Positions 1 to 64,000 of a stretch of 64,000 nucleotides of DNA are shown here, one piece after another. A program made the translations under genes and the position numbers. The DNA lies in the NCBI GenBank assembly GCA_947561395.2, contig OX387185.1, forward strand, positions 21,085,866 to 21,149,865. The letters run 5' to 3'. The stretch's first letter is position 1, and each line of letters begins with the position of its first letter. The notes beneath the pieces are model-generated. The model was not told the origin of the DNA. It worked only from the letters and a program-made list of their open reading frames with translations, and did no database searches. Source of the stretch: Buxus sempervirens (lineage: Eukaryota > Streptophyta > Magnoliopsida > Buxales > Buxaceae).

Positions 1-235
1 ACTGCGCACGTGGCAAAAGCTGCACATGTGGCGAGTTGCGCAGGAAAATATCTCGGGGATCAAATCTGTAAATATCCAAATGTTCGAAATATCCCAGGGA
101 CTAAATCTGTAAAAATCTCAGAATATCGGATTAAACCAAAAATTGCCAGGGACTAAATCTAAAAAAGTCGGATTTTTCGACCGGCAAGCGGCGGCATTAA
201 ATGATTTTTCATCATTTTGCCGCTCAGGCGGACGT

Positions 236-290
236 GGCAAGCGGCTATGCACTCAGCGCAAGCTGAGCAAATCCCTTTTTTTAAGTGAGC
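236..290. repeat. U3 palindrome cluster 1 of LTR kappa
   Basis: Short GC-rich quasi-palindromes built on 'ctcagcgcaagctgag' and 'tgagcagatcc' lie directly upstream of the TATA box. The core CTCAGCGC/GCGCTCAG recurs many times at 1350-1690 in the same LTR. Confidence 0.55.
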
Positions 291-308
291 AGATCCCCTT
301 TTCCTCGC

Positions 309-318
309 CTATTTAAAC
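309..318 (+). promoter_or_regulatory. Putative TATA box of LTR kappa
   Basis: The motif CTATTTAAAC lies immediately downstream of the first palindrome cluster (236-290). TATA-like motifs occur in the same relative place in the other family-O LTRs. Transcription is inferred, not shown. Confidence 0.5.
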
Positions 319-625
319 CGCGCGAGGCTTCATTACCGAGGGTTCAAAAATTTTGGGTTGGAAGATTTTTTGGTTGAAGTTTTTTTTGGAAAGCTTTTCT
401 CTCCTTGACCTTTCGTCTCTGAGAATGTGCTCTCCCCAACTCCCATCGACTCCTTAATTCCCAAAACACCCCACCTGCCGCGATCACCCATTTTCCTCTT
501 CTTCTTCTCTACCATCGCACCGAGGTCCGAAAAAGGAGGGTTGTTGTTGGAGGTTCAAAGGAAGGAAGCTCCAGCACTTTCATCTCAAGGAGGAGCCTCC
601 ACCCTGCACGTGAGCTTACGGAACC

Positions 626-633
626 TCAGGTAT
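626..633 (+). other. Putative 5' splice site in LTR kappa
   Basis: The sequence CCTCAG|GTATTG lies about 320 bp after the TATA box. An AG|GT site occurs at a similar place in almost every other family-O LTR in this window. It is predicted from position and sequence only. Confidence 0.4.
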
Positions 634-1349
634 TGTTCTCCACCTACATTTATTTTACATATATCAAGATGGGAGTTATCTAAGCATGCTATCGGACTTG
701 TTATTCCTCCTTACTGTCACATGCACATCATTCTGTTTTGATAACCTGGAAGTCTCCGAGGGTAAGGGAGACCCCATGAGACCCATGAGAAGATGGGAAG
801 TTTGCCATCCCACCTTCGGCCACCGTTCGGAGGGTTTCTATTGGTGGATTATTGAGTAAAGGGAATCTGTTCCCTTGTTTCGAGCATGTACTGTATATCC
901 CATGTAAACCCCCCCCCCCCCCCTCCCCCCTTCTATTTCTCGTCCCCGAGTGTTCACATGCATGCACGGAGGTCCGGTCAGGCATAGGTAAAAATGTCTC
1001 TCACTCATGGTATACTTGCTTGTCATTGTTCTTTTTGCTTCTTTCTCTGTATATTTGTTAGAATTGCCAACCTGCTCCCCCAACCCCCTGCCTATGTGCC
1101 TGCAAGCATGGTCCCTTCCCCATTACCCCTGTAGTGGTCTGTCGGTGTTGTTTTTTCGGGATAATCAGGTTTGGTTTTCTTTTTTAAGAGATTTGGAGTC
1201 ATGGTTCAAAGCATGTTTAGATTAATTTCAATGCATGATTAAGGTCTCTTGGGAGTCTGGGGAACACTTGGGAGGGCTTACAGAGTTTAAAAAACAATCA
1301 GAAATGGAGTTTGAGCAAAAAACCAGAATATCGGGTTTCGTAGGGGTAT

Positions 1350-1690
1350 GCGCCGAGCTCTGCGAGCTCAGCGCACCCAAAAAAAAGGTGAGCGGATCGT
1401 TTTTTTAGCATCCGCCGAGCTCGCGCCCACTTCTTAATTTTGGATGCGCTCAGCTCGTGCTCACTTAATTTTGGATGCGCTCAGCTCGCGCTCACTTAAT
1501 TTTGGATGCGCTCAGCTCGCGCTCACTTAGTTTTGGATGCGCTTAGCTCGCGCTCACTTAGTTTTGTGTGCACTGAGCTCACGCCCACTTGATTTTTGGG
1601 TGCGCTCAGCTCGCGCTCACTTGATTTTTGGGTGCGTTGAGCTCGCGCCCACTTGATTTTTGGGTGCGCTCAGCTCGCGCCCACTTCGCC
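1350..1690. repeat. Leader palindrome cluster 2 of LTR kappa
   Basis: About eight copies of a ~35-bp unit with core 'gcgctcagctcgcgctcact', separated by 'taattttggat' or 'tgatttttgggt'. The first unit has nearly perfect arms (GCGCCGAGCTC at 1350-1360 and GAGCTCAGCGC at 1364-1374). The cluster lies about 1 kb downstream of the TATA box and shares its core with cluster 1 at 236-290. Confidence 0.75.
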
Positions 1691-2803
1691 CGCGGATCTT
1701 TTTTTTGGTTTTTCGGTCCGCCCACCTCGCCGACCTTCCCTTGGACCCAGCACAATGAGCCAGTTTTTCCCTGACAAAGTGTCAGTCTTGTATATTTTTT
1801 GTGATTATTGCTGGATGTGAGTGCCATTTCCGAACCAAACCGAATAAACCAACAGGGTTTCCGGGTGACATGGGACTTGGACCCTTGATCCAACTTGATT
1901 TCCAGTGGGCCTTCCAACGGGGCCCACCCGGCCCAATAAACATGTATGCATGCAACTTAATCAAGATAAGCAAAATTAACCGATTAAACCGGGCGGGCCA
2001 AACCTAAGGCGGTCCACCCAAACCGGACTTGTGAAATTGATGCATGAAATGCGTGGTTTGGCCGAGACTAAGGGCAAGGGCCTATCGGGCCCGCCAAAGC
2101 CCACGAACCAACCGAGTAAGGGTTCAAAACCCTAACCTCACATAACCTGGGCTTTCAAACCCTAATCAGGACTATGGGCCCCAAGCCCAGTGTCCCACCC
2201 ATTTTTTGGAAACTTAAGTAAGATAAATCCAATAAATTACCAGGCCACCATGTGCGGCCCACCCAATGGGCCCACAAACCAAACCGGCCCGCTTTGCATA
2301 TAAATCACTTAATAATCCAACTTGAACTCCAAAATAAAATCAACTCATTGAACCAAAAATCCTAAGGGCCTCTCAGGCTTAGACTGAGGCCTACAAGGGT
2401 ACATGGGCCTGATCAAAGCCCACCAAGGACACCGTGGGCCTTCCAACAGGGCCCACCCAACCAGACCCAGATCACCTAATTAATCAAGATAAAAGCAATT
2501 AAAGGGACCCACACCACTCAGGTGGTCCCGCCAGACTTAACCAAACTGCATATTGGATTAGGAATCGGGTGAGACCAAAGTGAGCTGACTCAAACCAGGA
2601 TAAACCTAAGGGACCCGTCACCCGACAGGGTGGACCAGGGTGTCTACGGACTTCCCCGGACCACAACCGAGACCCTACTTAGAATCTCAAAGCCGCAGAC
2701 CAAAAGCCCTAATAGACAAGGTTAGGCACCCAGGTGTCCGCCTGCACCCCATCAGGTGGTGGCGACTTCGAATTTCCCGTGCCGCGTTTCCGACGAGCGC
2801 ACA

Positions 2804-2951
2804 GCCTAGTCATCAACTTATTGCGCACGAAACTCAAGTACCAGCAACTCATATCTGAAATACGGAGTTCGGCATGTACCACCCAAGCATGCAGCCCCTG
2901 AATCTGAACATAGGGATGGCCGCTAATCCGCACATACAAGGTACTCACCAG
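2804..2951. other. Unassigned DNA between two LTRs
   Basis: No recognisable gene or repeat end. It is continuous with 5828-5849 once the solo LTR at 2952-5822 is removed, because both sides end in the duplicated ACCAG. It is therefore the target sequence of that insertion, probably itself an old element. Confidence 0.5.
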
Positions 2952-3516
2952 TGTGCGCACGTCGTGATGAGATGCGCTACGCGAGGGGGCGCACGCGATG
3001 AAAGGGTGCGAGGGAACGGGGGTATAAGGAGTCGCCACTGCCTGATGGCGTGCAGGCAGACACCTGGGTGCCCTAAGGATGTCTACTTTGGTCTGCGGCT
3101 TTAGATTCTAGCTAAGGTCTCGATTACGGTCCGGGGAAGTCCGTAGACACCCCAGTCCGCCTTGTCAATTGACGAGTCCCATGTGTTTCCCTAGTTCGAG
3201 TCAATTTTTTGAGTCAATTTTGGTTCAACTCACCTTACGTCCTAAACCAACATGCTCACTTTATTAAGTCTAAATGGGACCTTCAAAGGTGTGAGTCCCT
3301 TTTATTTTAATTGATTTTTATCTTTTTTATCCAGGTGATGTTAGTCTGATGTGTGCCCCGTTGGAAGGCCCATTGGATACCAAAGAGGGCTTAGGTCAAG
3401 CCCAATTCCCATTTGGGGTTATGTCGGACAACCCAACTTATTGGATTTGGTTATGTGGTTTGAAGGTTAATGGAATGTACAAGATTGGTGGGTTTATGGG
3501 GCATAACCACAGAACA

Positions 3517-3560
3517 AGTGCGGTTTAGGGGTGAACCGCTCTATGTATACGGTTTTGACA
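3517..3560. repeat. Leader palindrome cluster 2 of LTR alpha (word AACCGCAC)
   Basis: GTGCGGTT, GAACCGC and ACGGTTTTG occur within 44 bp, about 1.7 kb downstream of the TATA box on the minus strand. This is the same word as cluster 1. Confidence 0.65.
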
Positions 3561-5250
3561 CAGAAAGCCCAAAAGGGAATTTTTCATGGGGGCTTTGGGT
3601 TCTTGTGTCTCTTGTGATGTTTCAGTAGTTGAGTGGGCCCCTGCGTGGGCCCACAGTGGTTCAGTGGAGGGGGAAGATCCCTTTCTGATCTCTTTTTGAG
3701 TTTCAGCAAGGGAAGGAGAGGGGGAGGCAAAGTAGATTGCCCTCTCCCATTTAAACCTCATACAATATTTTAACAGAGACCAACATATCTCTGTCTTGGT
3801 CTCTTGATCTTCATAAACAGCAAGCAAAACAAGTCCCATGAGTCCCTAAATCAAGGATTTAGCTCCTGCCTTAATCCAAGACCAGATAAACTCATGCTTC
3901 CCATGCACCATACTTGGGGGCAGAGACTTTTAAATTCAAATCCAAGTACCATGGAGGGACACCAATGCATACGCATGGAATTATTAGGTCTATCCCTAAG
4001 ATAAGCGTACTTGTCCATGCATTCAAACAATCCAGTAGCCAAACATTTCATATGAGCACCGATAAAAAGTAAATAAAAAACATGCTGTGGAAAAGTGGGG
4101 ACAGCAACTATTATGGGGGAGGGTTGCTCATGCTAGGGAGGTGTGGGAGCTACATGGGGATTGGGGGGAGAGTTGCCTTCATGCTTAGCCCTTGGGGGCT
4201 GTCCTAGGGGTGCTGGTATGTGGGTGGGCTTGCTGGAACAGCAGCTATGGCAGGAGGTTTTAAACATACTGGGACAGCTACGGTTAAGAGGGTTTAAGCG
4301 TGCTTGGACAGCAACCATCATGGGGGGTGTAGCATACGAATGGGGGATGTGGGGTAAATGAGCATGCTACTTACACCATACCAGAAACACAATAAAGGGT
4401 ACAACAGCAGCCGAACATGGGATAGGGGAAAGCATTATAGCGGGGTTTACATACACACCAGGCATTCAAAACAGTCGAGCAAGATGGCATGTCATTGTAC
4501 ACACAAAACAAAAGAAAAGATACAGCACACCTTCTGCAGTAAGATCAGGGACAGCATCCATGGGATAGAGGAAAGGGGGTGCTTGGTGCTCCCATCAATG
4601 GCTGAATGATAGTGGGGAAAGGGAGCATGCAATGTCAAAGCCAAGAGAGATAACCTAACTTACAAAAGAGATATACACAAGGGGAACACACTCCCCATTC
4701 GAATGAAATAAAACCATGACAAACTAGCCCTCAAACATACTCTAAAAAACATGTGAGGACTACACTCATACTTCCTTGGGACTATGCAAACACCATCTCT
4801 TACCTTGGAGACTTTGGTATGGCATGAGTGAAGAGAAAAGGTAACCAAAAAAATGCATGCTAGAGAATATGTTACAGCAAAGAGAAACAAATCCCTTGTA
4901 TCATCTCAAAACACACTCATCTTTATATATGTAAAGTAAAAAAAAATAGTAAGAGACAATACCTTGGGGTTTTACAACCCTTTTGAGGAGTGTGTGACCT
5001 ACTGGAGATTGGAACAGCAGCTGGCTCCTTCCTTTAGCTTCCCAGCAAGAAAAACCAGCTTCCTTCAAGCTTGGTGGGGGTGGGTAAGAGAAGTTAAGAG
5101 CTTAAGAGGTCTTGGGAATGGATTTGGGAGATGTGGGAGGCAAAGGAGATGGGAGAGGGGGGGGGGGGGGGGTTCGGAGCTTCAGGGTGCAAGGGAGATG
5201 GAGAAGGAATAGCCAATATCAGCCCTTCTTGTCCCACTGTTCGGATTTTC

Positions 5251-5260
5251 CTTTTATAGC
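5251..5260 (-). promoter_or_regulatory. Putative TATA box of LTR alpha
   Basis: The minus strand reads GCTATAAAAG directly downstream of palindrome cluster 1. This is the usual arrangement for family-O LTRs here. Confidence 0.6.
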
Positions 5261-5284
5261 AAACAAGGACAAAACTGCATACTC

Positions 5285-5460
5285 AGAGCGGTTTTGCCGA
5301 AATTGAATAGTAACCGCACATACCATGCGGTTTTGGTCAAAACCGCAGGTTATGTACGGTTTTGTCCTTGTCTTTTCAGTAATGATGAGGGGACAAATTG
5401 GTCAGACGCAGTCTGATGCGCCACGCAACCGTACTGTATGTGCGGTTGACTTTTTGGCGT
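5285..5460. repeat. U3 palindrome cluster 1 of LTR alpha (word AACCGCAC)
   Basis: Inverted copies of AACCGCAC/GTGCGGTT are scattered over about 175 bp. For example, AACCGCA at 5312-5318 pairs with TGCGGTT at 5326-5332. The same word recurs at 3517-3560 in this LTR and in LTR eta. Confidence 0.7.
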
Positions 5461-5849
5461 CGCTTTTTCTCCCCTTTTTTTGGTTGAGTTGATGGTTGAG
5501 GCGACTCAACCGCCTACTTGGATGAATTAGACTTCCCCAATTTTTATTATTTCCCATTTCTCTTAATTATTTTAATTAAGATATTTTAACTTGACTGTTT
5601 TGCCTCTGGGACTGTTTTGCTCATATCTTTTTCATCTGAGTTTTAATTCCTGCAAACTTAATTGTGTTGGAACCGTATCGGGAGGCTCTAACCATTGGGA
5701 TAGGGTATAGCAATCAATTTAGATTTAGAGGGAAAGTCATCTTTTGCTCTTAAGGGTTTAGACCTGTCTTTTAGGGTTTTGCTTTCAGGCTTTTAGAGGG
5801 GTGCAAAAATGAGGTGCTTACAACCAGCATCTCAAATCTAAAATGAGAT

Positions 5850-6669
5850 TGTAGCGCCCTGAATCCGGGTCTGCCCTATCACGGCACCAACCCATCCCCT
5901 GGGCACTACTTATGGGCCCACATCAATTTAAATAACAAATGCATGGCAATAAAAGAAAATTAATCAGAGTGCACAGGATATGGTGTGTACAGGTATAAGC
6001 TATCCAATAAAAATACTGAGACCTGGATACAAGCAAGTACACCAAAAGTATATAGATCATCTACAAAAAGGGTGGCTAGTATCTCACATCTCTCTCTCTC
6101 TAAGTATGAATAGTCATGTACAAAAATCCTCAATCCAAGAATATACATCGTATCTAACCCAGAAGTGATCAAAATGACATAAATAGAAACCCTACATATG
6201 GTGGAAATAATCCTCCAGCCTATACTTCGGATCAACTTGAAAATATGCCCTGATACGGGGCTCACTAGTGGGATCTAAAAACAAAACTGATAAAAACAAA
6301 ACACGCGTGAGACTAACATCCCAGTAAGTAGCACAATGCATGATAAGAAACAGTTTATGCGATATTTTGATAATAAAGTAACATGCTCATATAAAATACA
6401 TTCAAACTCTATCAAAATCATGTTAAGAAGCAGTTCAACTATAAAGAAGCAGTTCAATTATACAAAAGCAATTCAACTATAAAGAAGCAATTCAATTATA
6501 TAGAAGTAGTTCAATTATATAGAAGCAGTTCAACTATAAAGAAACAGTTCAATTATAACAATACAATATCAGTATAAAGTGTCTGTAAATCGAGATAACC
6601 ACCCTCTACCCTCTAACCAAGATTCGAGGCCTAATGGAGTGCCCCTCTATGCTACCCGATGAATCAAGG
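5850..6669 (+). mobile_element. 5' part of a family-T (chromovirus-like) LTR
   Basis: It begins TGTAGCGCCCTGAATCCGGG, matching the TGTAACGCCCCGGATCCG starts at 26151, 35923 and 38933. It also shares the 'gatacgaatatcccagtgagcagcac'-type passage, seen here in diverged form near 6300-6340. It runs up to the 3' end of LTR lambda at 6670, so its own 3' part is missing or displaced. No coding sequence is seen. Confidence 0.6.
6423..6560. repeat. Tandem repeat, ~19-20-bp unit, about 7 copies
   Basis: The unit is close to 'agaagcagttcaattata', with variants at two or three positions. It lies inside the family-T LTR fragment and is absent from the other family-T LTRs, so it is a local expansion. Confidence 0.8.
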
Positions 6670-8629
6670 TGTGCGCGCGTCTGAAAACTTGGCAGGTGTC
6701 GCACTTCTGGGATATGATTGGGATCTCCTAGAGGAGAAAATGGGGAATTGGAGTCGCCACTGCCTAATGGGGTGCAGGTAGACACCAGGGTACCTAGGTT
6801 TGTCTATTTTGATGGTCTGCAGCTAGAGATTCTGGTTAAGGTCTCGGTTACGGTCCGAGGAAGTCCGAAAACACCCCGATTCGCCCCCTCAGTTAACGGG
6901 TCCTTCGGGTCTCCCTGGTTTGAGTCAACTTGGTCTAACTCACCAAATTTCTAAGCCAAAACATGCACACTTGGTTAAGTCTGGCGGGGACCACCAAAGT
7001 GGTGTGGGTCCCCTTTTATTTGATTTTATCTAATTTTATTTAAGTGGTCTGGGTCTGATTGGGTAGGCCACGTTGGAAGGCCCACGGATCCCTTGGTGGG
7101 CTAGGTTTAGCCCACATGTTCCTTTAATGGGCTTTGATTTGATCCTAAGAAGCTCGTTAGGGTTTGGTCAGTTTTGGTTGATTTTATTTAGAGTTTTATC
7201 AAAAGAATTAAGTTTTATTCTTGGTGGGCCTAGATAGTCTGTGGGCCCATTGGGTGGGCCTCACATGGTTGCCTTAAGTTTTTATCTTGGTTAAGTTCTC
7301 CAATTTGGGCTAGGAATGGGCTTGGGGCCCATGTCCTAGGCTTGGGCTTGAAAGCCCAAAGCTTCATGGGTTAGGGTTCTGGATACCCTTACCTTTCTTT
7401 GGTTTAAATGGGCTTCCTTTTTAGAAGGGAGTAGGCCCGATAGGCCCAAGCCCGCGGTCTCGGCCAAACCATCTATGTATACTAGCAAAACATCAATAAA
7501 AGTCTTGAAACAAACATTCAAAACCCCTAAAGCATGTTGTAGACAAGTGACAAAAAGTGTGTTCATGTTAATGTATAGTCCTAAAAAAATGAAGCTAAAG
7601 ATGAAGGCTTAGGCATGCTTCTAAACATACATGGCATATGCATGATATTATGTGCACAACATATATGGAGAGACAAACTAAAACAGCAAGCATATCATGT
7701 GGAGGTGTATGTGCTTATTTGCTAACCCTACAAATTCATGCATTCACTCCTTAATATATCAACATGTTAAAACATGCTCATAGATGGTTTAGTAAGCAAC
7801 TAAAGAAGGGGAAGAGGGGGCTTTAATGGGGTACATGAGACTTTGAAAATGGAGAGGGGAACATGCTCCCCTATATTAAAAAAACAGATAATAAAAGCAT
7901 GATGAGAGACATACCCTTTAAATATAACCTAACTCATGCTAACATGATCACTCACCTCCCATATCTTTTGATCAAATCCCCTCCTTACCATGAGGGGCCT
8001 CTTACTTGAGAGAAAGAGGAGCATAAGAGCAAGTAAGCACTAAAGTAAAGGAAAGAAAGCACATGAAAGTCGCAAGTACCCAAACATGCTTGGATTGCAT
8101 CCACTTTTACATATGTACAATGAAACTTACCAAGGAGCTCACCTTAGGGAATTAGAGATTAACTAGAGTAGTGTGGAGCTCCTTTTTGAGGTTGGATAGC
8201 AAGATGGCCTCCTCCTTTACTTCATGGGGTTTCCTTGAGCTTCCTTCAAGGTTTGGGAGTCAAGGGGGAAGAGGTAGGAAGGGTTTGGCTTGTGTTGAGA
8301 AGGGTTTAGAGTGATTGGGAAGGCAATGAAAGGGGAGAAGGGTTCAAGGTGGAGAAGGAGGGCTTGGGGAGATGGAGAATAAGGGGAGAGAGCTTGGAGA
8401 GAGTTGGGAGATTGGGATGAGCCAAAAGGGGAGGGTCTCTACGTATGGGAGATTGCATGGGTGGGAGAATGAGGGGGTCTATTTACAGAGGGGAAAGACC
8501 AATGAGGGAGGGACACATGGAGGAGCAACATTTGGTGGGGGAAAAAGCACATGGGGGAGAAAAATGTGTGGAGGTGGTGAGACTTGCAGGAGTTTAAGCA
8601 CATGGGGAATGAGTCATGGGAGGTGAGAC
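6670..8629 (-). mobile_element. Truncated family-O LTR lambda
   Basis: The minus-strand LTR end ..GCGCGCACA is at 6670, followed on the plus strand by 'ggagtcgccactgcc', the reversed 'tctacggacttcc' box and GGCC-rich dyads. A TATA-like CTGTAAATAG sits near 8478-8488 and a donor-like AAG|GTGAGC near 8142. The U3 start and cluster 1 are missing. The LTR stops where the chromovirus integrase remnant begins. CAAGG precedes it but no matching TSD was found. Confidence 0.65.
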
Positions 8630-9268
8630 TCAAAATTTACCTTGTGATTCACCAAAGAGTGTAGGGTACTTCTTCCTCATTTCAGCTTCGTTCTCCCACG
8701 TAGCTTCTTTTACGTTGTGGTGTTGCCACAAGACTTTCACCATCAGAACAGTCTTGGTGTGGAGAACTTGTTCACATCTATCAAGGATTTGAACGGGATG
8801 CTCCTCAAACGTCACATCCTCACGGACTTCTAGTGACTCTAGATTAATAATATGGCTAGGATCCGGTACGTAACGACAAATCATGGATACGTTGAATACG
8901 TCATGTACATGGGCTAGCTGAGGTGGTAACTCCAATTGGTAAGCTACAGGCCCAACTGTCCCAACAATGCAGAATGGACCAATGAACCTGGGTGACAGTT
9001 TGCCTTGCTTACTGGACATCAATATGCCTCGGTAGGGCGATACCTTCAAGAATAACATATCCCCTACATCAAACTTCAATTCTCGCCTTCTCACATTGGC
9101 ATAGCTCTTTTGTCTGCTTTGGGCTGTTTTCAGACACTTTATAATCAAATTCACCTTATCTACACTGTCTTGAATGATCTGTGGTCCCAAATACTGCCTT
9201 TCACTTATTTCTTCCCAACACAACGGGGATCTACAAGTCCTCCCCTACAAAGCCTTGAATGGAGCCAT
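8630..9268 (-). pseudogene. Chromovirus (Tekay/Del-like) integrase C-terminus with chromodomain, broken
   Basis: This is the last ~210 codons of a Ty3/gypsy pol polyprotein. It reads from the conserved MAPF..L-GR..CRSP..CW segment through the GPY/F module (FIGPF...VAYQLELP) to the typical VHDVFNVS motif. It ends in a chromodomain (VQILD... then VKVLWQHHNVKEATWE) and a stop after GESQGKF. In this family the integrase inserts the cDNA, and the chromodomain is thought to guide it to chromatin. A TAG at 9245-9247 replaces the tyrosine codon expected in the AL-Y-GR motif, so the reading frame is interrupted. The catalytic DDE core and RNase H that should lie upstream are missing and replaced by LTR DNA up to 10949. 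The Tekay clade rests on motif similarity recalled from the family, not on a tree. Confidence 0.88.
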
Positions 9269-9660
9269 CTTCTTCTATGATGAAGAACGCTTCAACCAAG
9301 TTCCCTTCTTCTTCCTCAAGCGCAGATGATGAACCCTCTACAGCAACACAGAACTTCTTCTAGGATGAAGAATGCTTCAATATCAATGAAAACTCCTATT
9401 CTATCTCGGTCTTTGGTTTCCTTCAGCCGTCAGAGAATACAAATTTCAAAATACGATTAGTATTTCTGAGAAGTATTAACACTATTTTTAATCTCCTGAT
9501 TCCACATATCTCACTACCATCAACGCTGATGCTACTAACCAATCAGATTAATTAATAACCTTACATTAATACTTATTTATTTCATGATCCAACGGTCAGA
9601 TTTGCTGCAATCTCCGAATCTCTTCCATCAGTGTGATCACCTATATTTATAATTACAATT

Positions 9661-10872
9661 TGAAAGAGTAGGAGACTACTCTACAGGTCCTCGATCTATA
9701 ACAATTATGATCTTAACAATGCGGAAACATACACACAGAATTTATACGAGGAAACCTGAATCCAGATCCAGGAAAAACCTCAAGTCTATATGAGGCGACT
9801 AACCCTTAGAATCTCCACTATTAAATGAAAATCAATTACAAAGGAAAACACACTTAACCTTTACAATTGAACTCACTCAACAACAATCCACAACTCGAAT
9901 CCACGAACTGTAACACAACTTGAATCCACAAGCTGCAATTCACGATCTATCCAGATCCACAGCTCGAATCCACGAACTGTAACACAACTTGAATCCACAA
10001 GCTGCAATTCACGATCAATCCAGATCGTGACAATCACCTCAGAGTCTACTGAGATGATCCAATGCAATAGGAATCCACCTATGCATCCAACAAGCTCGAT
10101 CACCAATCCAGGAGATCATACGATCATGTGAAGTTCCGAAATGAAGAAGAATCCTCAAACTTCAATTCCAGGAGATCTCTCTCAGATCTCCCCCTCACTC
10201 GATCACCGACTCTCTAAAGATGAATTGATTGAATCTCGAACACCTCAAGATCCAAATCGAATTGATCAAAAGAAAAGTCATTCCAAAAAAATACAGCTCG
10301 TCTATTTAAAGAAGAAAACTCAGATCGCATCAAGCGCTGGTGGTATCGCCTTGCGATCGGGGTAGACGGCTGGAAGCGAACTCAAGTCCCGCTCAAATCC
10401 AAATTGACCCAGTTAAGGTTGCTAGTGGGAGGGAACACGGCATGTGCACAGCTGATTTTTAGATTCTTCAATCTTGCTCTGCGCTACCAGCGGCGTGTCG
10501 GCGTCGCCTTACGACATAGGTGCGCGTACTTTACTTTCACAGCGCTATTTCACTTATGCGCTGCCAGTGAAGTGGTAGCGGCGTTGTTCCTTGCAAGTGC
10601 CTTTTTAATTTCACAGTGCTATTTCACTTATGCGCTGCCAGCGGAGTGGTAGCGGCGTTATTCCTCGCAAGTGCCTTTACGAAATGTTCTTTATTTAGAA
10701 AACCTTACATTTCCTTGATCTACCAGCGGCGTGGTAGCTGTGTGGTAGCATTACCTTCCTCTTTATTAAATTCATAGAACTTATATTTTGATTCTGCACA
10801 TCTTGAAGATTATTAGAAGATATAATTTGTCAAACATTTGCCATATAAGGAGTGTGAGTTTTCACACTTACA
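9661..10872. mobile_element. Solo LTR S2 (1.2 kb), TSD CAATT/CAATC
   Basis: It runs from TGAAAGAGTAGGAGACTACT to ..TTTTCACACTTACA and is flanked by CAATT (9656-9660) and CAATC (10873-10877). It is co-linear with the solo LTR at 20941-21977, so both belong to one LTR family ('S'). It carries an island at 10325-10745 built on 'gcgctgccagcggagtggta'. There is no coding sequence, so the superfamily is unknown. Confidence 0.82.
10325..10745. repeat. GC-rich direct/inverted repeat island in solo LTR S2
   Basis: Repeats of GCGCTGCCAGCGG / GTGGTAGCGGCG lie in an otherwise AT-rich LTR, including two nearly identical ~90-bp blocks around 10545-10670. The sister LTR has a shorter version at 21725-21850. 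Confidence 0.7.
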
Positions 10873-10949
10873 CAATCCATTAGTAAAATCCTCAATAAAA
10901 TACTTTTATTATTTAATTAAAAATTCCTGAAAATTTTCGGGGTCTTACA

Positions 10950-11945
10950 CTACTACTGCCTTGACTTTTTCAGGGTCCACAGATATACCCTCGCCTAAAA
11001 TAATATGTCCTAAAAAGGATATTTGTCTCAGCCAAAAGTGACACTTGATGAATTTTCCATACAACTAATGATCTCACAAAATCGGCAATATTACCTTCAA
11101 GTGTCCAACATGCACTTCCCTGGTCTTGGAATAAACCAGAATATCATCTATGAAGACCACTACAAATCTGTCAAGATAGGGATGAAAAACAATATTCAAA
11201 AGATCCATGAAAATAGCTAGGGCTTTAGTCAGCCCAAAAGGCATAACTAAAAACTCATAATGCCCATAACGAGTTCGAAATGCAGTCTTCTCTACATCCT
11301 CCTCTAACACCCTCAATTGATGATATCCCGATCTCAGATCGATCTTGGAAAACCAAGACGCACCTCCCAACTGATCAAATAAGTCATCAATCCTAGGCAA
11401 TGATACTTATTCTTAATCGTGACTTGGTTAAGTTGCCTATAAGCGATACATATGCGCATGCTACCATCCTTCTTCTGAACAAAAAGAACCGATGCACCCC
11501 ACAGTGACACACTCGGTCTAATGTACCCCTTCTCTAAGAGCTCATTAATCTGCTTCTTCAACTTCTCTTGCTCTGGCTTTGATAGCTTATAAGGTGGCTT
11601 TGAAACAAGAGCTGTACCAAGCAACAACTGAATCTTGAACTCAACCTCCCTAACAGGTGGTAATCCAGGTAGATCATCTGGAAAGACATCTACAAAATCC
11701 CGAACTACTATTACATCAGAGATGACAAGTGAGTCACCCCTAGGCTCCTCTGCCACAAGAAGCTACAAGTCCTATACGAGACCTCAACCCCTCACATCGG
11801 AAACAATGTGTACTCTAATCTGGTCCACTAACTGTCACAGTCCCCTTGTAACAATCCAGAGTAACATGATGTCGGAATAGCCAATCAATTCCCAAGATGA
11901 CATCAAACTCTCCAATCTCCAGTGCTATCAAATCTCCTTACAACT
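10950..11945 (-). pseudogene. Chromovirus protease-RT fragment, frameshifted
   Basis: On the minus strand it reads from the protease tail (ALEIGEFDVILGIDWL) through the linker to the reverse transcriptase. RT landmarks are [33 protein letters not shown], the FGLT motif and the catalytic [10 protein letters not shown]. It continues to FLGHIILGEG before ending at an LTR boundary. RT would copy element RNA into cDNA. Breaks are a TAG just after the protease block, a missing base near 11399-11400 where the LPRIDD motif should begin (the downstream ORF restarts at 11400), and stops after the HLKVIL segment near 11073. The RNase H and integrase core are absent. It is probably the same element as 8630-9268. 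Confidence 0.88.
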
Positions 11946-11950
11946 CTAAT

Positions 11951-12000
11951 CTACTCCCAATATAACATCAAAATCCCCAAAGCTCAAAACTATAAAGTCC
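11951..12000 (-). pseudogene. Second, diverged copy of the protease FDVILG segment
   Basis: The minus strand reads DFIVLSFGDFDVILGVD. It is a diverged repeat of the segment at 11888-11938, offset by about 65 bp and out of frame with it. See findings. Confidence 0.6.
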
Positions 12001-13005
12001 TTAAGCAACTCAAGATGATCAGACTTAGCTTTCATCCTTTAACTGCCAAAACCATTACGTTTCCCTTGCGTTTTCATTACTTTTCCAAATTATCAATCCA
12101 TGCTCAAAAACCTCATAAATTTATTCACTTATAATTCCTTGTCCTCAATATTCATTCCCATAAATAAAGTACAAAAATAACTCAGAAGATAGTAGCATGA
12201 CTTGCTACCACCAATCCTTTCAATATATGTGTACCTATATGAAAGATGGGAAGAAATCATGCAGATTTACTTCTGGCTTAAATTAAACCAAGATAGTATA
12301 TACACCTATGTACTCGCATATACATATATAAATACTATACTACCCCAATTGTATAAAGCTTAACACTTAAGTACGTGTTCAGCATTGGCCGATGCCTCCC
12401 ACAACCGAAGTATGACTATATAATACTGGCTTATCATGCAGTAAGTATGAAATACCATATATACTTAATCAACCATCATCAATTGCCAACTTCAGAAAAT
12501 TAGCAAACTCACCCCCAGAAGCAAACCTCAAGTCGCTCAGGTGACCTAGTTGGGCGATCTAATATTTTAAAACCAAATTTTCAAACCAACGGGCGCTCAA
12601 GTGGGTGCCCAGGCAATCCCCTCGGGCGACCTACCCAAAATCTAATTTTTTTAACTATCACTTAGCCCATCACTCAGGCGATCGGTTGGGTGACCTATCT
12701 TATGTATTTCTAAAACAGACATGTGAGATGCTTGTCCAGATCGCTCAGGAGATCATGCCATGCGCTCGACAAACAACGGCTAATCTGACTTCCAAAAACT
12801 AGTTTTTATGCATCAAACAACAATCTACGTATTCAAATCAATTCTACTAATTCAAAACGTATATATCATACTTCCAGATAATGTAGAAAGATCAAAACGC
12901 AATAAAACTAAGTATCGACTAAACAAGTGTGCAACCTACCTCTATTCAACCAAGTTTTCCTTCTTCCTCTTCTTCCTTCATAGTGTAGATGTAGACCTCT
13001 CCCTC
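12001..13005. other. Non-coding LTR-like DNA left of the 22-kb element
   Basis: AT-rich, with no protein matches. A GC-rich island at 12520-12780 repeats 'cgctcaggcgacc' and 'gggcgatc' variants, like islands in family-T LTRs. The stretch 12945-13005 continues directly into 35449 when the 22-kb element is removed, and the joined sequence resembles 9285-9520. It is therefore the target LTR of that element. Confidence 0.55.
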
Positions 13006-13606
13006 TGTAAGCACCACATTTTTGCACCCCCGGAAGTTCCAGAAATACAAACCCTAGCTGAAAAGTCAAACCCTAAAGAAGCAAAAGTTGAATTTTTGAT
13101 CAAGTGATAGTTGGCCACCTGGCTTTATCTCAATGGATAGATGATCCTAACACGGTTCCAACGCAACTGAGTTTGCTAGAATTGGAGTCCGGATGAAGGA
13201 TTTACACCCCAGTCAAACTTGAAGGGGAGCAGAAATTGACTTTCTACTAAACCCCAAATCAGCTACTTAACATTGTCCCAATGAATAGAGGACTCCTATA
13301 TGGTTCTAACGCAACTGAGTTTGCCAAAATCGGAGTCTGAGTGCAAAAGATATGAGCAGTTAAAGTTCTAGGGCAACAATGCTAGAAACTGCACACGTGG
13401 CAAACGAGCAGAAAAATATCTCACGGGTGAATCTGTAAATATCCAAAGTGCTAAAAATATCTCAGGGATTAATCCATAAATATCCAAAATGCTAAAAATA
13501 TCTCAGGGATTAATTCATAGATTTCCGGGGGCAATTTGCAATTATCTCAAGTGTCAAATCGGTCAAATCCGAGGGGCAATATGAAAATATTGAAAATTTA
13601 ACTTTT

Positions 13607-13854
13607 TGTATCCGACATATATGGTCGGATATGCATGTTTTCCTTTCTATCTAAAATACATTTTTAGATACAAAGGATGTTTCCCCGAATCTTGGCGGAT
13701 TCTCCGACAGATTCTCGGGGAAAATTAAATTTTCAAAATGATTATGCTTTGTATCCGACATTTTATGTCAGATACAAAGGCAACCCTGTGTATCAGACCT
13801 TCATGGCCGGATACACACAAAGTCATGTGTATCCGACCATGAAGGCCGGATACA
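13607..13854. repeat. U3 palindrome cluster 1 (word TATCCGAC)
   Basis: About eight copies of GTATCCGAC or its reverse complement GTCGGATAC occur, often paired around a short loop. One inner pair is CCCCGAATCT with AGATTCTCGGGG. The cluster ends just before the TATA box. The 3' LTR has the same cluster at 32634-32882. Confidence 0.78.
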
Positions 13855-13862
13855 CTTCATGC

Positions 13863-13871
13863 TCTATAAAA
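13863..13871 (+). promoter_or_regulatory. Putative TATA box of the 22-kb element
   Basis: CTATAAAAA lies immediately after palindrome cluster 1 and before the leader. The 3' LTR copy is altered to CAATAAAAA (32891-32899). Confidence 0.65.
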
Positions 13872-14150
13872 AGGGGGCAGCACCCCCTAGCCGAGGGTTG
13901 GCTTCTTTTGGCTAGTTTCCACCCCTCTTCCCCCACACTCTCTGATCCAAAAATCTCTCCCTTTGCCCCTCCTTGCCTCCCAAGCCATTCAAACACCATT
14001 TAAAGCCTATCCTACTCCTCCTTTCTCCATCTATTCCCCCACCTAGAAGCTTGAAGAAGGGGAGACCTGCCGTGGGTGCTAAAGGAAGGAGCTCCAGCCA
14101 CTTCACTTGCCTCAAGGAGGCTCAAATACACTTATCTAGGGTCTCTAAAC

Positions 14151-14162
14151 CCAAGGTAATGT
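14151..14162 (+). other. Putative leader 5' splice site
   Basis: CCAAG|GTAATGTT lies 293 bp after the TATA box. The 3' LTR has the same site at 33178-33189, and near-identical sites sit at matching places in the other family-O LTRs. Together with the acceptor at 19014 it would remove a ~4.9-kb intron. Confidence 0.5.
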
Positions 14163-15270
14163 TCCTTACCATATTTTATTTAATATAAGATGGAATGAGC
14201 ATGTTTTGAGCTCATTGGGTTGATTAGTGTTCACAACATGCTCCCATCCCCTTCAGCTCTCTCTTTTCTCTTATTTGTGCCCCCACTAAGGTGAGTAAGC
14301 CCCCCATGGCGAAGGGGGACCATACGTACAGGTTCTAAGAAGGAAAGAAAGGGGGTTTCACACACTTTTAAGGTGTTTTTAGTTTCTGTTTTGTTATGTT
14401 TTTTTCATTTCATATGGTGAGCATGTTCCCCTCCTCATCTTACTCGATGTATCCCTAATGTAATCCCCATATTCCCTTCACTTGTTTTACTTTGTTTTCA
14501 TGTTTTTATTCATCCATTCTTATCTCTCTAGGATGACTGACGCTTGCTGATTTTAGGTGTATGAAAATGAAGTGTATGCATGCAAGAAAGTCTCATTATC
14601 ATGTTCCCACACCCCCAAACCCAGCTCATCAATACCCTACGTGAAGGGTGCTTCTTCCACATTTTTTTTACATATCATGTCCAGCCCCTTTAACATGATT
14701 TTTCCCTCCTTAATGGCTGCTGCTCCATGCATTTGCAACATGATTATCTCCCCAGGATGCTTATGGAATAGGTTCCCCAATCATGGCTACCCTTTGAATG
14801 AATGCATATGTTCCCATCTTAGTAGCATGATAGGTCATTTTTTTCACTCATACCACTGTCCCTCTCTTGTATGAATGTGAGCTCACACACCTCTGTTTAT
14901 GGGTATAATACATGAGAATGCATGCTTGTGCCACGGTGTAAAGTATGCTAGGTTGTTTGCTTGATTTTTATTAACCTTGGTTACTTGCTATTTTGTGGAC
15001 TGACAGAGACCGAAATAGGGACCTCGTGGTCCCTGCTTTATTGTTAAGGTGAGTCCCAAATAGGGAAGAAGGAAGCCCCCATGCCTTCTCCCCCTCGGCT
15101 TTGATTCCTTAAAGCCCAAAAGAGACCAAAATGGGGTCTTCCCCATCTCTCTGAACCACTGTGGGCACACACCCTGAGAAGCCCAGGAATCCGAACCCAC
15201 TTCAAAAATCATGAAAAAGCCCTTTACAAGCTGGTCCGACAACTCATGTCAGATCAGCAGAACATTGTTT

Positions 15271-15376
15271 GTAGCCAACCAGGGTGGTCGGCTACACTAG
15301 TTTCTGTGTGCGGCCGACATCCAAGGTCGGCTACATTTGTTTTTGCGTGTAGTCGACACCCAAGGTCGGCTACACT
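15271..15376. repeat. Leader palindrome cluster 2 (word TAGCCGAC)
   Basis: Four alternating copies of GTAGCCGAC and GTCGGCTAC occur in about 105 bp. In the 3' LTR one pair is perfect over 9 bp (34390-34398 with 34406-34414). The word differs from cluster 1 by one base (TAGCCGAC against TATCCGAC). Confidence 0.78.
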
Positions 15377-16415
15377 GTTGGAATTCAAATTTTTTGTTTT
15401 TGGTTTTGTGCAACATTTTTTTCCTCTCTTAATCGAACCAAACGAGCCAATAGGACCCGGAAACCCAAAATGAGACATGGACCACGCGTTCCAATTGGAT
15501 ACACAGTGGGCCTTCCAACGGGGCCCACCAAGCCCAACAAGCATGCTTGAATTTAAATAACTTAATTAAGCAAAGTAAGTGGGCAACACCGTTCGAGGCC
15601 CACCCAAAGCCCTATTTTGGAGCATGAAGGCTTAGATTAGGACTGGTTTGGCCGAGACCGCGGGGCAAGGCTTGCCAAGCCCATTAACCAGACAAGGGTG
15701 GGGTTCCTAAACCTTAACCCAGAGTGCCCGGGGCTTTCAAGCCCAAACCTAGATACGGGACCCAAGCCCAATCCTGGCCCACCATGGGAGAAATTTAATG
15801 AAGATAACTCAAACCACTTGGCCACCATCGTGAGGCCCACCCAGGGGCCCACAAACCAATCCAAGCCCACTTTGCATGAAAATCAACTTAATCTCAAACT
15901 TGAACTTTAAATAAAATCAACTCATTGAACCAAAGCCCAAAGGGCCTCTCAGGTTAGACTGAGGCCCAACAAGAGGCACGGGGGCTGGACTTAGCCCATT
16001 AAGAGATTCGTGGGCCTTCGGCCCACCCAATCAGACCAAGTTCGCTTAATTAAACAAGATAAAATCAAATAAAGGGACCCACACCACTCAGGTGGTCCTG
16101 CAAGACTCAATAAAAAGTGCATGTTGGAATAGGAAACGGATGAGTAAGAAAAACCGAGTTGACTCGAACCAGGGAAACCTATGGGACCCATCATTTGACG
16201 GGGCAGACCGGGGTGTCTACGGACTTCCCCAGACCATAACCGAGACTTGGTTTAGAATCTCTAGTCGCAGACCACCTAATAGACAAACCTAGGCACCCAT
16301 CTGTCTGCCTGCACCCATCAGGCAGTGGCAACTCCAAACTTCCCGTTTTACCCATCCGAAGGCACGCACTTCCACGTGCGCCTCGCGGTGTGGCGTTTCC
16401 AACGCACGCACAGCC

Positions 16416-16433
16416 TGGCAACTCCGCTGGGGA
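16416..16433 (+). other. Primer-binding site
   Basis: TGGCAACTCCGCTGGGGA starts with TGG, the complement of a tRNA CCA end, three bases after the LTR. Tat/Ogre elements are generally reported to use a tRNA-Arg-type primer. I did not check this match against tRNA sequences. Confidence 0.75.
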
Positions 16434-18216
16434 TTCTCAACCCAATAGAACCCTTGGTTAGAATGAGTCAACGTAAGAGGGATTCGGTCAGTTTTTAGGG
16501 ATTCCTACCGCCTCATATTAGTAAAACATAGAATACGCGCATATACAGATTCTAGGGAGTCTTGTCATAAAGGACGAGATAATGGCCTAAGGTAATTGGA
16601 TTTTAAGTGGGACCATTGTGACCCCTCCAATTACCTGGAGACTCTCTCGGAACCTCATAGTGTGTGCAAATTCTACACTTTACTATATGAGATAGTAAAA
16701 ATTCCTTTACCAACAAAATCCAAATAAAAAACTCACCCGATTAGACACAACACTGAGCCCAACTGCACACACGGGCACCCACCACACTGTGTATGATTTA
16801 ATTGCTTTAATACAAATTGCGTGGGGTGACACGCACGAGGGGGACTGCGTGAATGATCCGATCTTGTGTGAATGAATCAAACGGATATTGCTCTTCTCTA
16901 CCAAAACTTAGACCTCTCTAGCAGCCACCCTTATGATTCCTATGAACTGACTTTTGGGATGGTATTAGCCCCACGCTGCCGTGGCTTGCCGGGGAAAGCA
17001 AGGTAAACCCATTTCCCTATGTTTTTTGGATTCCTATAGTGCCATTGGTTTCTTGCTGTGGTACACAAGGGTCTAGTACTTGGTTCTGACCCTTGTAGGC
17101 GGATGTCTCGAGCTGGGTATCCTTTCCCCACCTAACACATTTGAATAAACCGCGTTTTGTGATTGTGATGTGATGTAAATGATGAAATAAGAGGAGTAAA
17201 AGCAATTTAAAACCCAAGAGTCCATCAGGGGCAGCAACCCCCCGCCTTTTGCATCAAATTGAGTAAACCCTAGACCATGAGCTATCTTAGCCCTAATTTA
17301 GGAAGCTAAACCAACTTTGATCAGGGGAACCACCCCATATCCATGCATCAAGTCCTGTGAACCGTGGGCTCTGACCCATTGAGTCCGCTAGAAGCACCCC
17401 AAGTCCGGGTCGACCTTTTGAATAGATGAAAGCCGGCCAGATCAGACAATCAGATGAAAACATGCCAGATCAGAACATGGGCACCAAACCCTAGATTTAG
17501 GAATTTGGCTGAGCCGCCTTGAAGAAAATTTGTATCCCTCCTTTCGGCTCCCAACAGCCTTAAGGATGAACCCTGTGTAGATTTCTATAAATATCATGTA
17601 ATTTTTGCCCTCACTAGTAAGTTGTAAATCCTTTTGGTCTGGCACCTGAAGTCAAAGGTAGACGAAGAACAGATGAAAGAAAAGCTAACCAGGACTCAAA
17701 TGTGCTTCCATACACAAGCATGTCTAGGGGTCATGCCTCGCGAGGCACCAACCTTTTTAGGACTGTGCACACACCTTTTTGATGTACTTTTTATACTCAT
17801 TCTTTGATACAAATTTGCCGAATGGTAATATCACTTAACCGTTGCTTTAATCATGTGTACACATCTTCATGCATTGAGTGCACACACTTCAAGATTATTT
17901 GCACAAACATTTTTTATCAAGTCATTTTCAAGGGAAATAATGCAAAATTTTCAAAAATCAAAGCTACCTCAGGACCATGAATGGTTCCATCTCTATGCCT
18001 TAACCAGCTTCAGCCTAATCAAGAAAGGGCGATTCTTAGCAAAAACAATTGGTTGTGACCCAACCCAAAATAACAAATCAAGAAAAAACCAAGGATAAGC
18101 CTGACCCTTGCTGATGGTCATTAGTCAAATTGAAAGGACCAAGAAAAGAGGAAGAAAGAAGAAATTTCGAATCCAATGAAAGATCAAATGTGTCAAAGTG
18201 TCAATTCTAATTCCAA
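16434..18216 (+). other. Untranslated leader of the 22-kb element
   Basis: No long open frame or recognised domain in about 1.8 kb. Under the splice model it would lie inside the leader intron. Confidence 0.6.
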
Positions 18217-18812
18217 AAATGTAGTAGAAGCCATTTCATGTTTCTGATGCTTTGAAACCATTTCGTGTTTCCCAAAAATTTAGTAGAAGCCATTTCGTGT
18301 TTCTGCTGCTCTAAAAAACCATTTCGCATTTCCCAAAATCTTAGTAGAAGCCATGTTGCGTTTCTGCTACTTTGAAACCATTTCGTGTTTCCCAAAATTT
18401 AGTAGAAGCCATTTCGCGTTTCTGCTGCTCCGAGAAACCATTTTGTGTTTCCCAAAATCTTCGTAAGAAGCCATTTTGTGCTTCTGCTGCTCTAGGAAAT
18501 CATTTCGTGTTTCCCAAAATCTTAGTCGAAGCCATTTTGTGTTTCTGCTAATCTGAAACCATTTCGTGTTTCCCAAAAATTTAGTAGAAGCCATTTTGTG
18601 TTTCTGCTACTCTGAAACCATTTCATGTTTCCCAAAAATTTAGTAGAAGTCATTTTGTGTTTTTGCTGGTCTGAAACCATTCCATGTTTCCCAAAAATTT
18701 AGTAGAAGCCATTTTGTGTTTTTGCTGCTCTGAAACCATTTCGTGTTTCTCAAAATCTTAGTAGAAGCCATTTTGTGTTTCTGCTGCTCTGAAACCATTT
18801 CGTGTTTCCTAA
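18217..18812. repeat. Tandem array, 58-60-bp unit, about 10 copies
   Basis: Each unit carries 'tagaagccatttcgtgtttc' then 'tgctgctctgaaaccatt' then 'tcgtgtttcccaaaat', so two half-units share the core CCATTTCGTGTTTC. GAAAC and GTTTC flank the core as short inverted arms. Copies differ by scattered substitutions. One isolated half-unit occurs at 31855-31875 near the 3' end of the same element. Confidence 0.88.
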
Positions 18813-18979
18813 AGCCAAACCTTCAGAAATCAACTCTTGCAGTTTCTGGAGATCAAGACCAGGGACTCTCCCCTTGCCTCCAAGTGATGGCTAAAAAGAG
18901 ATCAAGTGGAAATCAAAAATCAAATCACAAATATTCTGCATTGACATGCATTATATCTCATTGTAATATGAATTCTTTA

Positions 18980-19014
18980 TACTAACTTGTTTCCTCTTTT
19001 TTATGTTACCCAAG
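18980..19014 (+). other. Putative branch point and 3' splice site before gag
   Basis: A TACTAAC branch-point consensus (18980-18986) is followed by a pyrimidine-rich stretch and ACCCAAG|GTTCC, with AG at 19013-19014. The gag ATG follows at 19071. This is a strong plant-type acceptor by eye. Confidence 0.55.
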
Positions 19015-19070
19015 GTTCCAAGATTGCAAACCACAGCTCGTACCTTTTGCGTTTTGGGGGGAGATTGCAG

Positions 19071-20760
19071 ATGGATCCCATTGAGGAGCAGGCACTACAT
19101 CCACCTCCGCCCCAGGAACAAGAGAAACTAGAAGACCACTGGGTGATCACGGGACTGAACCAGCAGATGGCCAACATGTCAACCATGATGACCACCATGA
19201 TGCAACAAATGGAAAGATTGCAAGGCCGCAGCAATTTGTATAGCAGTAGAAACAGTTACCGATACCTCTGCCCCAGCATCCAATACCCCCATTGCAACCA
19301 CCTACTCCACTACCACAACAACCGGCTCCTCAGCCATTGCCGGTCCCACTGGAGTAGCCACCACCAATTCTCCCACATCTGAACCTGCAGCCACCAGAGC
19401 AACAGATTCCGCAACATTTGCTAGTTCAACCATAACAACCGTTACAGATTACAGCACCCCCTGCAATTCCACAACAATCGGTAATGCCACAAGGAATAGA
19501 GAGTGAAGAAGCAGCGGGTGTCACAGCCCAGATGCAAGCGGATTTGCAAGCACTAAAGGAACAAATGTAGAATGTGAACCAAGGTCATATGCCAAAGGAA
19601 GCTTCATTGGATAGACTAGGATTTTTTCCTAATTTGCAACTTCCGCCAAAGTTTAAATGTCCGGACTTTGTGAAGTTCGACGGAAGTGGCTGCCCACTAT
19701 CACACCTAAGGGTATACTATGGGGACATGTGTCAGTATGCATATGATGAGAGGATCATGATTCAGTTCTTTTAGCATTCGTTGATAGGCTCAGCGCAGAA
19801 ATGGTTCTCCAGTCTAGACAGGAACCAGATCAGGACTTGGGACGACCTGGCAAGCAAATTCCTTGAACACTTCAAGTTCAACACAGAAGTCTTGCCTACT
19901 CGGATGGAATTGCAAAAGATGACCAAGAAAAGCACTGAATCTATTTGGGAATATGCAAAGAGATGGTGGGAAATGGCCAGAATGGTTCAACCACCCATGT
20001 TGGAAAAAGAGATGGTGACATTATTCATCTCGACGCTGGGACAACCATATTACACACTTCTGCTGGGGTAGTTTACTGTGAGTTTCACTAATCTTGTTGT
20101 AGTAGCAGACAAAATAAAGGATGGGGTGAAATTTGGCAGAGTGGCAGGCTTTGCATCAGAACAAAGAAGGAGCCCTGCCCATGGAAGAAGCATGGACAAA
20201 AAGAAAGAGGAAGAGATTACGTCTAGCAGAATCGGCCCTTCCACTTTTCTGCACCCGACGGGAGAGAAAATCAGAATAGTGGCCAAGGGGCACAATCCAC
20301 AGGACGGCCGAGGTGGACCAAAGAGGAATTTCAAGCAAGGTTGAACAGGGTGTTCACACCTCTGCCTTATTCGTTGTCAAAATTGTTGCCAACCCTATTG
20401 AAGAAAGGGTATTTACAGAAGAAGCAGCCAACTCAGTAGCCAGCCAACAGTCGCTCCTACAACCCCAATGAATACTGCGAGTACCACATGAGAGCCTCGG
20501 GACATCATACCAATCGCTGCTGGGAACTGAAGCACGATGTGTAGGACTTGATCAACAACAAGCGAATTTCGGTCAATCCCCCAGTGACAGCTCCCATGGC
20601 AGGGATCCAGACTAATCCGCTCCCATATCACTCCAAGGCATCCACCAACAAATTGGTAAATCAGGTGGACGGCAGTAAGGACGGCAAAAAAGCAGTTCGA
20701 CCCATCAGTACTAATCGGACCACCGGGGCAGACAATAAGGGTGCACTTTCAAATGGGAAC
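19071..20760 (+). pseudogene. Decayed Ty3/gypsy (Tat/Ogre-type) gag
   Basis: The frame opens with MDPIEEQALHPPPP and a Met/Gln-rich coiled-coil-like stretch. The retrotransposon gag capsid domain follows: LPPKFKCPDFVKFDG, then MIGSAQKWFSSLDR, TWDDLASKFLEHFK, and EYAKRWWEMARMVQPP...EKEMVTLFI. It ends in the Tat-type tail with CEYH...GHH..RCWELKHDV and DLI. Gag would form the particle that holds element RNA. Stops fall after KEQM (19568-19570), after QFF (about 19772), after LLG (about 20069) and inside the HDV.DLI motif, and frames change near 20340-20460. No protease follows. Identification rests on the motif order of the family. Confidence 0.88.
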
Positions 20761-20940
20761 CAAATTGACAGCAATAATTGTAGTTGAAAGAAATGAAGAG
20801 GACACTCTACTCACTCCCTGTAAGCACCCAAATTTTGATCAAGCCAAAAAGAAAGAAAAGAGAAAAAGAAAAAAAGGAAGAAAAGAAGAAAACAAAAAAT
20901 GTGCTAAAAGACAGCAGAAAAGTCAAACCCTGAGGGGGTG

Positions 20941-21977
20941 TGAAAGAGTAGAGGACTACTCTAAAGGTCCACGATCTATAACAATTCAGAATTGAACAAT
21001 GCGGAAACAGTACACAAAGAATTATACGAGGAAACCTGGATCCAGATCCAGGAAAAACCTCGAGTCTATATGAGGCGACTAACCCTTCAAAATCCACTAT
21101 TGAATGAGAAGACAATTACAAAGGAGTACATACTTAACCTTTACAATTTGACTCACTCAACAGCAATCCACAGTTCGAATCCACGAACTGCTACACAGCT
21201 TGAATCCACAAGCTGCAGAACACGATCAGTCCAGATCGCAAACAATCACTCACCAGTGATCCACAGTTCGAATCCACGAACTGCAACACAGCTTGAATCC
21301 ACAAGCTGCAGGACACGATCAATCCAGATCGCAGTAATCCTCTCAGAATCCACTGAGACGATCCAATGCAGTAGGAATCCACCTACGCATCAATCAAGGC
21401 CGATCACCAGTCCAGGCGATCACACGATCAGATGAAGTTCCGAATTGAAGAAGAATCCTCTGTCTTCAATTCCAGGCGATCTATCTCGGATCTCCCCCTC
21501 ACTCGATCGTCGACTCTCTAAAGAAGATTTGATCGAATCTCAAAAACCTCAAGATTCGAAATCCAAATGATCCAAAGAAAAAAGTCACGATAAAAAATTA
21601 CAACACGTCTATTTAAAGAATAAAAACTCAGATCGCGTCGAGCGCTGGTGGCGTCGTGAAGCGATCGATGTAGACGGCTGGTGGTGAACTCAAGTCCCGC
21701 TCAGAGTAAGTTGAATCAGTTAAAAGCGCGCTGCTAGCGAGCTGCTAGCGGGAGAGTACGCGGCAGGTGCACGAACCTTTCTTTCAAAACACGAATTCCC
21801 TTATGCGCTGCCAGCGGGGGTGGCAGCGGCGTGGTAGCAGTGTGGTGGCATCAACTTCTTCTTCTTTACTAAATTCACTGAATTTTCATTGTTTAATCTG
21901 CACATCTTGAAGCTTCATTAGAAGACATAATTTGTCAATCATTTGCCATAACAGGAGTGTGAGTTTTCACACTTACA
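20941..21977. mobile_element. Solo LTR S1 (1037 bp) with TSD GGGTG
   Basis: It runs from TGAAAGAGTAGAGGACTACT to ..TTCACACTTACA. GGGTG lies at 20936-20940 and 21978-21982. It is the same family as 9661-10872. Internal direct repeats near 21165-21310 ('cagttcgaatccacgaactg', 'gcttgaatccacaagctgca') are themselves near-palindromic. Confidence 0.93.
21165..21320. repeat. Paired near-palindromic direct repeats in solo LTR S1
   Basis: Two ~95-bp copies each hold CAGTTCG..CGAACTG and CAGCTTG..CAAGCTG hairpins that share the inner 'aatcca(c)'. The sister LTR has the same pair at 9890-10025. This is another case of a shared centre with different flanking arms. Confidence 0.7.
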
Positions 21978-22495
21978 GGGTGAAAAGTTGACTTTTTGAT
22001 CAAGTGGAAATTGGACACCTTGCTCTATCTCAATGGATAGAGAATCCCGATACAGTTCCAACTCAACTGAGTTTGCTGGAATCGGAGTCCGGATAAAGGT
22101 TCTGCAGGCCGGTCAAACTTGAGGGGGAGCCGAAAGTTGACTTTCTGCTAAACCCCGATCCAAGTGCTTAACCCTATCCCAATGGATAGAGGACTCCGAT
22201 ATGGTTCTAACGCAACTGAGTTTGCCAGAATCGGAGTCCGGATGGAGAAAGTATGGGCTGTCAAAGTTTCCGAGCAGCAAAACTAGCAAACTGCACACGT
22301 GGCAACTTGTGCAGGAAAATATCTCGGGGATCAAATCCGTAAATATCAAAACATTCAAAATATCCCAGGGATTAAATCTGTAAAAATCCAGGAGTATCAG
22401 ATTAAATCAAAAATCTCCAGGGACTAAATCTGTAAATTCCGGATTTTTTAGACAAATTCGCGACGAATTAAATTTTCTAATCATTGTGCTACTCA

Positions 22496-22510
22496 GCGCG
22501 AGCTCGGCGC
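22496..22510. repeat. U3 palindrome cluster 1 of the nested LTR
   Basis: GCGCGAGCTCGGCGC lies about 30 bp upstream of the TATA box. Its reverse complement matches 24920-24934 in 14 of 15 bases. Confidence 0.65.
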
Positions 22511-22540
22511 CAAACCCGGCGGATACCCCACTTTATCCTC

Positions 22541-22548
22541 TATAAATA
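22541..22548 (+). promoter_or_regulatory. Putative TATA box of the nested LTR
   Basis: TATAAATA directly follows cluster 1 and 'ggcggatacccc'. Confidence 0.6.
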
Positions 22549-23244
22549 CGGAAGCCCCCCTCTTGCAAAGGGGTTGGGGCTTTTTCAGTGGGTTGGGCGA
22601 TTTCTCACCTCGTTCGGCTTTTCCTGGGTTGGCTCTTCACACAGAGAACCCATCTTCCCCACTCTGCCTGGTTCGAGACCCCTCTCCCAAGGCCACGTCA
22701 TGCCTCCACAAAACCCTCCAACATCACCTGAAGCCCCTCCGACCCCCGTTTTCTCTCTTCCTCTTCTTCCTCGTCACACCCGAAGGAAATCGTGCCGTTG
22801 GTGGGGAGAGGTGCTGCTCCGACAGCTGCTCGTGCACTCCAAGGAGGCCTCACGCAGACTCCACGAAGGTTTAAAACCTCCAGGGTGAGCTCTCTCTGTT
22901 ATTGGTTTAACATATATAAATCGAGCATGCTTCCCATTTCTTTCTTAGCATATTATTTGTTGTTCTAGTTTGTTTGATTCAAAGGTGGGAGCGTGTTCCC
23001 CCATGGTCACCTCCTCTTATGTATCCCGATGTAAACCCCCCATTTCCCCTTCGTCGTGAGTTATAGTCGTCCTGATTTCCGGATCTGGGTGTTTTCTAAG
23101 AGATTTTGGTTTGGATTATAGAGTATTTAGATTGATTTCAAAGTGAGTCTGGACGTCTTCTGGGAGTCTAAGGATCACCAGAAAGCTGTTACAAAGCTTA
23201 AAAACCAGTCAGTAATGGAGTTTGAGCAAAAAACAGAGAGTCGC

Positions 23245-24898
23245 TAATAAGTGCATATTTTAATATATTTATTAGTCTTGAATTTGGTCTTTTGGAATTG
23301 TTTAGGCCTTGTTATGTTAATTTATACTTGTTTTTGTAGTTAAGGAATTTTTGGAAAGATTAGAGTAAATTGTGGTTATAATTGGAAAAACTCAGGCTTT
23401 TTAGTAGTTTGACCTTCTGGACTTCTTGCAGGATTTTGATCACATTAGAGTTCCAGAATGTGAAAGTGATCTTCAGAGCTTTTGTAGAAGACGTCCTGAG
23501 CTTTCCAGAATGGTATGGTTTGGAAAAAGCTGAGTTCATTTAAGCTTCCAAATGTTGTTTCAAAGTCAGATCAAGGAACCTGATTCTAATTCTGGTCGGA
23601 CTGGAATTTCTGTTCGCGAATTGAAGCTTTAAAAGTGCATAACTTGAGCGTCAGATGTCCAAATTGAGTGATTCAAAAGCCTAAATTCATCTACACATCC
23701 AGAGCTACAATTTCTATGAAGGGATCGATGTCCATAAATGAATATTTCCTATCCAAAAAGTGTCCGCAAGTTCCAGAAGACTGAGTTGGTGTTTGAATTG
23801 AGTTTTTAATTAAAGACTTATTTGGAAGTCTATTTTAATTGTTTGGTTGGGTCCCACAAGAAGAAGATTTACATTAGAAGAGATCGTGAGTTGCTGGAGA
23901 GGCATAGAGGATTTGATTTGAAGATTTATTCCATTGTGATAGGAGAAAAAGAGAGTTAGTTTCCAAAAAATAAGGAGGAGAATTTTGAAATAAACCCAGC
24001 AGCAGCTTTTGAAAGGGGGAGGACGAAAAAGGTCAAGGATTTTTTCTGGACGTGGAGGAGAAGGGAAAAAGAGAGAAGAAGAAGCAGAACTCGTTTTCTT
24101 CTCTTGAAGATGCAAGGCTAAATTCCTCATTCGGTTCAAGAGAGCATACTTCGAAGGATCAGCCGTGAGACCTTTGTTTTGATTGTTCATAAATACTGAT
24201 TATGTTTGCTATCTTTTGTTCTTCTTTGTCGATTGAAAGACATTCTTGTTCTTAGTTGCATTGGAGATCCTCTCTGTAATTAAGATCAGTGAATGAAAGC
24301 CAGGTTAAACTTTCTAATACGTATATATTATGAAGTTTTATCATGAGTGGCAATTAGGGTTATTGATTTCTAATATTGATATCATATTAATCCTAAGAAG
24401 AATAAAGTGCAGATTAAACCAATCGAGCTTATGAATTGATTATCTGTTTCGGTCACTCTCTAATTCGTTAATGCTATTATTGAATTACACGTAGAGAGCT
24501 TGTTCTAGGTGGTTCAATAATAAGGAATCAAATATCGTGCTTATTATGTTTGATGATCAAGGAGAACAGGGTTAATCTATACTTTAGATTAACTTAGACT
24601 GAATTACAATTATTGATTGGTGTACTTTTAAGTGTTGTCAATGATCGACTGGTAATTCGAAGGTAATGTTTGCTCTTGACCGGATTCTTTCTCACTGATT
24701 ACTTCTATAGATTTTATTTATTTTTTGTCTTTTTGGCTTGAGTTAATTAATCTGAAAATTTCCTTCTCCTTTAAATCTATTTGACTATAATCTTGTGACG
24801 AGTTAATTGACACTAGTCTCTGTGGGATCGACCTCATTCATCACTAGCTATTTAGTTGTGAAAAGAGTAATTTATTTTGTTGCATTCGGCACGCATCA
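23245..24898 (+). mobile_element. Solo LTR (1654 bp) with TSD GTCGC
   Basis: It runs from TAATAAGTGCATATTT (the TG start is mutated to TA) to ..GGCACGCATCA. GTCGC lies at 23240-23244 and 24899-24903. The 3' part contains 'ctctgtgggatcgacctc', close to the 'ccctgtgggttcgacactc' of the Athila-like LTR at 43747-45287. It is probably related to that group. No coding sequence. Confidence 0.88.
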
Positions 24899-24915
24899 GT
24901 CGCATTTCGTCAAGG

Positions 24916-25045
24916 GTATGCGCTGAGCTCGCGCGGAGCATTTTTGCGTCCGCCGAGCGCGCGCGCGGGTGCCTTTTTTGGTTGTTTTTGTACCGCCGGG
25001 CTCGCGCTGACCTCGTGCCGAGCGCCCAGAGGTCAACGCACCCCC
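24916..25045. repeat. Leader palindrome cluster 2 of the nested LTR
   Basis: GC-rich inverted repeats around GCGCTGAGCTCGCGC (24920-24934), 'cgccgagcgcgcgcgcgg' and 'gggctcgcgctgacctcg'. It is next to the GTCGC target site of the inserted solo LTR. Confidence 0.7.
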
Positions 25046-26752
25046 TTTTAAGGCCGATTTGCGTGTATTTTGGAAAACCAGAAACTACCCTTGTACCAGG
25101 TCCCTCCCCTTGGACCCAGATTAGTGAGCTGATCTCCCTTGTATTTTTTGGGTAATTCTGTGATTTGTTGATTTCTGTGATTTTTGCTGAATGTGGGTGA
25201 CCTTTTCAAACCGAACCAAAATGAACCAATAGGGTTTCTGGGTCACCCGAAAACCCAACTTGGGACTTGGACCCCTTGGTCCAACTTGATTTCCCGTGGG
25301 CCTTCCAACGGGGCCCACCAAGCCCAACAAACTCCGAAGCCTACAAATAAGCAATCTAAGAAGAATTAATTGATTAAACCGGGCAGGCCAAACCTAATGC
25401 GGCCCACCCGATCCAGCTAGCGAATCGATGTTTGAATTGCATGGTATGGCCGAGACCAAGGGCAGGGCCTCTCGGGCCCACTAAGCCCACAAAACCCAGC
25501 AATGTTATGGTTTCAAAACCCTCACCCAAGAAGTCTTGGGCTTTCAAGCCCAAGCCCAGATAAAAGGGCCCCAAGCCCAAGGCCTGGCCCATTTTGGAAA
25601 CTTAAGCAAGATAAATCCAATAAACCACTTGGCTACCATGTGTGGCCCGCTTGAGGGCCCACAAAGCAGTCCCGACTCACTTTGCATGGAAACCACTAAA
25701 AATCACACTTGAACTTCAAAATAAAATCAATTCACCAAACCAAAATCCAAAAGGCCTCGCAGGCTTAGACCAAGGCCCGCCAAGGGAACATGTGGGCCAC
25801 ACTTGGCCCACCAAGGGATCTGTGGGCCCTCCAACGGGGCCCACCCAATCAAACTGACTTCACTTTAAAGCTAAGAAGATAAAATCAACCAAAGGGACCC
25901 ACACCACTTTGGCGGTCCCACCAGACTTAATCAAATTGCATGCTGGAATATGAATCAGGTGAGTGAGAGACCAAAGTTGACTCAAACCAGGGAAACCTAT
26001 GGGACCCGTCACTTGACGGGGCGGACCGGGGTGTCTACGGACTTCCCCGGACCGTAACCGAGAACTTGCTTAGAATCTCAAGCCGCAGACCAAATAGACA
26101 AACTTAGGCACCCAGGTGTCCGCCTGCACCCCATCAGGTGGTGGCGACTCTGTAACGCCCCGGATCCGTGTTGTTCAATAAAGATATAACACGTCTCACG
26201 GAGGTTAGGCAAGCATCGTTTATCAATTATGATCGCTGGATAATCATCTAGCTATAACCTGACAGAGTGCACAATTTCATTTATCCAAAATTTTAACATT
26301 TAAAACTGAATTAGAATCATATGGTTCAACCCCAATTAACTTTAACACATCTCAATTTTTCAAAGTTCTCGAATTCAGAACAAGATAACCTACAAGTCTA
26401 AGGAAGGTAATAGTAATCCTCCTCCCTATAAGCCTCAGCAGGATCTACCCCAGTAATCGCCTCACCACGAGTATCTGAAAAACAAACAAAACAAAACAAC
26501 GGAGTGAGATACGAATATCTCAGCGAGTAGCACATGCATGCAGAAATAGTTGACCACAATTTAAGCTATGCATCGACAAACACTCAATACGGTTCAACCA
26601 ACATCAATTCCCACATTGAAATCAAGACTTGTTCTAATCAAACAAATCACATCTCAGTTAAGTACGGCAACACATCGATTGGTCAATGTCATGACTATCG
26701 TTTAGTTGATAAATTAAACATGCCAAGTAGACACTCCACACCTCCATGTACA

Positions 26753-26870
26753 CAGTTCCGGCCTACTTAGGGTTTCGTCATCCAATGCAGGCCTACTCCC
26801 CGAGTTTCTGCATTGACAACCAGGCCTACTCAAGGTTTCTGGCTGCTCTACACCGGTCGTGGCAACACAC
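26753..26870. repeat. Constant-loop hairpin series in LTR A
   Basis: Three 'ggcctactcagggttt'-type centres. CAATGCAG and CTGCATTG flank the second perfectly. CAACCAG and CTGGCTG flank the third with one mismatch. The first has the left arm of one hairpin (AGTTCCG) and the right arm of another (CGTCAT), as if two units had recombined in the loop. Confidence 0.8.
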
Positions 26871-27459
26871 AAGGCCATGCAATTCCAACAACCAACAATA
26901 ACATCACATTACTAAGCTTAAACATCTGGATCCAGGACAAGCTAGACCAAAACAGTAAAACATCGTATAATCTCAATTCTAATATCAAAGTAAAACCATT
27001 CATTCCACATCATGTAAAACCCATCACAGTTCATCACCTGTCCCTCTGGATCAAGCAGTACCTCAAGTACTATCAGCATTTTCTCATTTCCGTAACACAT
27101 GCCATTTGGAAACAAAACTCAATTCATTCATACCAAGGAAATCTTTACAATACATTTAAAGTTTCCAAACAAGTGAAACCAGAATAGAATAACTCCTCAA
27201 TCAAAGCAGTGTATAAAACAGAATAAATGTAACTGGTAACTCTTAGTGGTTTGGTATCCGGCACAACACTCATAAATAACCTAAACTCAACTTGGAAGCT
27301 TTTAAGAAGTTCACTAAATTTTCTCTAATATTTTCATAGGCAAAGTAGATCCCAAAGTTCCCAAACAAGTGAATAGTGAAGTGGTTTAACCCTTAAGACA
27401 CCCAATTACTCTTGGTTAAATCAAAATTACCATTTCAGTAAGTATAATAGGGTAAGCGC

Positions 27460-27700
27460 TCACTTCCTGAAGTGGGCGCCAGGTGAACGTCGGTCGGCGG
27501 TAAGAAAAACAAGGTAAAATGTACCTTGCGCTCACTCGACGCTAAGTGAGCGCGAGATAGGCTCGAGCTGAGCGCCAGGTTTTCGAGTGCACGCGAGCTG
27601 AGCGCCAGGTTCGTGCGAGCTCGGCGGTAGGAATGATTTTAACTAGGCGCCTACCTCCTAGGTGAATGCAAGTGGGTGCTAGGTTCGCGGATACCCCCTG
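27460..27700. repeat. GC-rich repeat island in LTR A
   Basis: Repeats of 'gcgagctgagcgccaggt', 'gctcactcgacgctaagtg' and 'ggcgcctacctcc' end in 'gcggataccccctg'. The words overlap those in family-O LTRs (22496-22530, 24916-25045). Confidence 0.7.
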
Positions 27701-28641
27701 CGATTTTCAGTTCTCTGTAAATTCGTGATCTATAACTCTGGCTGGTTTGTTTCGGTCTGTTATTGCTCCAATACCCTCCTAGTACTCCCAGAAGACTTCC
27801 CAATCACTTTTGAATTTAATCTAAATACATTTAATTTCAAGATAAATTTCGGTCTCCGACTCTGTTTCATGTCATTCCAGAAAACTAGAAAAAAACTCAG
27901 AGATCATTTAAAATACAACCATGCATCAGAATAATCTCGCGAAAACATAAAACACAAAACCCCAGTTGTAAATCAGTGCTACTCACCTCGAATGCGCTTA
28001 TTCCAGAATAGTAAAACCTCGGCCGATCACTACTCCGGCCACGCACGCGAATGAAAAATCTCTCCAAACAAATCTTCTCGAGCAGAGAGAAATAACCCAC
28101 TGAACTTCAACTCCAAAATCCTTCCCTTAGCCCTTGCGATGCTTGTTCTTCACGAGCAGAGCCCTAATCGCCACTCCAGCCGAAATCGCTCAGTTCTCCT
28201 GAAGTTCAGACTAACGAAAATGTTTCCGTAAGTATGATACGCATATTCTCATAAACCCCAAAACCCTACTTTCCCTTTTTAGTATACTTACCTTGATACA
28301 TACGCCGCTCGATCCCTCTCCCATTTCCTTGATCCCATGCACGCTGGCCCACTGAAAAATCCTACATGTTCCGGCCACTTAGGTTAACAAGTGCCCAAGC
28401 TATATATATATATTTTTTTAATACTAATAATAATATAATTTTCCAGAAAAATGGCTATATAACGCCTGTACATGCGAGTATGGGCTAAGCCCTCAAACCA
28501 CAAAAATCACCTGATAAACACAATTTATATATCAAAATAAATAACTAAATAAATAAATAACTCACCAAAAATCAGGGTCTTACAGACTCCAATTTCCCAT
28601 TTTTACCCAGTGCGACACTGAAGACAGGCGCGCACACTCCC

Positions 28642-29254
28642 TTTAAGGGAGTCAAATCTAAAGGGAGGATGGACGCCTACATCTGTGCAATAGAGGATGA
28701 ACCTTAGAGTAGCGTGGAAGTAACAGGGCCATGGCGCCGAATCCAATGCGGATGGATCAGTGATTCCCCGTCCCTCCACATAAAGGAGTAGGTAGTCCCG
28801 AAGGATTCCGGTTCCAGGATAGACCACAGGTCTCAGACGCGTCGGTGGGCAGTTCAAGGGTGCCTCCTCAGATGTCTGCTGAATGGCTGCCCGATTGTGT
28901 GTCTGTAGCCACAGAGCCGAACCGCACTTGTCGCCCCTCACTGATCACAGTGCCCTCTCATCTGATCTGCGTGTATGGCTCGACCTACCTCATGTCACAG
29001 TAGAAGGGGAGCCGCCATCCACTCCCGAACTCGCGAATCTGCCTAACCTGTACGAGAGTTCGGATGAATCTGATGATGTAGATGAAGACCCAGAAGACAC
29101 ATCATCAAATCAGAGTAATCCGGAAGAGTTCATTGATATGATCACAGTCGATGGAACTAAACCTGAGGATATTGCTGAAGTCAACAAAGAAGACAAGCCA
29201 TCTCCAAGGAACTGGAGCTTTGTGCCCTTTGCTACCTGCAAGGCCGACTTTTAA
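28642..29254 (+). pseudogene. Internal-region remnant with an acidic ORF (28883-29254)
   Basis: The 123-codon frame has an acidic middle (LYESSDESDDVDEDPEDTSS) and ends RNWSFVPFATCKADF before a TAA. I do not recognise a domain. Its place after gag and before the 3' non-coding region, and its acidic character, suggest a leftover of the pol-linker or of a post-gag ORF of this element. It could also be a chance frame. Confidence 0.4.
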
Positions 29255-32011
29255 AAGAGGTTTCCTTTGCTCCTGATGCTTTTTGTTATGATTGTTAAGT
29301 GAACTTTTTAACTCTGTTATCTGCATATGTAAAAGGAAAAGCTTTTTGAAAAAATGCAAGTGTCGGTCGGTGATGACATCGCTCTGAGACCACACCATTT
29401 TTTTCCAATGACCACGATCATGGAAAAATGCCAAGTTGCTCAAAGGTGTCTTCAGCAGGGTGTAGTACACTTCTCCCATGAGAACCTTGACTGAGCCATA
29501 GGCAATCCCTTCTTGATCCAAACCTTGATTTTCCCCCCAAAACCCATCTCTACACTAAGCAGAGCGATCCTTGAGAGGAAAGAAAGAAAGAAAAATGAAA
29601 GTGCCAAGACCAGCTAAGGGCCAAGGCAGGCTTTAACATCATGTCTTGGAGAAAGGATGAGAGGCCATCTTTCGCACATCCTAAATTTTAAGATTTGCTA
29701 GTCAAGACACTTTGAGCTTGATCGTATTATTCAAATACCCGTGTTGTGTCTAGCCACCCCACACTGGGGCAAAGCTAGAAAGGAAAATAAAAAGGATGAA
29801 TAGATCCTTGAATGAATTTGGATGAACACTTCAACCAAGTTGTCACAACTTTCGCAAAAGGTTGAAAGGCCATCCTTGCTTTATTTCCCCAATTTTCAAA
29901 GTCACGTCTCTAGTCGAACCATTTGAGCCTAACTTTCTTTCTTCTAACCCACTGAGTCATAAGCCCTAAATCTGGTAAAGAAGAGAAGACATGAATGAGA
30001 AAAAAAAGAGAAGAACAAAGAAAAGGAAAAGAAAGAAGAAAACACATTGGGACTTGCTAATCAAAGCAAAAAGCCGAGATGAATCCAGAGCAAAGAAAAG
30101 GAAAAAGCAAAAATATTAGAGGAAAAGCAAATGTCACAAAAGGCCTCAAGAAGAAAAATGAAGGAAAGCAAAGAGGTAGTGGCAAAGCCCAAGCAGCCAA
30201 TAGAAGGGTAGAACATGACTCGACCCATTTACGAAGAAGCTTTGAGCCATATTCCCTTTCTTTCATAAGCTAAAAACCTCAGCCTTCGTTTCGTCTCATT
30301 AAAAAGTCTTTTCTGATTGCAGAAAATGTGACAATGGAATTCATGCTGATCAATGATGAAGGAATCTAAAAAGAAGAATGAGCTTTGGCAAAACACAAAG
30401 TAAAACCTGAAAATGAAAAGAATTTGAGCCTTATATCCCTTCATTTCTCAGATTTAAAACTAAGCCGATGTTTCATCCTAATGTGAAGACCTCTCTGATC
30501 TATGGGACATGATGCACAAGAGTCAGCCAAAGACCCTCAAGCTGGGGCAAGCACTAACCCAAGGGAAAATAAAAAGGAAAAACCCTTAGTTATAAAATCC
30601 TGAAACCACCCTAAAAAGTTTGGTCAAGGTGAGAGAAAACCAAAACTGGTAAAGGGAGAACATCCCTTGAGATGCCCCTCAACTTTTAAACCTCTTCAAG
30701 GCCTCTGTTGGCACAAGTCGAGAATCTCATGGGAATGCGTATCAAACGCACCGTCCCAAAACACTTCGGGTCAACTAGGCAATTCACCATGGTTGATGGT
30801 CCTGCCTTTTCTTTTAAACCACTTGTATAGATTTTTAAAAAGAAAAAGAAAAACTTTTGAAAAATACTTCATTTCAGTCATGTGCACTTGCACACACAAT
30901 AGAAACAAGTCATAAATGCTTGCAGTTTGAATTTTTGTTACCTCATTGTTCTGTGAGAATTTTGTAGACCCAGGCAAGGCGAAAGAACTAGAAGAAATCA
31001 AGAAGCACCTTGAAGCCAAGTGCAGAAGAAAGGCAAAATAAAGAAAAATTGGTGCGGTAATACACCGGCAGGGGAATGGCGAAGACTTCCTTTGTCCCCA
31101 AACAGATTCTCTTCCCCAGCGGAACTTTCAAGAAACCTAAAGCATTGTGTCAAGATCACGCCCAGTCTAAAGAGGCTGCTTTTGCAAATGGGTGACAAAT
31201 ACAAGAAGGCTCCCACAAATCCCCAGTGAAACTTTCCTTTCAAAAGGAGTCCCAATGCTTGCCTAAATGATGATCTCCTCCTCAGCAAAAGGAGGGCCTT
31301 CTCCCAGAAAGACAAGAACGGAAATCAAACCCCTTTTGTCCATGATCTCCAACAGAAAGAGCCTCGTGGAGAAAACTCTGGACATAATCGGACGGCGGCT
31401 GTGTCAAAAGAAAGAAATGGTGAAAGAAAGAAAAGAAGAGCAGAATGAAGAACCTCTAGGCAAATCGGCCCAATTTGTAAATTTTGATTTCCCACTTTTG
31501 TAAATAGAATAGGACAGGTGTGTGAGCTCCATTGAGGCACCGAGCAGCGCTGAGAGCACCTCCTCGCCATGAGCATCTCCTCCTTTCTCCTTCCTTCCTA
31601 CCATTCCAAAACCAAACTCTAAAAAAAAAAAAAAAACTATCCTCAAAAGTCCCAAATCAGAAATCTGAAAACACCTAAAAGCTTTAATAGAACAAACAAA
31701 AGAAAAAGAACATCGTGGGGTGTCTTGCATCAACGTCGAAACATATTGCCGAGCTTGAGTCCAATCCCATATCTTTTTAATTTGAACTTAAAAAACAAGG
31801 AGTTGCTCCAGAAACCCGAAATTAAGGGTGAGCAAGCTTCAGAATCTAGTGGGAACCATTTCGTGTTTCCACCGCTTTGGAGATTAGCACCTTGAGTCTC
31901 CAACCATATTTAATCAAAAAGACTTAGCTCGTCAATCGTGTCTACAGAAATGCAGGGCGCAAAAATGGGGTTCTTTTATTCTTTGCCGTTCATCCCCAAG
32001 GTGGCTTCGGC
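29255..32011 (+). other. 3' non-coding part of the 22-kb element
   Basis: Purine-rich, with many 'aagaaaagaaag' runs and no domain. It repeatedly matches the reverse complement of 55440-56072 and 61200-62650. Examples are the 'gccaccccacactggggcaaa' passage at 29752 and 'gagctcc.ttgaggcaccgagcagcgctgagagcac' at 31525. These are the same region of a related element. A 16-base A run lies at 31621-31636. Confidence 0.65.
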
Positions 32012-32020
32012 AAAGAGGGA
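32011..32020 (+). other. Polypurine tract
   Basis: CAAAGAGGGA is followed by CAGC and then the TG start of the 3' LTR at 32025. The tract is the expected primer for plus-strand cDNA. Confidence 0.6.
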
Positions 32021-32024
32021 CAGC

Positions 32025-35000
32025 TGTAAGCACCTCATTTTTGCACCCCCGGAAGTCCCAGAAATGCAAACCGTAGCTGAAAATTCAAACCCTAAAGGGG
32101 CAAAAGTTGACTTTTTGATCAAGTGATAATTGGCTACCTTGCCTTATCTCAATGGATAGAGGATCCCGACATGATTCCAACGCAACTGAGTTTGCTGGAA
32201 TCGGAGTCTAGATGAAGGATTTATAGGCCAGTCAAACTTGAAGGGGAGCAGAAATTTACTTTTTGCTAAACCCCAAATCAGCTGCTTAACCTTGTCCCAA
32301 TGAATAGAGGACTCCGACACAGTTCTAACGCAACTGATTTGGCCAAAATAGGAGTCTGGGTGTAGAAAATATGAGCAGTTGAAGTTCTAGGGCAGCAATG
32401 CCAAAAACTGCATACGTGGCAAAAGAGTAGAAAAATATCTCAGGGGTGAATCCGTAAATATCCAAAGTGCTAAAAATATCTCAGGGATTAATCCATAAAT
32501 ATCCAAAATGCTAAAAATATCTCAGGGATTAATCCGTAGATACCCGGGGGAAATCTGCAATTATCTTAAGTGTCAAATCAGTCAAATCGGTCAAATCCGG
32601 GGGGAACCTAAAAATATCGAAAATTTAAGTTTTTGTATCTGACATATATGGTCGGATATGCATGTTTTCCTTTCTATCCGAAATACATTTTCGGATACAA
32701 AGGATTTTTCCCCGAATCTTGTCGGATTCTCCGACAGATTCTCTGGGAAATTTAAATTTTCAAAGTGTTTATGTTTTGTATCCGACATTTTATGTTGGAT
32801 ACAAAGGCAACCCTGTGTATCCGACCTTCATGGCCGGATACACACAAAGTCATGTGTATCCGACCATGAAGGCCAGATACACTTCATGCTCAATAAAAAG
32901 GGGGCAGCACCCCCTAGCCGAGGGTTGGCTTCTTTTGGCTGGTTTCCACCCCTCTTACTCCACACTCTCTGATCTGAAAATCTCTCCCTTTGCCCCACCT
33001 CGCCTCCAAGGCCATCCAAACACCATTTAAAGCCTATCCTACTCCTCCTTTCTCCATATATTCCCCCACCTAGAAGTTTGAAGAAGGGGAGACCTGCTGT
33101 GGGTGCTAAAGGAAGGAGCTCCAGCCACTTCACTTGCCTCAAGGAGGCTCAAATACACTTCTCCAGGGTCTCTAAACCCAAGGTAATGTTCGTTACCATA
33201 TTTTATAAAATATAAGCTAGAATGAGCATGTTTGGAGCTCATTGGGTTGATTACTTTTCATAGCATGCTCTTATCCCCTACAGCTCTCTCTTTTCTCTTA
33301 TTTGTGCCCCCACTAAGGTGAGTAAGCCCCCCATGGTGAAGGGGGACCATACGTACAGGTTCTAAGAGGGAAAGAGAGGGGTTTTCACCCACTTTTAAAG
33401 TGTTTTCAGTTTCTGTTTTGTTATGTTTTTTTCATTTCATATGGGGAGCATGTTCCCCTCCTCATCTTTCTCCGATGTATCCCTAATGTAATCCCCATAT
33501 TCCCATCACTTGTTTTACTTTGTTTTCATGTTTTTATTCATCAATTCTTATCTCTCTAGGATGACTGACGCTTGCTGATTCTAGGTGTATGAAATGAAGT
33601 GTATGCATGCAAGAAAGTCTCATTATCATGTTCCCCAAACCCCAAACCCAGCTCATCAATACCATACGTGAAGGGTGCTTCTTCCACATTTTTTTTACAT
33701 ATCATGTCCAGCCCCTTTAACATGATTTTTCCCTCCTTAATGGCTGCTGCTCCATGCATTTGCAACATGATTATCTCCCCAGGATGCTTATGGAATAGGT
33801 TCCCCAATCATGGCTACCCTTCGAATGAATGCATATGTTCCCATCTTAGTAGCATGATAGGTCATTTTTTTCACTCATACCACTGTCCCTCTCTTGTATG
33901 AATGTGAGCTCACACACCTCTGTTTATGGGTATAATACATGAGAATGCATGCTTGTGCCATGGTTTAAAGTATGCTAGGTTGTTTGCTTGATTTTTATTA
34001 ACCTTGGTTACTGGCTGTTTTGTGGACTGAGATAGACCGAAACAGGGACCTCGTGGTCCCTGCTTTATTGTTAAGGTGAGTCCCAAATAGGGAAGAAGGA
34101 AGCCCCCATGCCTCCTCCCCCTCGGCTTTGATTCCTTAAAGCCCAAAAGAGACCAAAATGGGGTCTTCCCCATCTCTCTGAACCACTATGGACCCACACA
34201 ACTGTTGGAATACCCTGAGAATCCCAGGAATCCGAACCAACTTCAAAAACCATGAAAAGGCCCTTTACAAGCTGATCGGACAACTCAGGTCGAATCAGCA
34301 AAACATTGTTTGTAGCTGACCAGGGTGGTCGGCTACACTGGTTTCTGTGTGTAGCCAACATCCAAGGTCGGCTACATTTGTTTTTGCGTGTAGCCGACAC
34401 CCAAGGTCGGCTACACTGTTGGAATTCCAATTTTCTTTTTTTTGGTTTTGTATAACATTTTTTTTCTCTCTTAATCGGACCAAATGAGCCAATAGGGTTT
34501 CCAGGTCACCTAGAAACCCAAAATGAGACATGGACCGCGTGGTCCAATTGGATACACAGTGGGCCTTCCAACGTGGCCCACCAAGCCCAACAAGCATGCT
34601 TAAATTTAAATAACTTAATTAAGCAAAGTAAGTGGGCCACACCGTTCGAGGCCCACCCAAAGCCCAATTTTGGAGCATGAAGGCTTAGATTAGGACAGGT
34701 TTGGCCGAGACCGCTGGCAAGGGCCTATCGGGCTCACCAAGCCCATTAACCAAACAATGGTGGGGTTCTTAAACCTTAACCCAGTGTGCCTGGGGCTTTC
34801 AAGCCCGAACCCAGGATACGGGCCCCAAGCCCAATCCTATCCCACCATGGGAGAAATTTAATGAAGATAACTCAAACCACTTGGCCATCAACGTGAGGCC
34901 CACCCATGGGCCCACAAACCAATCCAGACCCACTTTGCATGAAAATCAACTTAATCTCAAATATGAACTTTAAATAAAATCAACTCATTGAACCAAAGCC

Positions 35001-35443
35001 CAAAGGGCCTCTCAGGTTAGACTGAGGCCCAATAAGAGACACGGGGGTTGGACTTAGTCCATGAAGAGATTCATGGGCCTTTCAACGGGGCCCACCCAAT
35101 CAGACCAAGTTCACTTAATTAAACAAGATAAAATCAAATAAAGGGACCCACACCACTCAGGTGGTCCCGCAAGACTTAATAAAAAGTGCATGTTGGAATA
35201 GGAAACGGGTGAGTAAGACAAACCGAGTTGACTCGAATCGGGGTGTCTACGGACTTCCCCAGACCGTAACCGAGAATTTGCTTAGAATCTCTAGCCGCAG
35301 ACCACCTAATAGACAAACCTAGGCACCCAGGTGTCTGCCTACACCCCATCAAGCAGTGGCAACTCCAACCTTCCCGTTTTACCCATCCAGAGGCACGCAC
35401 TTCCATGTGCGCCTCACGGTGTAGCGTTTCTGACACACACACA
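32025..35443 (+). mobile_element. 3' LTR of the 22-kb element
   Basis: It starts TGTAAGCACCTCATTTTTGC and ends in a CA-rich tail at 35443, followed by TSD CCCTC. It is co-linear with 13006-16412, including palindrome clusters at 32634-32882 and 34313-34414. It lacks about 40 bp near 35237 that the 5' LTR has and carries small indels elsewhere. Confidence 0.93.
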
Positions 35444-35448
35444 CCCTC

Positions 35449-35922
35449 TACAGCAACATAGAACTGATGCAGAACACTTTAAGATCAACAAGGCTCCTTG
35501 TCTCCTTCTCTTCTCTCTCGATCTCTCGTTTCCTTTAGCTGCCAGAGAATACAAGACGAAATATGATAAGTATTCTCTGAAGTATTCTCTCAAGTATTAA
35601 ACCCTATTTTAATCTCATGATTCCACTTATCTCCTGAGAAACCCCGGATTCCTATACCACTAGCACACCCTAATCAGTGAATATGTTGTGTAGGTGAAGT
35701 CGGAGGAGCCCAAGCTTGAAGCCAATGAAGTGGCTAAGCCCCGGCTCGCCAGTGGCCTACGAAGGTGAGCAATCTCTAGTTTGTTGAATAAGGTTCGGTA
35801 TTAAGTGATGGGAAAATAGCTAAGTGTTGATATTGTGCAAATAGGAGGTGGAGTGGCAAACTAGTAATTATGGTGCTTGTGGGAAGCCACTTAAGTGAGG
35901 AAACACCAAGTGGGAAAGCTAT
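35449..35922. other. Right-hand target DNA of the 22-kb element
   Basis: It continues the LTR-like sequence of 12945-13005. 35449-35640 resembles 9342-9520. The stretch 35640-35922 has no recognisable content. Confidence 0.5.
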
Positions 35923-36496
35923 TGTAACGCCCCAGATCCGAGTTACGTAAATAAACCGTAACACGTCTCCGAAGGTTAAAATATAACACAGGATCACAAT
36001 ATCAGAGTGAAGGAAAAACATGAATACAACAATAACTATATAACAGAGTGCGCTAAAATAATCCCAAACTGGAAAAAACTCACATGACTAGGCAACTACC
36101 CACAAGTATCATCCTTTTTAGGAGTAGCTGAAAACAAAACAAAACAATATGGAATGAGATATGAATATCCCAGTGAGCAGCACATGCATGCACAAAACCA
36201 TTTAGTTCAGTTCTAAAACATGCCACGGTTACAAAACATATACAGTGACGATAAAATATCTAATTCGAGTAATCCAACAACATTCCAACCATCCAATCGA
36301 TAGAACGCAGAAATCCATCATAAAACCCAATTAATAACATCGGTATCAAATCTTGAATATAGCCATGACATCACGTATAACCAGGTAACAACATATCGAT
36401 GAAATCACATTTTCAACAACTCAATAGATATATGTTTGTCCCAACAAGTATCATCGTAACAAATCACATCATAGCCATGACCACGCCTCCAAATGT

Positions 36497-36600
36497 ATAT
36501 CCGGCCTACTTAGGGTTTCGGATATTGAAATAACGGCCTACTTCGGGTATTGTCATCCAATGCCGGCCTACTTCGGGTATTGGCATTGACAACACCGAGC
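36497..36600. repeat. Constant-loop hairpin series, first group of LTR B
   Basis: ATATCCG and CGGATAT flank 'gcctacttagggttt' perfectly. CAATGCC and GGCATTG flank 'ggcctacttcgggtatt' perfectly. The equivalent arms in LTR C are CAATGCAG and CTGCATTG, so both sides changed together. Confidence 0.82.
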
Positions 36601-36832
36601 CACACAGGGTCACCATGCTGCTCTACACCGGCAGAAGAAGTAACAAATACCAAATAACCGGACAACCACATTCAGTGAACTACAAATACCAATAAACCAG
36701 TGGATAGAATATCTCGTGCCAAATAAATCAAAACCCAACATTGGTCAATGTCATGTAGTTGCTTAGATTGGTTAATCAACATGCCAGAGAGACATCCACA
36801 CCTCCATGTACACAGTTTCGGCCTACTCAGGG

Positions 36833-36945
36833 TATCGGAAACTCTGAAATGACGGGCTACTCAGGGTTTCGTCATCCAATGCTGGCCTACTTTGGGTATC
36901 GGCATTGACAACCAGGCCTACTTAGGGTATCTAGTTGCTCTACAT
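36833..36945. repeat. Constant-loop hairpin series, second group of LTR B
   Basis: AGTTTC/GAAACT, ATGACG/CGTCAT, CAATGC/GCATTG and CAACCAG/CTAGTTG (one mismatch) flank four copies of a 'gcctactcagggtatc'-like loop. LTR C has AGTTCCG/CGGAACT at the first position. Confidence 0.82.
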
Positions 36946-38301
36946 CGGTCGTGGCAACACTCCATGGCCATGCTGTTACACCAATAAAACATATACATCA
37001 CATTACTAAGCTTAGACTCTGGATCCAGGACAAGCTAAACCAACCTTTGTCAATGCATAAAATCACCACTGGCAACACAATAACCAACCTTTGTCATCAT
37101 CATGCTTACACAATTAGAATTCATCGCAGGTCACTCTGGACCAGAATAGTAACTCATGGAACTTCAGTAAATATTCTAACCCCAAAACACAAACCCAAAT
37201 CGGTAGTAAAATCCTTTTACTCACACAAAGACAATATTCATAAATACGGCTCAACACTTGGTAATCCGCTAAAACTCAGGTTAAACAAGTTCACAAACTG
37301 GAAAACAGCTATAAAACATGGATAAAACAAAATTACTAATTCATGGTATCAAGAATAGCAATTAGACTACAAACAGTCCTTCAAACTTTACCTTTGGGAA
37401 CTTATAAACCTACCACTAATTTACTGAATGATCTCTGTAGGTTTTGATCAAATTCAAATACTTCTAGCATCCTAATCTAGCCTTTGGCTAGGAGGTTTAA
37501 GCATTTAAGAACAAGAAACGAGTTCAAATTGGTCAGCCGCACATCACCTGGAGAATTGGTGGGTGCGCTGACCTCAAGCCCCTTGGCGCCAGGTCGGTGG
37601 ACCCAAATTTTCTATGCGCTGAGCTGCCGCCGAGTAGAAATAGTAGGCGGCAGCCCCAGCGGATGCTCCCCTGTTTCCTTGGTAATATTTTCACTCACTG
37701 TTAACTCAATCTAGCTATGACTGTCATAAATTCAAGCCTCCACAATAGTTGTTCTGTGCTTCTACCACCTTCAATAGACGTTTAAACTCAAATCGAAATT
37801 AATCCTAACACCTTTCATGTTACGCCTCGAAAATCTCTTCGAAAAACCAAGTCCAAAACTAACAATACTTACAATAATGCATTTGGGTTAATCTCAAGTA
37901 ATCAAATCCAATATGCGGATTAAAATGATGCTACTCACAAATTTGCAACTCCTCAACTTAGAGATTTAAATTTCTCTTCAGGTCTTGCACAGCAGACGAT
38001 ATGAGATTTCTGCTCGCTAACGCTCACCTTAAATCTCAAGTTCTCCTTAGCAGTGTTTCAGATTTGATTAGATCCGAACCACAACTTACTTCCTATATTC
38101 CTTTGCTCACGATCGCTCAAAATAAATCTGCCCTTACTTGATCTCTCTGTCCGAAATAACTAAGATCTGAAATCTGCTGCCACCACAATCTTCGACAGAA
38201 GAAATCCACCACTGGTTTCCCTTTAGACCACTCCAACTCACAGCTCACATTCACCTTCTTCTCCTTTCTCGATTTGATTGAGCAACAGCCACAACTCCTC
38301 C

Positions 38302-38691
38302 TGTAAGCACCTCATTTTTGCGCCCCTGGAAGTGCCGGAAATGTAAACCCTAGAGAGAAAGTCAAACCCAAACGGGTGAAAAGTTGACTTTTTTATTAAG
38401 TGATAATTAGACACCTTGCCCTATCTCAATGGATAGAGAATCTCGACATGGTTCCAACGCAACTGAGTTTGCTGGAATTGGAGTCCGGATAAAGGATCTA
38501 TGGGCCGGTCAAACTTGAGGGGGAGCCGAAAGTTGACTTTTTGCAGAACCCAAAGCCAGGTGCTTAGCCCTATGTCATTGGATATAGGGCTCCGATACGG
38601 TTCTAACGCAATTGAGTTTGCTCAAATCGGAGTCTAGACGAAGAAGATGTGAGTTGTCGAAGTTTCCGAGTAGCAAAACCCAAAATCGGAG
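38302..38691 (+). mobile_element. Family-O LTR theta, first ~390 bp only
   Basis: It starts TGTAAGCACCTCATTTTTGC with the two standard U3 blocks, then switches within 'tccaggtgatgttagtc' to the minus-strand LTR eta. Confidence 0.75.
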
Positions 38692-38932
38692 TCCAGGTGA
38701 TGTTAGTCTAATGTGGGCCCCATTGGAAGGCCCATTGGAAGCCAAATAGGGCTTAGGTCAAGCCTAGTTCCCATTTGGGGTTATGTCGGGTAACCCAGCT
38801 TATTGGATTTGGTTATGTGGTTCGGGGGTTGATTAAATGTACTAGATTGGTGGGTTTACTGGACTTAACCACAGAACAGTTGTGGTTTGGCTTCAACCGC
38901 ACATACAGTGCGGTTGGGGTCAAACGGCTCTG
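38692..38932 (-). mobile_element. Family-O LTR eta, piece 1
   Basis: It matches 3340-3530 of LTR alpha in the same orientation and ends in palindrome cluster 2 (AACCGCAC at 38895-38902 pairs perfectly with GTGCGGTT at 38908-38915). It is continued at 41641 after LTR C is removed. Confidence 0.78.
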
Positions 38933-39447
38933 TGTAACGCCCCGGATCCGAGTCACATGAAAAACCTGTAACTCGTCTCCAGAGGTTATTATAAAACACA
39001 GGATCGCAATATTAGAGTGAAGGAAAAATAAACTCACATGACCAAGTAACTACCCGCAAGTATCGTCCTCTCCAGGAGCAGCTGAAAACAAAACAAAACA
39101 ATACGGAATGAGATACGAATATCCCAGTGAGCAGCACATGCATGCACAAATAAATTATATCAGTTCTAAAACATGCCACGATTATAACCATGTACAATGA
39201 TGATAATACGCATATTCCGAATAATCCGACTAAACTTCAATAATCCAATTCATATCAGTGCGGAAAACCATCAGGTAAATCAGGCAATAACAATCCATTT
39301 CCAATCCCGAAGATATCGATAAAATAATGATTAATTGGCAACAACATAGCAAATAAGCATAATTTTGTATCTCAAGATATAATTCCAGATATACCAATGT
39401 CACATAACACCAAGTCTTCTCATAACCATGCCCACGCCTCTAAATGT

Positions 39448-39560
39448 ATATCCGGCCTACTCAGGGTTTCGGATATTGAAATGACTGCGTCATCCAATGC
39501 AGGCCTACTCCCCGGGTTTCTGCATTGACAACCAGGCCTACTCAAGGTTTCTAGCTGCTC
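39448..39560. repeat. Constant-loop hairpin series, first group of LTR C
   Basis: ATATCCG (39448-39454) pairs with CGGATAT (39470-39476) around a 15-nt loop. CAATGCAG (39495-39502) pairs with CTGCATTG (39520-39527). Between them the ATGACG/CGTCAT unit has lost its loop, leaving 'atgactgcgtcat'. Confidence 0.85.
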
Positions 39561-39749
39561 TACACCGGCGGGAGGTACAATACCCAATAATCGGTAAACA
39601 ATATTCCATGAACAATAAATACCAACAAACCAGCGAATAAAAAATATCACGTCAAAACAAATCAAGTACCAACATTGGTCAATGTCATGACTATTGTTTA
39701 GTTGATAAATTAAACATGCCAAGTAGACACTCCACACCTCCATGTACAC

Positions 39750-39875
39750 AGTTCCGGCCTACTCAGGGTTTCGGAACTCTGAAATGACGGCCTACTCAGG
39801 GTTTCGTCATCCAATGCAGGCCTACTCCCCGGGTTTCTGCATTGACAAGCAGGCCTACTCAGGGTTTCTGGCTGC
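39750..39875. repeat. Constant-loop hairpin series, second group of LTR C
   Basis: Perfect arms: AGTTCCG (39750-39756) with CGGAACT (39772-39778); ATGACG (39784-39789) with CGTCAT (39805-39810); CAATGCAG (39812-39819) with CTGCATTG (39837-39844). A fourth unit near 39848-39875 pairs weakly. Loops share 'gcctactcagggttt'. Confidence 0.9.
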
Positions 39876-40484
39876 TCTACACCGGTCGTGGCAACACACA
39901 AGGCCATGCAATTTCAACAACCAACAAATAGCATTACATTACTAAGCTTAGACTCTGGATCCAGGACAAGCTAGACCAAAACAGTAAAACATCGTATAAT
40001 CTCAATACCAATATCAAAGAAAAACCATTCATTTCATATCATGTAAAACTCATCACAATTCATCACCTGTCCCTCTGGACCAAGCAGTACCTCAAGTACA
40101 TTCAGTTTTTTCTCATTTCCGTAACACAAGTCATATGAAAGCAAAACTCAATTCATTCATACCAAGGAAATCTTTACAATACATTTAAAGTTTCCAAACC
40201 AGTGAAACCAGAATAGAATAACTCCTTAATCAAAACAGTGTATAAAACAGAGGAAATGTAACTAGTAACTCTTGGTGGTTTGGCATCCGGCATAACATTC
40301 ATAAATAACCTAAACTCAACTTGAAAGCTTTTAAGAAGTTCACTAAATTTTCCTCTAATAGTTTCCTAGGCAAAATAGATTCCCAGGATTCCCAAACAAG
40401 TGAATAGTGAAGTGGTTTACTCCTCAAGTAACCCAAATACCCTTAGTTAAATCAAATCTCCAATTCAGTAAGCAAAATAGGTCT

Positions 40485-40755
40485 GCCGCTCACTTCCTGA
40501 GGTGGGCGCGAGGTGAGCGCCGGTCGGCGGTGAAGAATTGGGGTAAAAACGACTTACCGCTCACTCGACGCTATGTGAGCGTGAGCCGAGCGCGAGATGG
40601 GCGTGAGGTGGGCGCGAGATTCGCGCGAGATGAGCGCATAGTTTTCTGCTGAGAGCGAGCTGAGCGCCAGCCGGGCGTGAGCACGGCGGTGGGTCGTGTT
40701 TAACGGGGCGCCTACCTCTGAGGTGAGCGCCGGTGAGCGCGAGGTGGGCGGATAC
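40485..40755. repeat. GC-rich repeat island in LTR C
   Basis: More than a dozen variants of 'gtgagcgcgag', 'gtgggcgcgag' and 'gagctgagcgcc' occur in 270 bp. It is co-linear with 27460-27700 in LTR A. Confidence 0.72.
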
Positions 40756-41640
40756 CCCCTGTGATTTTTGTTTCTCTGTTATTCCAAGATCTACAAGTCT
40801 GGCCGGTTGGTTTAGGTCTGTAATTGCTCCAATACACTCCTAATACTCCCAGAAGACTTCCCAACCATATTTGGAATTAATCTAAACACTTTTATTTTTA
40901 AAGATAAAATTCAGTCGGAGACTCTGTTCATGTCATTTCCCGAAAACCAGAAAAACCAGAAAACTCATACTATCACTTAATATATAAACAATGCATCAGA
41001 ATAAGCTCACGAAAACATCAAATACAAAACCCAGTTGTAAATCAGTGCTACTCACAAGTATACGCTTAATCCCAGAACAGAAGATTATTCCTCAACCGGC
41101 CGAGCACGACTTCCGGCTGCGCGCGAAGATGAAATGGTAGCCGCACGAATCCTCTGCTCACGAGAGAAATAACCTACAGAAATCCGACTCCAATAACCTC
41201 CTAGTATTTCTTCCGATTCTTGTTCTTCACGGGAATAACCCTAATCGCCATTAACAGCCGCAATCGCCAAGTCGCCCAGTTCTCCAGATAACGAGACTAA
41301 CGAAAATATTTCCCTAAGTACGATACGAGTATTTGTTTAAACCCAAACCCTAATTTCCCCTTTTGGTATATTTACCTTGCGATACATACGCCGCTCAATA
41401 ACTCTTTAAACCCTTGATCCTATGCGCGCTCGCCCACTGGAAACCCTACATGTTCCGGCCACTTAGGTTATTCTCTTTGACACTAATGACCACAAATCTC
41501 CAGCAATAAATAAATTTTGATCAAGTCTGTCCATAAATCCATGTGTTCATACTTTTGCATATATTTTATTTTATCTACTATTTTATATTGTTTATTATTA
41601 TTATTATTTTTTCTACTCAAAACTGGGGTTTTACACTCTG

Positions 41641-43746
41641 TGTGTGGTTCCAGCCCAGAAAGCCCAAAAGCCATTTTTCATGTGGGCTTTGGGTTCTTGT
41701 GTCTCTTGTGTTGCTTCAGTAGTTGTGTGGGCCCTTGCGTGGGCCCACAGTGGTTCTGGGAGAGGGGAAGACCCCCTTTTTGTCTCTTTTTTGGCTTCTA
41801 CAGCAAAGGAAGGAGAGGGGGAGGCAAGGGAGGCTGCCTCCTCATTTCTTTTCTGCAACTCCAGCAGCGGCCTAGGGGTCTTGGCACCCCTATCTTGGGC
41901 ATTCCGCTTCATCAATCAATAGATCATTAAAGTCCAACAACAAATCACATCACACCATGGAAGTTAGTCACAAAATCATGCATGCTTCTAAAGTAGGGGG
42001 TGAGTGCAAGTGGACATAGGCATAAACAAGCCCGCAACACATGCAAATATTAGTGAAGGAAACACATTGCAGTTGGGAGGAGGCAGCAGCTACATATGGG
42101 AAAGGAAACACACTTAACGTGTATGGCAGCATGAATGGGTATGATGGGATGTGGCTTGCATGCATAAGACAATGTGCTTGTCCTGGGGGAGGGTGTGCAT
42201 GTTAACTGGAATAAAACAACAAAGGGGTAGGTGAGGGCTACTGTTGTCACCAACAACAACACATGAATATTATAACAGGGAGTTAAGAAGTAATGGAAAC
42301 ATGCTTTATTTAACCCAAATCAGTGGCACATTACAAGGTGTCATAGCAAGCAAATATGGGACCGGAGAGCATGTTACCATCAAAAACAGTGGCATGTTAA
42401 TGGGTACACCGGCAACCCCGGAGAGGGGATAGGAGGGAGCTACTGCTACCTCCAGCAATAGCTCATGCGAGTCATCACAGTGGGCTACGAGTTGAGGGGA
42501 GCATGACATGTAGGTACAAAATAAAGAAAAGGAAATAAAATGAACAAAACCTGCTGTAACAATGCAAGGACAGCAACTGTGGAGGGGAATTTAGATAGGC
42601 TAAAGGGGCTAAGAATGCGTGGAGATCGGGAGAAGGGGCAACACATGCAGGAGGTTTAATGGGCTGGCTTAGGGGTGCACACATGAGGGTAAAACTGCTT
42701 GGAACAGCAGCTGTGACAGGGGGAAGGGGAACATGTCAATGCACATTTGACAAAAGAAATAACATGCAGATGGATAAAACAACAGCATGTTAACAACCTA
42801 GACAGCAACCAAGTGAGGGGAAAAGGGGTCATGCAAATGACTACAAACAGCAGGTTTGGCATGGCCTAACGGTGGTCGACCGGGGTGTGGGAATGGCCCC
42901 TTAATACACAGAGTAGCAGCTTACTAAAGAGCACATTAAACTTGCCTGCTTGCTAAATAATACATTAATGTACAAACCAAGACAGCAACACTAATTCGAA
43001 CAATAGCTTACTAACAAGCATGTTAATATGTGAAATACAGTAAACTGAAAGGAACAAAGAAGCACGTGTTCATGTTCATTACAGTGGTATGTTAGTGGAC
43101 ATGCTGGCAGCTAAGTCGGGGGTTAGGGGGGTGCTGCTGCTGTCACCCATAGCAGCCCCATATTCCCTGATGAAGGGAGGTACAAGGGAGACATACATCT
43201 CAAAAATTAAAGGAAAGAAGCCTCGGCACAACACATGCATGCCTTGCCATACATCAAATGCTCAAATCTGCACACCTAAGTATACATTCACCATGGCACA
43301 CAAAGGGAAGAAGGTACAACCAGCAAAGAACACCCAAAAAAATTATGAAAATGGTGAGAGAAGAGAAAAAATCAAGAAGGGTAGTGGGGGGTTATTTCAA
43401 GGGTACATTAGATGAGTTGATGGTGGGGAACATGCTTCCTCTTAAAAGAAACAAAACAGGCACAGCATGTGTGGAGATTCCATGAGAAAGCACCTTAAAA
43501 CAGGATAGAGGCTACATCCTTCCAAAAATCATGCAAGAGAGCCCATTTTCATATATGTAATGTAAAATATAGTGGGAAACAATACCTGGTGACTTAACAA
43601 GTCTTTGGTGGTGTGTAGACACCTCCTTGAGGCAAGACAGCAACTGGACACACCATTCCAAGCTCCAAGAGCAGGTTATTCCTTCATTTGATTAAGTAAG
43701 GGGGAAGAGAGAAAAAGAGTTTGAAAAGCCTTAAGGTGGAGTGGTG
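41641..43746 (-). mobile_element. Family-O LTR eta, piece 2
   Basis: It resumes after the LTR C TSD and follows LTR alpha through the leader. A donor-like CCAG|GTATTG is present on the minus strand near 43585. An Athila-like element interrupts it at 43747, and it is continued at 51430. Confidence 0.75.
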
Positions 43747-45287
43747 TGATAAGTCATGAAAATATCACATTATAACACATTAAATTCATGACTTATCTGG
43801 TTTTATTTCATATTTAATTCCCAATTTTACTTAGAAATTGTCAAAGTCTTTCATCTTCGCATTTTATTTTCATTGTCTAAATTTTGCCTAATTTGTTGAT
43901 GTAGAGATACTCTCGGTGATTATAGAAGTCACGGTTCAAACGGCGTAACAATCGGAGTCAAATTGTAGAAGATATGATCAACGTTCGTTGGCCGTTCGCC
44001 TGTCGTTCGAACGTTGGTGTTCTGCAGAGAAACCCGAGAGCAGCGTTCGCCTGTCGTTCGAATGTTGGTGAAAAAATAGAGAAGTTATGAGCAGCGTTCG
44101 CTGACCGTTCGATGACCGTTCGAACAAGAGAAGAGGAAACAACTTTTTGACCTGAACGTTCGACCCGCGTTCGACGAACGTTCGAACGATCAAGTATTAA
44201 ATCCTGTTATAAAATTCCGAACTTTGCGGATTTGTTTCCTTTTTCTTGGGGATCTTCTTCTAGTTTTTAGGAGGACTTAGAGGGGTTTCTAATTAAGAAG
44301 ATTAGGTCGTTTTTGGACTTCTAAGTCGTGGATATACAAGGAAAGGAAGTTCTCTCTTCCTTAGGAGTCTTGGAAGGAAAGTTTCTATTTTCTCTTCAAG
44401 GGATTTTTGGGCAAGCTGGGAGATTTCTATAAAAGAGGAGTTGAAACTTGAAGAGGAAGAAGTTGGTGCTGGGAATGTGAGAAGGAAGCTGGAACATCAA
44501 GAGATCAGATCTTGGATCATCATTAGTTTATTTCTTCTCTTTTGTTCTTCTTCTTTCATTATACTCTGTTTTTGATGGTTATTCTTAGTTCAGTCATGAA
44601 CTAATTTCTCTTTCTAAGGCTTTGATGTAATCTGAACATGATGTTTTAATTCTGAATACTATTGCTAAAGGATTTATGATTCATTCTTTGAGTATTTTAT
44701 TATTGTGCTTAACCCAATTGAGTACTTGATCACCATTCAATTGTATATGGTAGTTGTATTGAGACCGAGAGGAGATATGCAATTTTAGTTCATGTGATAA
44801 AATACCATATTCTACATGTTGATAGAGATATTGGCATGGTCTATGTAACTTTGTGTTTTTGGACATGAAACTCCACAGATCTTAATGTACCTTGTTACTT
44901 TTAAATTCACATAGAGATATCGTGAGTTATCGTGGGAAGGTAAGTTCGTTGGTGCTCGAGAGAGACCATTGGATAGAATAGGGATTTTCACTTTCAAATT
45001 GAATTATAACATTCAGTAGCATGTGTATTCAAGAGTTAATTCAGATTTCCTTATGATGAAATCAAATGCCTTAGTATTTTAAATCTCTTATTAACTCTTA
45101 CTCTAATATTTTCTTAGTTAATAATTTAGATTGCTAGTTAACAACCCATCTCACTTTTTGAGTATCCAAATAGAATTTAGGATAGTAATTTCAGTATTTA
45201 GTAGCTACCATTCCCTGTGGGTTCGACACTCTATTTCATCACTTTATTACTTGTTACGAATTCGTGCACTTGCGAAAAAGTACATCA
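43747..45287 (+). mobile_element. Athila-like 5' LTR
   Basis: It starts TGATAAGTCATGAAAATATC and ends ..AAAAGTACATCA just before a PBS. The terminal part has 'ccctgtgggttcgacactc', typical of this group. A repeat island at 43980-44190 is built on CGTTCGA. Confidence 0.85.
43980..44190. repeat. CGTTCGA repeat island in the Athila-like LTR
   Basis: About 14 copies of CGTTCG(A) or its complement, for example 'cgaacgttcgaacg' near 44170, in otherwise AT-rich DNA. It is the counterpart of the islands in the other LTR families here. Confidence 0.75.
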
Positions 45288-45293
45288 AGTTTT

Positions 45294-45311
45294 TGGTGCC
45301 GTTGCCGGGGA
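45294..45311 (+). other. Athila-type primer-binding site
   Basis: TGGTGCCGTTGCCGGGGA is one base from the TGGCGCCGTTGCCGGGGA consensus of Athila elements, usually assigned to tRNA-Asp. Confidence 0.85.
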
Positions 45312-45382
45312 CTGATTTGTTTACTAATATTGATACTATCTATTCTCAGTTTTAATTTGTATTTTAATCTTTATTTCAGGTC

Positions 45383-45697
45383 TTGTGTATGCGACACTCT
45401 AGAAGTGCTGAAATCTTTCCTTGTGATCCCGAAATTGATCGTACCTTTAGGCGGTTGAACAAGGAGAAGAGGCAAGTTTTGAATAACTCTCCAGTTGAAA
45501 TGGCAAATCAAATTGAAGAAGAGGAGAACAATAGGGCTTTGAGAGACTATGCCATGCCATTAGTCACCGGGGCTCATACAAGCATTAGAAGGCCAGCAAT
45601 TCAAGCCAATAATTTTGAGATAAAGCCAGCCATCATTCAAATGATCCAATCAACCATGCAATTCAGTGGCATGCCGAATGATGATCCCAATGCTCAT
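45383..45697 (+). pseudogene. Athila-like gag, N-terminal fragment
   Basis: The 105-codon open frame carries the Athila landmarks RRPAIQANNFEIKPAIIQMI and MPNDDPNAH. In the intact family this is the start of the Gag capsid protein, several hundred residues longer. The frame is open but the element is cut: after PNAH the DNA jumps directly into minus-strand family-O LTR sequence at 45701. No 3' LTR of this element is in the window. Confidence 0.88.
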
Positions 45698-47339
45698 TAG
45701 GCGGTCTGCGGCTTGAGATTCTAAGCAAGTTCTCGGTTATGGTCCGGGGAAGTCTGTAGACACCCCGGTCCGCCCCGTCAAGTGACTGGTCCCATAGGTT
45801 TCCCTGGTTTGAGTTGATTTGGTTTCTCACCCGATTCCTAATCTTGCATGCACATTGGTTAAGTCTGGTGGGATTGCCAAAGTGGTGTGGGTCCCTTTAC
45901 TTGATTTTATCTTCTTAACTTGAAGTGATCTGAGTTTGATCGGGCGGGCCCCGTTGGAAGGCCCACAGGATGCCAATTTGGGCTTTAGTGAAAGCCCAAG
46001 TCCCTTTTGGGGTTACGTCGGATAACCCCTTTTTGGCTTTGGTTGATTTGATGGATTGTATTTGAAGTTCAAATTGGGATTTTAAGTATTTTTCATGCCA
46101 AAAAGTGGGTCTGGATGGTTTTGTGGGCCCATTGGGTGGGCCACACAGTGGTTGCCAAATGATTTTGATTTATCTTTATTTGTTTGAACCAAAGTGGGCT
46201 AGGCATGGGCTTGGGGCCCTTAGCTTAGAACTTAGGGTTTTAACCCTTCAAATTCAGTTAATGGGCTTGGCCGGCTCGATAGGCCCTAGCCCGCGGTCTC
46301 GGCCAAACCATTCCTAATCTAGGCCTGCATGCTTCAATTTGGGCTTTGGTGGGCCTCACATGGTCTAGCCCACTGGATTGAGTTAATTTGCTTATTTAAG
46401 ACGATATGAGTTTGTTGGGCTTGGTGGGCCCCGTTGGAAGGCCCACTGTGAGTCAAGTTGGGCCGGCGGTCTAAGTCCCCTCTTGGGTTTCCGGGTCACC
46501 CAGAAACCCTACTGGTTCATCCGGTTCGATTTGGAGAGTAAGAAAATTGCACAAAACCAAGCAAAATGGGAAAATGAGATTTCGGTGATGTAGCCGGCCA
46601 GAGATGCCGGCTACAAACAAACACAAGTTGATCCGACCTGAGTTGCCGAATTAGCAAATAGGGATGGTTTTTTTGGGATTTTTGCTATGGGATTGAGTTC
46701 TTAGGTCTTCTAGGATGTTCTAGTGATTGTGTGGGCCCTTGTGTGGGCCCACAGTAGTGCAAACAAGACTAAACTAAAAGTGAACTACATAAAAGAAGGG
46801 GGTAAAGGGGATTATTCAAAAGGGTACATGAGATAAAATTAAAGGGGAACACCCTCCCCTATCAATAACAATAACAGTGATTTTTTGAGTGCTCAAGAGC
46901 CAACTCAAAAGTCACCCCTCTCCTCTCTTGAAGTTGACCATGTATCTTCCCCTTACCATGGGATTTTCTTATGCAAAAATGGAGAAGAGAAAGTATAGAA
47001 AGAACATACAACACATGCTTAAAGTGGAAAGAATAAAGTGGCTAAAAAGCTCCTGCTCACATGGAGCTCCTTTTCATATATGGTGAACAAAAGACCATAG
47101 GGAACATTACCATGGGGTTTTTGAACCCTTGAGTGGAGTGGTGGCACCTCCTTGAAGCTTGGACGGCTGCTGGAGCAGCTCCCTCCTACCACCAACAGCA
47201 AGCTTCTCTTGGTTGGTTGGGTGAAGAATGAAGAAGAAGAGAGGGAAAGAGAGAGAGCTCAAGGTGATGCTTGAAGGGTTTGGGGAGAGAGGTTAGAGAA
47301 GAGAGTGGAGAAGGAAATGGTGGGAGACAAAAGTGTGCT

Positions 47340-47340
<1 letters not shown>

Positions 47341-47371
<31 letters not shown>
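47341..47371. repeat. Homopolymer of 31 C
   Basis: An uninterrupted C run lies 20-50 bp downstream of the TATA box of LTR delta (a G run on the transcribed sense). Its length may not be exact, because such runs are error-prone. Confidence 0.9.
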
Positions 47372-47390
47372 ACGTATGGGTCTTGGGGCT

Positions 47391-47400
47391 TATTTATAGT
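47391..47400 (-). promoter_or_regulatory. Putative TATA box of LTR delta
   Basis: The minus strand reads ACTATAAATA, directly downstream of a GCATGCAT-rich block (47455-47620). Confidence 0.6.
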
Positions 47401-47639
47401 GTAAATGGTGCATGGGGGACAACCATCATGGGGGAGAGAGAGAGAGAGAGTGTGTTGTATGGGGTGTTGCATGCATGTATGATGCATATGCATTCTCATC
47501 AATCATGAGAGAGAGGGGGATGCATGTATGGTGCATGCATGGTTGATCATGGGAGGAGAGAGAGATGCATGAGGGGTGGTATACATGGATGATGCCCATG
47601 CATGCCCATAGGAGACATTAATGATGAGCAAACCCTAAT

Positions 47640-47890
47640 ATTTGTGGATTGGTCCCTGAAACTTTGGATATTTACAGATTTAGTCCCTGATACTTTTAGA
47701 TATTTATAGATTTAGTCCTTGATACCTTGGATATTTACAGATTTAGTCCCTGATACTTTTGGATATTTACAAATTGGTCCCTGGGATATTTTCTCAAGTT
47801 TGGATATTTATGGATCTAGTCCCTGATACCCTTGGATATCTGCAGCTTTACCCTTGAGATATTTTTCATTGATTTAGGTAATTACAGATT
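47640..47890. repeat. U3 tandem block of LTR delta
   Basis: About seven ~36-bp units read 'tggatatttacagatttag' then 'tccctgatac'. Shorter versions occur at 41-160, 13420-13545, 22315-22435, 32430-32560 and 50870-51010, so the block is a core U3 feature of family O. Confidence 0.82.
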
Positions 47891-49339
47891 TAATCCCTGA
47901 GACCTTTTTGCTCTGCTGCTTGCCACATGTACAGACTTTTGCCACGTGTGCAGTTTGCCGGTTTTGCTGCTCGAAAACTTCGACAGCTCATATTTTCTTC
48001 ATCCGGACTCCGATCTGGGCAAACTCAGTTGCGTTAGAATCGTATCGGAGTCCCCTATCCATTGGCATAGGGTTAAACACCTAGATCAGGGTTTAGTAGA
48101 AAGTCAACTTTCGGCTCCCTTCAAGTTTGACTGGCTCATAGATCCTTCATCCGGACTCCGATTCCAACAAACTCAGTTGCGTTGGAACCGTGTCGGAATT
48201 TTCTATCCAATGAGATAAAGCAAGGTGGTCAATTATCACTTGATCAAAAATCAATTTTTTGTCCCCTTAGGGTTTTGACTTTTCTGCTGTATTTTAGCAC
48301 ACATTTTTTTTGTTTTCTTCTTTGTTTCTTTTTTTTTGGTTTGATCAAAATTTGGGTGCTTACAGAGTCGCCACTGCCTGATGGGGTGCAGGCAGACACC
48401 TGGGTGCCTATGTTTTTCTATTAGACTGGTCTGCAGCTTGAGATTCTAAGCAAGTTCTCAGTTGCGGTCTGGGGAAGTCCATAGACACCCCAGTCCACCC
48501 CGTCGGATGACGGGTCCCATAGGTTTTCTTGGTTCTGAGTCAATTCGGTTTCTTACTCACCCGATTCTTATTCCAATATGCACATTTGTTGAGTCTGGCG
48601 GGGACTGCCAAAGTGGTGTGGGTACCCCTTTTTGATTGATTTTATCTTTTTAGCTTAAAATGATGTGAGCCTGATTGGGCGGCCCTGTTGGAAGGCCCAC
48701 GGATTCCTTGGTGGGCTGAGTCCAACCTACATGCCTTTGGTGGGCCTCAGTCTAGCCTGAGAGGCCCTTTGGGCTTTGGTTCAATGAATTGATTTTATTC
48801 AAGATTCAATTTGGAGATTAAGTGATTTTTCATGCCAAGGTGGGCCGGGATTTGTGTGTGGGCCCATTGGGCAGGCCCACAGTGGTAGCCAAATGATTTG
48901 AATTATTCTTGATTAAATTTTCCAATTTGAGCTAGGAATGGGCTTGGGGCCCATAGCCTAGGCTCGGGCTTGAAAGCCCAAGACTTTCTGGGTTAGGGTA
49001 TTGGACCCTACCCTTGCTTGGTTCAATGGGCTTAGTGGGCCCGATAGGCCCGTACCCTCGATCACGGCCAAACCACCTATCCTAAGCAAACATGATCCAA
49101 TTTGGGCTTTCGATGGGCCTCAAATGGTGTGGCCCACTCAATTAATTCAATTATCTTATTTAACACAAAGTGAGTTGTTTGGGCTGGTTGGGCCCCGTTG
49201 GAAGGCCCACAGTGAATCAAGCTGGACTCGAGCAGTCCAAGGCCTACAATGAGTTTCCGATTGACCCGGAAACCCTACTGGTTCACTCGGTTCGGCTTAA
49301 ACAATACAACCAATCACCAACATTCAAAAAATCAGGTTT

Positions 49340-49500
49340 TCATCAAAATTTTAAAGTAACCGAAAATTGATTTCGGTCAAACACCAAATACAGTATAACC
49401 GAAAATGGATTTCGATTATGCTGTAATTCTAGCTTAAACGAAATTGGATTTCGGTTAAGCCAGAAAACACTCTTAACCGATCTAAGTTTTCAGTTAACCT
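49340..49500. repeat. Leader palindrome cluster 2 of LTR beta (word AACCGAAAT)
   Basis: Four inverted pairs of TAACCGAAA / TTTCGGTTA variants, about 1.1-1.3 kb downstream of the TATA box. The word is the same as in cluster 1. Confidence 0.8.
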
Positions 49501-50639
49501 GTAGAAAACCACTTTTCCACTTTTTCCACAAAAAATCAATCCATGGTGCTTGTGTGCATGTATGAGGCCTACGTGGGCCCCTGTGTGGGCCCACAGTGGT
49601 ATAAAAACCCGAAGATTGGCCTTGCTTGGCCACCAGCTAGTCAAATATACACCCAAATTGCATTATCTACAACCAAATAACTCAAGGACGAAGCAAACAC
49701 AACTCCCTACATGCTTAAACTTAGTGGAGGAAGGTGCCCATGCTCATGCCTTCATGCCAAAAGCAATGAAGTTGAAGAGGGAATCTAACATGCCTTATTT
49801 GAACCAAACATGCATGTGCTCATGTGCATATGTGGAAATAGAAGAGGACAACATGAAAAACAAGACAAACAGCAGGTGAGGCATGGAGATCATGGTATGT
49901 GGGTGGGATGAAGCATGCTATTCATGTACACAAGCAAAAATCCTAATGCTAGGCAAACCCTATTTCATGATAAAACAAACACAACGATACTAAGCATGAC
50001 ACTTAAGCTAACATGGAAAAATAAAGAAGGGATCCGGGGGGTTTAATCGGGTACAAAAGATTTAAAGGGTGAGAGGAGAACATGCTCTCCTTATACTTTA
50101 TACAACATGTGAGTGCACGGGGTGGAGATGCGGACATGGCCTAACTGAACCAAACTCTTGTGTCCTCCCGTGAAGCCCATCCCTCTCTCCTTACCATGAG
50201 AGCTCTACTATTAGGAGGGGAGCATCAAATGAAGAAGAAAAGGAGATCCAACATACTAAACTCAATGAAAATAACATACAAGAGGCGAAGAATATTACAA
50301 TATGCTCACAATGCTCTTATTCTCATATATGTCGAATGAAATTACCAAGGAAGCTTACCTTGAGGGCTTAAAGACCCTTGAGTGATGAGTTGAACTTCCT
50401 TCAAGGCTGGGACAACACCTAGCCACCTCTCCTTGAGCTCCACCAAGTCCTCCAAGGCCTCCTCCAAGTGTTTAAGGATCAAGGAGATGGGTAGAGAAGA
50501 GGTTTGAAGTGGTTAGGATATGGTTTAGGGCTTTAAGATGTAGAAAGAAAGGGGGGAAGAGGGGTTCGGACAAGGATGGGAGAGAGGGTAGAGCAAAAAG
50601 TCTCCAACCCCCGAAAATGAGCTGCTGAGCAACTTTTAT

Positions 50640-50860
50640 TGACAAAAATTGAATAACTGGAATTTAATTTCGGTTATGAAGAAAATATAGTATAACTGAA
50701 ATTTAATTTCGGTTATACTATAAACCATGTGTAACCGAAATTTAATTTCGGTTACTTTTGCACTTGATTAGCAATTAATTTCTGTCAGGTATGGAATCAG
50801 AGAATCTATCGGGCGATTTTTGATTTCACTTTATGAACCGGAATTGAATTTCGGTTATTC
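50640..50860. repeat. U3 palindrome cluster 1 of LTR beta (word AACCGAAAT)
   Basis: Five inverted pairs. The best is GTAACCGAAAT (50731-50741) with ATTTCGGTTAC (50745-50755), a perfect 11-bp stem around TTA. Confidence 0.85.
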
Positions 50861-51429
50861 TGCCAATATTTTTGATATTTACAGATTGCCCCCCGGATTT
50901 GACCGATTTGACCGATTTGACACTGAGATATTCGCAGATTGCCCCCTGCGATATTTTGGATTAAACCCTGAGATATTTTGCAGATTTTGGATATTTATGG
51001 ATTGCCCCTTGAGATATTTTCCTACTTTTCTCGCCACGTGTGCAGTTTCCGACATTGCTGCCCAGAAACTTCGACAGCTCATATCTTCTTCATCCGGACT
51101 CCGATTTGAGCAAACTCAGTTGCGTTAGAACCGTATTGGAGTCCTCTATCCAATGGGACAAGACTAAGCACCTGATTTGAGGTTTAGGAAAAAGTCAACT
51201 TTCGACTCCCCTTAAGTTTGACTGGCCTGCATATCCTTCATCCGGACTCCGATTCCTGCAAACTCAGCTGCGTTGGAACCTTGTCGGGATCCTCTATCCA
51301 TTGAGATAAAGCAAGGTGGCCAATTATCACTTGATCAAAAAGTCAACTTTCACCCCCTGAGGGTTTGACTTTTCAGCTGGGTTTTGCAATTTCGGCACTT
51401 CCAGGGGTGCAAAAAATGAGGTGCTGACA

Positions 51430-52002
51430 GGATGTTCAGTGGGCAGGGGAGAAGGAGAAGGAACAGTGGAGACTAGCCATCCCCTATCCCATGTCCGAAT
51501 TTGCCTTTTATAGAACACTGGGACAAAACCGCATGCTCAGTGCGGTTTTGCCAAAAATGAACAGTAACCGCACATACCGTGCGGTTTGGTCGAAACCACA
51601 GGGTATGTGCGGTTTTGGCCTCGTCTTTTCAGCATTTAATAGGGGGACAAATTTGTTAGGCACAATCTGACGCGCCATGCAACCGCATTGTAAGTGCAGT
51701 TACTTTTCACGCGCCGCTTGCGCTGATTGGCTCGCGCGAGCGGTGGCCGAAAAATCAACCGCACTTCATATGTGCTCGCGAACCTGGGACTGTTTTGCTC
51801 ATATCTTCTCCATCCGGCTCCGATTCCTGCAAACTTAATTGCGTTGGAATCATGTCGGGATGCTCTATCCATTGGGATAGGGTATAGCAATCAATTTAGA
51901 TTCAGAGGGAAAGTCATCTTTTTTGCTCTTAAGGGTTTAGACCTGTATTTTAGGGTTTTGCTTTCTGGCTTTTCAGAGAGGTGCAAAAATGAGGTGCTTA
52001 CA
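51430..52002 (-). mobile_element. Family-O LTR eta, piece 3 (U3 start)
   Basis: It starts on the minus strand at 52002 (TGTAAGCACCTCATTTTTGC) and contains cluster 1 (51527-51780, word AACCGCAC) and a TATA box (CTATAAAAGG, 51505-51514). Its left edge joins piece 2 when compared with alpha at 5090-5190. Confidence 0.78.
51527..51780. repeat. U3 palindrome cluster 1 of LTR eta (word AACCGCAC)
   Basis: Repeated AACCGCA(C)/(G)TGCGGTT pairs, co-linear with 5285-5460 of LTR alpha. The same word sits in cluster 2 at 38874-38930. Confidence 0.75.
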
Positions 52003-53160
52003 GCCTGAATAGCCGCTCGAGCGCGGCATCGGGTGACCATTTTAAGCAAAGACCCAAGGCATGGCTGCTCGACCGACCTGCCTGAAACAGAGAACCCGAG
52101 AGCCAATTTCTAGCCACTCAAAGCCGGCTCGAGCGACCTATTGAGCGCCTTGTACAGATTTTCCAATTTTTGAGTTTTTAGCCTAGATTGAACTACCAAT
52201 TGTTTTTATTCAAATCCAACCTATGTATAAGTGAGAGTTAGGTGTTTAGGAGGTGTTCCAACTGGAAGTATCTCAAAATTCCAAATAACAAGGATTTTGG
52301 GTACATTTTACCAAAGAAGGTCATACCGAGAGTTTCTGTCCCAGATTTCTATAGAAATAGGATAATTTGATTCCGTCACTTCGAGCACTTCCCAAATAAC
52401 CCTTAGAAGTAGAAACCAAGAGTTAAAACCAAGTTACACAAGTCCCGAAACAATTGGGGCATAGGTTGCCCAAATGAGTCATGAAAAGTAGAATTTCCAA
52501 AAAACCAATCCTTTTACTATTGAACCCCAATGTGAGTACCCACTACATGATACGAAGGGCTTCGGCCCCACATTTGACATGAATTACATGATAATAAGGG
52601 TGTTGGCCTGTTACTTGTACCATGAGATGAAAAGGGCAGTGGGCCATGATTATTGTTATTGAGTGGAGGGCAGTGGCCCAGGATCCATGAGAAACGAAAG
52701 AGGGCTTGGCCCAAGATTGACTCGGGTAAGGCCATGGGCTACCCTTGAGCACTTTCCATGCAATTTTGCATGTGGTATTGACATAAGTAACTGACCAGTA
52801 AGTCTTGGTGGGTTCATCTCAGTTGGGGTAGTGGACCATTATCCACCCTAACTTGGAGATAGAGAACTGGCATCCTCCACACAAGCTTGGATATTTGAGA
52901 TGTTATATTTCTGTTCTTTATTGTTATACTTTGTGAATTTGATAAATAAACACATCAGCATAATGAACTCTTAAGGTATGATCCATAAACTTAAATAGGA
53001 TTGTTTGTATATATATGCCATGGCCAGTTGTTATTGTGACTGTTACTATTCTCCATTGTGATATCATCCCGCCACCAGCAACATCGGTGGCTGATGCCCA
53101 TTTGCTATGGGGAATCGGCAATGGATGCCTGTACGTCAAGGGGAATCGGCATATGGATGT
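52003..53160. other. Unclassified repeat-derived DNA
   Basis: No coding match. It begins with an island of GCTCGAGCGGC variants (52015-52140) and carries a spaced series of GGGC..GCCC mini-hairpins (52555-52715). The order resembles a family-T LTR read backwards, but no termini are visible. Confidence 0.4.
52555..52715. repeat. Five spaced GGGC-N3/4-GCCC-like mini-hairpins
   Basis: Centres 'agggcttcggcccca' (52555), 'agggtgttggcct' (52597), 'agggcagtgggccat' (52633), 'agggcagtggccca' (52667) and 'agggcttggccca' (52701) are 33-42 bp apart. Confidence 0.6.
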
Positions 53161-53884
53161 TGTGCGCACCTAAAAAAAATCCTAGATCGCACACGGGGCG
53201 CACGTGGGTTCGTGCGTGCCTTGAGACATTTGGAGTCGCCACTGCTTGAGAGGTACAGGCAGACACGGTGATTGCTCTATCCGGATCTAAGTCTGGTCTG
53301 CGGCTTTTCAGAGTTCTAGCTAAGTCCTCGGTTACGTCCGGGGAAGTTTGAAGACACCCCGGCCCACCCCGTCGGTCTGACGGATCCCTCGGGTCTCCCT
53401 GGTTTTGAGTCAGTTTCACCCATCCTAGGTCAGTATGCCACTTTGTTTGGTCTGGCGGGACCCTCCAGTGGTGTGGGTCCCTTTTTATTTTATTTTATCT
53501 TTTTATTTAGGTGAGGTGGGTCGGATACGGGTCCTGTTGGAAGACCCGTGGGTTGTCAAGGTTGGGCCTGGGCTCAGTAGGGTTATTGGGTAACCCTATT
53601 TGGTTTTTTTATTTAATTAATTATATATATGTGTTGGAGCTTGATGGGCTTGGATTTAGCCCATTAGCAATGGATCAAGGGGCCTCGGGCCCATTTGTCG
53701 AAAACGGATCTTGTACGAACCAGTCAAAATGTGGGCCACACACGTGGGCCCAGGGTGTCTTGGTGGGCCCATGGTCTGTAAATGGATAAAAATAGCCCAA
53801 ACAACAATAAAGGGTGGGTCAGACTGGTTCGGGTCGGAGCATATCCATCCGGGCCAAAAAAAATTAGATTTTTTAAGTTATTAT

Positions 53885-54000
53885 ATAATTGCCCGTATTT
53901 TCTATACGGGCGGGCCTTGCCCGTAAATGTGATACGGTTTAGGCCTTCCCGTATAGGAAATACGGGCATGCCCAGCCCGTACTATAAATACGGGCACGCC
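53885..54000. repeat. Leader palindrome cluster 2 of LTR zeta (word CCCGTAT)
   Basis: GCCCGTAT (53891-53898) pairs perfectly with ATACGGGC (53904-53911). Further pairs follow at 53945-54000, including 'cccgtactataaatacgggc'. Confidence 0.82.
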
Positions 54001-54805
54001 TGCATTTACAGTTTTATGCCAATTTTTGCTGGGGATCATTCCGGTAAGTCTTTTATGGAGTCTGGTGACGTCCGTCGGGGTTTGCAGTATCTTCACGGCA
54101 ACAAATGAACTCTTTTCTTAACCATATTCTTCTTCTTTGCTTCTTCCTTTTTTCTTTATTCTTCACATGGTCGTTCTTTGTATGAGAATCAAGAGAGGTG
54201 CCAGAGATTCTTTACCATCTTGCTAAACTCATAAGCACGTATTCACCATCACTCGGGAAGATAGGAAGTTGGTAAGAGGTTGATCTAACTCTTTTTATCT
54301 TACATGAAATAAAGCCATATTGTCCTAGATGACTTTTGTTCATCATATTCAAAACTCTCTTTCTTCAACTTTTAGTTGAATCTTGTCCCCAACACGCCAT
54401 GCTCAATATTACACACGTTAGAAGCCAATGGATGTGAGAAATAAATAACAAAGTAAGTGACACAAACTTAAGAAATTGATATGCATTGAATGAAACAACC
54501 TCCCTTTTACTATTACCTTCTTACTTCTTGACAAGTGGTGGTTCTCTGGTAATTTTAGCAGCGCTTCCGCGTCTCCGTGGATTTTCTGAATTGGTTTTGA
54601 AAGGGTTTTGTTACTGTGAGGTGGGAAGGTTTGAGAGAGGAAGGGATTATGTAAGGTTTATGGTCAGCATAAGGGCATTTCGGGTATTTTGGGGTTTGGG
54701 TATTGAAAGTGGCAGGGCTTGGGTAGGGGTTGGTCGTAGAAATGGCAAAGAAGGAGAGGGAGGGTGGCTAAAGGGGTCAGCTTACCGAAATGGGGGGCTG
54801 GCCCT

Positions 54806-54817
54806 CCTATTTATAGG
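54806..54817 (-). promoter_or_regulatory. Putative TATA box of LTR zeta
   Basis: CCTATAAATAGG on the minus strand lies directly next to cluster 1. Confidence 0.6.
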
Positions 54818-54824
54818 CAAAAAA

Positions 54825-55060
54825 GTCATGCCCGTACTCAAAGTGCGGGCATGCCTTGCCCGCAATTGATTTATGGGCGCGCCCTGCCCGTATTACAAAT
54901 ACTGGCGCGCCGCCCTCGTGCGCAAATCTCGCACTAATCGCCTGTACAGGATGCGTGTCCCGCCATACGGTGACACGTGTCTTCTTCCAGAAGGCTTGCC
55001 CGTATTTGAAGTACGGGCATGCCCTACCCGCACTTCAAATACGGGCGAGCACGTTTTTAA
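54825..55060. repeat. U3 palindrome cluster 1 of LTR zeta (word CCCGTAT)
   Basis: CCCGTA (54999-55004) pairs with TACGGG (55012-55017), alongside several CCCGTACT, CCCGCAATT and CGGGCATGCC copies. It is next to the TATA box at 54806-54817. Confidence 0.8.
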
Positions 55061-55192
55061 AATGTTTTGATTTGAAACCACTATTCAATTTATTTTTTGT
55101 AAGATTTTTATTCGATTTTCTTTTATTATTTTATTATAAAACGAGATTCTTTAATTTAAAATATTATTAAAATATTTAATATATTGACAAGT

Positions 55193-55405
55193 TGTAGACA
55201 CCCCAAATTGCACTACAAAATGAGAAAATAATGAAAACATGTAATTGGGATTTAAAACAGGCCAAAATGCATAAAATTCAATCATTTCAGCAGTGTCCGT
55301 ATTATACCTGCGGCCTAGTTGCGCCCGAATTTTGTATACGGGCACGCAACGCCCATAATACAAATGCGGACACCATTTGCCCGCAATATGTCTACGGGCA
55401 CAGGA
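55193..55405 (+). mobile_element. Start of a TGTAGACACCCC-type LTR, truncated
   Basis: The first ~43 bases match 63947-63990 (TGTA(G/A)ACACCCCAAATTG, then 'cactacaaaatgagaaaataat'). A cluster at 55300-55400 uses the same CGGGCA word as LTR zeta. It ends where minus-strand internal sequence begins. Confidence 0.55.
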
Positions 55406-56072
55406 GATTTATGCGAATTTGATCTTTGCTCGATTTCTGAGCCTTATCTTCAGTCTAATATCTCTTTAGATGAGCGAATTATATCTTTTATTTGTTCGGA
55501 TTATCTTTGTTGGCCATGGATGGGCATTATCCTTATTTTTAACCCAATCTGGGGGGATCAGGGTATATCCCTTTGGACCAGCCATACCCCTGGGTTTGCC
55601 AATAAATATAGGGCCTCTCCTCAAGCAAAAGGCCACGAAATTTTGAATTTGAAGTTTTCATGCAAGGGGAAGCGTCCAAATGATGTGGCGCCACTTCTCG
55701 GCTTTAGAATTTCCTTACCCTTTGCTTTTTGGGTTTTTGGTAGGGAAACTCTTCAGCATTTAGTTTATGTTTGAAGGAAATTAGATTTGACTTGAGCTTG
55801 CCAACCTGTTTCGGCGTTGATGCCAAGCACTCGCCAACATTCTTTTCTTCTTGTTTTTTCCATTAAAGCTTTTAGTTGCTTTCAGATTTCTTTTGTCTTT
55901 TCCCTTGGACTTAGTTTTTTCTTTTTGATTTTTTTGATTTTTTTATTGGTGGCCAGGAGTTGGTTTAAAAGGTGGGAAGAGTGAGGAAAGGAGGAAGGAA
56001 GAGAGAAGGAGGAGGTGCTCTTGGTGAGGAGGTGCTCTCAGTGCTGTTCGGTGCCTCGAGGGAGCTCGCACA

Positions 56073-59000
56073 TGTAACGCTCCAGATCTGGGTTACGTAG
56101 CAGAACTGTAACTCGTATCCGAGGTGTTAGATAATTAAACCGCAGGATCTATATCAGAGTGTAAGAAAACATGACATTGCATTTTATTATCATCAACAAC
56201 AATATCAGAGTTCGCTAATAAACCCAATCACCAATCCACGATGAAATGAAAGAATTACAATTCAAATGTTTACTCACTATATCAAAAGTAATCAACAAAC
56301 GAATGATAAAACCCTAGAATCACTTTACAAAGTAATCCTCTCCCCTATACTCGGGGTAATCAGTGACTGGCTCAACCTCGATATCGTCCTCACCAGGATC
56401 TAAAATCAAAACAAAACAAAACGTAATAAGATACGAATATCCCAGCAAGTAGCACATGTATGCACAAAAACATTTATAATAGTTATCAAACATGCTTCCG
56501 TAGTAAAACATGCAACAGTAACGAATACCAACGTCAACAGATAAATCGAGTAATCAAAAACCCAACATATACACTGATAAAGGGAAATATCCACAAACAC
56601 CAAATAATAGTAAATCATAACATATAATCATTAGAAGTAAGTCCACGATGGACTCATGAAATAAACCTTCTTTAGCTAGTGTAACAACCAAGCTCACTAT
56701 GCCACCTCCCCGCTTATGTGTGAAGCCGAGCTACACGGTCATCGACTTATTGCGGGAGAACCCATCCAGATACAGTAATGGGTTGGCAAGAACTAATCTA
56801 GTCATAGTCCGAGATACACGATAAAATGAGGGATAGCCGCAGCCAACCAGATACAGAGAAGGCCTCATCGAGCTACACAATGCAACGCATGCGCAACAAG
56901 GTATTACAACTAGCAAAGATCAATCTATTCCACTACCTAGCTCTTAACTTGACATATGTGGATCCACACCAAGCTATGCGATCTAGACTCAAAACCAACA
57001 ATCAAAATAACCAAACAAAACTCAATAGTGCCAACCAATCATCATCACCCTCCAAGATACATGGAGAAAACAAATCCTCAATCCAAGGTACATGGAGAGC
57101 TTCCAAACTCATTCCGAGATACACAGAAGTTAAAATAACATCTTCTCATCAGAAATGATAAAACTATCCTCCAAATTGATGGAGATTTCCCAATAATCAA
57201 ATTTATTCCCAAAACAATTTGTTTTAAAGTCCTTTTTCCAAAATATTGCATAAAGTACCTTTTTAGTCAAAAGATTGCAAAACTGACAAAGCTCGGTTAA
57301 ACCGGCAATTCCCAATTAGAAACTGAATATTAACTCCATTTTTGAATTAAATCCTGGTATTATATGATACAAGCCCAAAACAGCAACTCCTGCTTATGTT
57401 TTATACCCCAACCATCTTTATTTACTCCAATTCTCAATGCCTACCTTTAACTCTTCTATTTATTTTTAAACTCCTTCTTTAAGCACTTACTTCAGCCACC
57501 CAAGACTCACTCAGAATCTATTTGTTTATCTCTAAATAATCTTTCACTTGTTTCCTCACGTTTAGTTTTGGTCATGCAAAGATGTATGTGCTGGAACAGA
57601 TTTCAGCACCAAAAAATTACCCAAGACACCCCTCTAGATAGGTTCTAGGTTTCCATCCTTAATACCCTTGTATACCCCCCCCCCCCCCCCCCAGTTTCCA
57701 GCACCTATATGTCCTCCAATATACATTGATCACATGTATTTAAATTCCCTAAGAGTAACTCCATTAATTTAAATTAATAATAACCACACAATCAACACTA
57801 AGAGAGCTGGCGCCAACCTTTGAGGAGGTAGGCGCCACTCAGCAGCACCTAGCACATACTACATTTTTCCCCATGCAAACAGCATAATGACCAATCAATC
57901 TTCGCATTATATTACCATCTCTTAAGTTAGCCAACTAACTAATATTATTGAATTTGACTCATATAAAAACTCTGAGTCGAAACAACAGCATATGGCTGAA
58001 AGAGTAGAGCTAGCTCTGACCTCTAAAGAGGTAGGCACCACTCAACAAAGAGATCATCTCTCCAATAACCAGCATTTAAGTTAAACCATATTCAACCCTG
58101 TTATCAGCACATAATTAAATTAATTAAACTAATACTATTAACTTTAACCTATATAAGATAATTTCTGCTCAAAGGCCATAGCTGGTGGTAGAAAGGAGGC
58201 TAGCGCTGACTTCCAAAGAGGTAGGTGCCAGATACTACAGCTCAGCACCAGGTCCCTTTTCCTCCAACTCATTCACGACTAAAAGAAAACAGCAAGACTA
58301 ACTGTAGATTTGGCATTCAAATTGCACCTAGGATCATCTTAACCCCTCTATGCATACTTTGAACACCCATTCGAATTTGATTTAATCACCAATCAATACC
58401 ACTTACATTAATCGCTCATGCCAATTCTCCAAATTGAAATTTAGCTACAGCAATATGATTTCTACTTCTAACATGCATTACATGATATCTTATCTAGGAT
58501 TCATCTTTAGCATAACAATATTAATCCTACTAAACTACAGATCTGCCCTGGTTATTTAATCAAAGCAAATATCATGTTTAAATAGATCTGGGCGCCAAAA
58601 ACAGCAAAAACAGGGTTCGGTTGCATGCTCATCCTAATTTCACCAATTTCCAGTTTAAACCATTCAAATCAAAATGAGGTTGTGCTACTCACCTGGTAGA
58701 AGCAAGGCTGCGTTAGAAACCTCCTCTGATCCTCAAACAAATTCTGATCTGCTACTTCCAGAAATGAACGAATGGACAGATCTCTGATAAATTCCAACTC
58801 CAAGTCAGATCTCTTTAGATCTGCATTCTTCTTGATTGAAACAACTAAATAGGAGCTAATTTACTAGACTTACCTTAATTCGAATCACCACAACTCAGTT
58901 TTCAATTCTTGATCGGAATTGGAAACTGCCGCAAATTGATCTACACCTTTCGTCTAATAGCAACCCAAATGACCACAACAGAGACCCTTGATCTCCAGCA

Positions 59001-59415
59001 AATCCTCCAATTCAGATCCAGAAACCCTAGCTCCTTCTGCTCCTCTTTGAGAATTCCAAACTTAGCTCGTTCACTTCCTAAACAAAACTAGCGAACTCAT
59101 TTAACCTGGTATTTATAGTTGCCGCTCAACAACAACTTAAATCACGATACCCTGCTATGCCAACCTAAAAAAATCCCTACACCATCAACTTGTTTGGTTA
59201 ATGAAACCTTGACTGCCACATCATCAACCAAATTAAATTCCCCACATACAATTTAATAGTACTTTCTTACCTCTATAATTGAAATTTCCTGATCTGGTTC
59301 ACCTGGAGCTTAATTTAATCCTCGTTTATCTCCTTTTCTGCAAAAATTCACCAATTAACTCTGATTTAATTATTTAGTTAATAATTTTATTTTTACAAAA
59401 ATTTGGGATTTTACA
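56073..59415 (+). mobile_element. Family-T LTR D with TSD GCACA/GCATA
   Basis: It runs from TGTAACGCTCCAGATCTGGG to ..GGGATTTTACA, 3343 bp. The flanks are GCACA (56068-56072) and GCATA (59416-59420). The joined flanks restore sequence like 31490-31560 read in reverse. It has AGATACA-centred short hairpins (56725-57120), 18 C at 57675-57692, and a repeat island at 57805-58250 ('gctagcgctgacctc', 'gaggtaggcgcca'). Confidence 0.85.
56725..57120. repeat. AGATACA-centred short hairpins in LTR D
   Basis: Eight 'cc(g/a)agatacac' centres. The flanks pair in several: CCG/CGG (56726), AACCCAT/ATGGGTT (about 56759-56784), TCCA/TGGA (57051 and 57082). It is analogous to the constant-loop series of LTRs A-C with a different centre. 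Confidence 0.55.
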
Positions 59416-59559
59416 GCATACCTATCCTACTCTATTTACAAAAGTGGGAAATAAAAATTACAATGGGGCCCATCCGCCCAGCAGTTCTTCATTCTTCCTT
59501 CTTCTTGATTCTCCATCATTTCCAGGAATGGAAACATTTTGTTTCGATCTTGCAAAGAC

Positions 59560-60880
59560 AATTTGCACTAGGGACGCCTTGTTCTTCAGCATTAGGAGAC
59601 GCTTTGCTCCTTAGGGACACCTTTTTTTTTCAGTCTTGGGAGGCGTCTTGCTCCTTAAGGACACATTCCTGTGTCATTTAGATGTGGGAGACGCTTTGCT
59701 CCTTAGGTATTTCAAATGTGGGAGTCGCCTTGCTCCTTAGGTATTTCAGATGTGGGAGTCGCCTTGCTCCTTAGGGACACATTTCCATGTCATTCAAATG
59801 TGGGAGATGCCTTACTCCTTAGGTATTTCAGATGTGGGAGTCACCTTGCTCCTTAGGGATTTCAAATGTGGGAGTCGCCTTGCTCCTTAGGGACACATTT
59901 CGGTGTCATTCAAATGTGGGAGATGCCTTGCTCCTGAGGTTTTCAATCATGGGAGACACCTTGCTCCATTAGGTTCGGAGTCGCCTTGCTCCAGGGACAC
60001 CTTGCCCTTTTAATCTTAAGAGATGCCTTGCTCTCGGTGGTTGGGAGACACCTTGCTCCATTAGTTTCAGAGTCACCTTGCTCCAGGGTCGCCTTTCCCT
60101 TTCTAGTCTTAAGAGACACCTTGCCCTTTTGGTTTTGGAGTCGCCTTGCTCCAGGGATGCCTTGCCCTTTTAATCTTGAGAGACTCCTTGCTCTCGGTGG
60201 TTGGGAGACACCTTGCTCCTTAATTTCGGTTTTTGGGAAGACATCTTGCTTCTATCTTCAATTCTTGGAGGCACCTTGCTCCGTTCTGTTTTCAATTTTT
60301 GGAGGCACCTTGCTCCATTCTGTTTTCAATTTTTGGAGACAACTTGCTCCATTAGGGTTGGGAGACGCCTTGCTCCCGTTGTCTTCAATTCTTGGAGGCA
60401 CCTTGCTCCATTCCATTTTCAGTTTTAGAAGACGCCTTGCTCCATTATGGTTGGGAGATGCCTTACTCCATTCTATCTTCAATTTTTGGAGGCTCCTCGC
60501 TCCACTCTATCTTCAATTTTTTTTTGGAGGCTCCTTGCTCCATTCTGTTTTCAATTTTTGGAGACACCATGCTCCACTAGGGTTGGGAGATGCCTTGCTC
60601 CATTCTATCTTCAATTTTTGGAGGCTCCTAGCTCCACTCTGTCTTCAATTTTTTTTGGAGGCTCCTTGCTCCATTTTGTTTTCAATTTTTGGAGACACCG
60701 TGCTCCACTAGGGTTGGGGGACGCCTTGCTCCATTCTGTCTTCAATTTTTTGAGGCTCCATGCTCCCTTCTGTTTTCAATTTTTGGAGGCTCCTTCCTCC
60801 ATTATGTTTTCAATTTCTTAGGAGATGCCTTGCTCCATTAGGGTTGGAAGACGCTTTGCTCCATTCTGTTTTGATTTATT
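59560..60880. repeat. Large array of GGAG-acgccttg-CTCC quasi-palindromes
   Basis: Several dozen copies of 'ggagacgccttgctcc' variants. Spacing is ~22-40 bp in the left half and ~35-50 bp in the right half, where the spacer is 'attctgttttcaattttt'. Each copy has GGAG and CTCC arms. It lies in the 3' non-coding part of element III, where the 22-kb element has no array. Confidence 0.9.
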
Positions 60881-63056
60881 TCTCTGTCTTGGTTGTTCCT
60901 GACGTTGCCTCTACCAATCTCCGACTCATTCGTCGGCGGCTTTGGTGTCACCATCTGGGGTAAGCTATGCCAGGACATATTTCTATGTCCTTCATCTGAT
61001 GGCTCTCTTCTGCATCCAATGTGGGAATACACTGTGACGATTCTTTTCTCCATCCAACGTATGAGATACGTTGTGATGGCTTTGTCTGTCTATTTCAGGT
61101 TTTGGTTGGTACCTACAAAAGTTCATGTAGAATTTATTCAATTGGAATTTATTTGTTCATTATCATAATTATATGCAAGTTCAAGCAATTTCTCTTTGAT
61201 TAAAATCTCTTGGGAATTCCTCAAGTGTTTGGAGTAATCCTTGGGTAGGACCAGTAATCCTTGGGTAGTCCCCCAACAATCTCATTTAGACTTATGAAGT
61301 GGCGCCTCCTGGCACTCCCTGCGAGGATCTCAACATTTTTGCCTTCAATGGCTTGCCCCGAGTTGAAATGAAGTGAATTGTTTTGGTTCAGGGGGTTTCT
61401 TTGGCACTGCCCCACCCTGGCTTTTCTTTGATTTTCTCTCTTTTGTATTTCTTTCCCTACCCTTGTCTGAGAGTTGTGGAATGATTTTTCTCTCATTGGT
61501 TCCCTCATTCGGGTTCGGTGCCTTGCCCCAGTCTGAGGGCCCTGTCAATTTCCACGGATCATGATCCAATGATCAGAGAGGACTTATTAGTAGGACGAAA
61601 TGTAGTCTTTGGTTCCAGTGTTTAGAAATGAAGGATAAACAGGCTCAAACCCTATATAGCTTCACTCTATGGGTAACCATTATGTCTAGCCAAAGTTATT
61701 CTTTGTCCTTTTTTGGTTCTGTCATTGCCAGTTTGTCCAAGATTCAGTGTCACATTCTCTGTAATCAGAAAGGACTTCATAATGGGACGAAACGTAGGCC
61801 GGGTTTAGGGGTCCAGAAGAAATGACATGAAGGCTCGAAATTGGTGAATAGGGCAAAAGCCATGTCCTGTACACTTTCCTTGTTCGGGCTTGCTTCATCT
61901 TTTGTTCCTCCAGCTTTGTGTCCACCTTTGATTTGTAGCTTCTTCTCCTTTTTTCCATCTTTATTCTTTTCTTTCTTTTCCTTTCTTGGGTTCTTTGCCC
62001 CAATCCTTGACTTTTGCTTTTGGGGTTTGCCCCAGCTTTTGTTTTTCTTTCTTTTTCTTCTTTTATTTTCTCAAATGGAATTGCCCCAGTTCTTTTTTCA
62101 CATTCTTGTTTTCTTGGTTTTATCCTGTTCCTCCTTTTTTAGGGTGCATTTCACTTTGCCCTATCTTCACCTTGGTCTTTCTCATGTCTCCAATCTCACG
62201 AAGCTCTGTGCCCCTAGTTTTGAAGACAGGACATGGTAGGGTCAATGAAGGAATTGTTAAGCCCAAAGTGTTTTGCTAGGGTTTCATCTTGTGTCAAATG
62301 ATTTTTGGAGAAAATCAAGGATGGCCTTTCATCCTTTTACAGAGAATGTAACACTTACTTGTCTTTGCACAATTAACAGGCTCAAGAACCATTTTCATCT
62401 TTATTCATTTTCTTTTCTTTCTTGCTTTTTGACTTTGCCCCAGTTTGGGGTGGCTAGACATAACGTGGGTTAAAAAGGAGACCATCAAGCTCAACACGTT
62501 TGACTAGCAGAAAATTTATTTATTTATTTTTTGAAGTATCTCAGCCAAAAATGGCCTCTCATCATTTCATTGGAATCATTGATCCTGGATCATGTCAGTG
62601 GCCTTTGACTGGTGTGGGCACCTTGCCCCTTCTTCCTCTTTTTTTCTTTATCATCTCATAGCTTGCCCCTGTGTTTGGCAAGGTAGGGTTCAAATGTGGT
62701 GCTTGCAGGGGATCCTTTGGCTATGTTGAGACCCGCACAGCTTGTGCCGTTTGGCACATTTCATCTATCAAATTTGATTATTCAGGTTTGTCCTAAGATC
62801 ACAGTCATGCCTTGGGGGTGGTCCAACACTCTGGTGATTTCCCAAAAAGATTTTATAAGCTTGAAAAAAGAAGTATGCTGTCAAGTTTAGAATTGAAACG
62901 AAAAGGAAAGGATAAACAAAAAAGAGCAGCAAACTATACAAGGAGTGGCCGACACGGATCAGCGTTCTTGGAATTCAGTTGCGGGAAGATGGCTTGTTCG
63001 GGTGTTCGAATCTACGCTAACATGTCAGAGATGTCTCGTCCTTCAATGGACCTTGG

Positions 63057-63728
63057 CTACTCGAGCAGTTCCTTCAAGAATCCTTGATCAATCACATCTT
63101 GAATGTCATGCCGTAGATCCCAACATCGGCTTGGGTGGTGCCCTGGAGCACCAGAATGGTACTCACATCGTTCCACGGCGTTGTAGCTTCTGGTATTAAC
63201 CAACCGGGGGTTCAGGGGCTTAAGCTGCACATACCACTCCTTCAACAGTGTTGGTAGCAACTCCGCCGGTGTATATGGTAGGGGGAAAAAACCCTCCTCA
63301 TTCTGGCCTCCATTTCTTCTTTTATTCTCCTTGGGGGACCCTCTGAATGATCCATCAATCTATCCAGCTTCCCTTTGCCATGGTAGACATTCAACTTCTT
63401 TATGAGTTGGGGAACACCTACTGCTACGGCTTTCCTTTTTTCTCTTTGCATCTGACCATCCACTAACGTGAGTGGAAGGCTCATTTCTTGGCTGCTTCGA
63501 GGTATCTTTCCCTTCATTCTTTTGATCTTTTCTTCAAGGATCGTCACTCGAGATCATAGTTCAAAATTTTCTTCTCCTAACGCTTCCCAACATTTGTTCC
63601 ACGTTTCTTCTCTAATCGTTATTGTCCATAGTAGACTGTGCAGAGAGGCTACTATGCTTGCTATTTGTTGGGCTGCATCATGATTCGTCTCTGAGGTATG
63701 GTCCATGTTGATTGTTAAATGGGGTTCC
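63057..63728 (-). pseudogene. Gag remnant of element III, capsid core deleted
   Basis: On the minus strand, MDHTSETNHDAAQQIAS opens at 63706 and a frame change near 63550 leads into a coiled-coil-like stretch (VTILEEKIKRMKGKI). After another change the Tat-type tail appears (CEYHSGAPGHHPSRCWDLRH, then DIQDVIDQG). The capsid domain that should lie between them is missing. The tail is the counterpart of 20440-20570. Stops follow at about 63055. Confidence 0.8.
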
Positions 63729-63752
63729 TGCCAGGGGAAACAAACATTAGAA
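63728..63752 (-). other. Putative 3' splice site before gag of element III
   Basis: The minus strand reads TTTCTAATGTTTG, a pyrimidine-rich run, then CCCTGGCAG|GAACC, with the gag ATG 22 bases further on (63706). It parallels the acceptor at 19014. Confidence 0.5.
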
Positions 63753-63889
63753 AGCAAAATGCATGATGAGACACATGGAGACAATGATGATTTCAAATAA
63801 TTTTTCCTTTTTTTTTTCTTTTCCTTTTTTTTTTCTTTTTTCTCTTTTTTTCTTTCTTTTTTTTTTGTTTTGTTGTTTTTTTGTTCAAT

Positions 63890-63946
63890 TCGGCGGAGGA
63901 TCGATTTTGAGTTCCCCGGCTTCAAGAAGGTCTTGGACTGCATGAC
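63890..63946 (-). pseudogene. Isolated gag-tail-like piece
   Basis: The minus strand reads AVQDLLEAGELKIDPPPN then a stop. It resembles the end of a Tat-type gag (the VQDLI motif) but lies upstream of the gag start at 63706. It is cut at 63947 by an LTR start. Confidence 0.5.
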
Positions 63947-64000
63947 TGTAAACACCCCAAATTGCACTACAAAATGAGAAAATAATTGAAAATTTTAATT
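63947..64000 (+). mobile_element. Start of a TGTAAACACCCC-type LTR, cut by the window end
   Basis: It is near-identical to 55193-55240 and continues out of the window. Confidence 0.6.

Follow-up and report, generated by a model that had tools for sequence, protein, structure and literature searches.

Matched CCG-N11-CGG palindrome arrays in the U3 and leader of Buxus sempervirens long terminal repeats, putative sites for a dimeric regulator

The window, i.e., the whole stretch of 64,000 nucleotides analysed here (Buxus sempervirens, contig OX387185.1), harbours long terminal repeats (LTRs) on both strands (Table 1). The LTR pair of element el22 (13005-16416 and 32024-35447) matches at 91 % over 3465 columns. 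Among the 67 plus-strand ORFs of its internal region, one solid Pfam match was obtained, a gag domain (Retrotrans_gag, PF03732); this represents the only coding content detected, with no reverse transcriptase match among these ORFs and no pol seen. The long LTR, the gag match and TGGCAACTCCGCTGGGGA downstream of the 5' LTR give no more than a hint of Tat/Ogre (Ty3/gypsy). The separated pieces of eta were assigned via homology to alpha. Scans of Rfam and with ARAGORN yielded 0 matches and 0 genes, respectively, and neither the LTR head nor the U5 motifs had an exact match in viral_contigs.

Table 1. LTRs, palindrome arrays and related features in the window (TATA gap, bp between the last U3 site and TATA; step, bp)
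Feature	Position	Strand	Remarks
kappa U3 GC-rich word region	236..290	+	not CCG-N11-CGG
kappa leader array	1349..1686	+	31-bp tandem, GCGCTCAGCTCGCGC type
alpha LTR	2990..5822	-	head 5822, tail motif 3028; outer limit of tail end approximate
alpha leader array	3507..3552	-	2 sites, step 29
alpha U3 array	5275..5445	-	4 sites, word AAACCGCA, TATA gap 16
el22 5' LTR	13006..16415	+	3.4 kb; head at 13006; pair of 32025-35447
el22 5' U3 array	13612..13849	+	4 sites, word TATCCGAC; site table
el22 5' TATA box region	13864..13876	+	TATAAA starts 15 bp past last U3 site
el22 5' leader array	15236..15369	+	4 sites, step 39, word TAGCCGAC; site table
nested (delta) LTR U3 GC-rich word	22496..22510	+	
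nested (delta) LTR leader GC-rich word	24920..24934	+	
el22 3' LTR U3 array	32639..32876	+	TATA gap 15
el22 3' LTR leader array	34316..34410	+	3 sites, step 39
eta leader site	38897..38913	-	word as in eta U3; nested insertions split eta U3 from leader
gamma LTR	48364-45680	-	absent from first-pass annotation
gamma leader site	46594..46610	-	word TAGCCGGC
beta LTR	48365..51429	-	head and tail motifs, homology
beta leader array	49360..49493	-	4 sites, step 39, word as in beta U3
beta U3 array	50657..50854	-	4 sites, word TAACCGAAA, TATA gap 16
eta U3 array	51529..51699	-	4 sites, TATA gap 16
zeta leader array	53893..53993	-	4 sites, step 28, word as in zeta U3
zeta U3 array	54832..55044	-	5 sites, step 28 (one gap 112), word TGCCCGTA, TATA gap 16

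A spaced-palindrome scan of the window placed CCG-N11-CGG at rank 1 among 64 half-sites x 31 gaps, with 32 occurrences compared to 3.6 ± 1.7 (maximum 8) in 300 shuffles. Arrays account for 27 of these 32 strict sites, a count that takes in the single gamma site and an extra zeta-word array. The same skeleton was again first (of 64 x 26) when 40 further LTR loci from the genome were scanned; these were picked via the LTR head and not via the palindrome (40 scored out of 7,687 candidates from a first look for the head) and contain 178 occurrences versus 11.1 by chance. The words had initially been annotated as usually completely different between LTRs; el22, beta, zeta, alpha/eta and gamma have CCG-N11-CGG in common and differ by family in the surrounding letters. 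Distances between strict sites in the 40 loci peak at 39/78/117 and 27-28/55/83, and CGG-N11-CCG (12) and CGG-N22-CCG (20) were found between adjacent sites in the window scan. For the analyses of matching, TATA distance, shuffles, half-sites and core deviations, array sites were hand-picked from the site table, omitting those at 32731, 34805, 38927, 53375 and 53707. The extra zeta-word array (55297-55397) was omitted from the 5 x 5 permutation/TATA and half-site comparisons, and the gamma site was compared separately in word matching within the window.

Six LTRs of the window possess a U3 array, whose last site ends 15, 15, 16, 16, 16 and 16 bp 5' of TATA, respectively. Among the 40 loci, 47 site-TATA pairs have a gap of 3-59, with 25 at 14-17 and 17 at 54-56 (+39). 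The leader array follows ~0.9-1.8 kb downstream of the U3 array in the five uninterrupted window LTRs. Since a splice-donor-like AAG|GTAATG motif occurs ~250-320 nt 3' of TATA, the leader array probably lies inside a leader intron. It does not resemble a second promoter: of the 12 loci that were fetched and have a pair, two contain TATAWA within 70 bp downstream (at 44 and 9 bp) and none contains it upstream in antisense. For L038 and L054 the array end had been placed too far downstream, so that their downstream side is not properly covered.

According to the first-pass annotation, each LTR carries its own palindromic word twice, before the TATA box and in the leader. Such CCG-N11-CGG arrays are present in five of the seven LTRs named there, i.e., el22 (both LTRs), beta, zeta, alpha and eta, for which the cluster coordinates were also correct; kappa and the nested LTR use a different GC-rich word, and gamma is an exception in that the window site table contains no CCG-N11-CGG counterpart in U3 to its leader site. 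The further claim of same or one-base-different words within an LTR is borne out by a 5 x 5 permutation, in which the true arrangement alone (1 of 120) reaches 0.738; when alpha and eta are treated as one, a single arrangement of 24 attains the observed match. In el22, U3 and leader words differ by one letter (TATCCGAC vs TAGCCGAC). Within-LTR similarity also exceeds that of shuffled pairs, as the annotation would have it, in 17 LTRs with automatically paired U3 and leader arrays (0.753 vs 0.564; 0 of 50,000), these pairs covering 4 U3 word classes, hence few independent families, whose kin copies inherit both arrays jointly, and 28 of the 40 loci having no complete pair under the automatic rule. 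A cruder pairing (no downstream anchor, nested arrays included) gave 0.637 vs 0.566 in 24 loci (47 of 20,000). Judged by shared 11-mers, i.e., with no motif model, the U3-leader match is clear for beta and zeta and weak for el22 (3' leader untrimmed); alpha/eta and kappa/delta matched as blocks only, and gamma was noisy. The alpha U3 shares 0 11-mers and 10 10-mers with its own leader.

The match is limited to particular positions of the site. Letters of CCG/CGG agree at 0.77-0.94, equally within and between families, and agreement at inner positions 6-10 is likewise equal. Flanks and inner edges agree at 0.75 and 0.81 within a family vs 0.39 and 0.32 between families, and the letters at -1 and +1 of CCG show near-random agreement between families (0.21) in both arrays, with CCG and N11 unchanged. 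Linkers match slightly (0.42 and 0.37 within vs 0.26 between families), and inner centres are unmatched. The match is therefore confined to half-sites, which dismisses one recent conversion tract, the explanation that would have undermined the annotated pattern. Family-matched half-sites around a centre that agrees equally within and between families are as expected of two contacted half-sites and an uncontacted centre.

A shared DNA-binding target, given as an alternative in the first-pass annotation, fits best with the common skeleton and the constant TATA distance, the binding being putative. We consider it probable that both clusters are arrays at which a dimeric protein binds sequence-specifically and regulates the promoter of the element itself. 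Each site is made up of an inverted pair of half-sites, NNN-CCG-NNN, whose CCG triplets are separated by 11 bp; core and spacing are common to the families, and the neighbouring letters would form a family-specific address. The U3 array has its last site 15-16 bp 5' of TATA and more sites upstream in 39-bp or 28-bp steps, while the leader array would serve as a second array for the same putative regulator. A protein dimer bound to these sites may act on transcription or silencing; its gene could belong to the host or to the element itself, VANC of the VANDAL transposons being an example of the latter. Against this explanation, both the steps and the TATA distance may persist through descent and not through current selection, gamma is devoid of a U3 array, kappa and the nested LTR have a different word, and el22 yielded a gag match but no candidate binder. 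A search for LOB-domain proteins as possible binders also retrieved nothing of use. By analogy, autonomous members might encode a homodimeric DNA-binding regulator that reads CCG-N11-CGG through a family-specific half-site address, protein and sites co-diversifying as a VANC-like private on-switch or anti-silencing system, a proposal we regard as tentative and rather doubtful; no Pfam DNA-binding domain was found among the ORFs scanned (94 in one scan, 67 of el22; E up to 0.01). If true, every family would have such a private system, i.e., VANC-like logic in LTR retrotransposons.

Alternatively, the palindromes may work as RNA (or single-strand) hairpins, kept by or feeding small-RNA production and RNA-directed methylation. 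This is unlikely, since it leaves unexplained why families that otherwise differ in their words share one gap length and the CCG core, and why the TATA distance is constant, but it agrees with the strong local folds of the U3 clusters and with the 18 of 21 core deviations that are C>T or G>A, as expected from methylated-cytosine decay. Moreover, both site halves change together, in the TAT/TAG class (n=65) at -1, +1, +2 and +3 and in the TAA class (n=34) at +1 and -4, but the zeta class (n=22) shows no such change; among 181 unique strict sites, 56 belong to no class and the 4 of alpha/eta are too few. Such symmetric covariation would also follow from hairpins and thus counts against the dimeric regulator. 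Sirevirus palindromes are small-RNA hot spots (PMC5311732, PMC10760457), and for those of maize Sireviruses a link to small-RNA production and RNA-directed methylation has been proposed. Small-RNA targeting of the words could be a consequence.

Still less probable is the lack of any trans-acting reader, the match reflecting only common descent after tandem duplication and conversion in one ancestral LTR. The 39-bp and 28-bp steps do resemble tandem duplication, and joint inheritance of both arrays in few families accords with it; the confinement of the match to half-site letters and the turnover of the letters beside CCG, with CCG and N11 kept, argue against it. Pairing of the 5' and 3' RNA ends, or marking of an RNA as self for dimerisation, packaging or strand transfer, as originally proposed from the self-complementary, matched words, is highly improbable: the predicted gain peaks within an LTR's own word class in zeta and alpha/eta, is near best for beta and not best for el22, but in five of the six LTRs it stays between -3.3 and -7.5 kcal/mol, alpha reaching -13.7, versus -54 to -121 kcal/mol for local folds of the U3 clusters alone, so that the words are predicted to fold locally, and neither the skeleton nor the 15-16 bp TATA distance is explained.

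Dimer sites near TATA are known from papillomaviruses, where E2 sites ACCG-N4-CGGT adjoin TATA, and foamy virus Tas acts on the U3 promoter and an internal promoter; this is a works-like comparison only, with viral proteins and a spacing other than N11. Palindromic or tandem cis elements also occur in U3 of Tnt1 (BI palindrome, BII tandem repeats), for which we know of no leader copy. PMC2829016 notes that Tnt1 box I is symmetric and describes, for LTRs of Sireviruses (Ty1/copia), element-specific, multicopy CGG-CCG palindromes clustered 5' of TATA, forming CpG islands and recurring in a second cluster in the linker domain, mostly before ENV, of nine env-bearing elements. The CCG-N11-CGG arrays studied here (window and 40 loci) share the palindromic multicopy motif of both triplets, the cluster shortly 5' of TATA and the recurrence of the word. 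In contrast to the Sirevirus boxes, where CGG/CCG face inward with short gaps of N4-N6 (own count from Table 3, PMC2829016) and the second cluster is internal, the triplets here face outward as CCG-N11-CGG with a single gap length and fixed TATA distance, the second cluster resides in the LTR leader, and a Retrotrans_gag (PF03732) match is present in el22. VANC targets are short family-specific tandem motifs, located in introns as well as upstream of genes, and change in concert between related VANDAL families (PMC5735166, PMC10398659); they resemble the present arrays in occupying more than one non-coding place. VANDALs are DNA transposons with a known reader protein, and the VANC21 motif YAGTATTAY is non-palindromic and arrayed in one orientation (PMC5735166, PMC10398659), whereas the present sites are palindromic and belong to LTR retrotransposons.

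Palindromic CGG/CCG arrays in plant LTRs have been known since 2010, at which time they could not be assigned to any one binding factor (PMC2829016). New is the rigid grammar of CCG-N11-CGG, fixed TATA distance, matched leader array and diverging half-site address; a literature search retrieved no recognised description of the skeleton or of a matched leader array in Ty3/gypsy-type LTRs. This grammar makes the plant LTR palindromes a well-defined question of DNA binding and points to a possible sequence-specific self-recognition in LTR retrotransposons.

Kappa and the nested LTR contain no CCG-N11-CGG site at the thresholds of the site table, apart from one strict but asymmetric match in the kappa U5 at 1980. 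Their word is GC-rich and of the GCGCYGAGCTCGCGC type. In kappa, the U3-leader match is weak (4 shared 11-mers), and the two words of the nested LTR, one reverse-complemented, agree at 14 of 15 letters when compared by eye.

Nested long-LTR retroelements make up the window (Table), in which LTRs of the 22-kb element el22 (two), kappa, alpha, delta (nested), beta, gamma, eta and zeta were placed; that of eta, present in pieces, was identified via homology to alpha. Several of these LTRs start with TGTAAGCACCTCATTTTTGCACC or a near variant, and U5 is conserved across several with this type of head. Domain matches in the el22 interior, drawn from 67 plus-strand ORFs, are Retrotrans_gag and one marginal family match, DUF7419 (E 0.0098). 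The minus-strand matches at 8.6-11.4 kb look like remains of another retroelement; the window elements are putatively Tat/Ogre-like and their host is probably a plant.

Elements, domain matches and repeats located in the window
Feature	Position	Strand	Remarks
el22 LTR pair, 22-kb element	13006-16415 / 32025-35447		91% identity between the two
59-bp tandem repeat, el22	18213-18813		~10 copies, upstream of gag match
Retrotrans_gag (PF03732) match, el22 interior	19775-20068		E 1e-13
RT and chromodomain matches	8630-11406	minus	domain matches SH3_Tf2-1, weak Chromo and RVT_1
gamma LTR	48364-45680	minus	U3 with CATGCATG-type repeats in place of CCG-N11-CGG
31-C run, gamma	47341-47371	plus	directly after TATA
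Further GC-rich-word repeat	26678-28386 and 39027-41640		GAGCTGAGCGC-type words, by eye
Third zeta-word array	55297-55397		steps 56 and 28, just beyond presumed zeta LTR head
Complex tandem repeats	59569-60881		around CCTTGCTCC, periods ~34, 60, 93 and 131

When all 3-letter half-sites, each paired with its reverse complement at gaps 0-30, were counted across the window, CCG-N11-CGG ranked first by z (32 seen vs 3.1 expected; mean 3.6 and maximum 8 in 300 local dinucleotide shuffles), the same half-sites occurring 1-11 times at each other gap. Of these sites, 27/32 fall within arrays. Neighbouring sites are spaced by steps of 39 (17x), 28 (8x), 29 (2x) and seven other values once each (28 = 17+11; 39 = 17+22). 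The words around the half-site are TATCCGAC/TAGCCGAC in el22, TAACCGAAA in beta, TGCCCGTA in zeta, AAACCGCA in alpha and eta, and TAGCCGGC in gamma. The first-pass annotation, by which words usually differ completely between LTRs, holds for the family-specific flanking letters but not for the skeleton, which several LTRs have in common.

A search of the own assembly (676.5 Mb) with the el22 LTR head listed 42 matches; 40 of 7,687 first-look candidates were scored (4.8 kb each from the LTR head, two overlapping), palindromes playing no part in their choice. Among the 64 x 26 combinations, CCG-N11-CGG once more had the top rank (178 vs 11.1, z 50), the two main word classes being TATCCGAC and TAACCG[A/G]AA, besides zeta-like arrays with 27-28 bp steps. 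Strict-site distances peak at 39/78/117 and 27-28/55/83.

Words of the U3 array (upstream of TATA) match those of the leader array within the same LTR. With hand-picked array sites of the window, the diagonal half-site similarity of 0.738 was reached by 1/120 arrangements, the true one; for four families it was 0.735 vs 0.342 off-diagonal (1/24). An automatic rule, requiring an array then TATA on the U3 side and a near match to GGGCCTTCCAACGGGGC within 420 bp after the array on the leader side, yielded 17 pairs (5 in the window, 12 in the 40 loci), a complete pair missing in 28/40 loci and in interrupted eta. In a comparison of the kind that the annotation had proposed, within-LTR similarity exceeded that of shuffled pairs (0.753 vs 0.564 +- 0.033; 0/50,000 permutations). 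Because family copies share ancestry and one element contributes both of its LTRs to the 17, this measures linkage. The test spans four U3 word classes (U3-leader: TAT-TAG 7, TAT-TAT 2, TAA-TAA 6, TGC-TGC 1, AAA-AAA 1); under a cruder rule that also took in nested arrays, the result was weaker (24 loci, 47/20,000).

Letter-by-letter comparison of U3 with leader sites shows CCG and CGG agreeing equally within and between families (0.77-0.94), whereas at flanks (0.75 within vs 0.39 between) and inner edges (0.81 vs 0.32) agreement is largely a within-family matter. The gap from the end of the last U3 site to TATA is 15 bp in both LTRs of el22 and 16 bp in beta, zeta, alpha and eta; among 47 site-TATA pairs within 3-59 bp in the 40 loci, the gap is 14-17 bp in 25, 54-56 bp, farther out by one 39-bp step, in 17, and of other lengths in 5. 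Since core, gap and TATA distance are shared or fixed, we favour a putative DNA-binding dimer, judging from sequence.

Within-site symmetric covariation is strong at -1, +1, +2 and +3 in the TAT/TAG class, found at +1 and -4 in the TAA class, and absent in the zeta class and at central positions +4 and +5; it could be explained by a dimer with paralogous specificities or by a hairpin. Against pairing of the element RNA ends through matched words, as first suggested, predicted local folds outweigh U3-leader pairing. A single conversion tract is rejected, as it would bring linkers and centres too, while linkers agree only slightly better within family (0.42 and 0.37 vs 0.26) and inner positions 6-10 equally within and between.

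At the DNA level, CpG observed/expected is 1.13 in clusters vs 0.39 in the rest of five LTRs at similar GC, partly because the word contains CG. Core deviations are C>T or G>A in 18/21 (96 half-sites), the pattern that methylated silent copies would give. A splice-donor-like AAG|GTAATG lies 254-301 nt after TATA (one at 366) in 23/31 loci with TATAAA and 281-319 nt after it in 7/8 window LTRs, delta excepted; this motif, ~250-320 nt after TATA, suggests that the leader array may be intronic.

Matched second clusters as such have a precedent: in Sireviruses, CGG-CCG palindromes specific to each element precede TATA, and the nine env-bearing ones have more copies in the linker domain (77/79 before ENV; PMC2829016), whereas the second array here lies inside the LTR leader. 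As far as searches show, this location, the fixed TATA distance and a single N11 grammar whose half-site address diverges appear new. VANC proteins bind family-specific motifs that lie in tandem upstream and in introns, proteins and motifs co-diversifying (PMC5735166, PMC10398659); in Retand elements, a gypsy lineage of plants, an antisense protein domain is often encoded for which the authors think DNA binding possible (PMC11963269). Given these precedents, a putative element-encoded reader of the arrays is plausible.

In gamma, the U3 array is missing although a leader site is present. Its CATGCATG-type repeats are RY-like. Kappa and delta have words of their own, as annotated, but these are GC-rich and outside the grammar, with zero CCG-N11-CGG sites at site-table thresholds. 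The third zeta-word array has no TATA at the usual distance. In the further GC-rich-word repeat, the words are partly ~11-bp direct repeats (by eye), and a minus-strand head-like TGTAAAACCCC occurs near 41635; by eye, the repeat is similar to a stretch of the kappa leader, and one of its copies adjoins the eta leader cluster.
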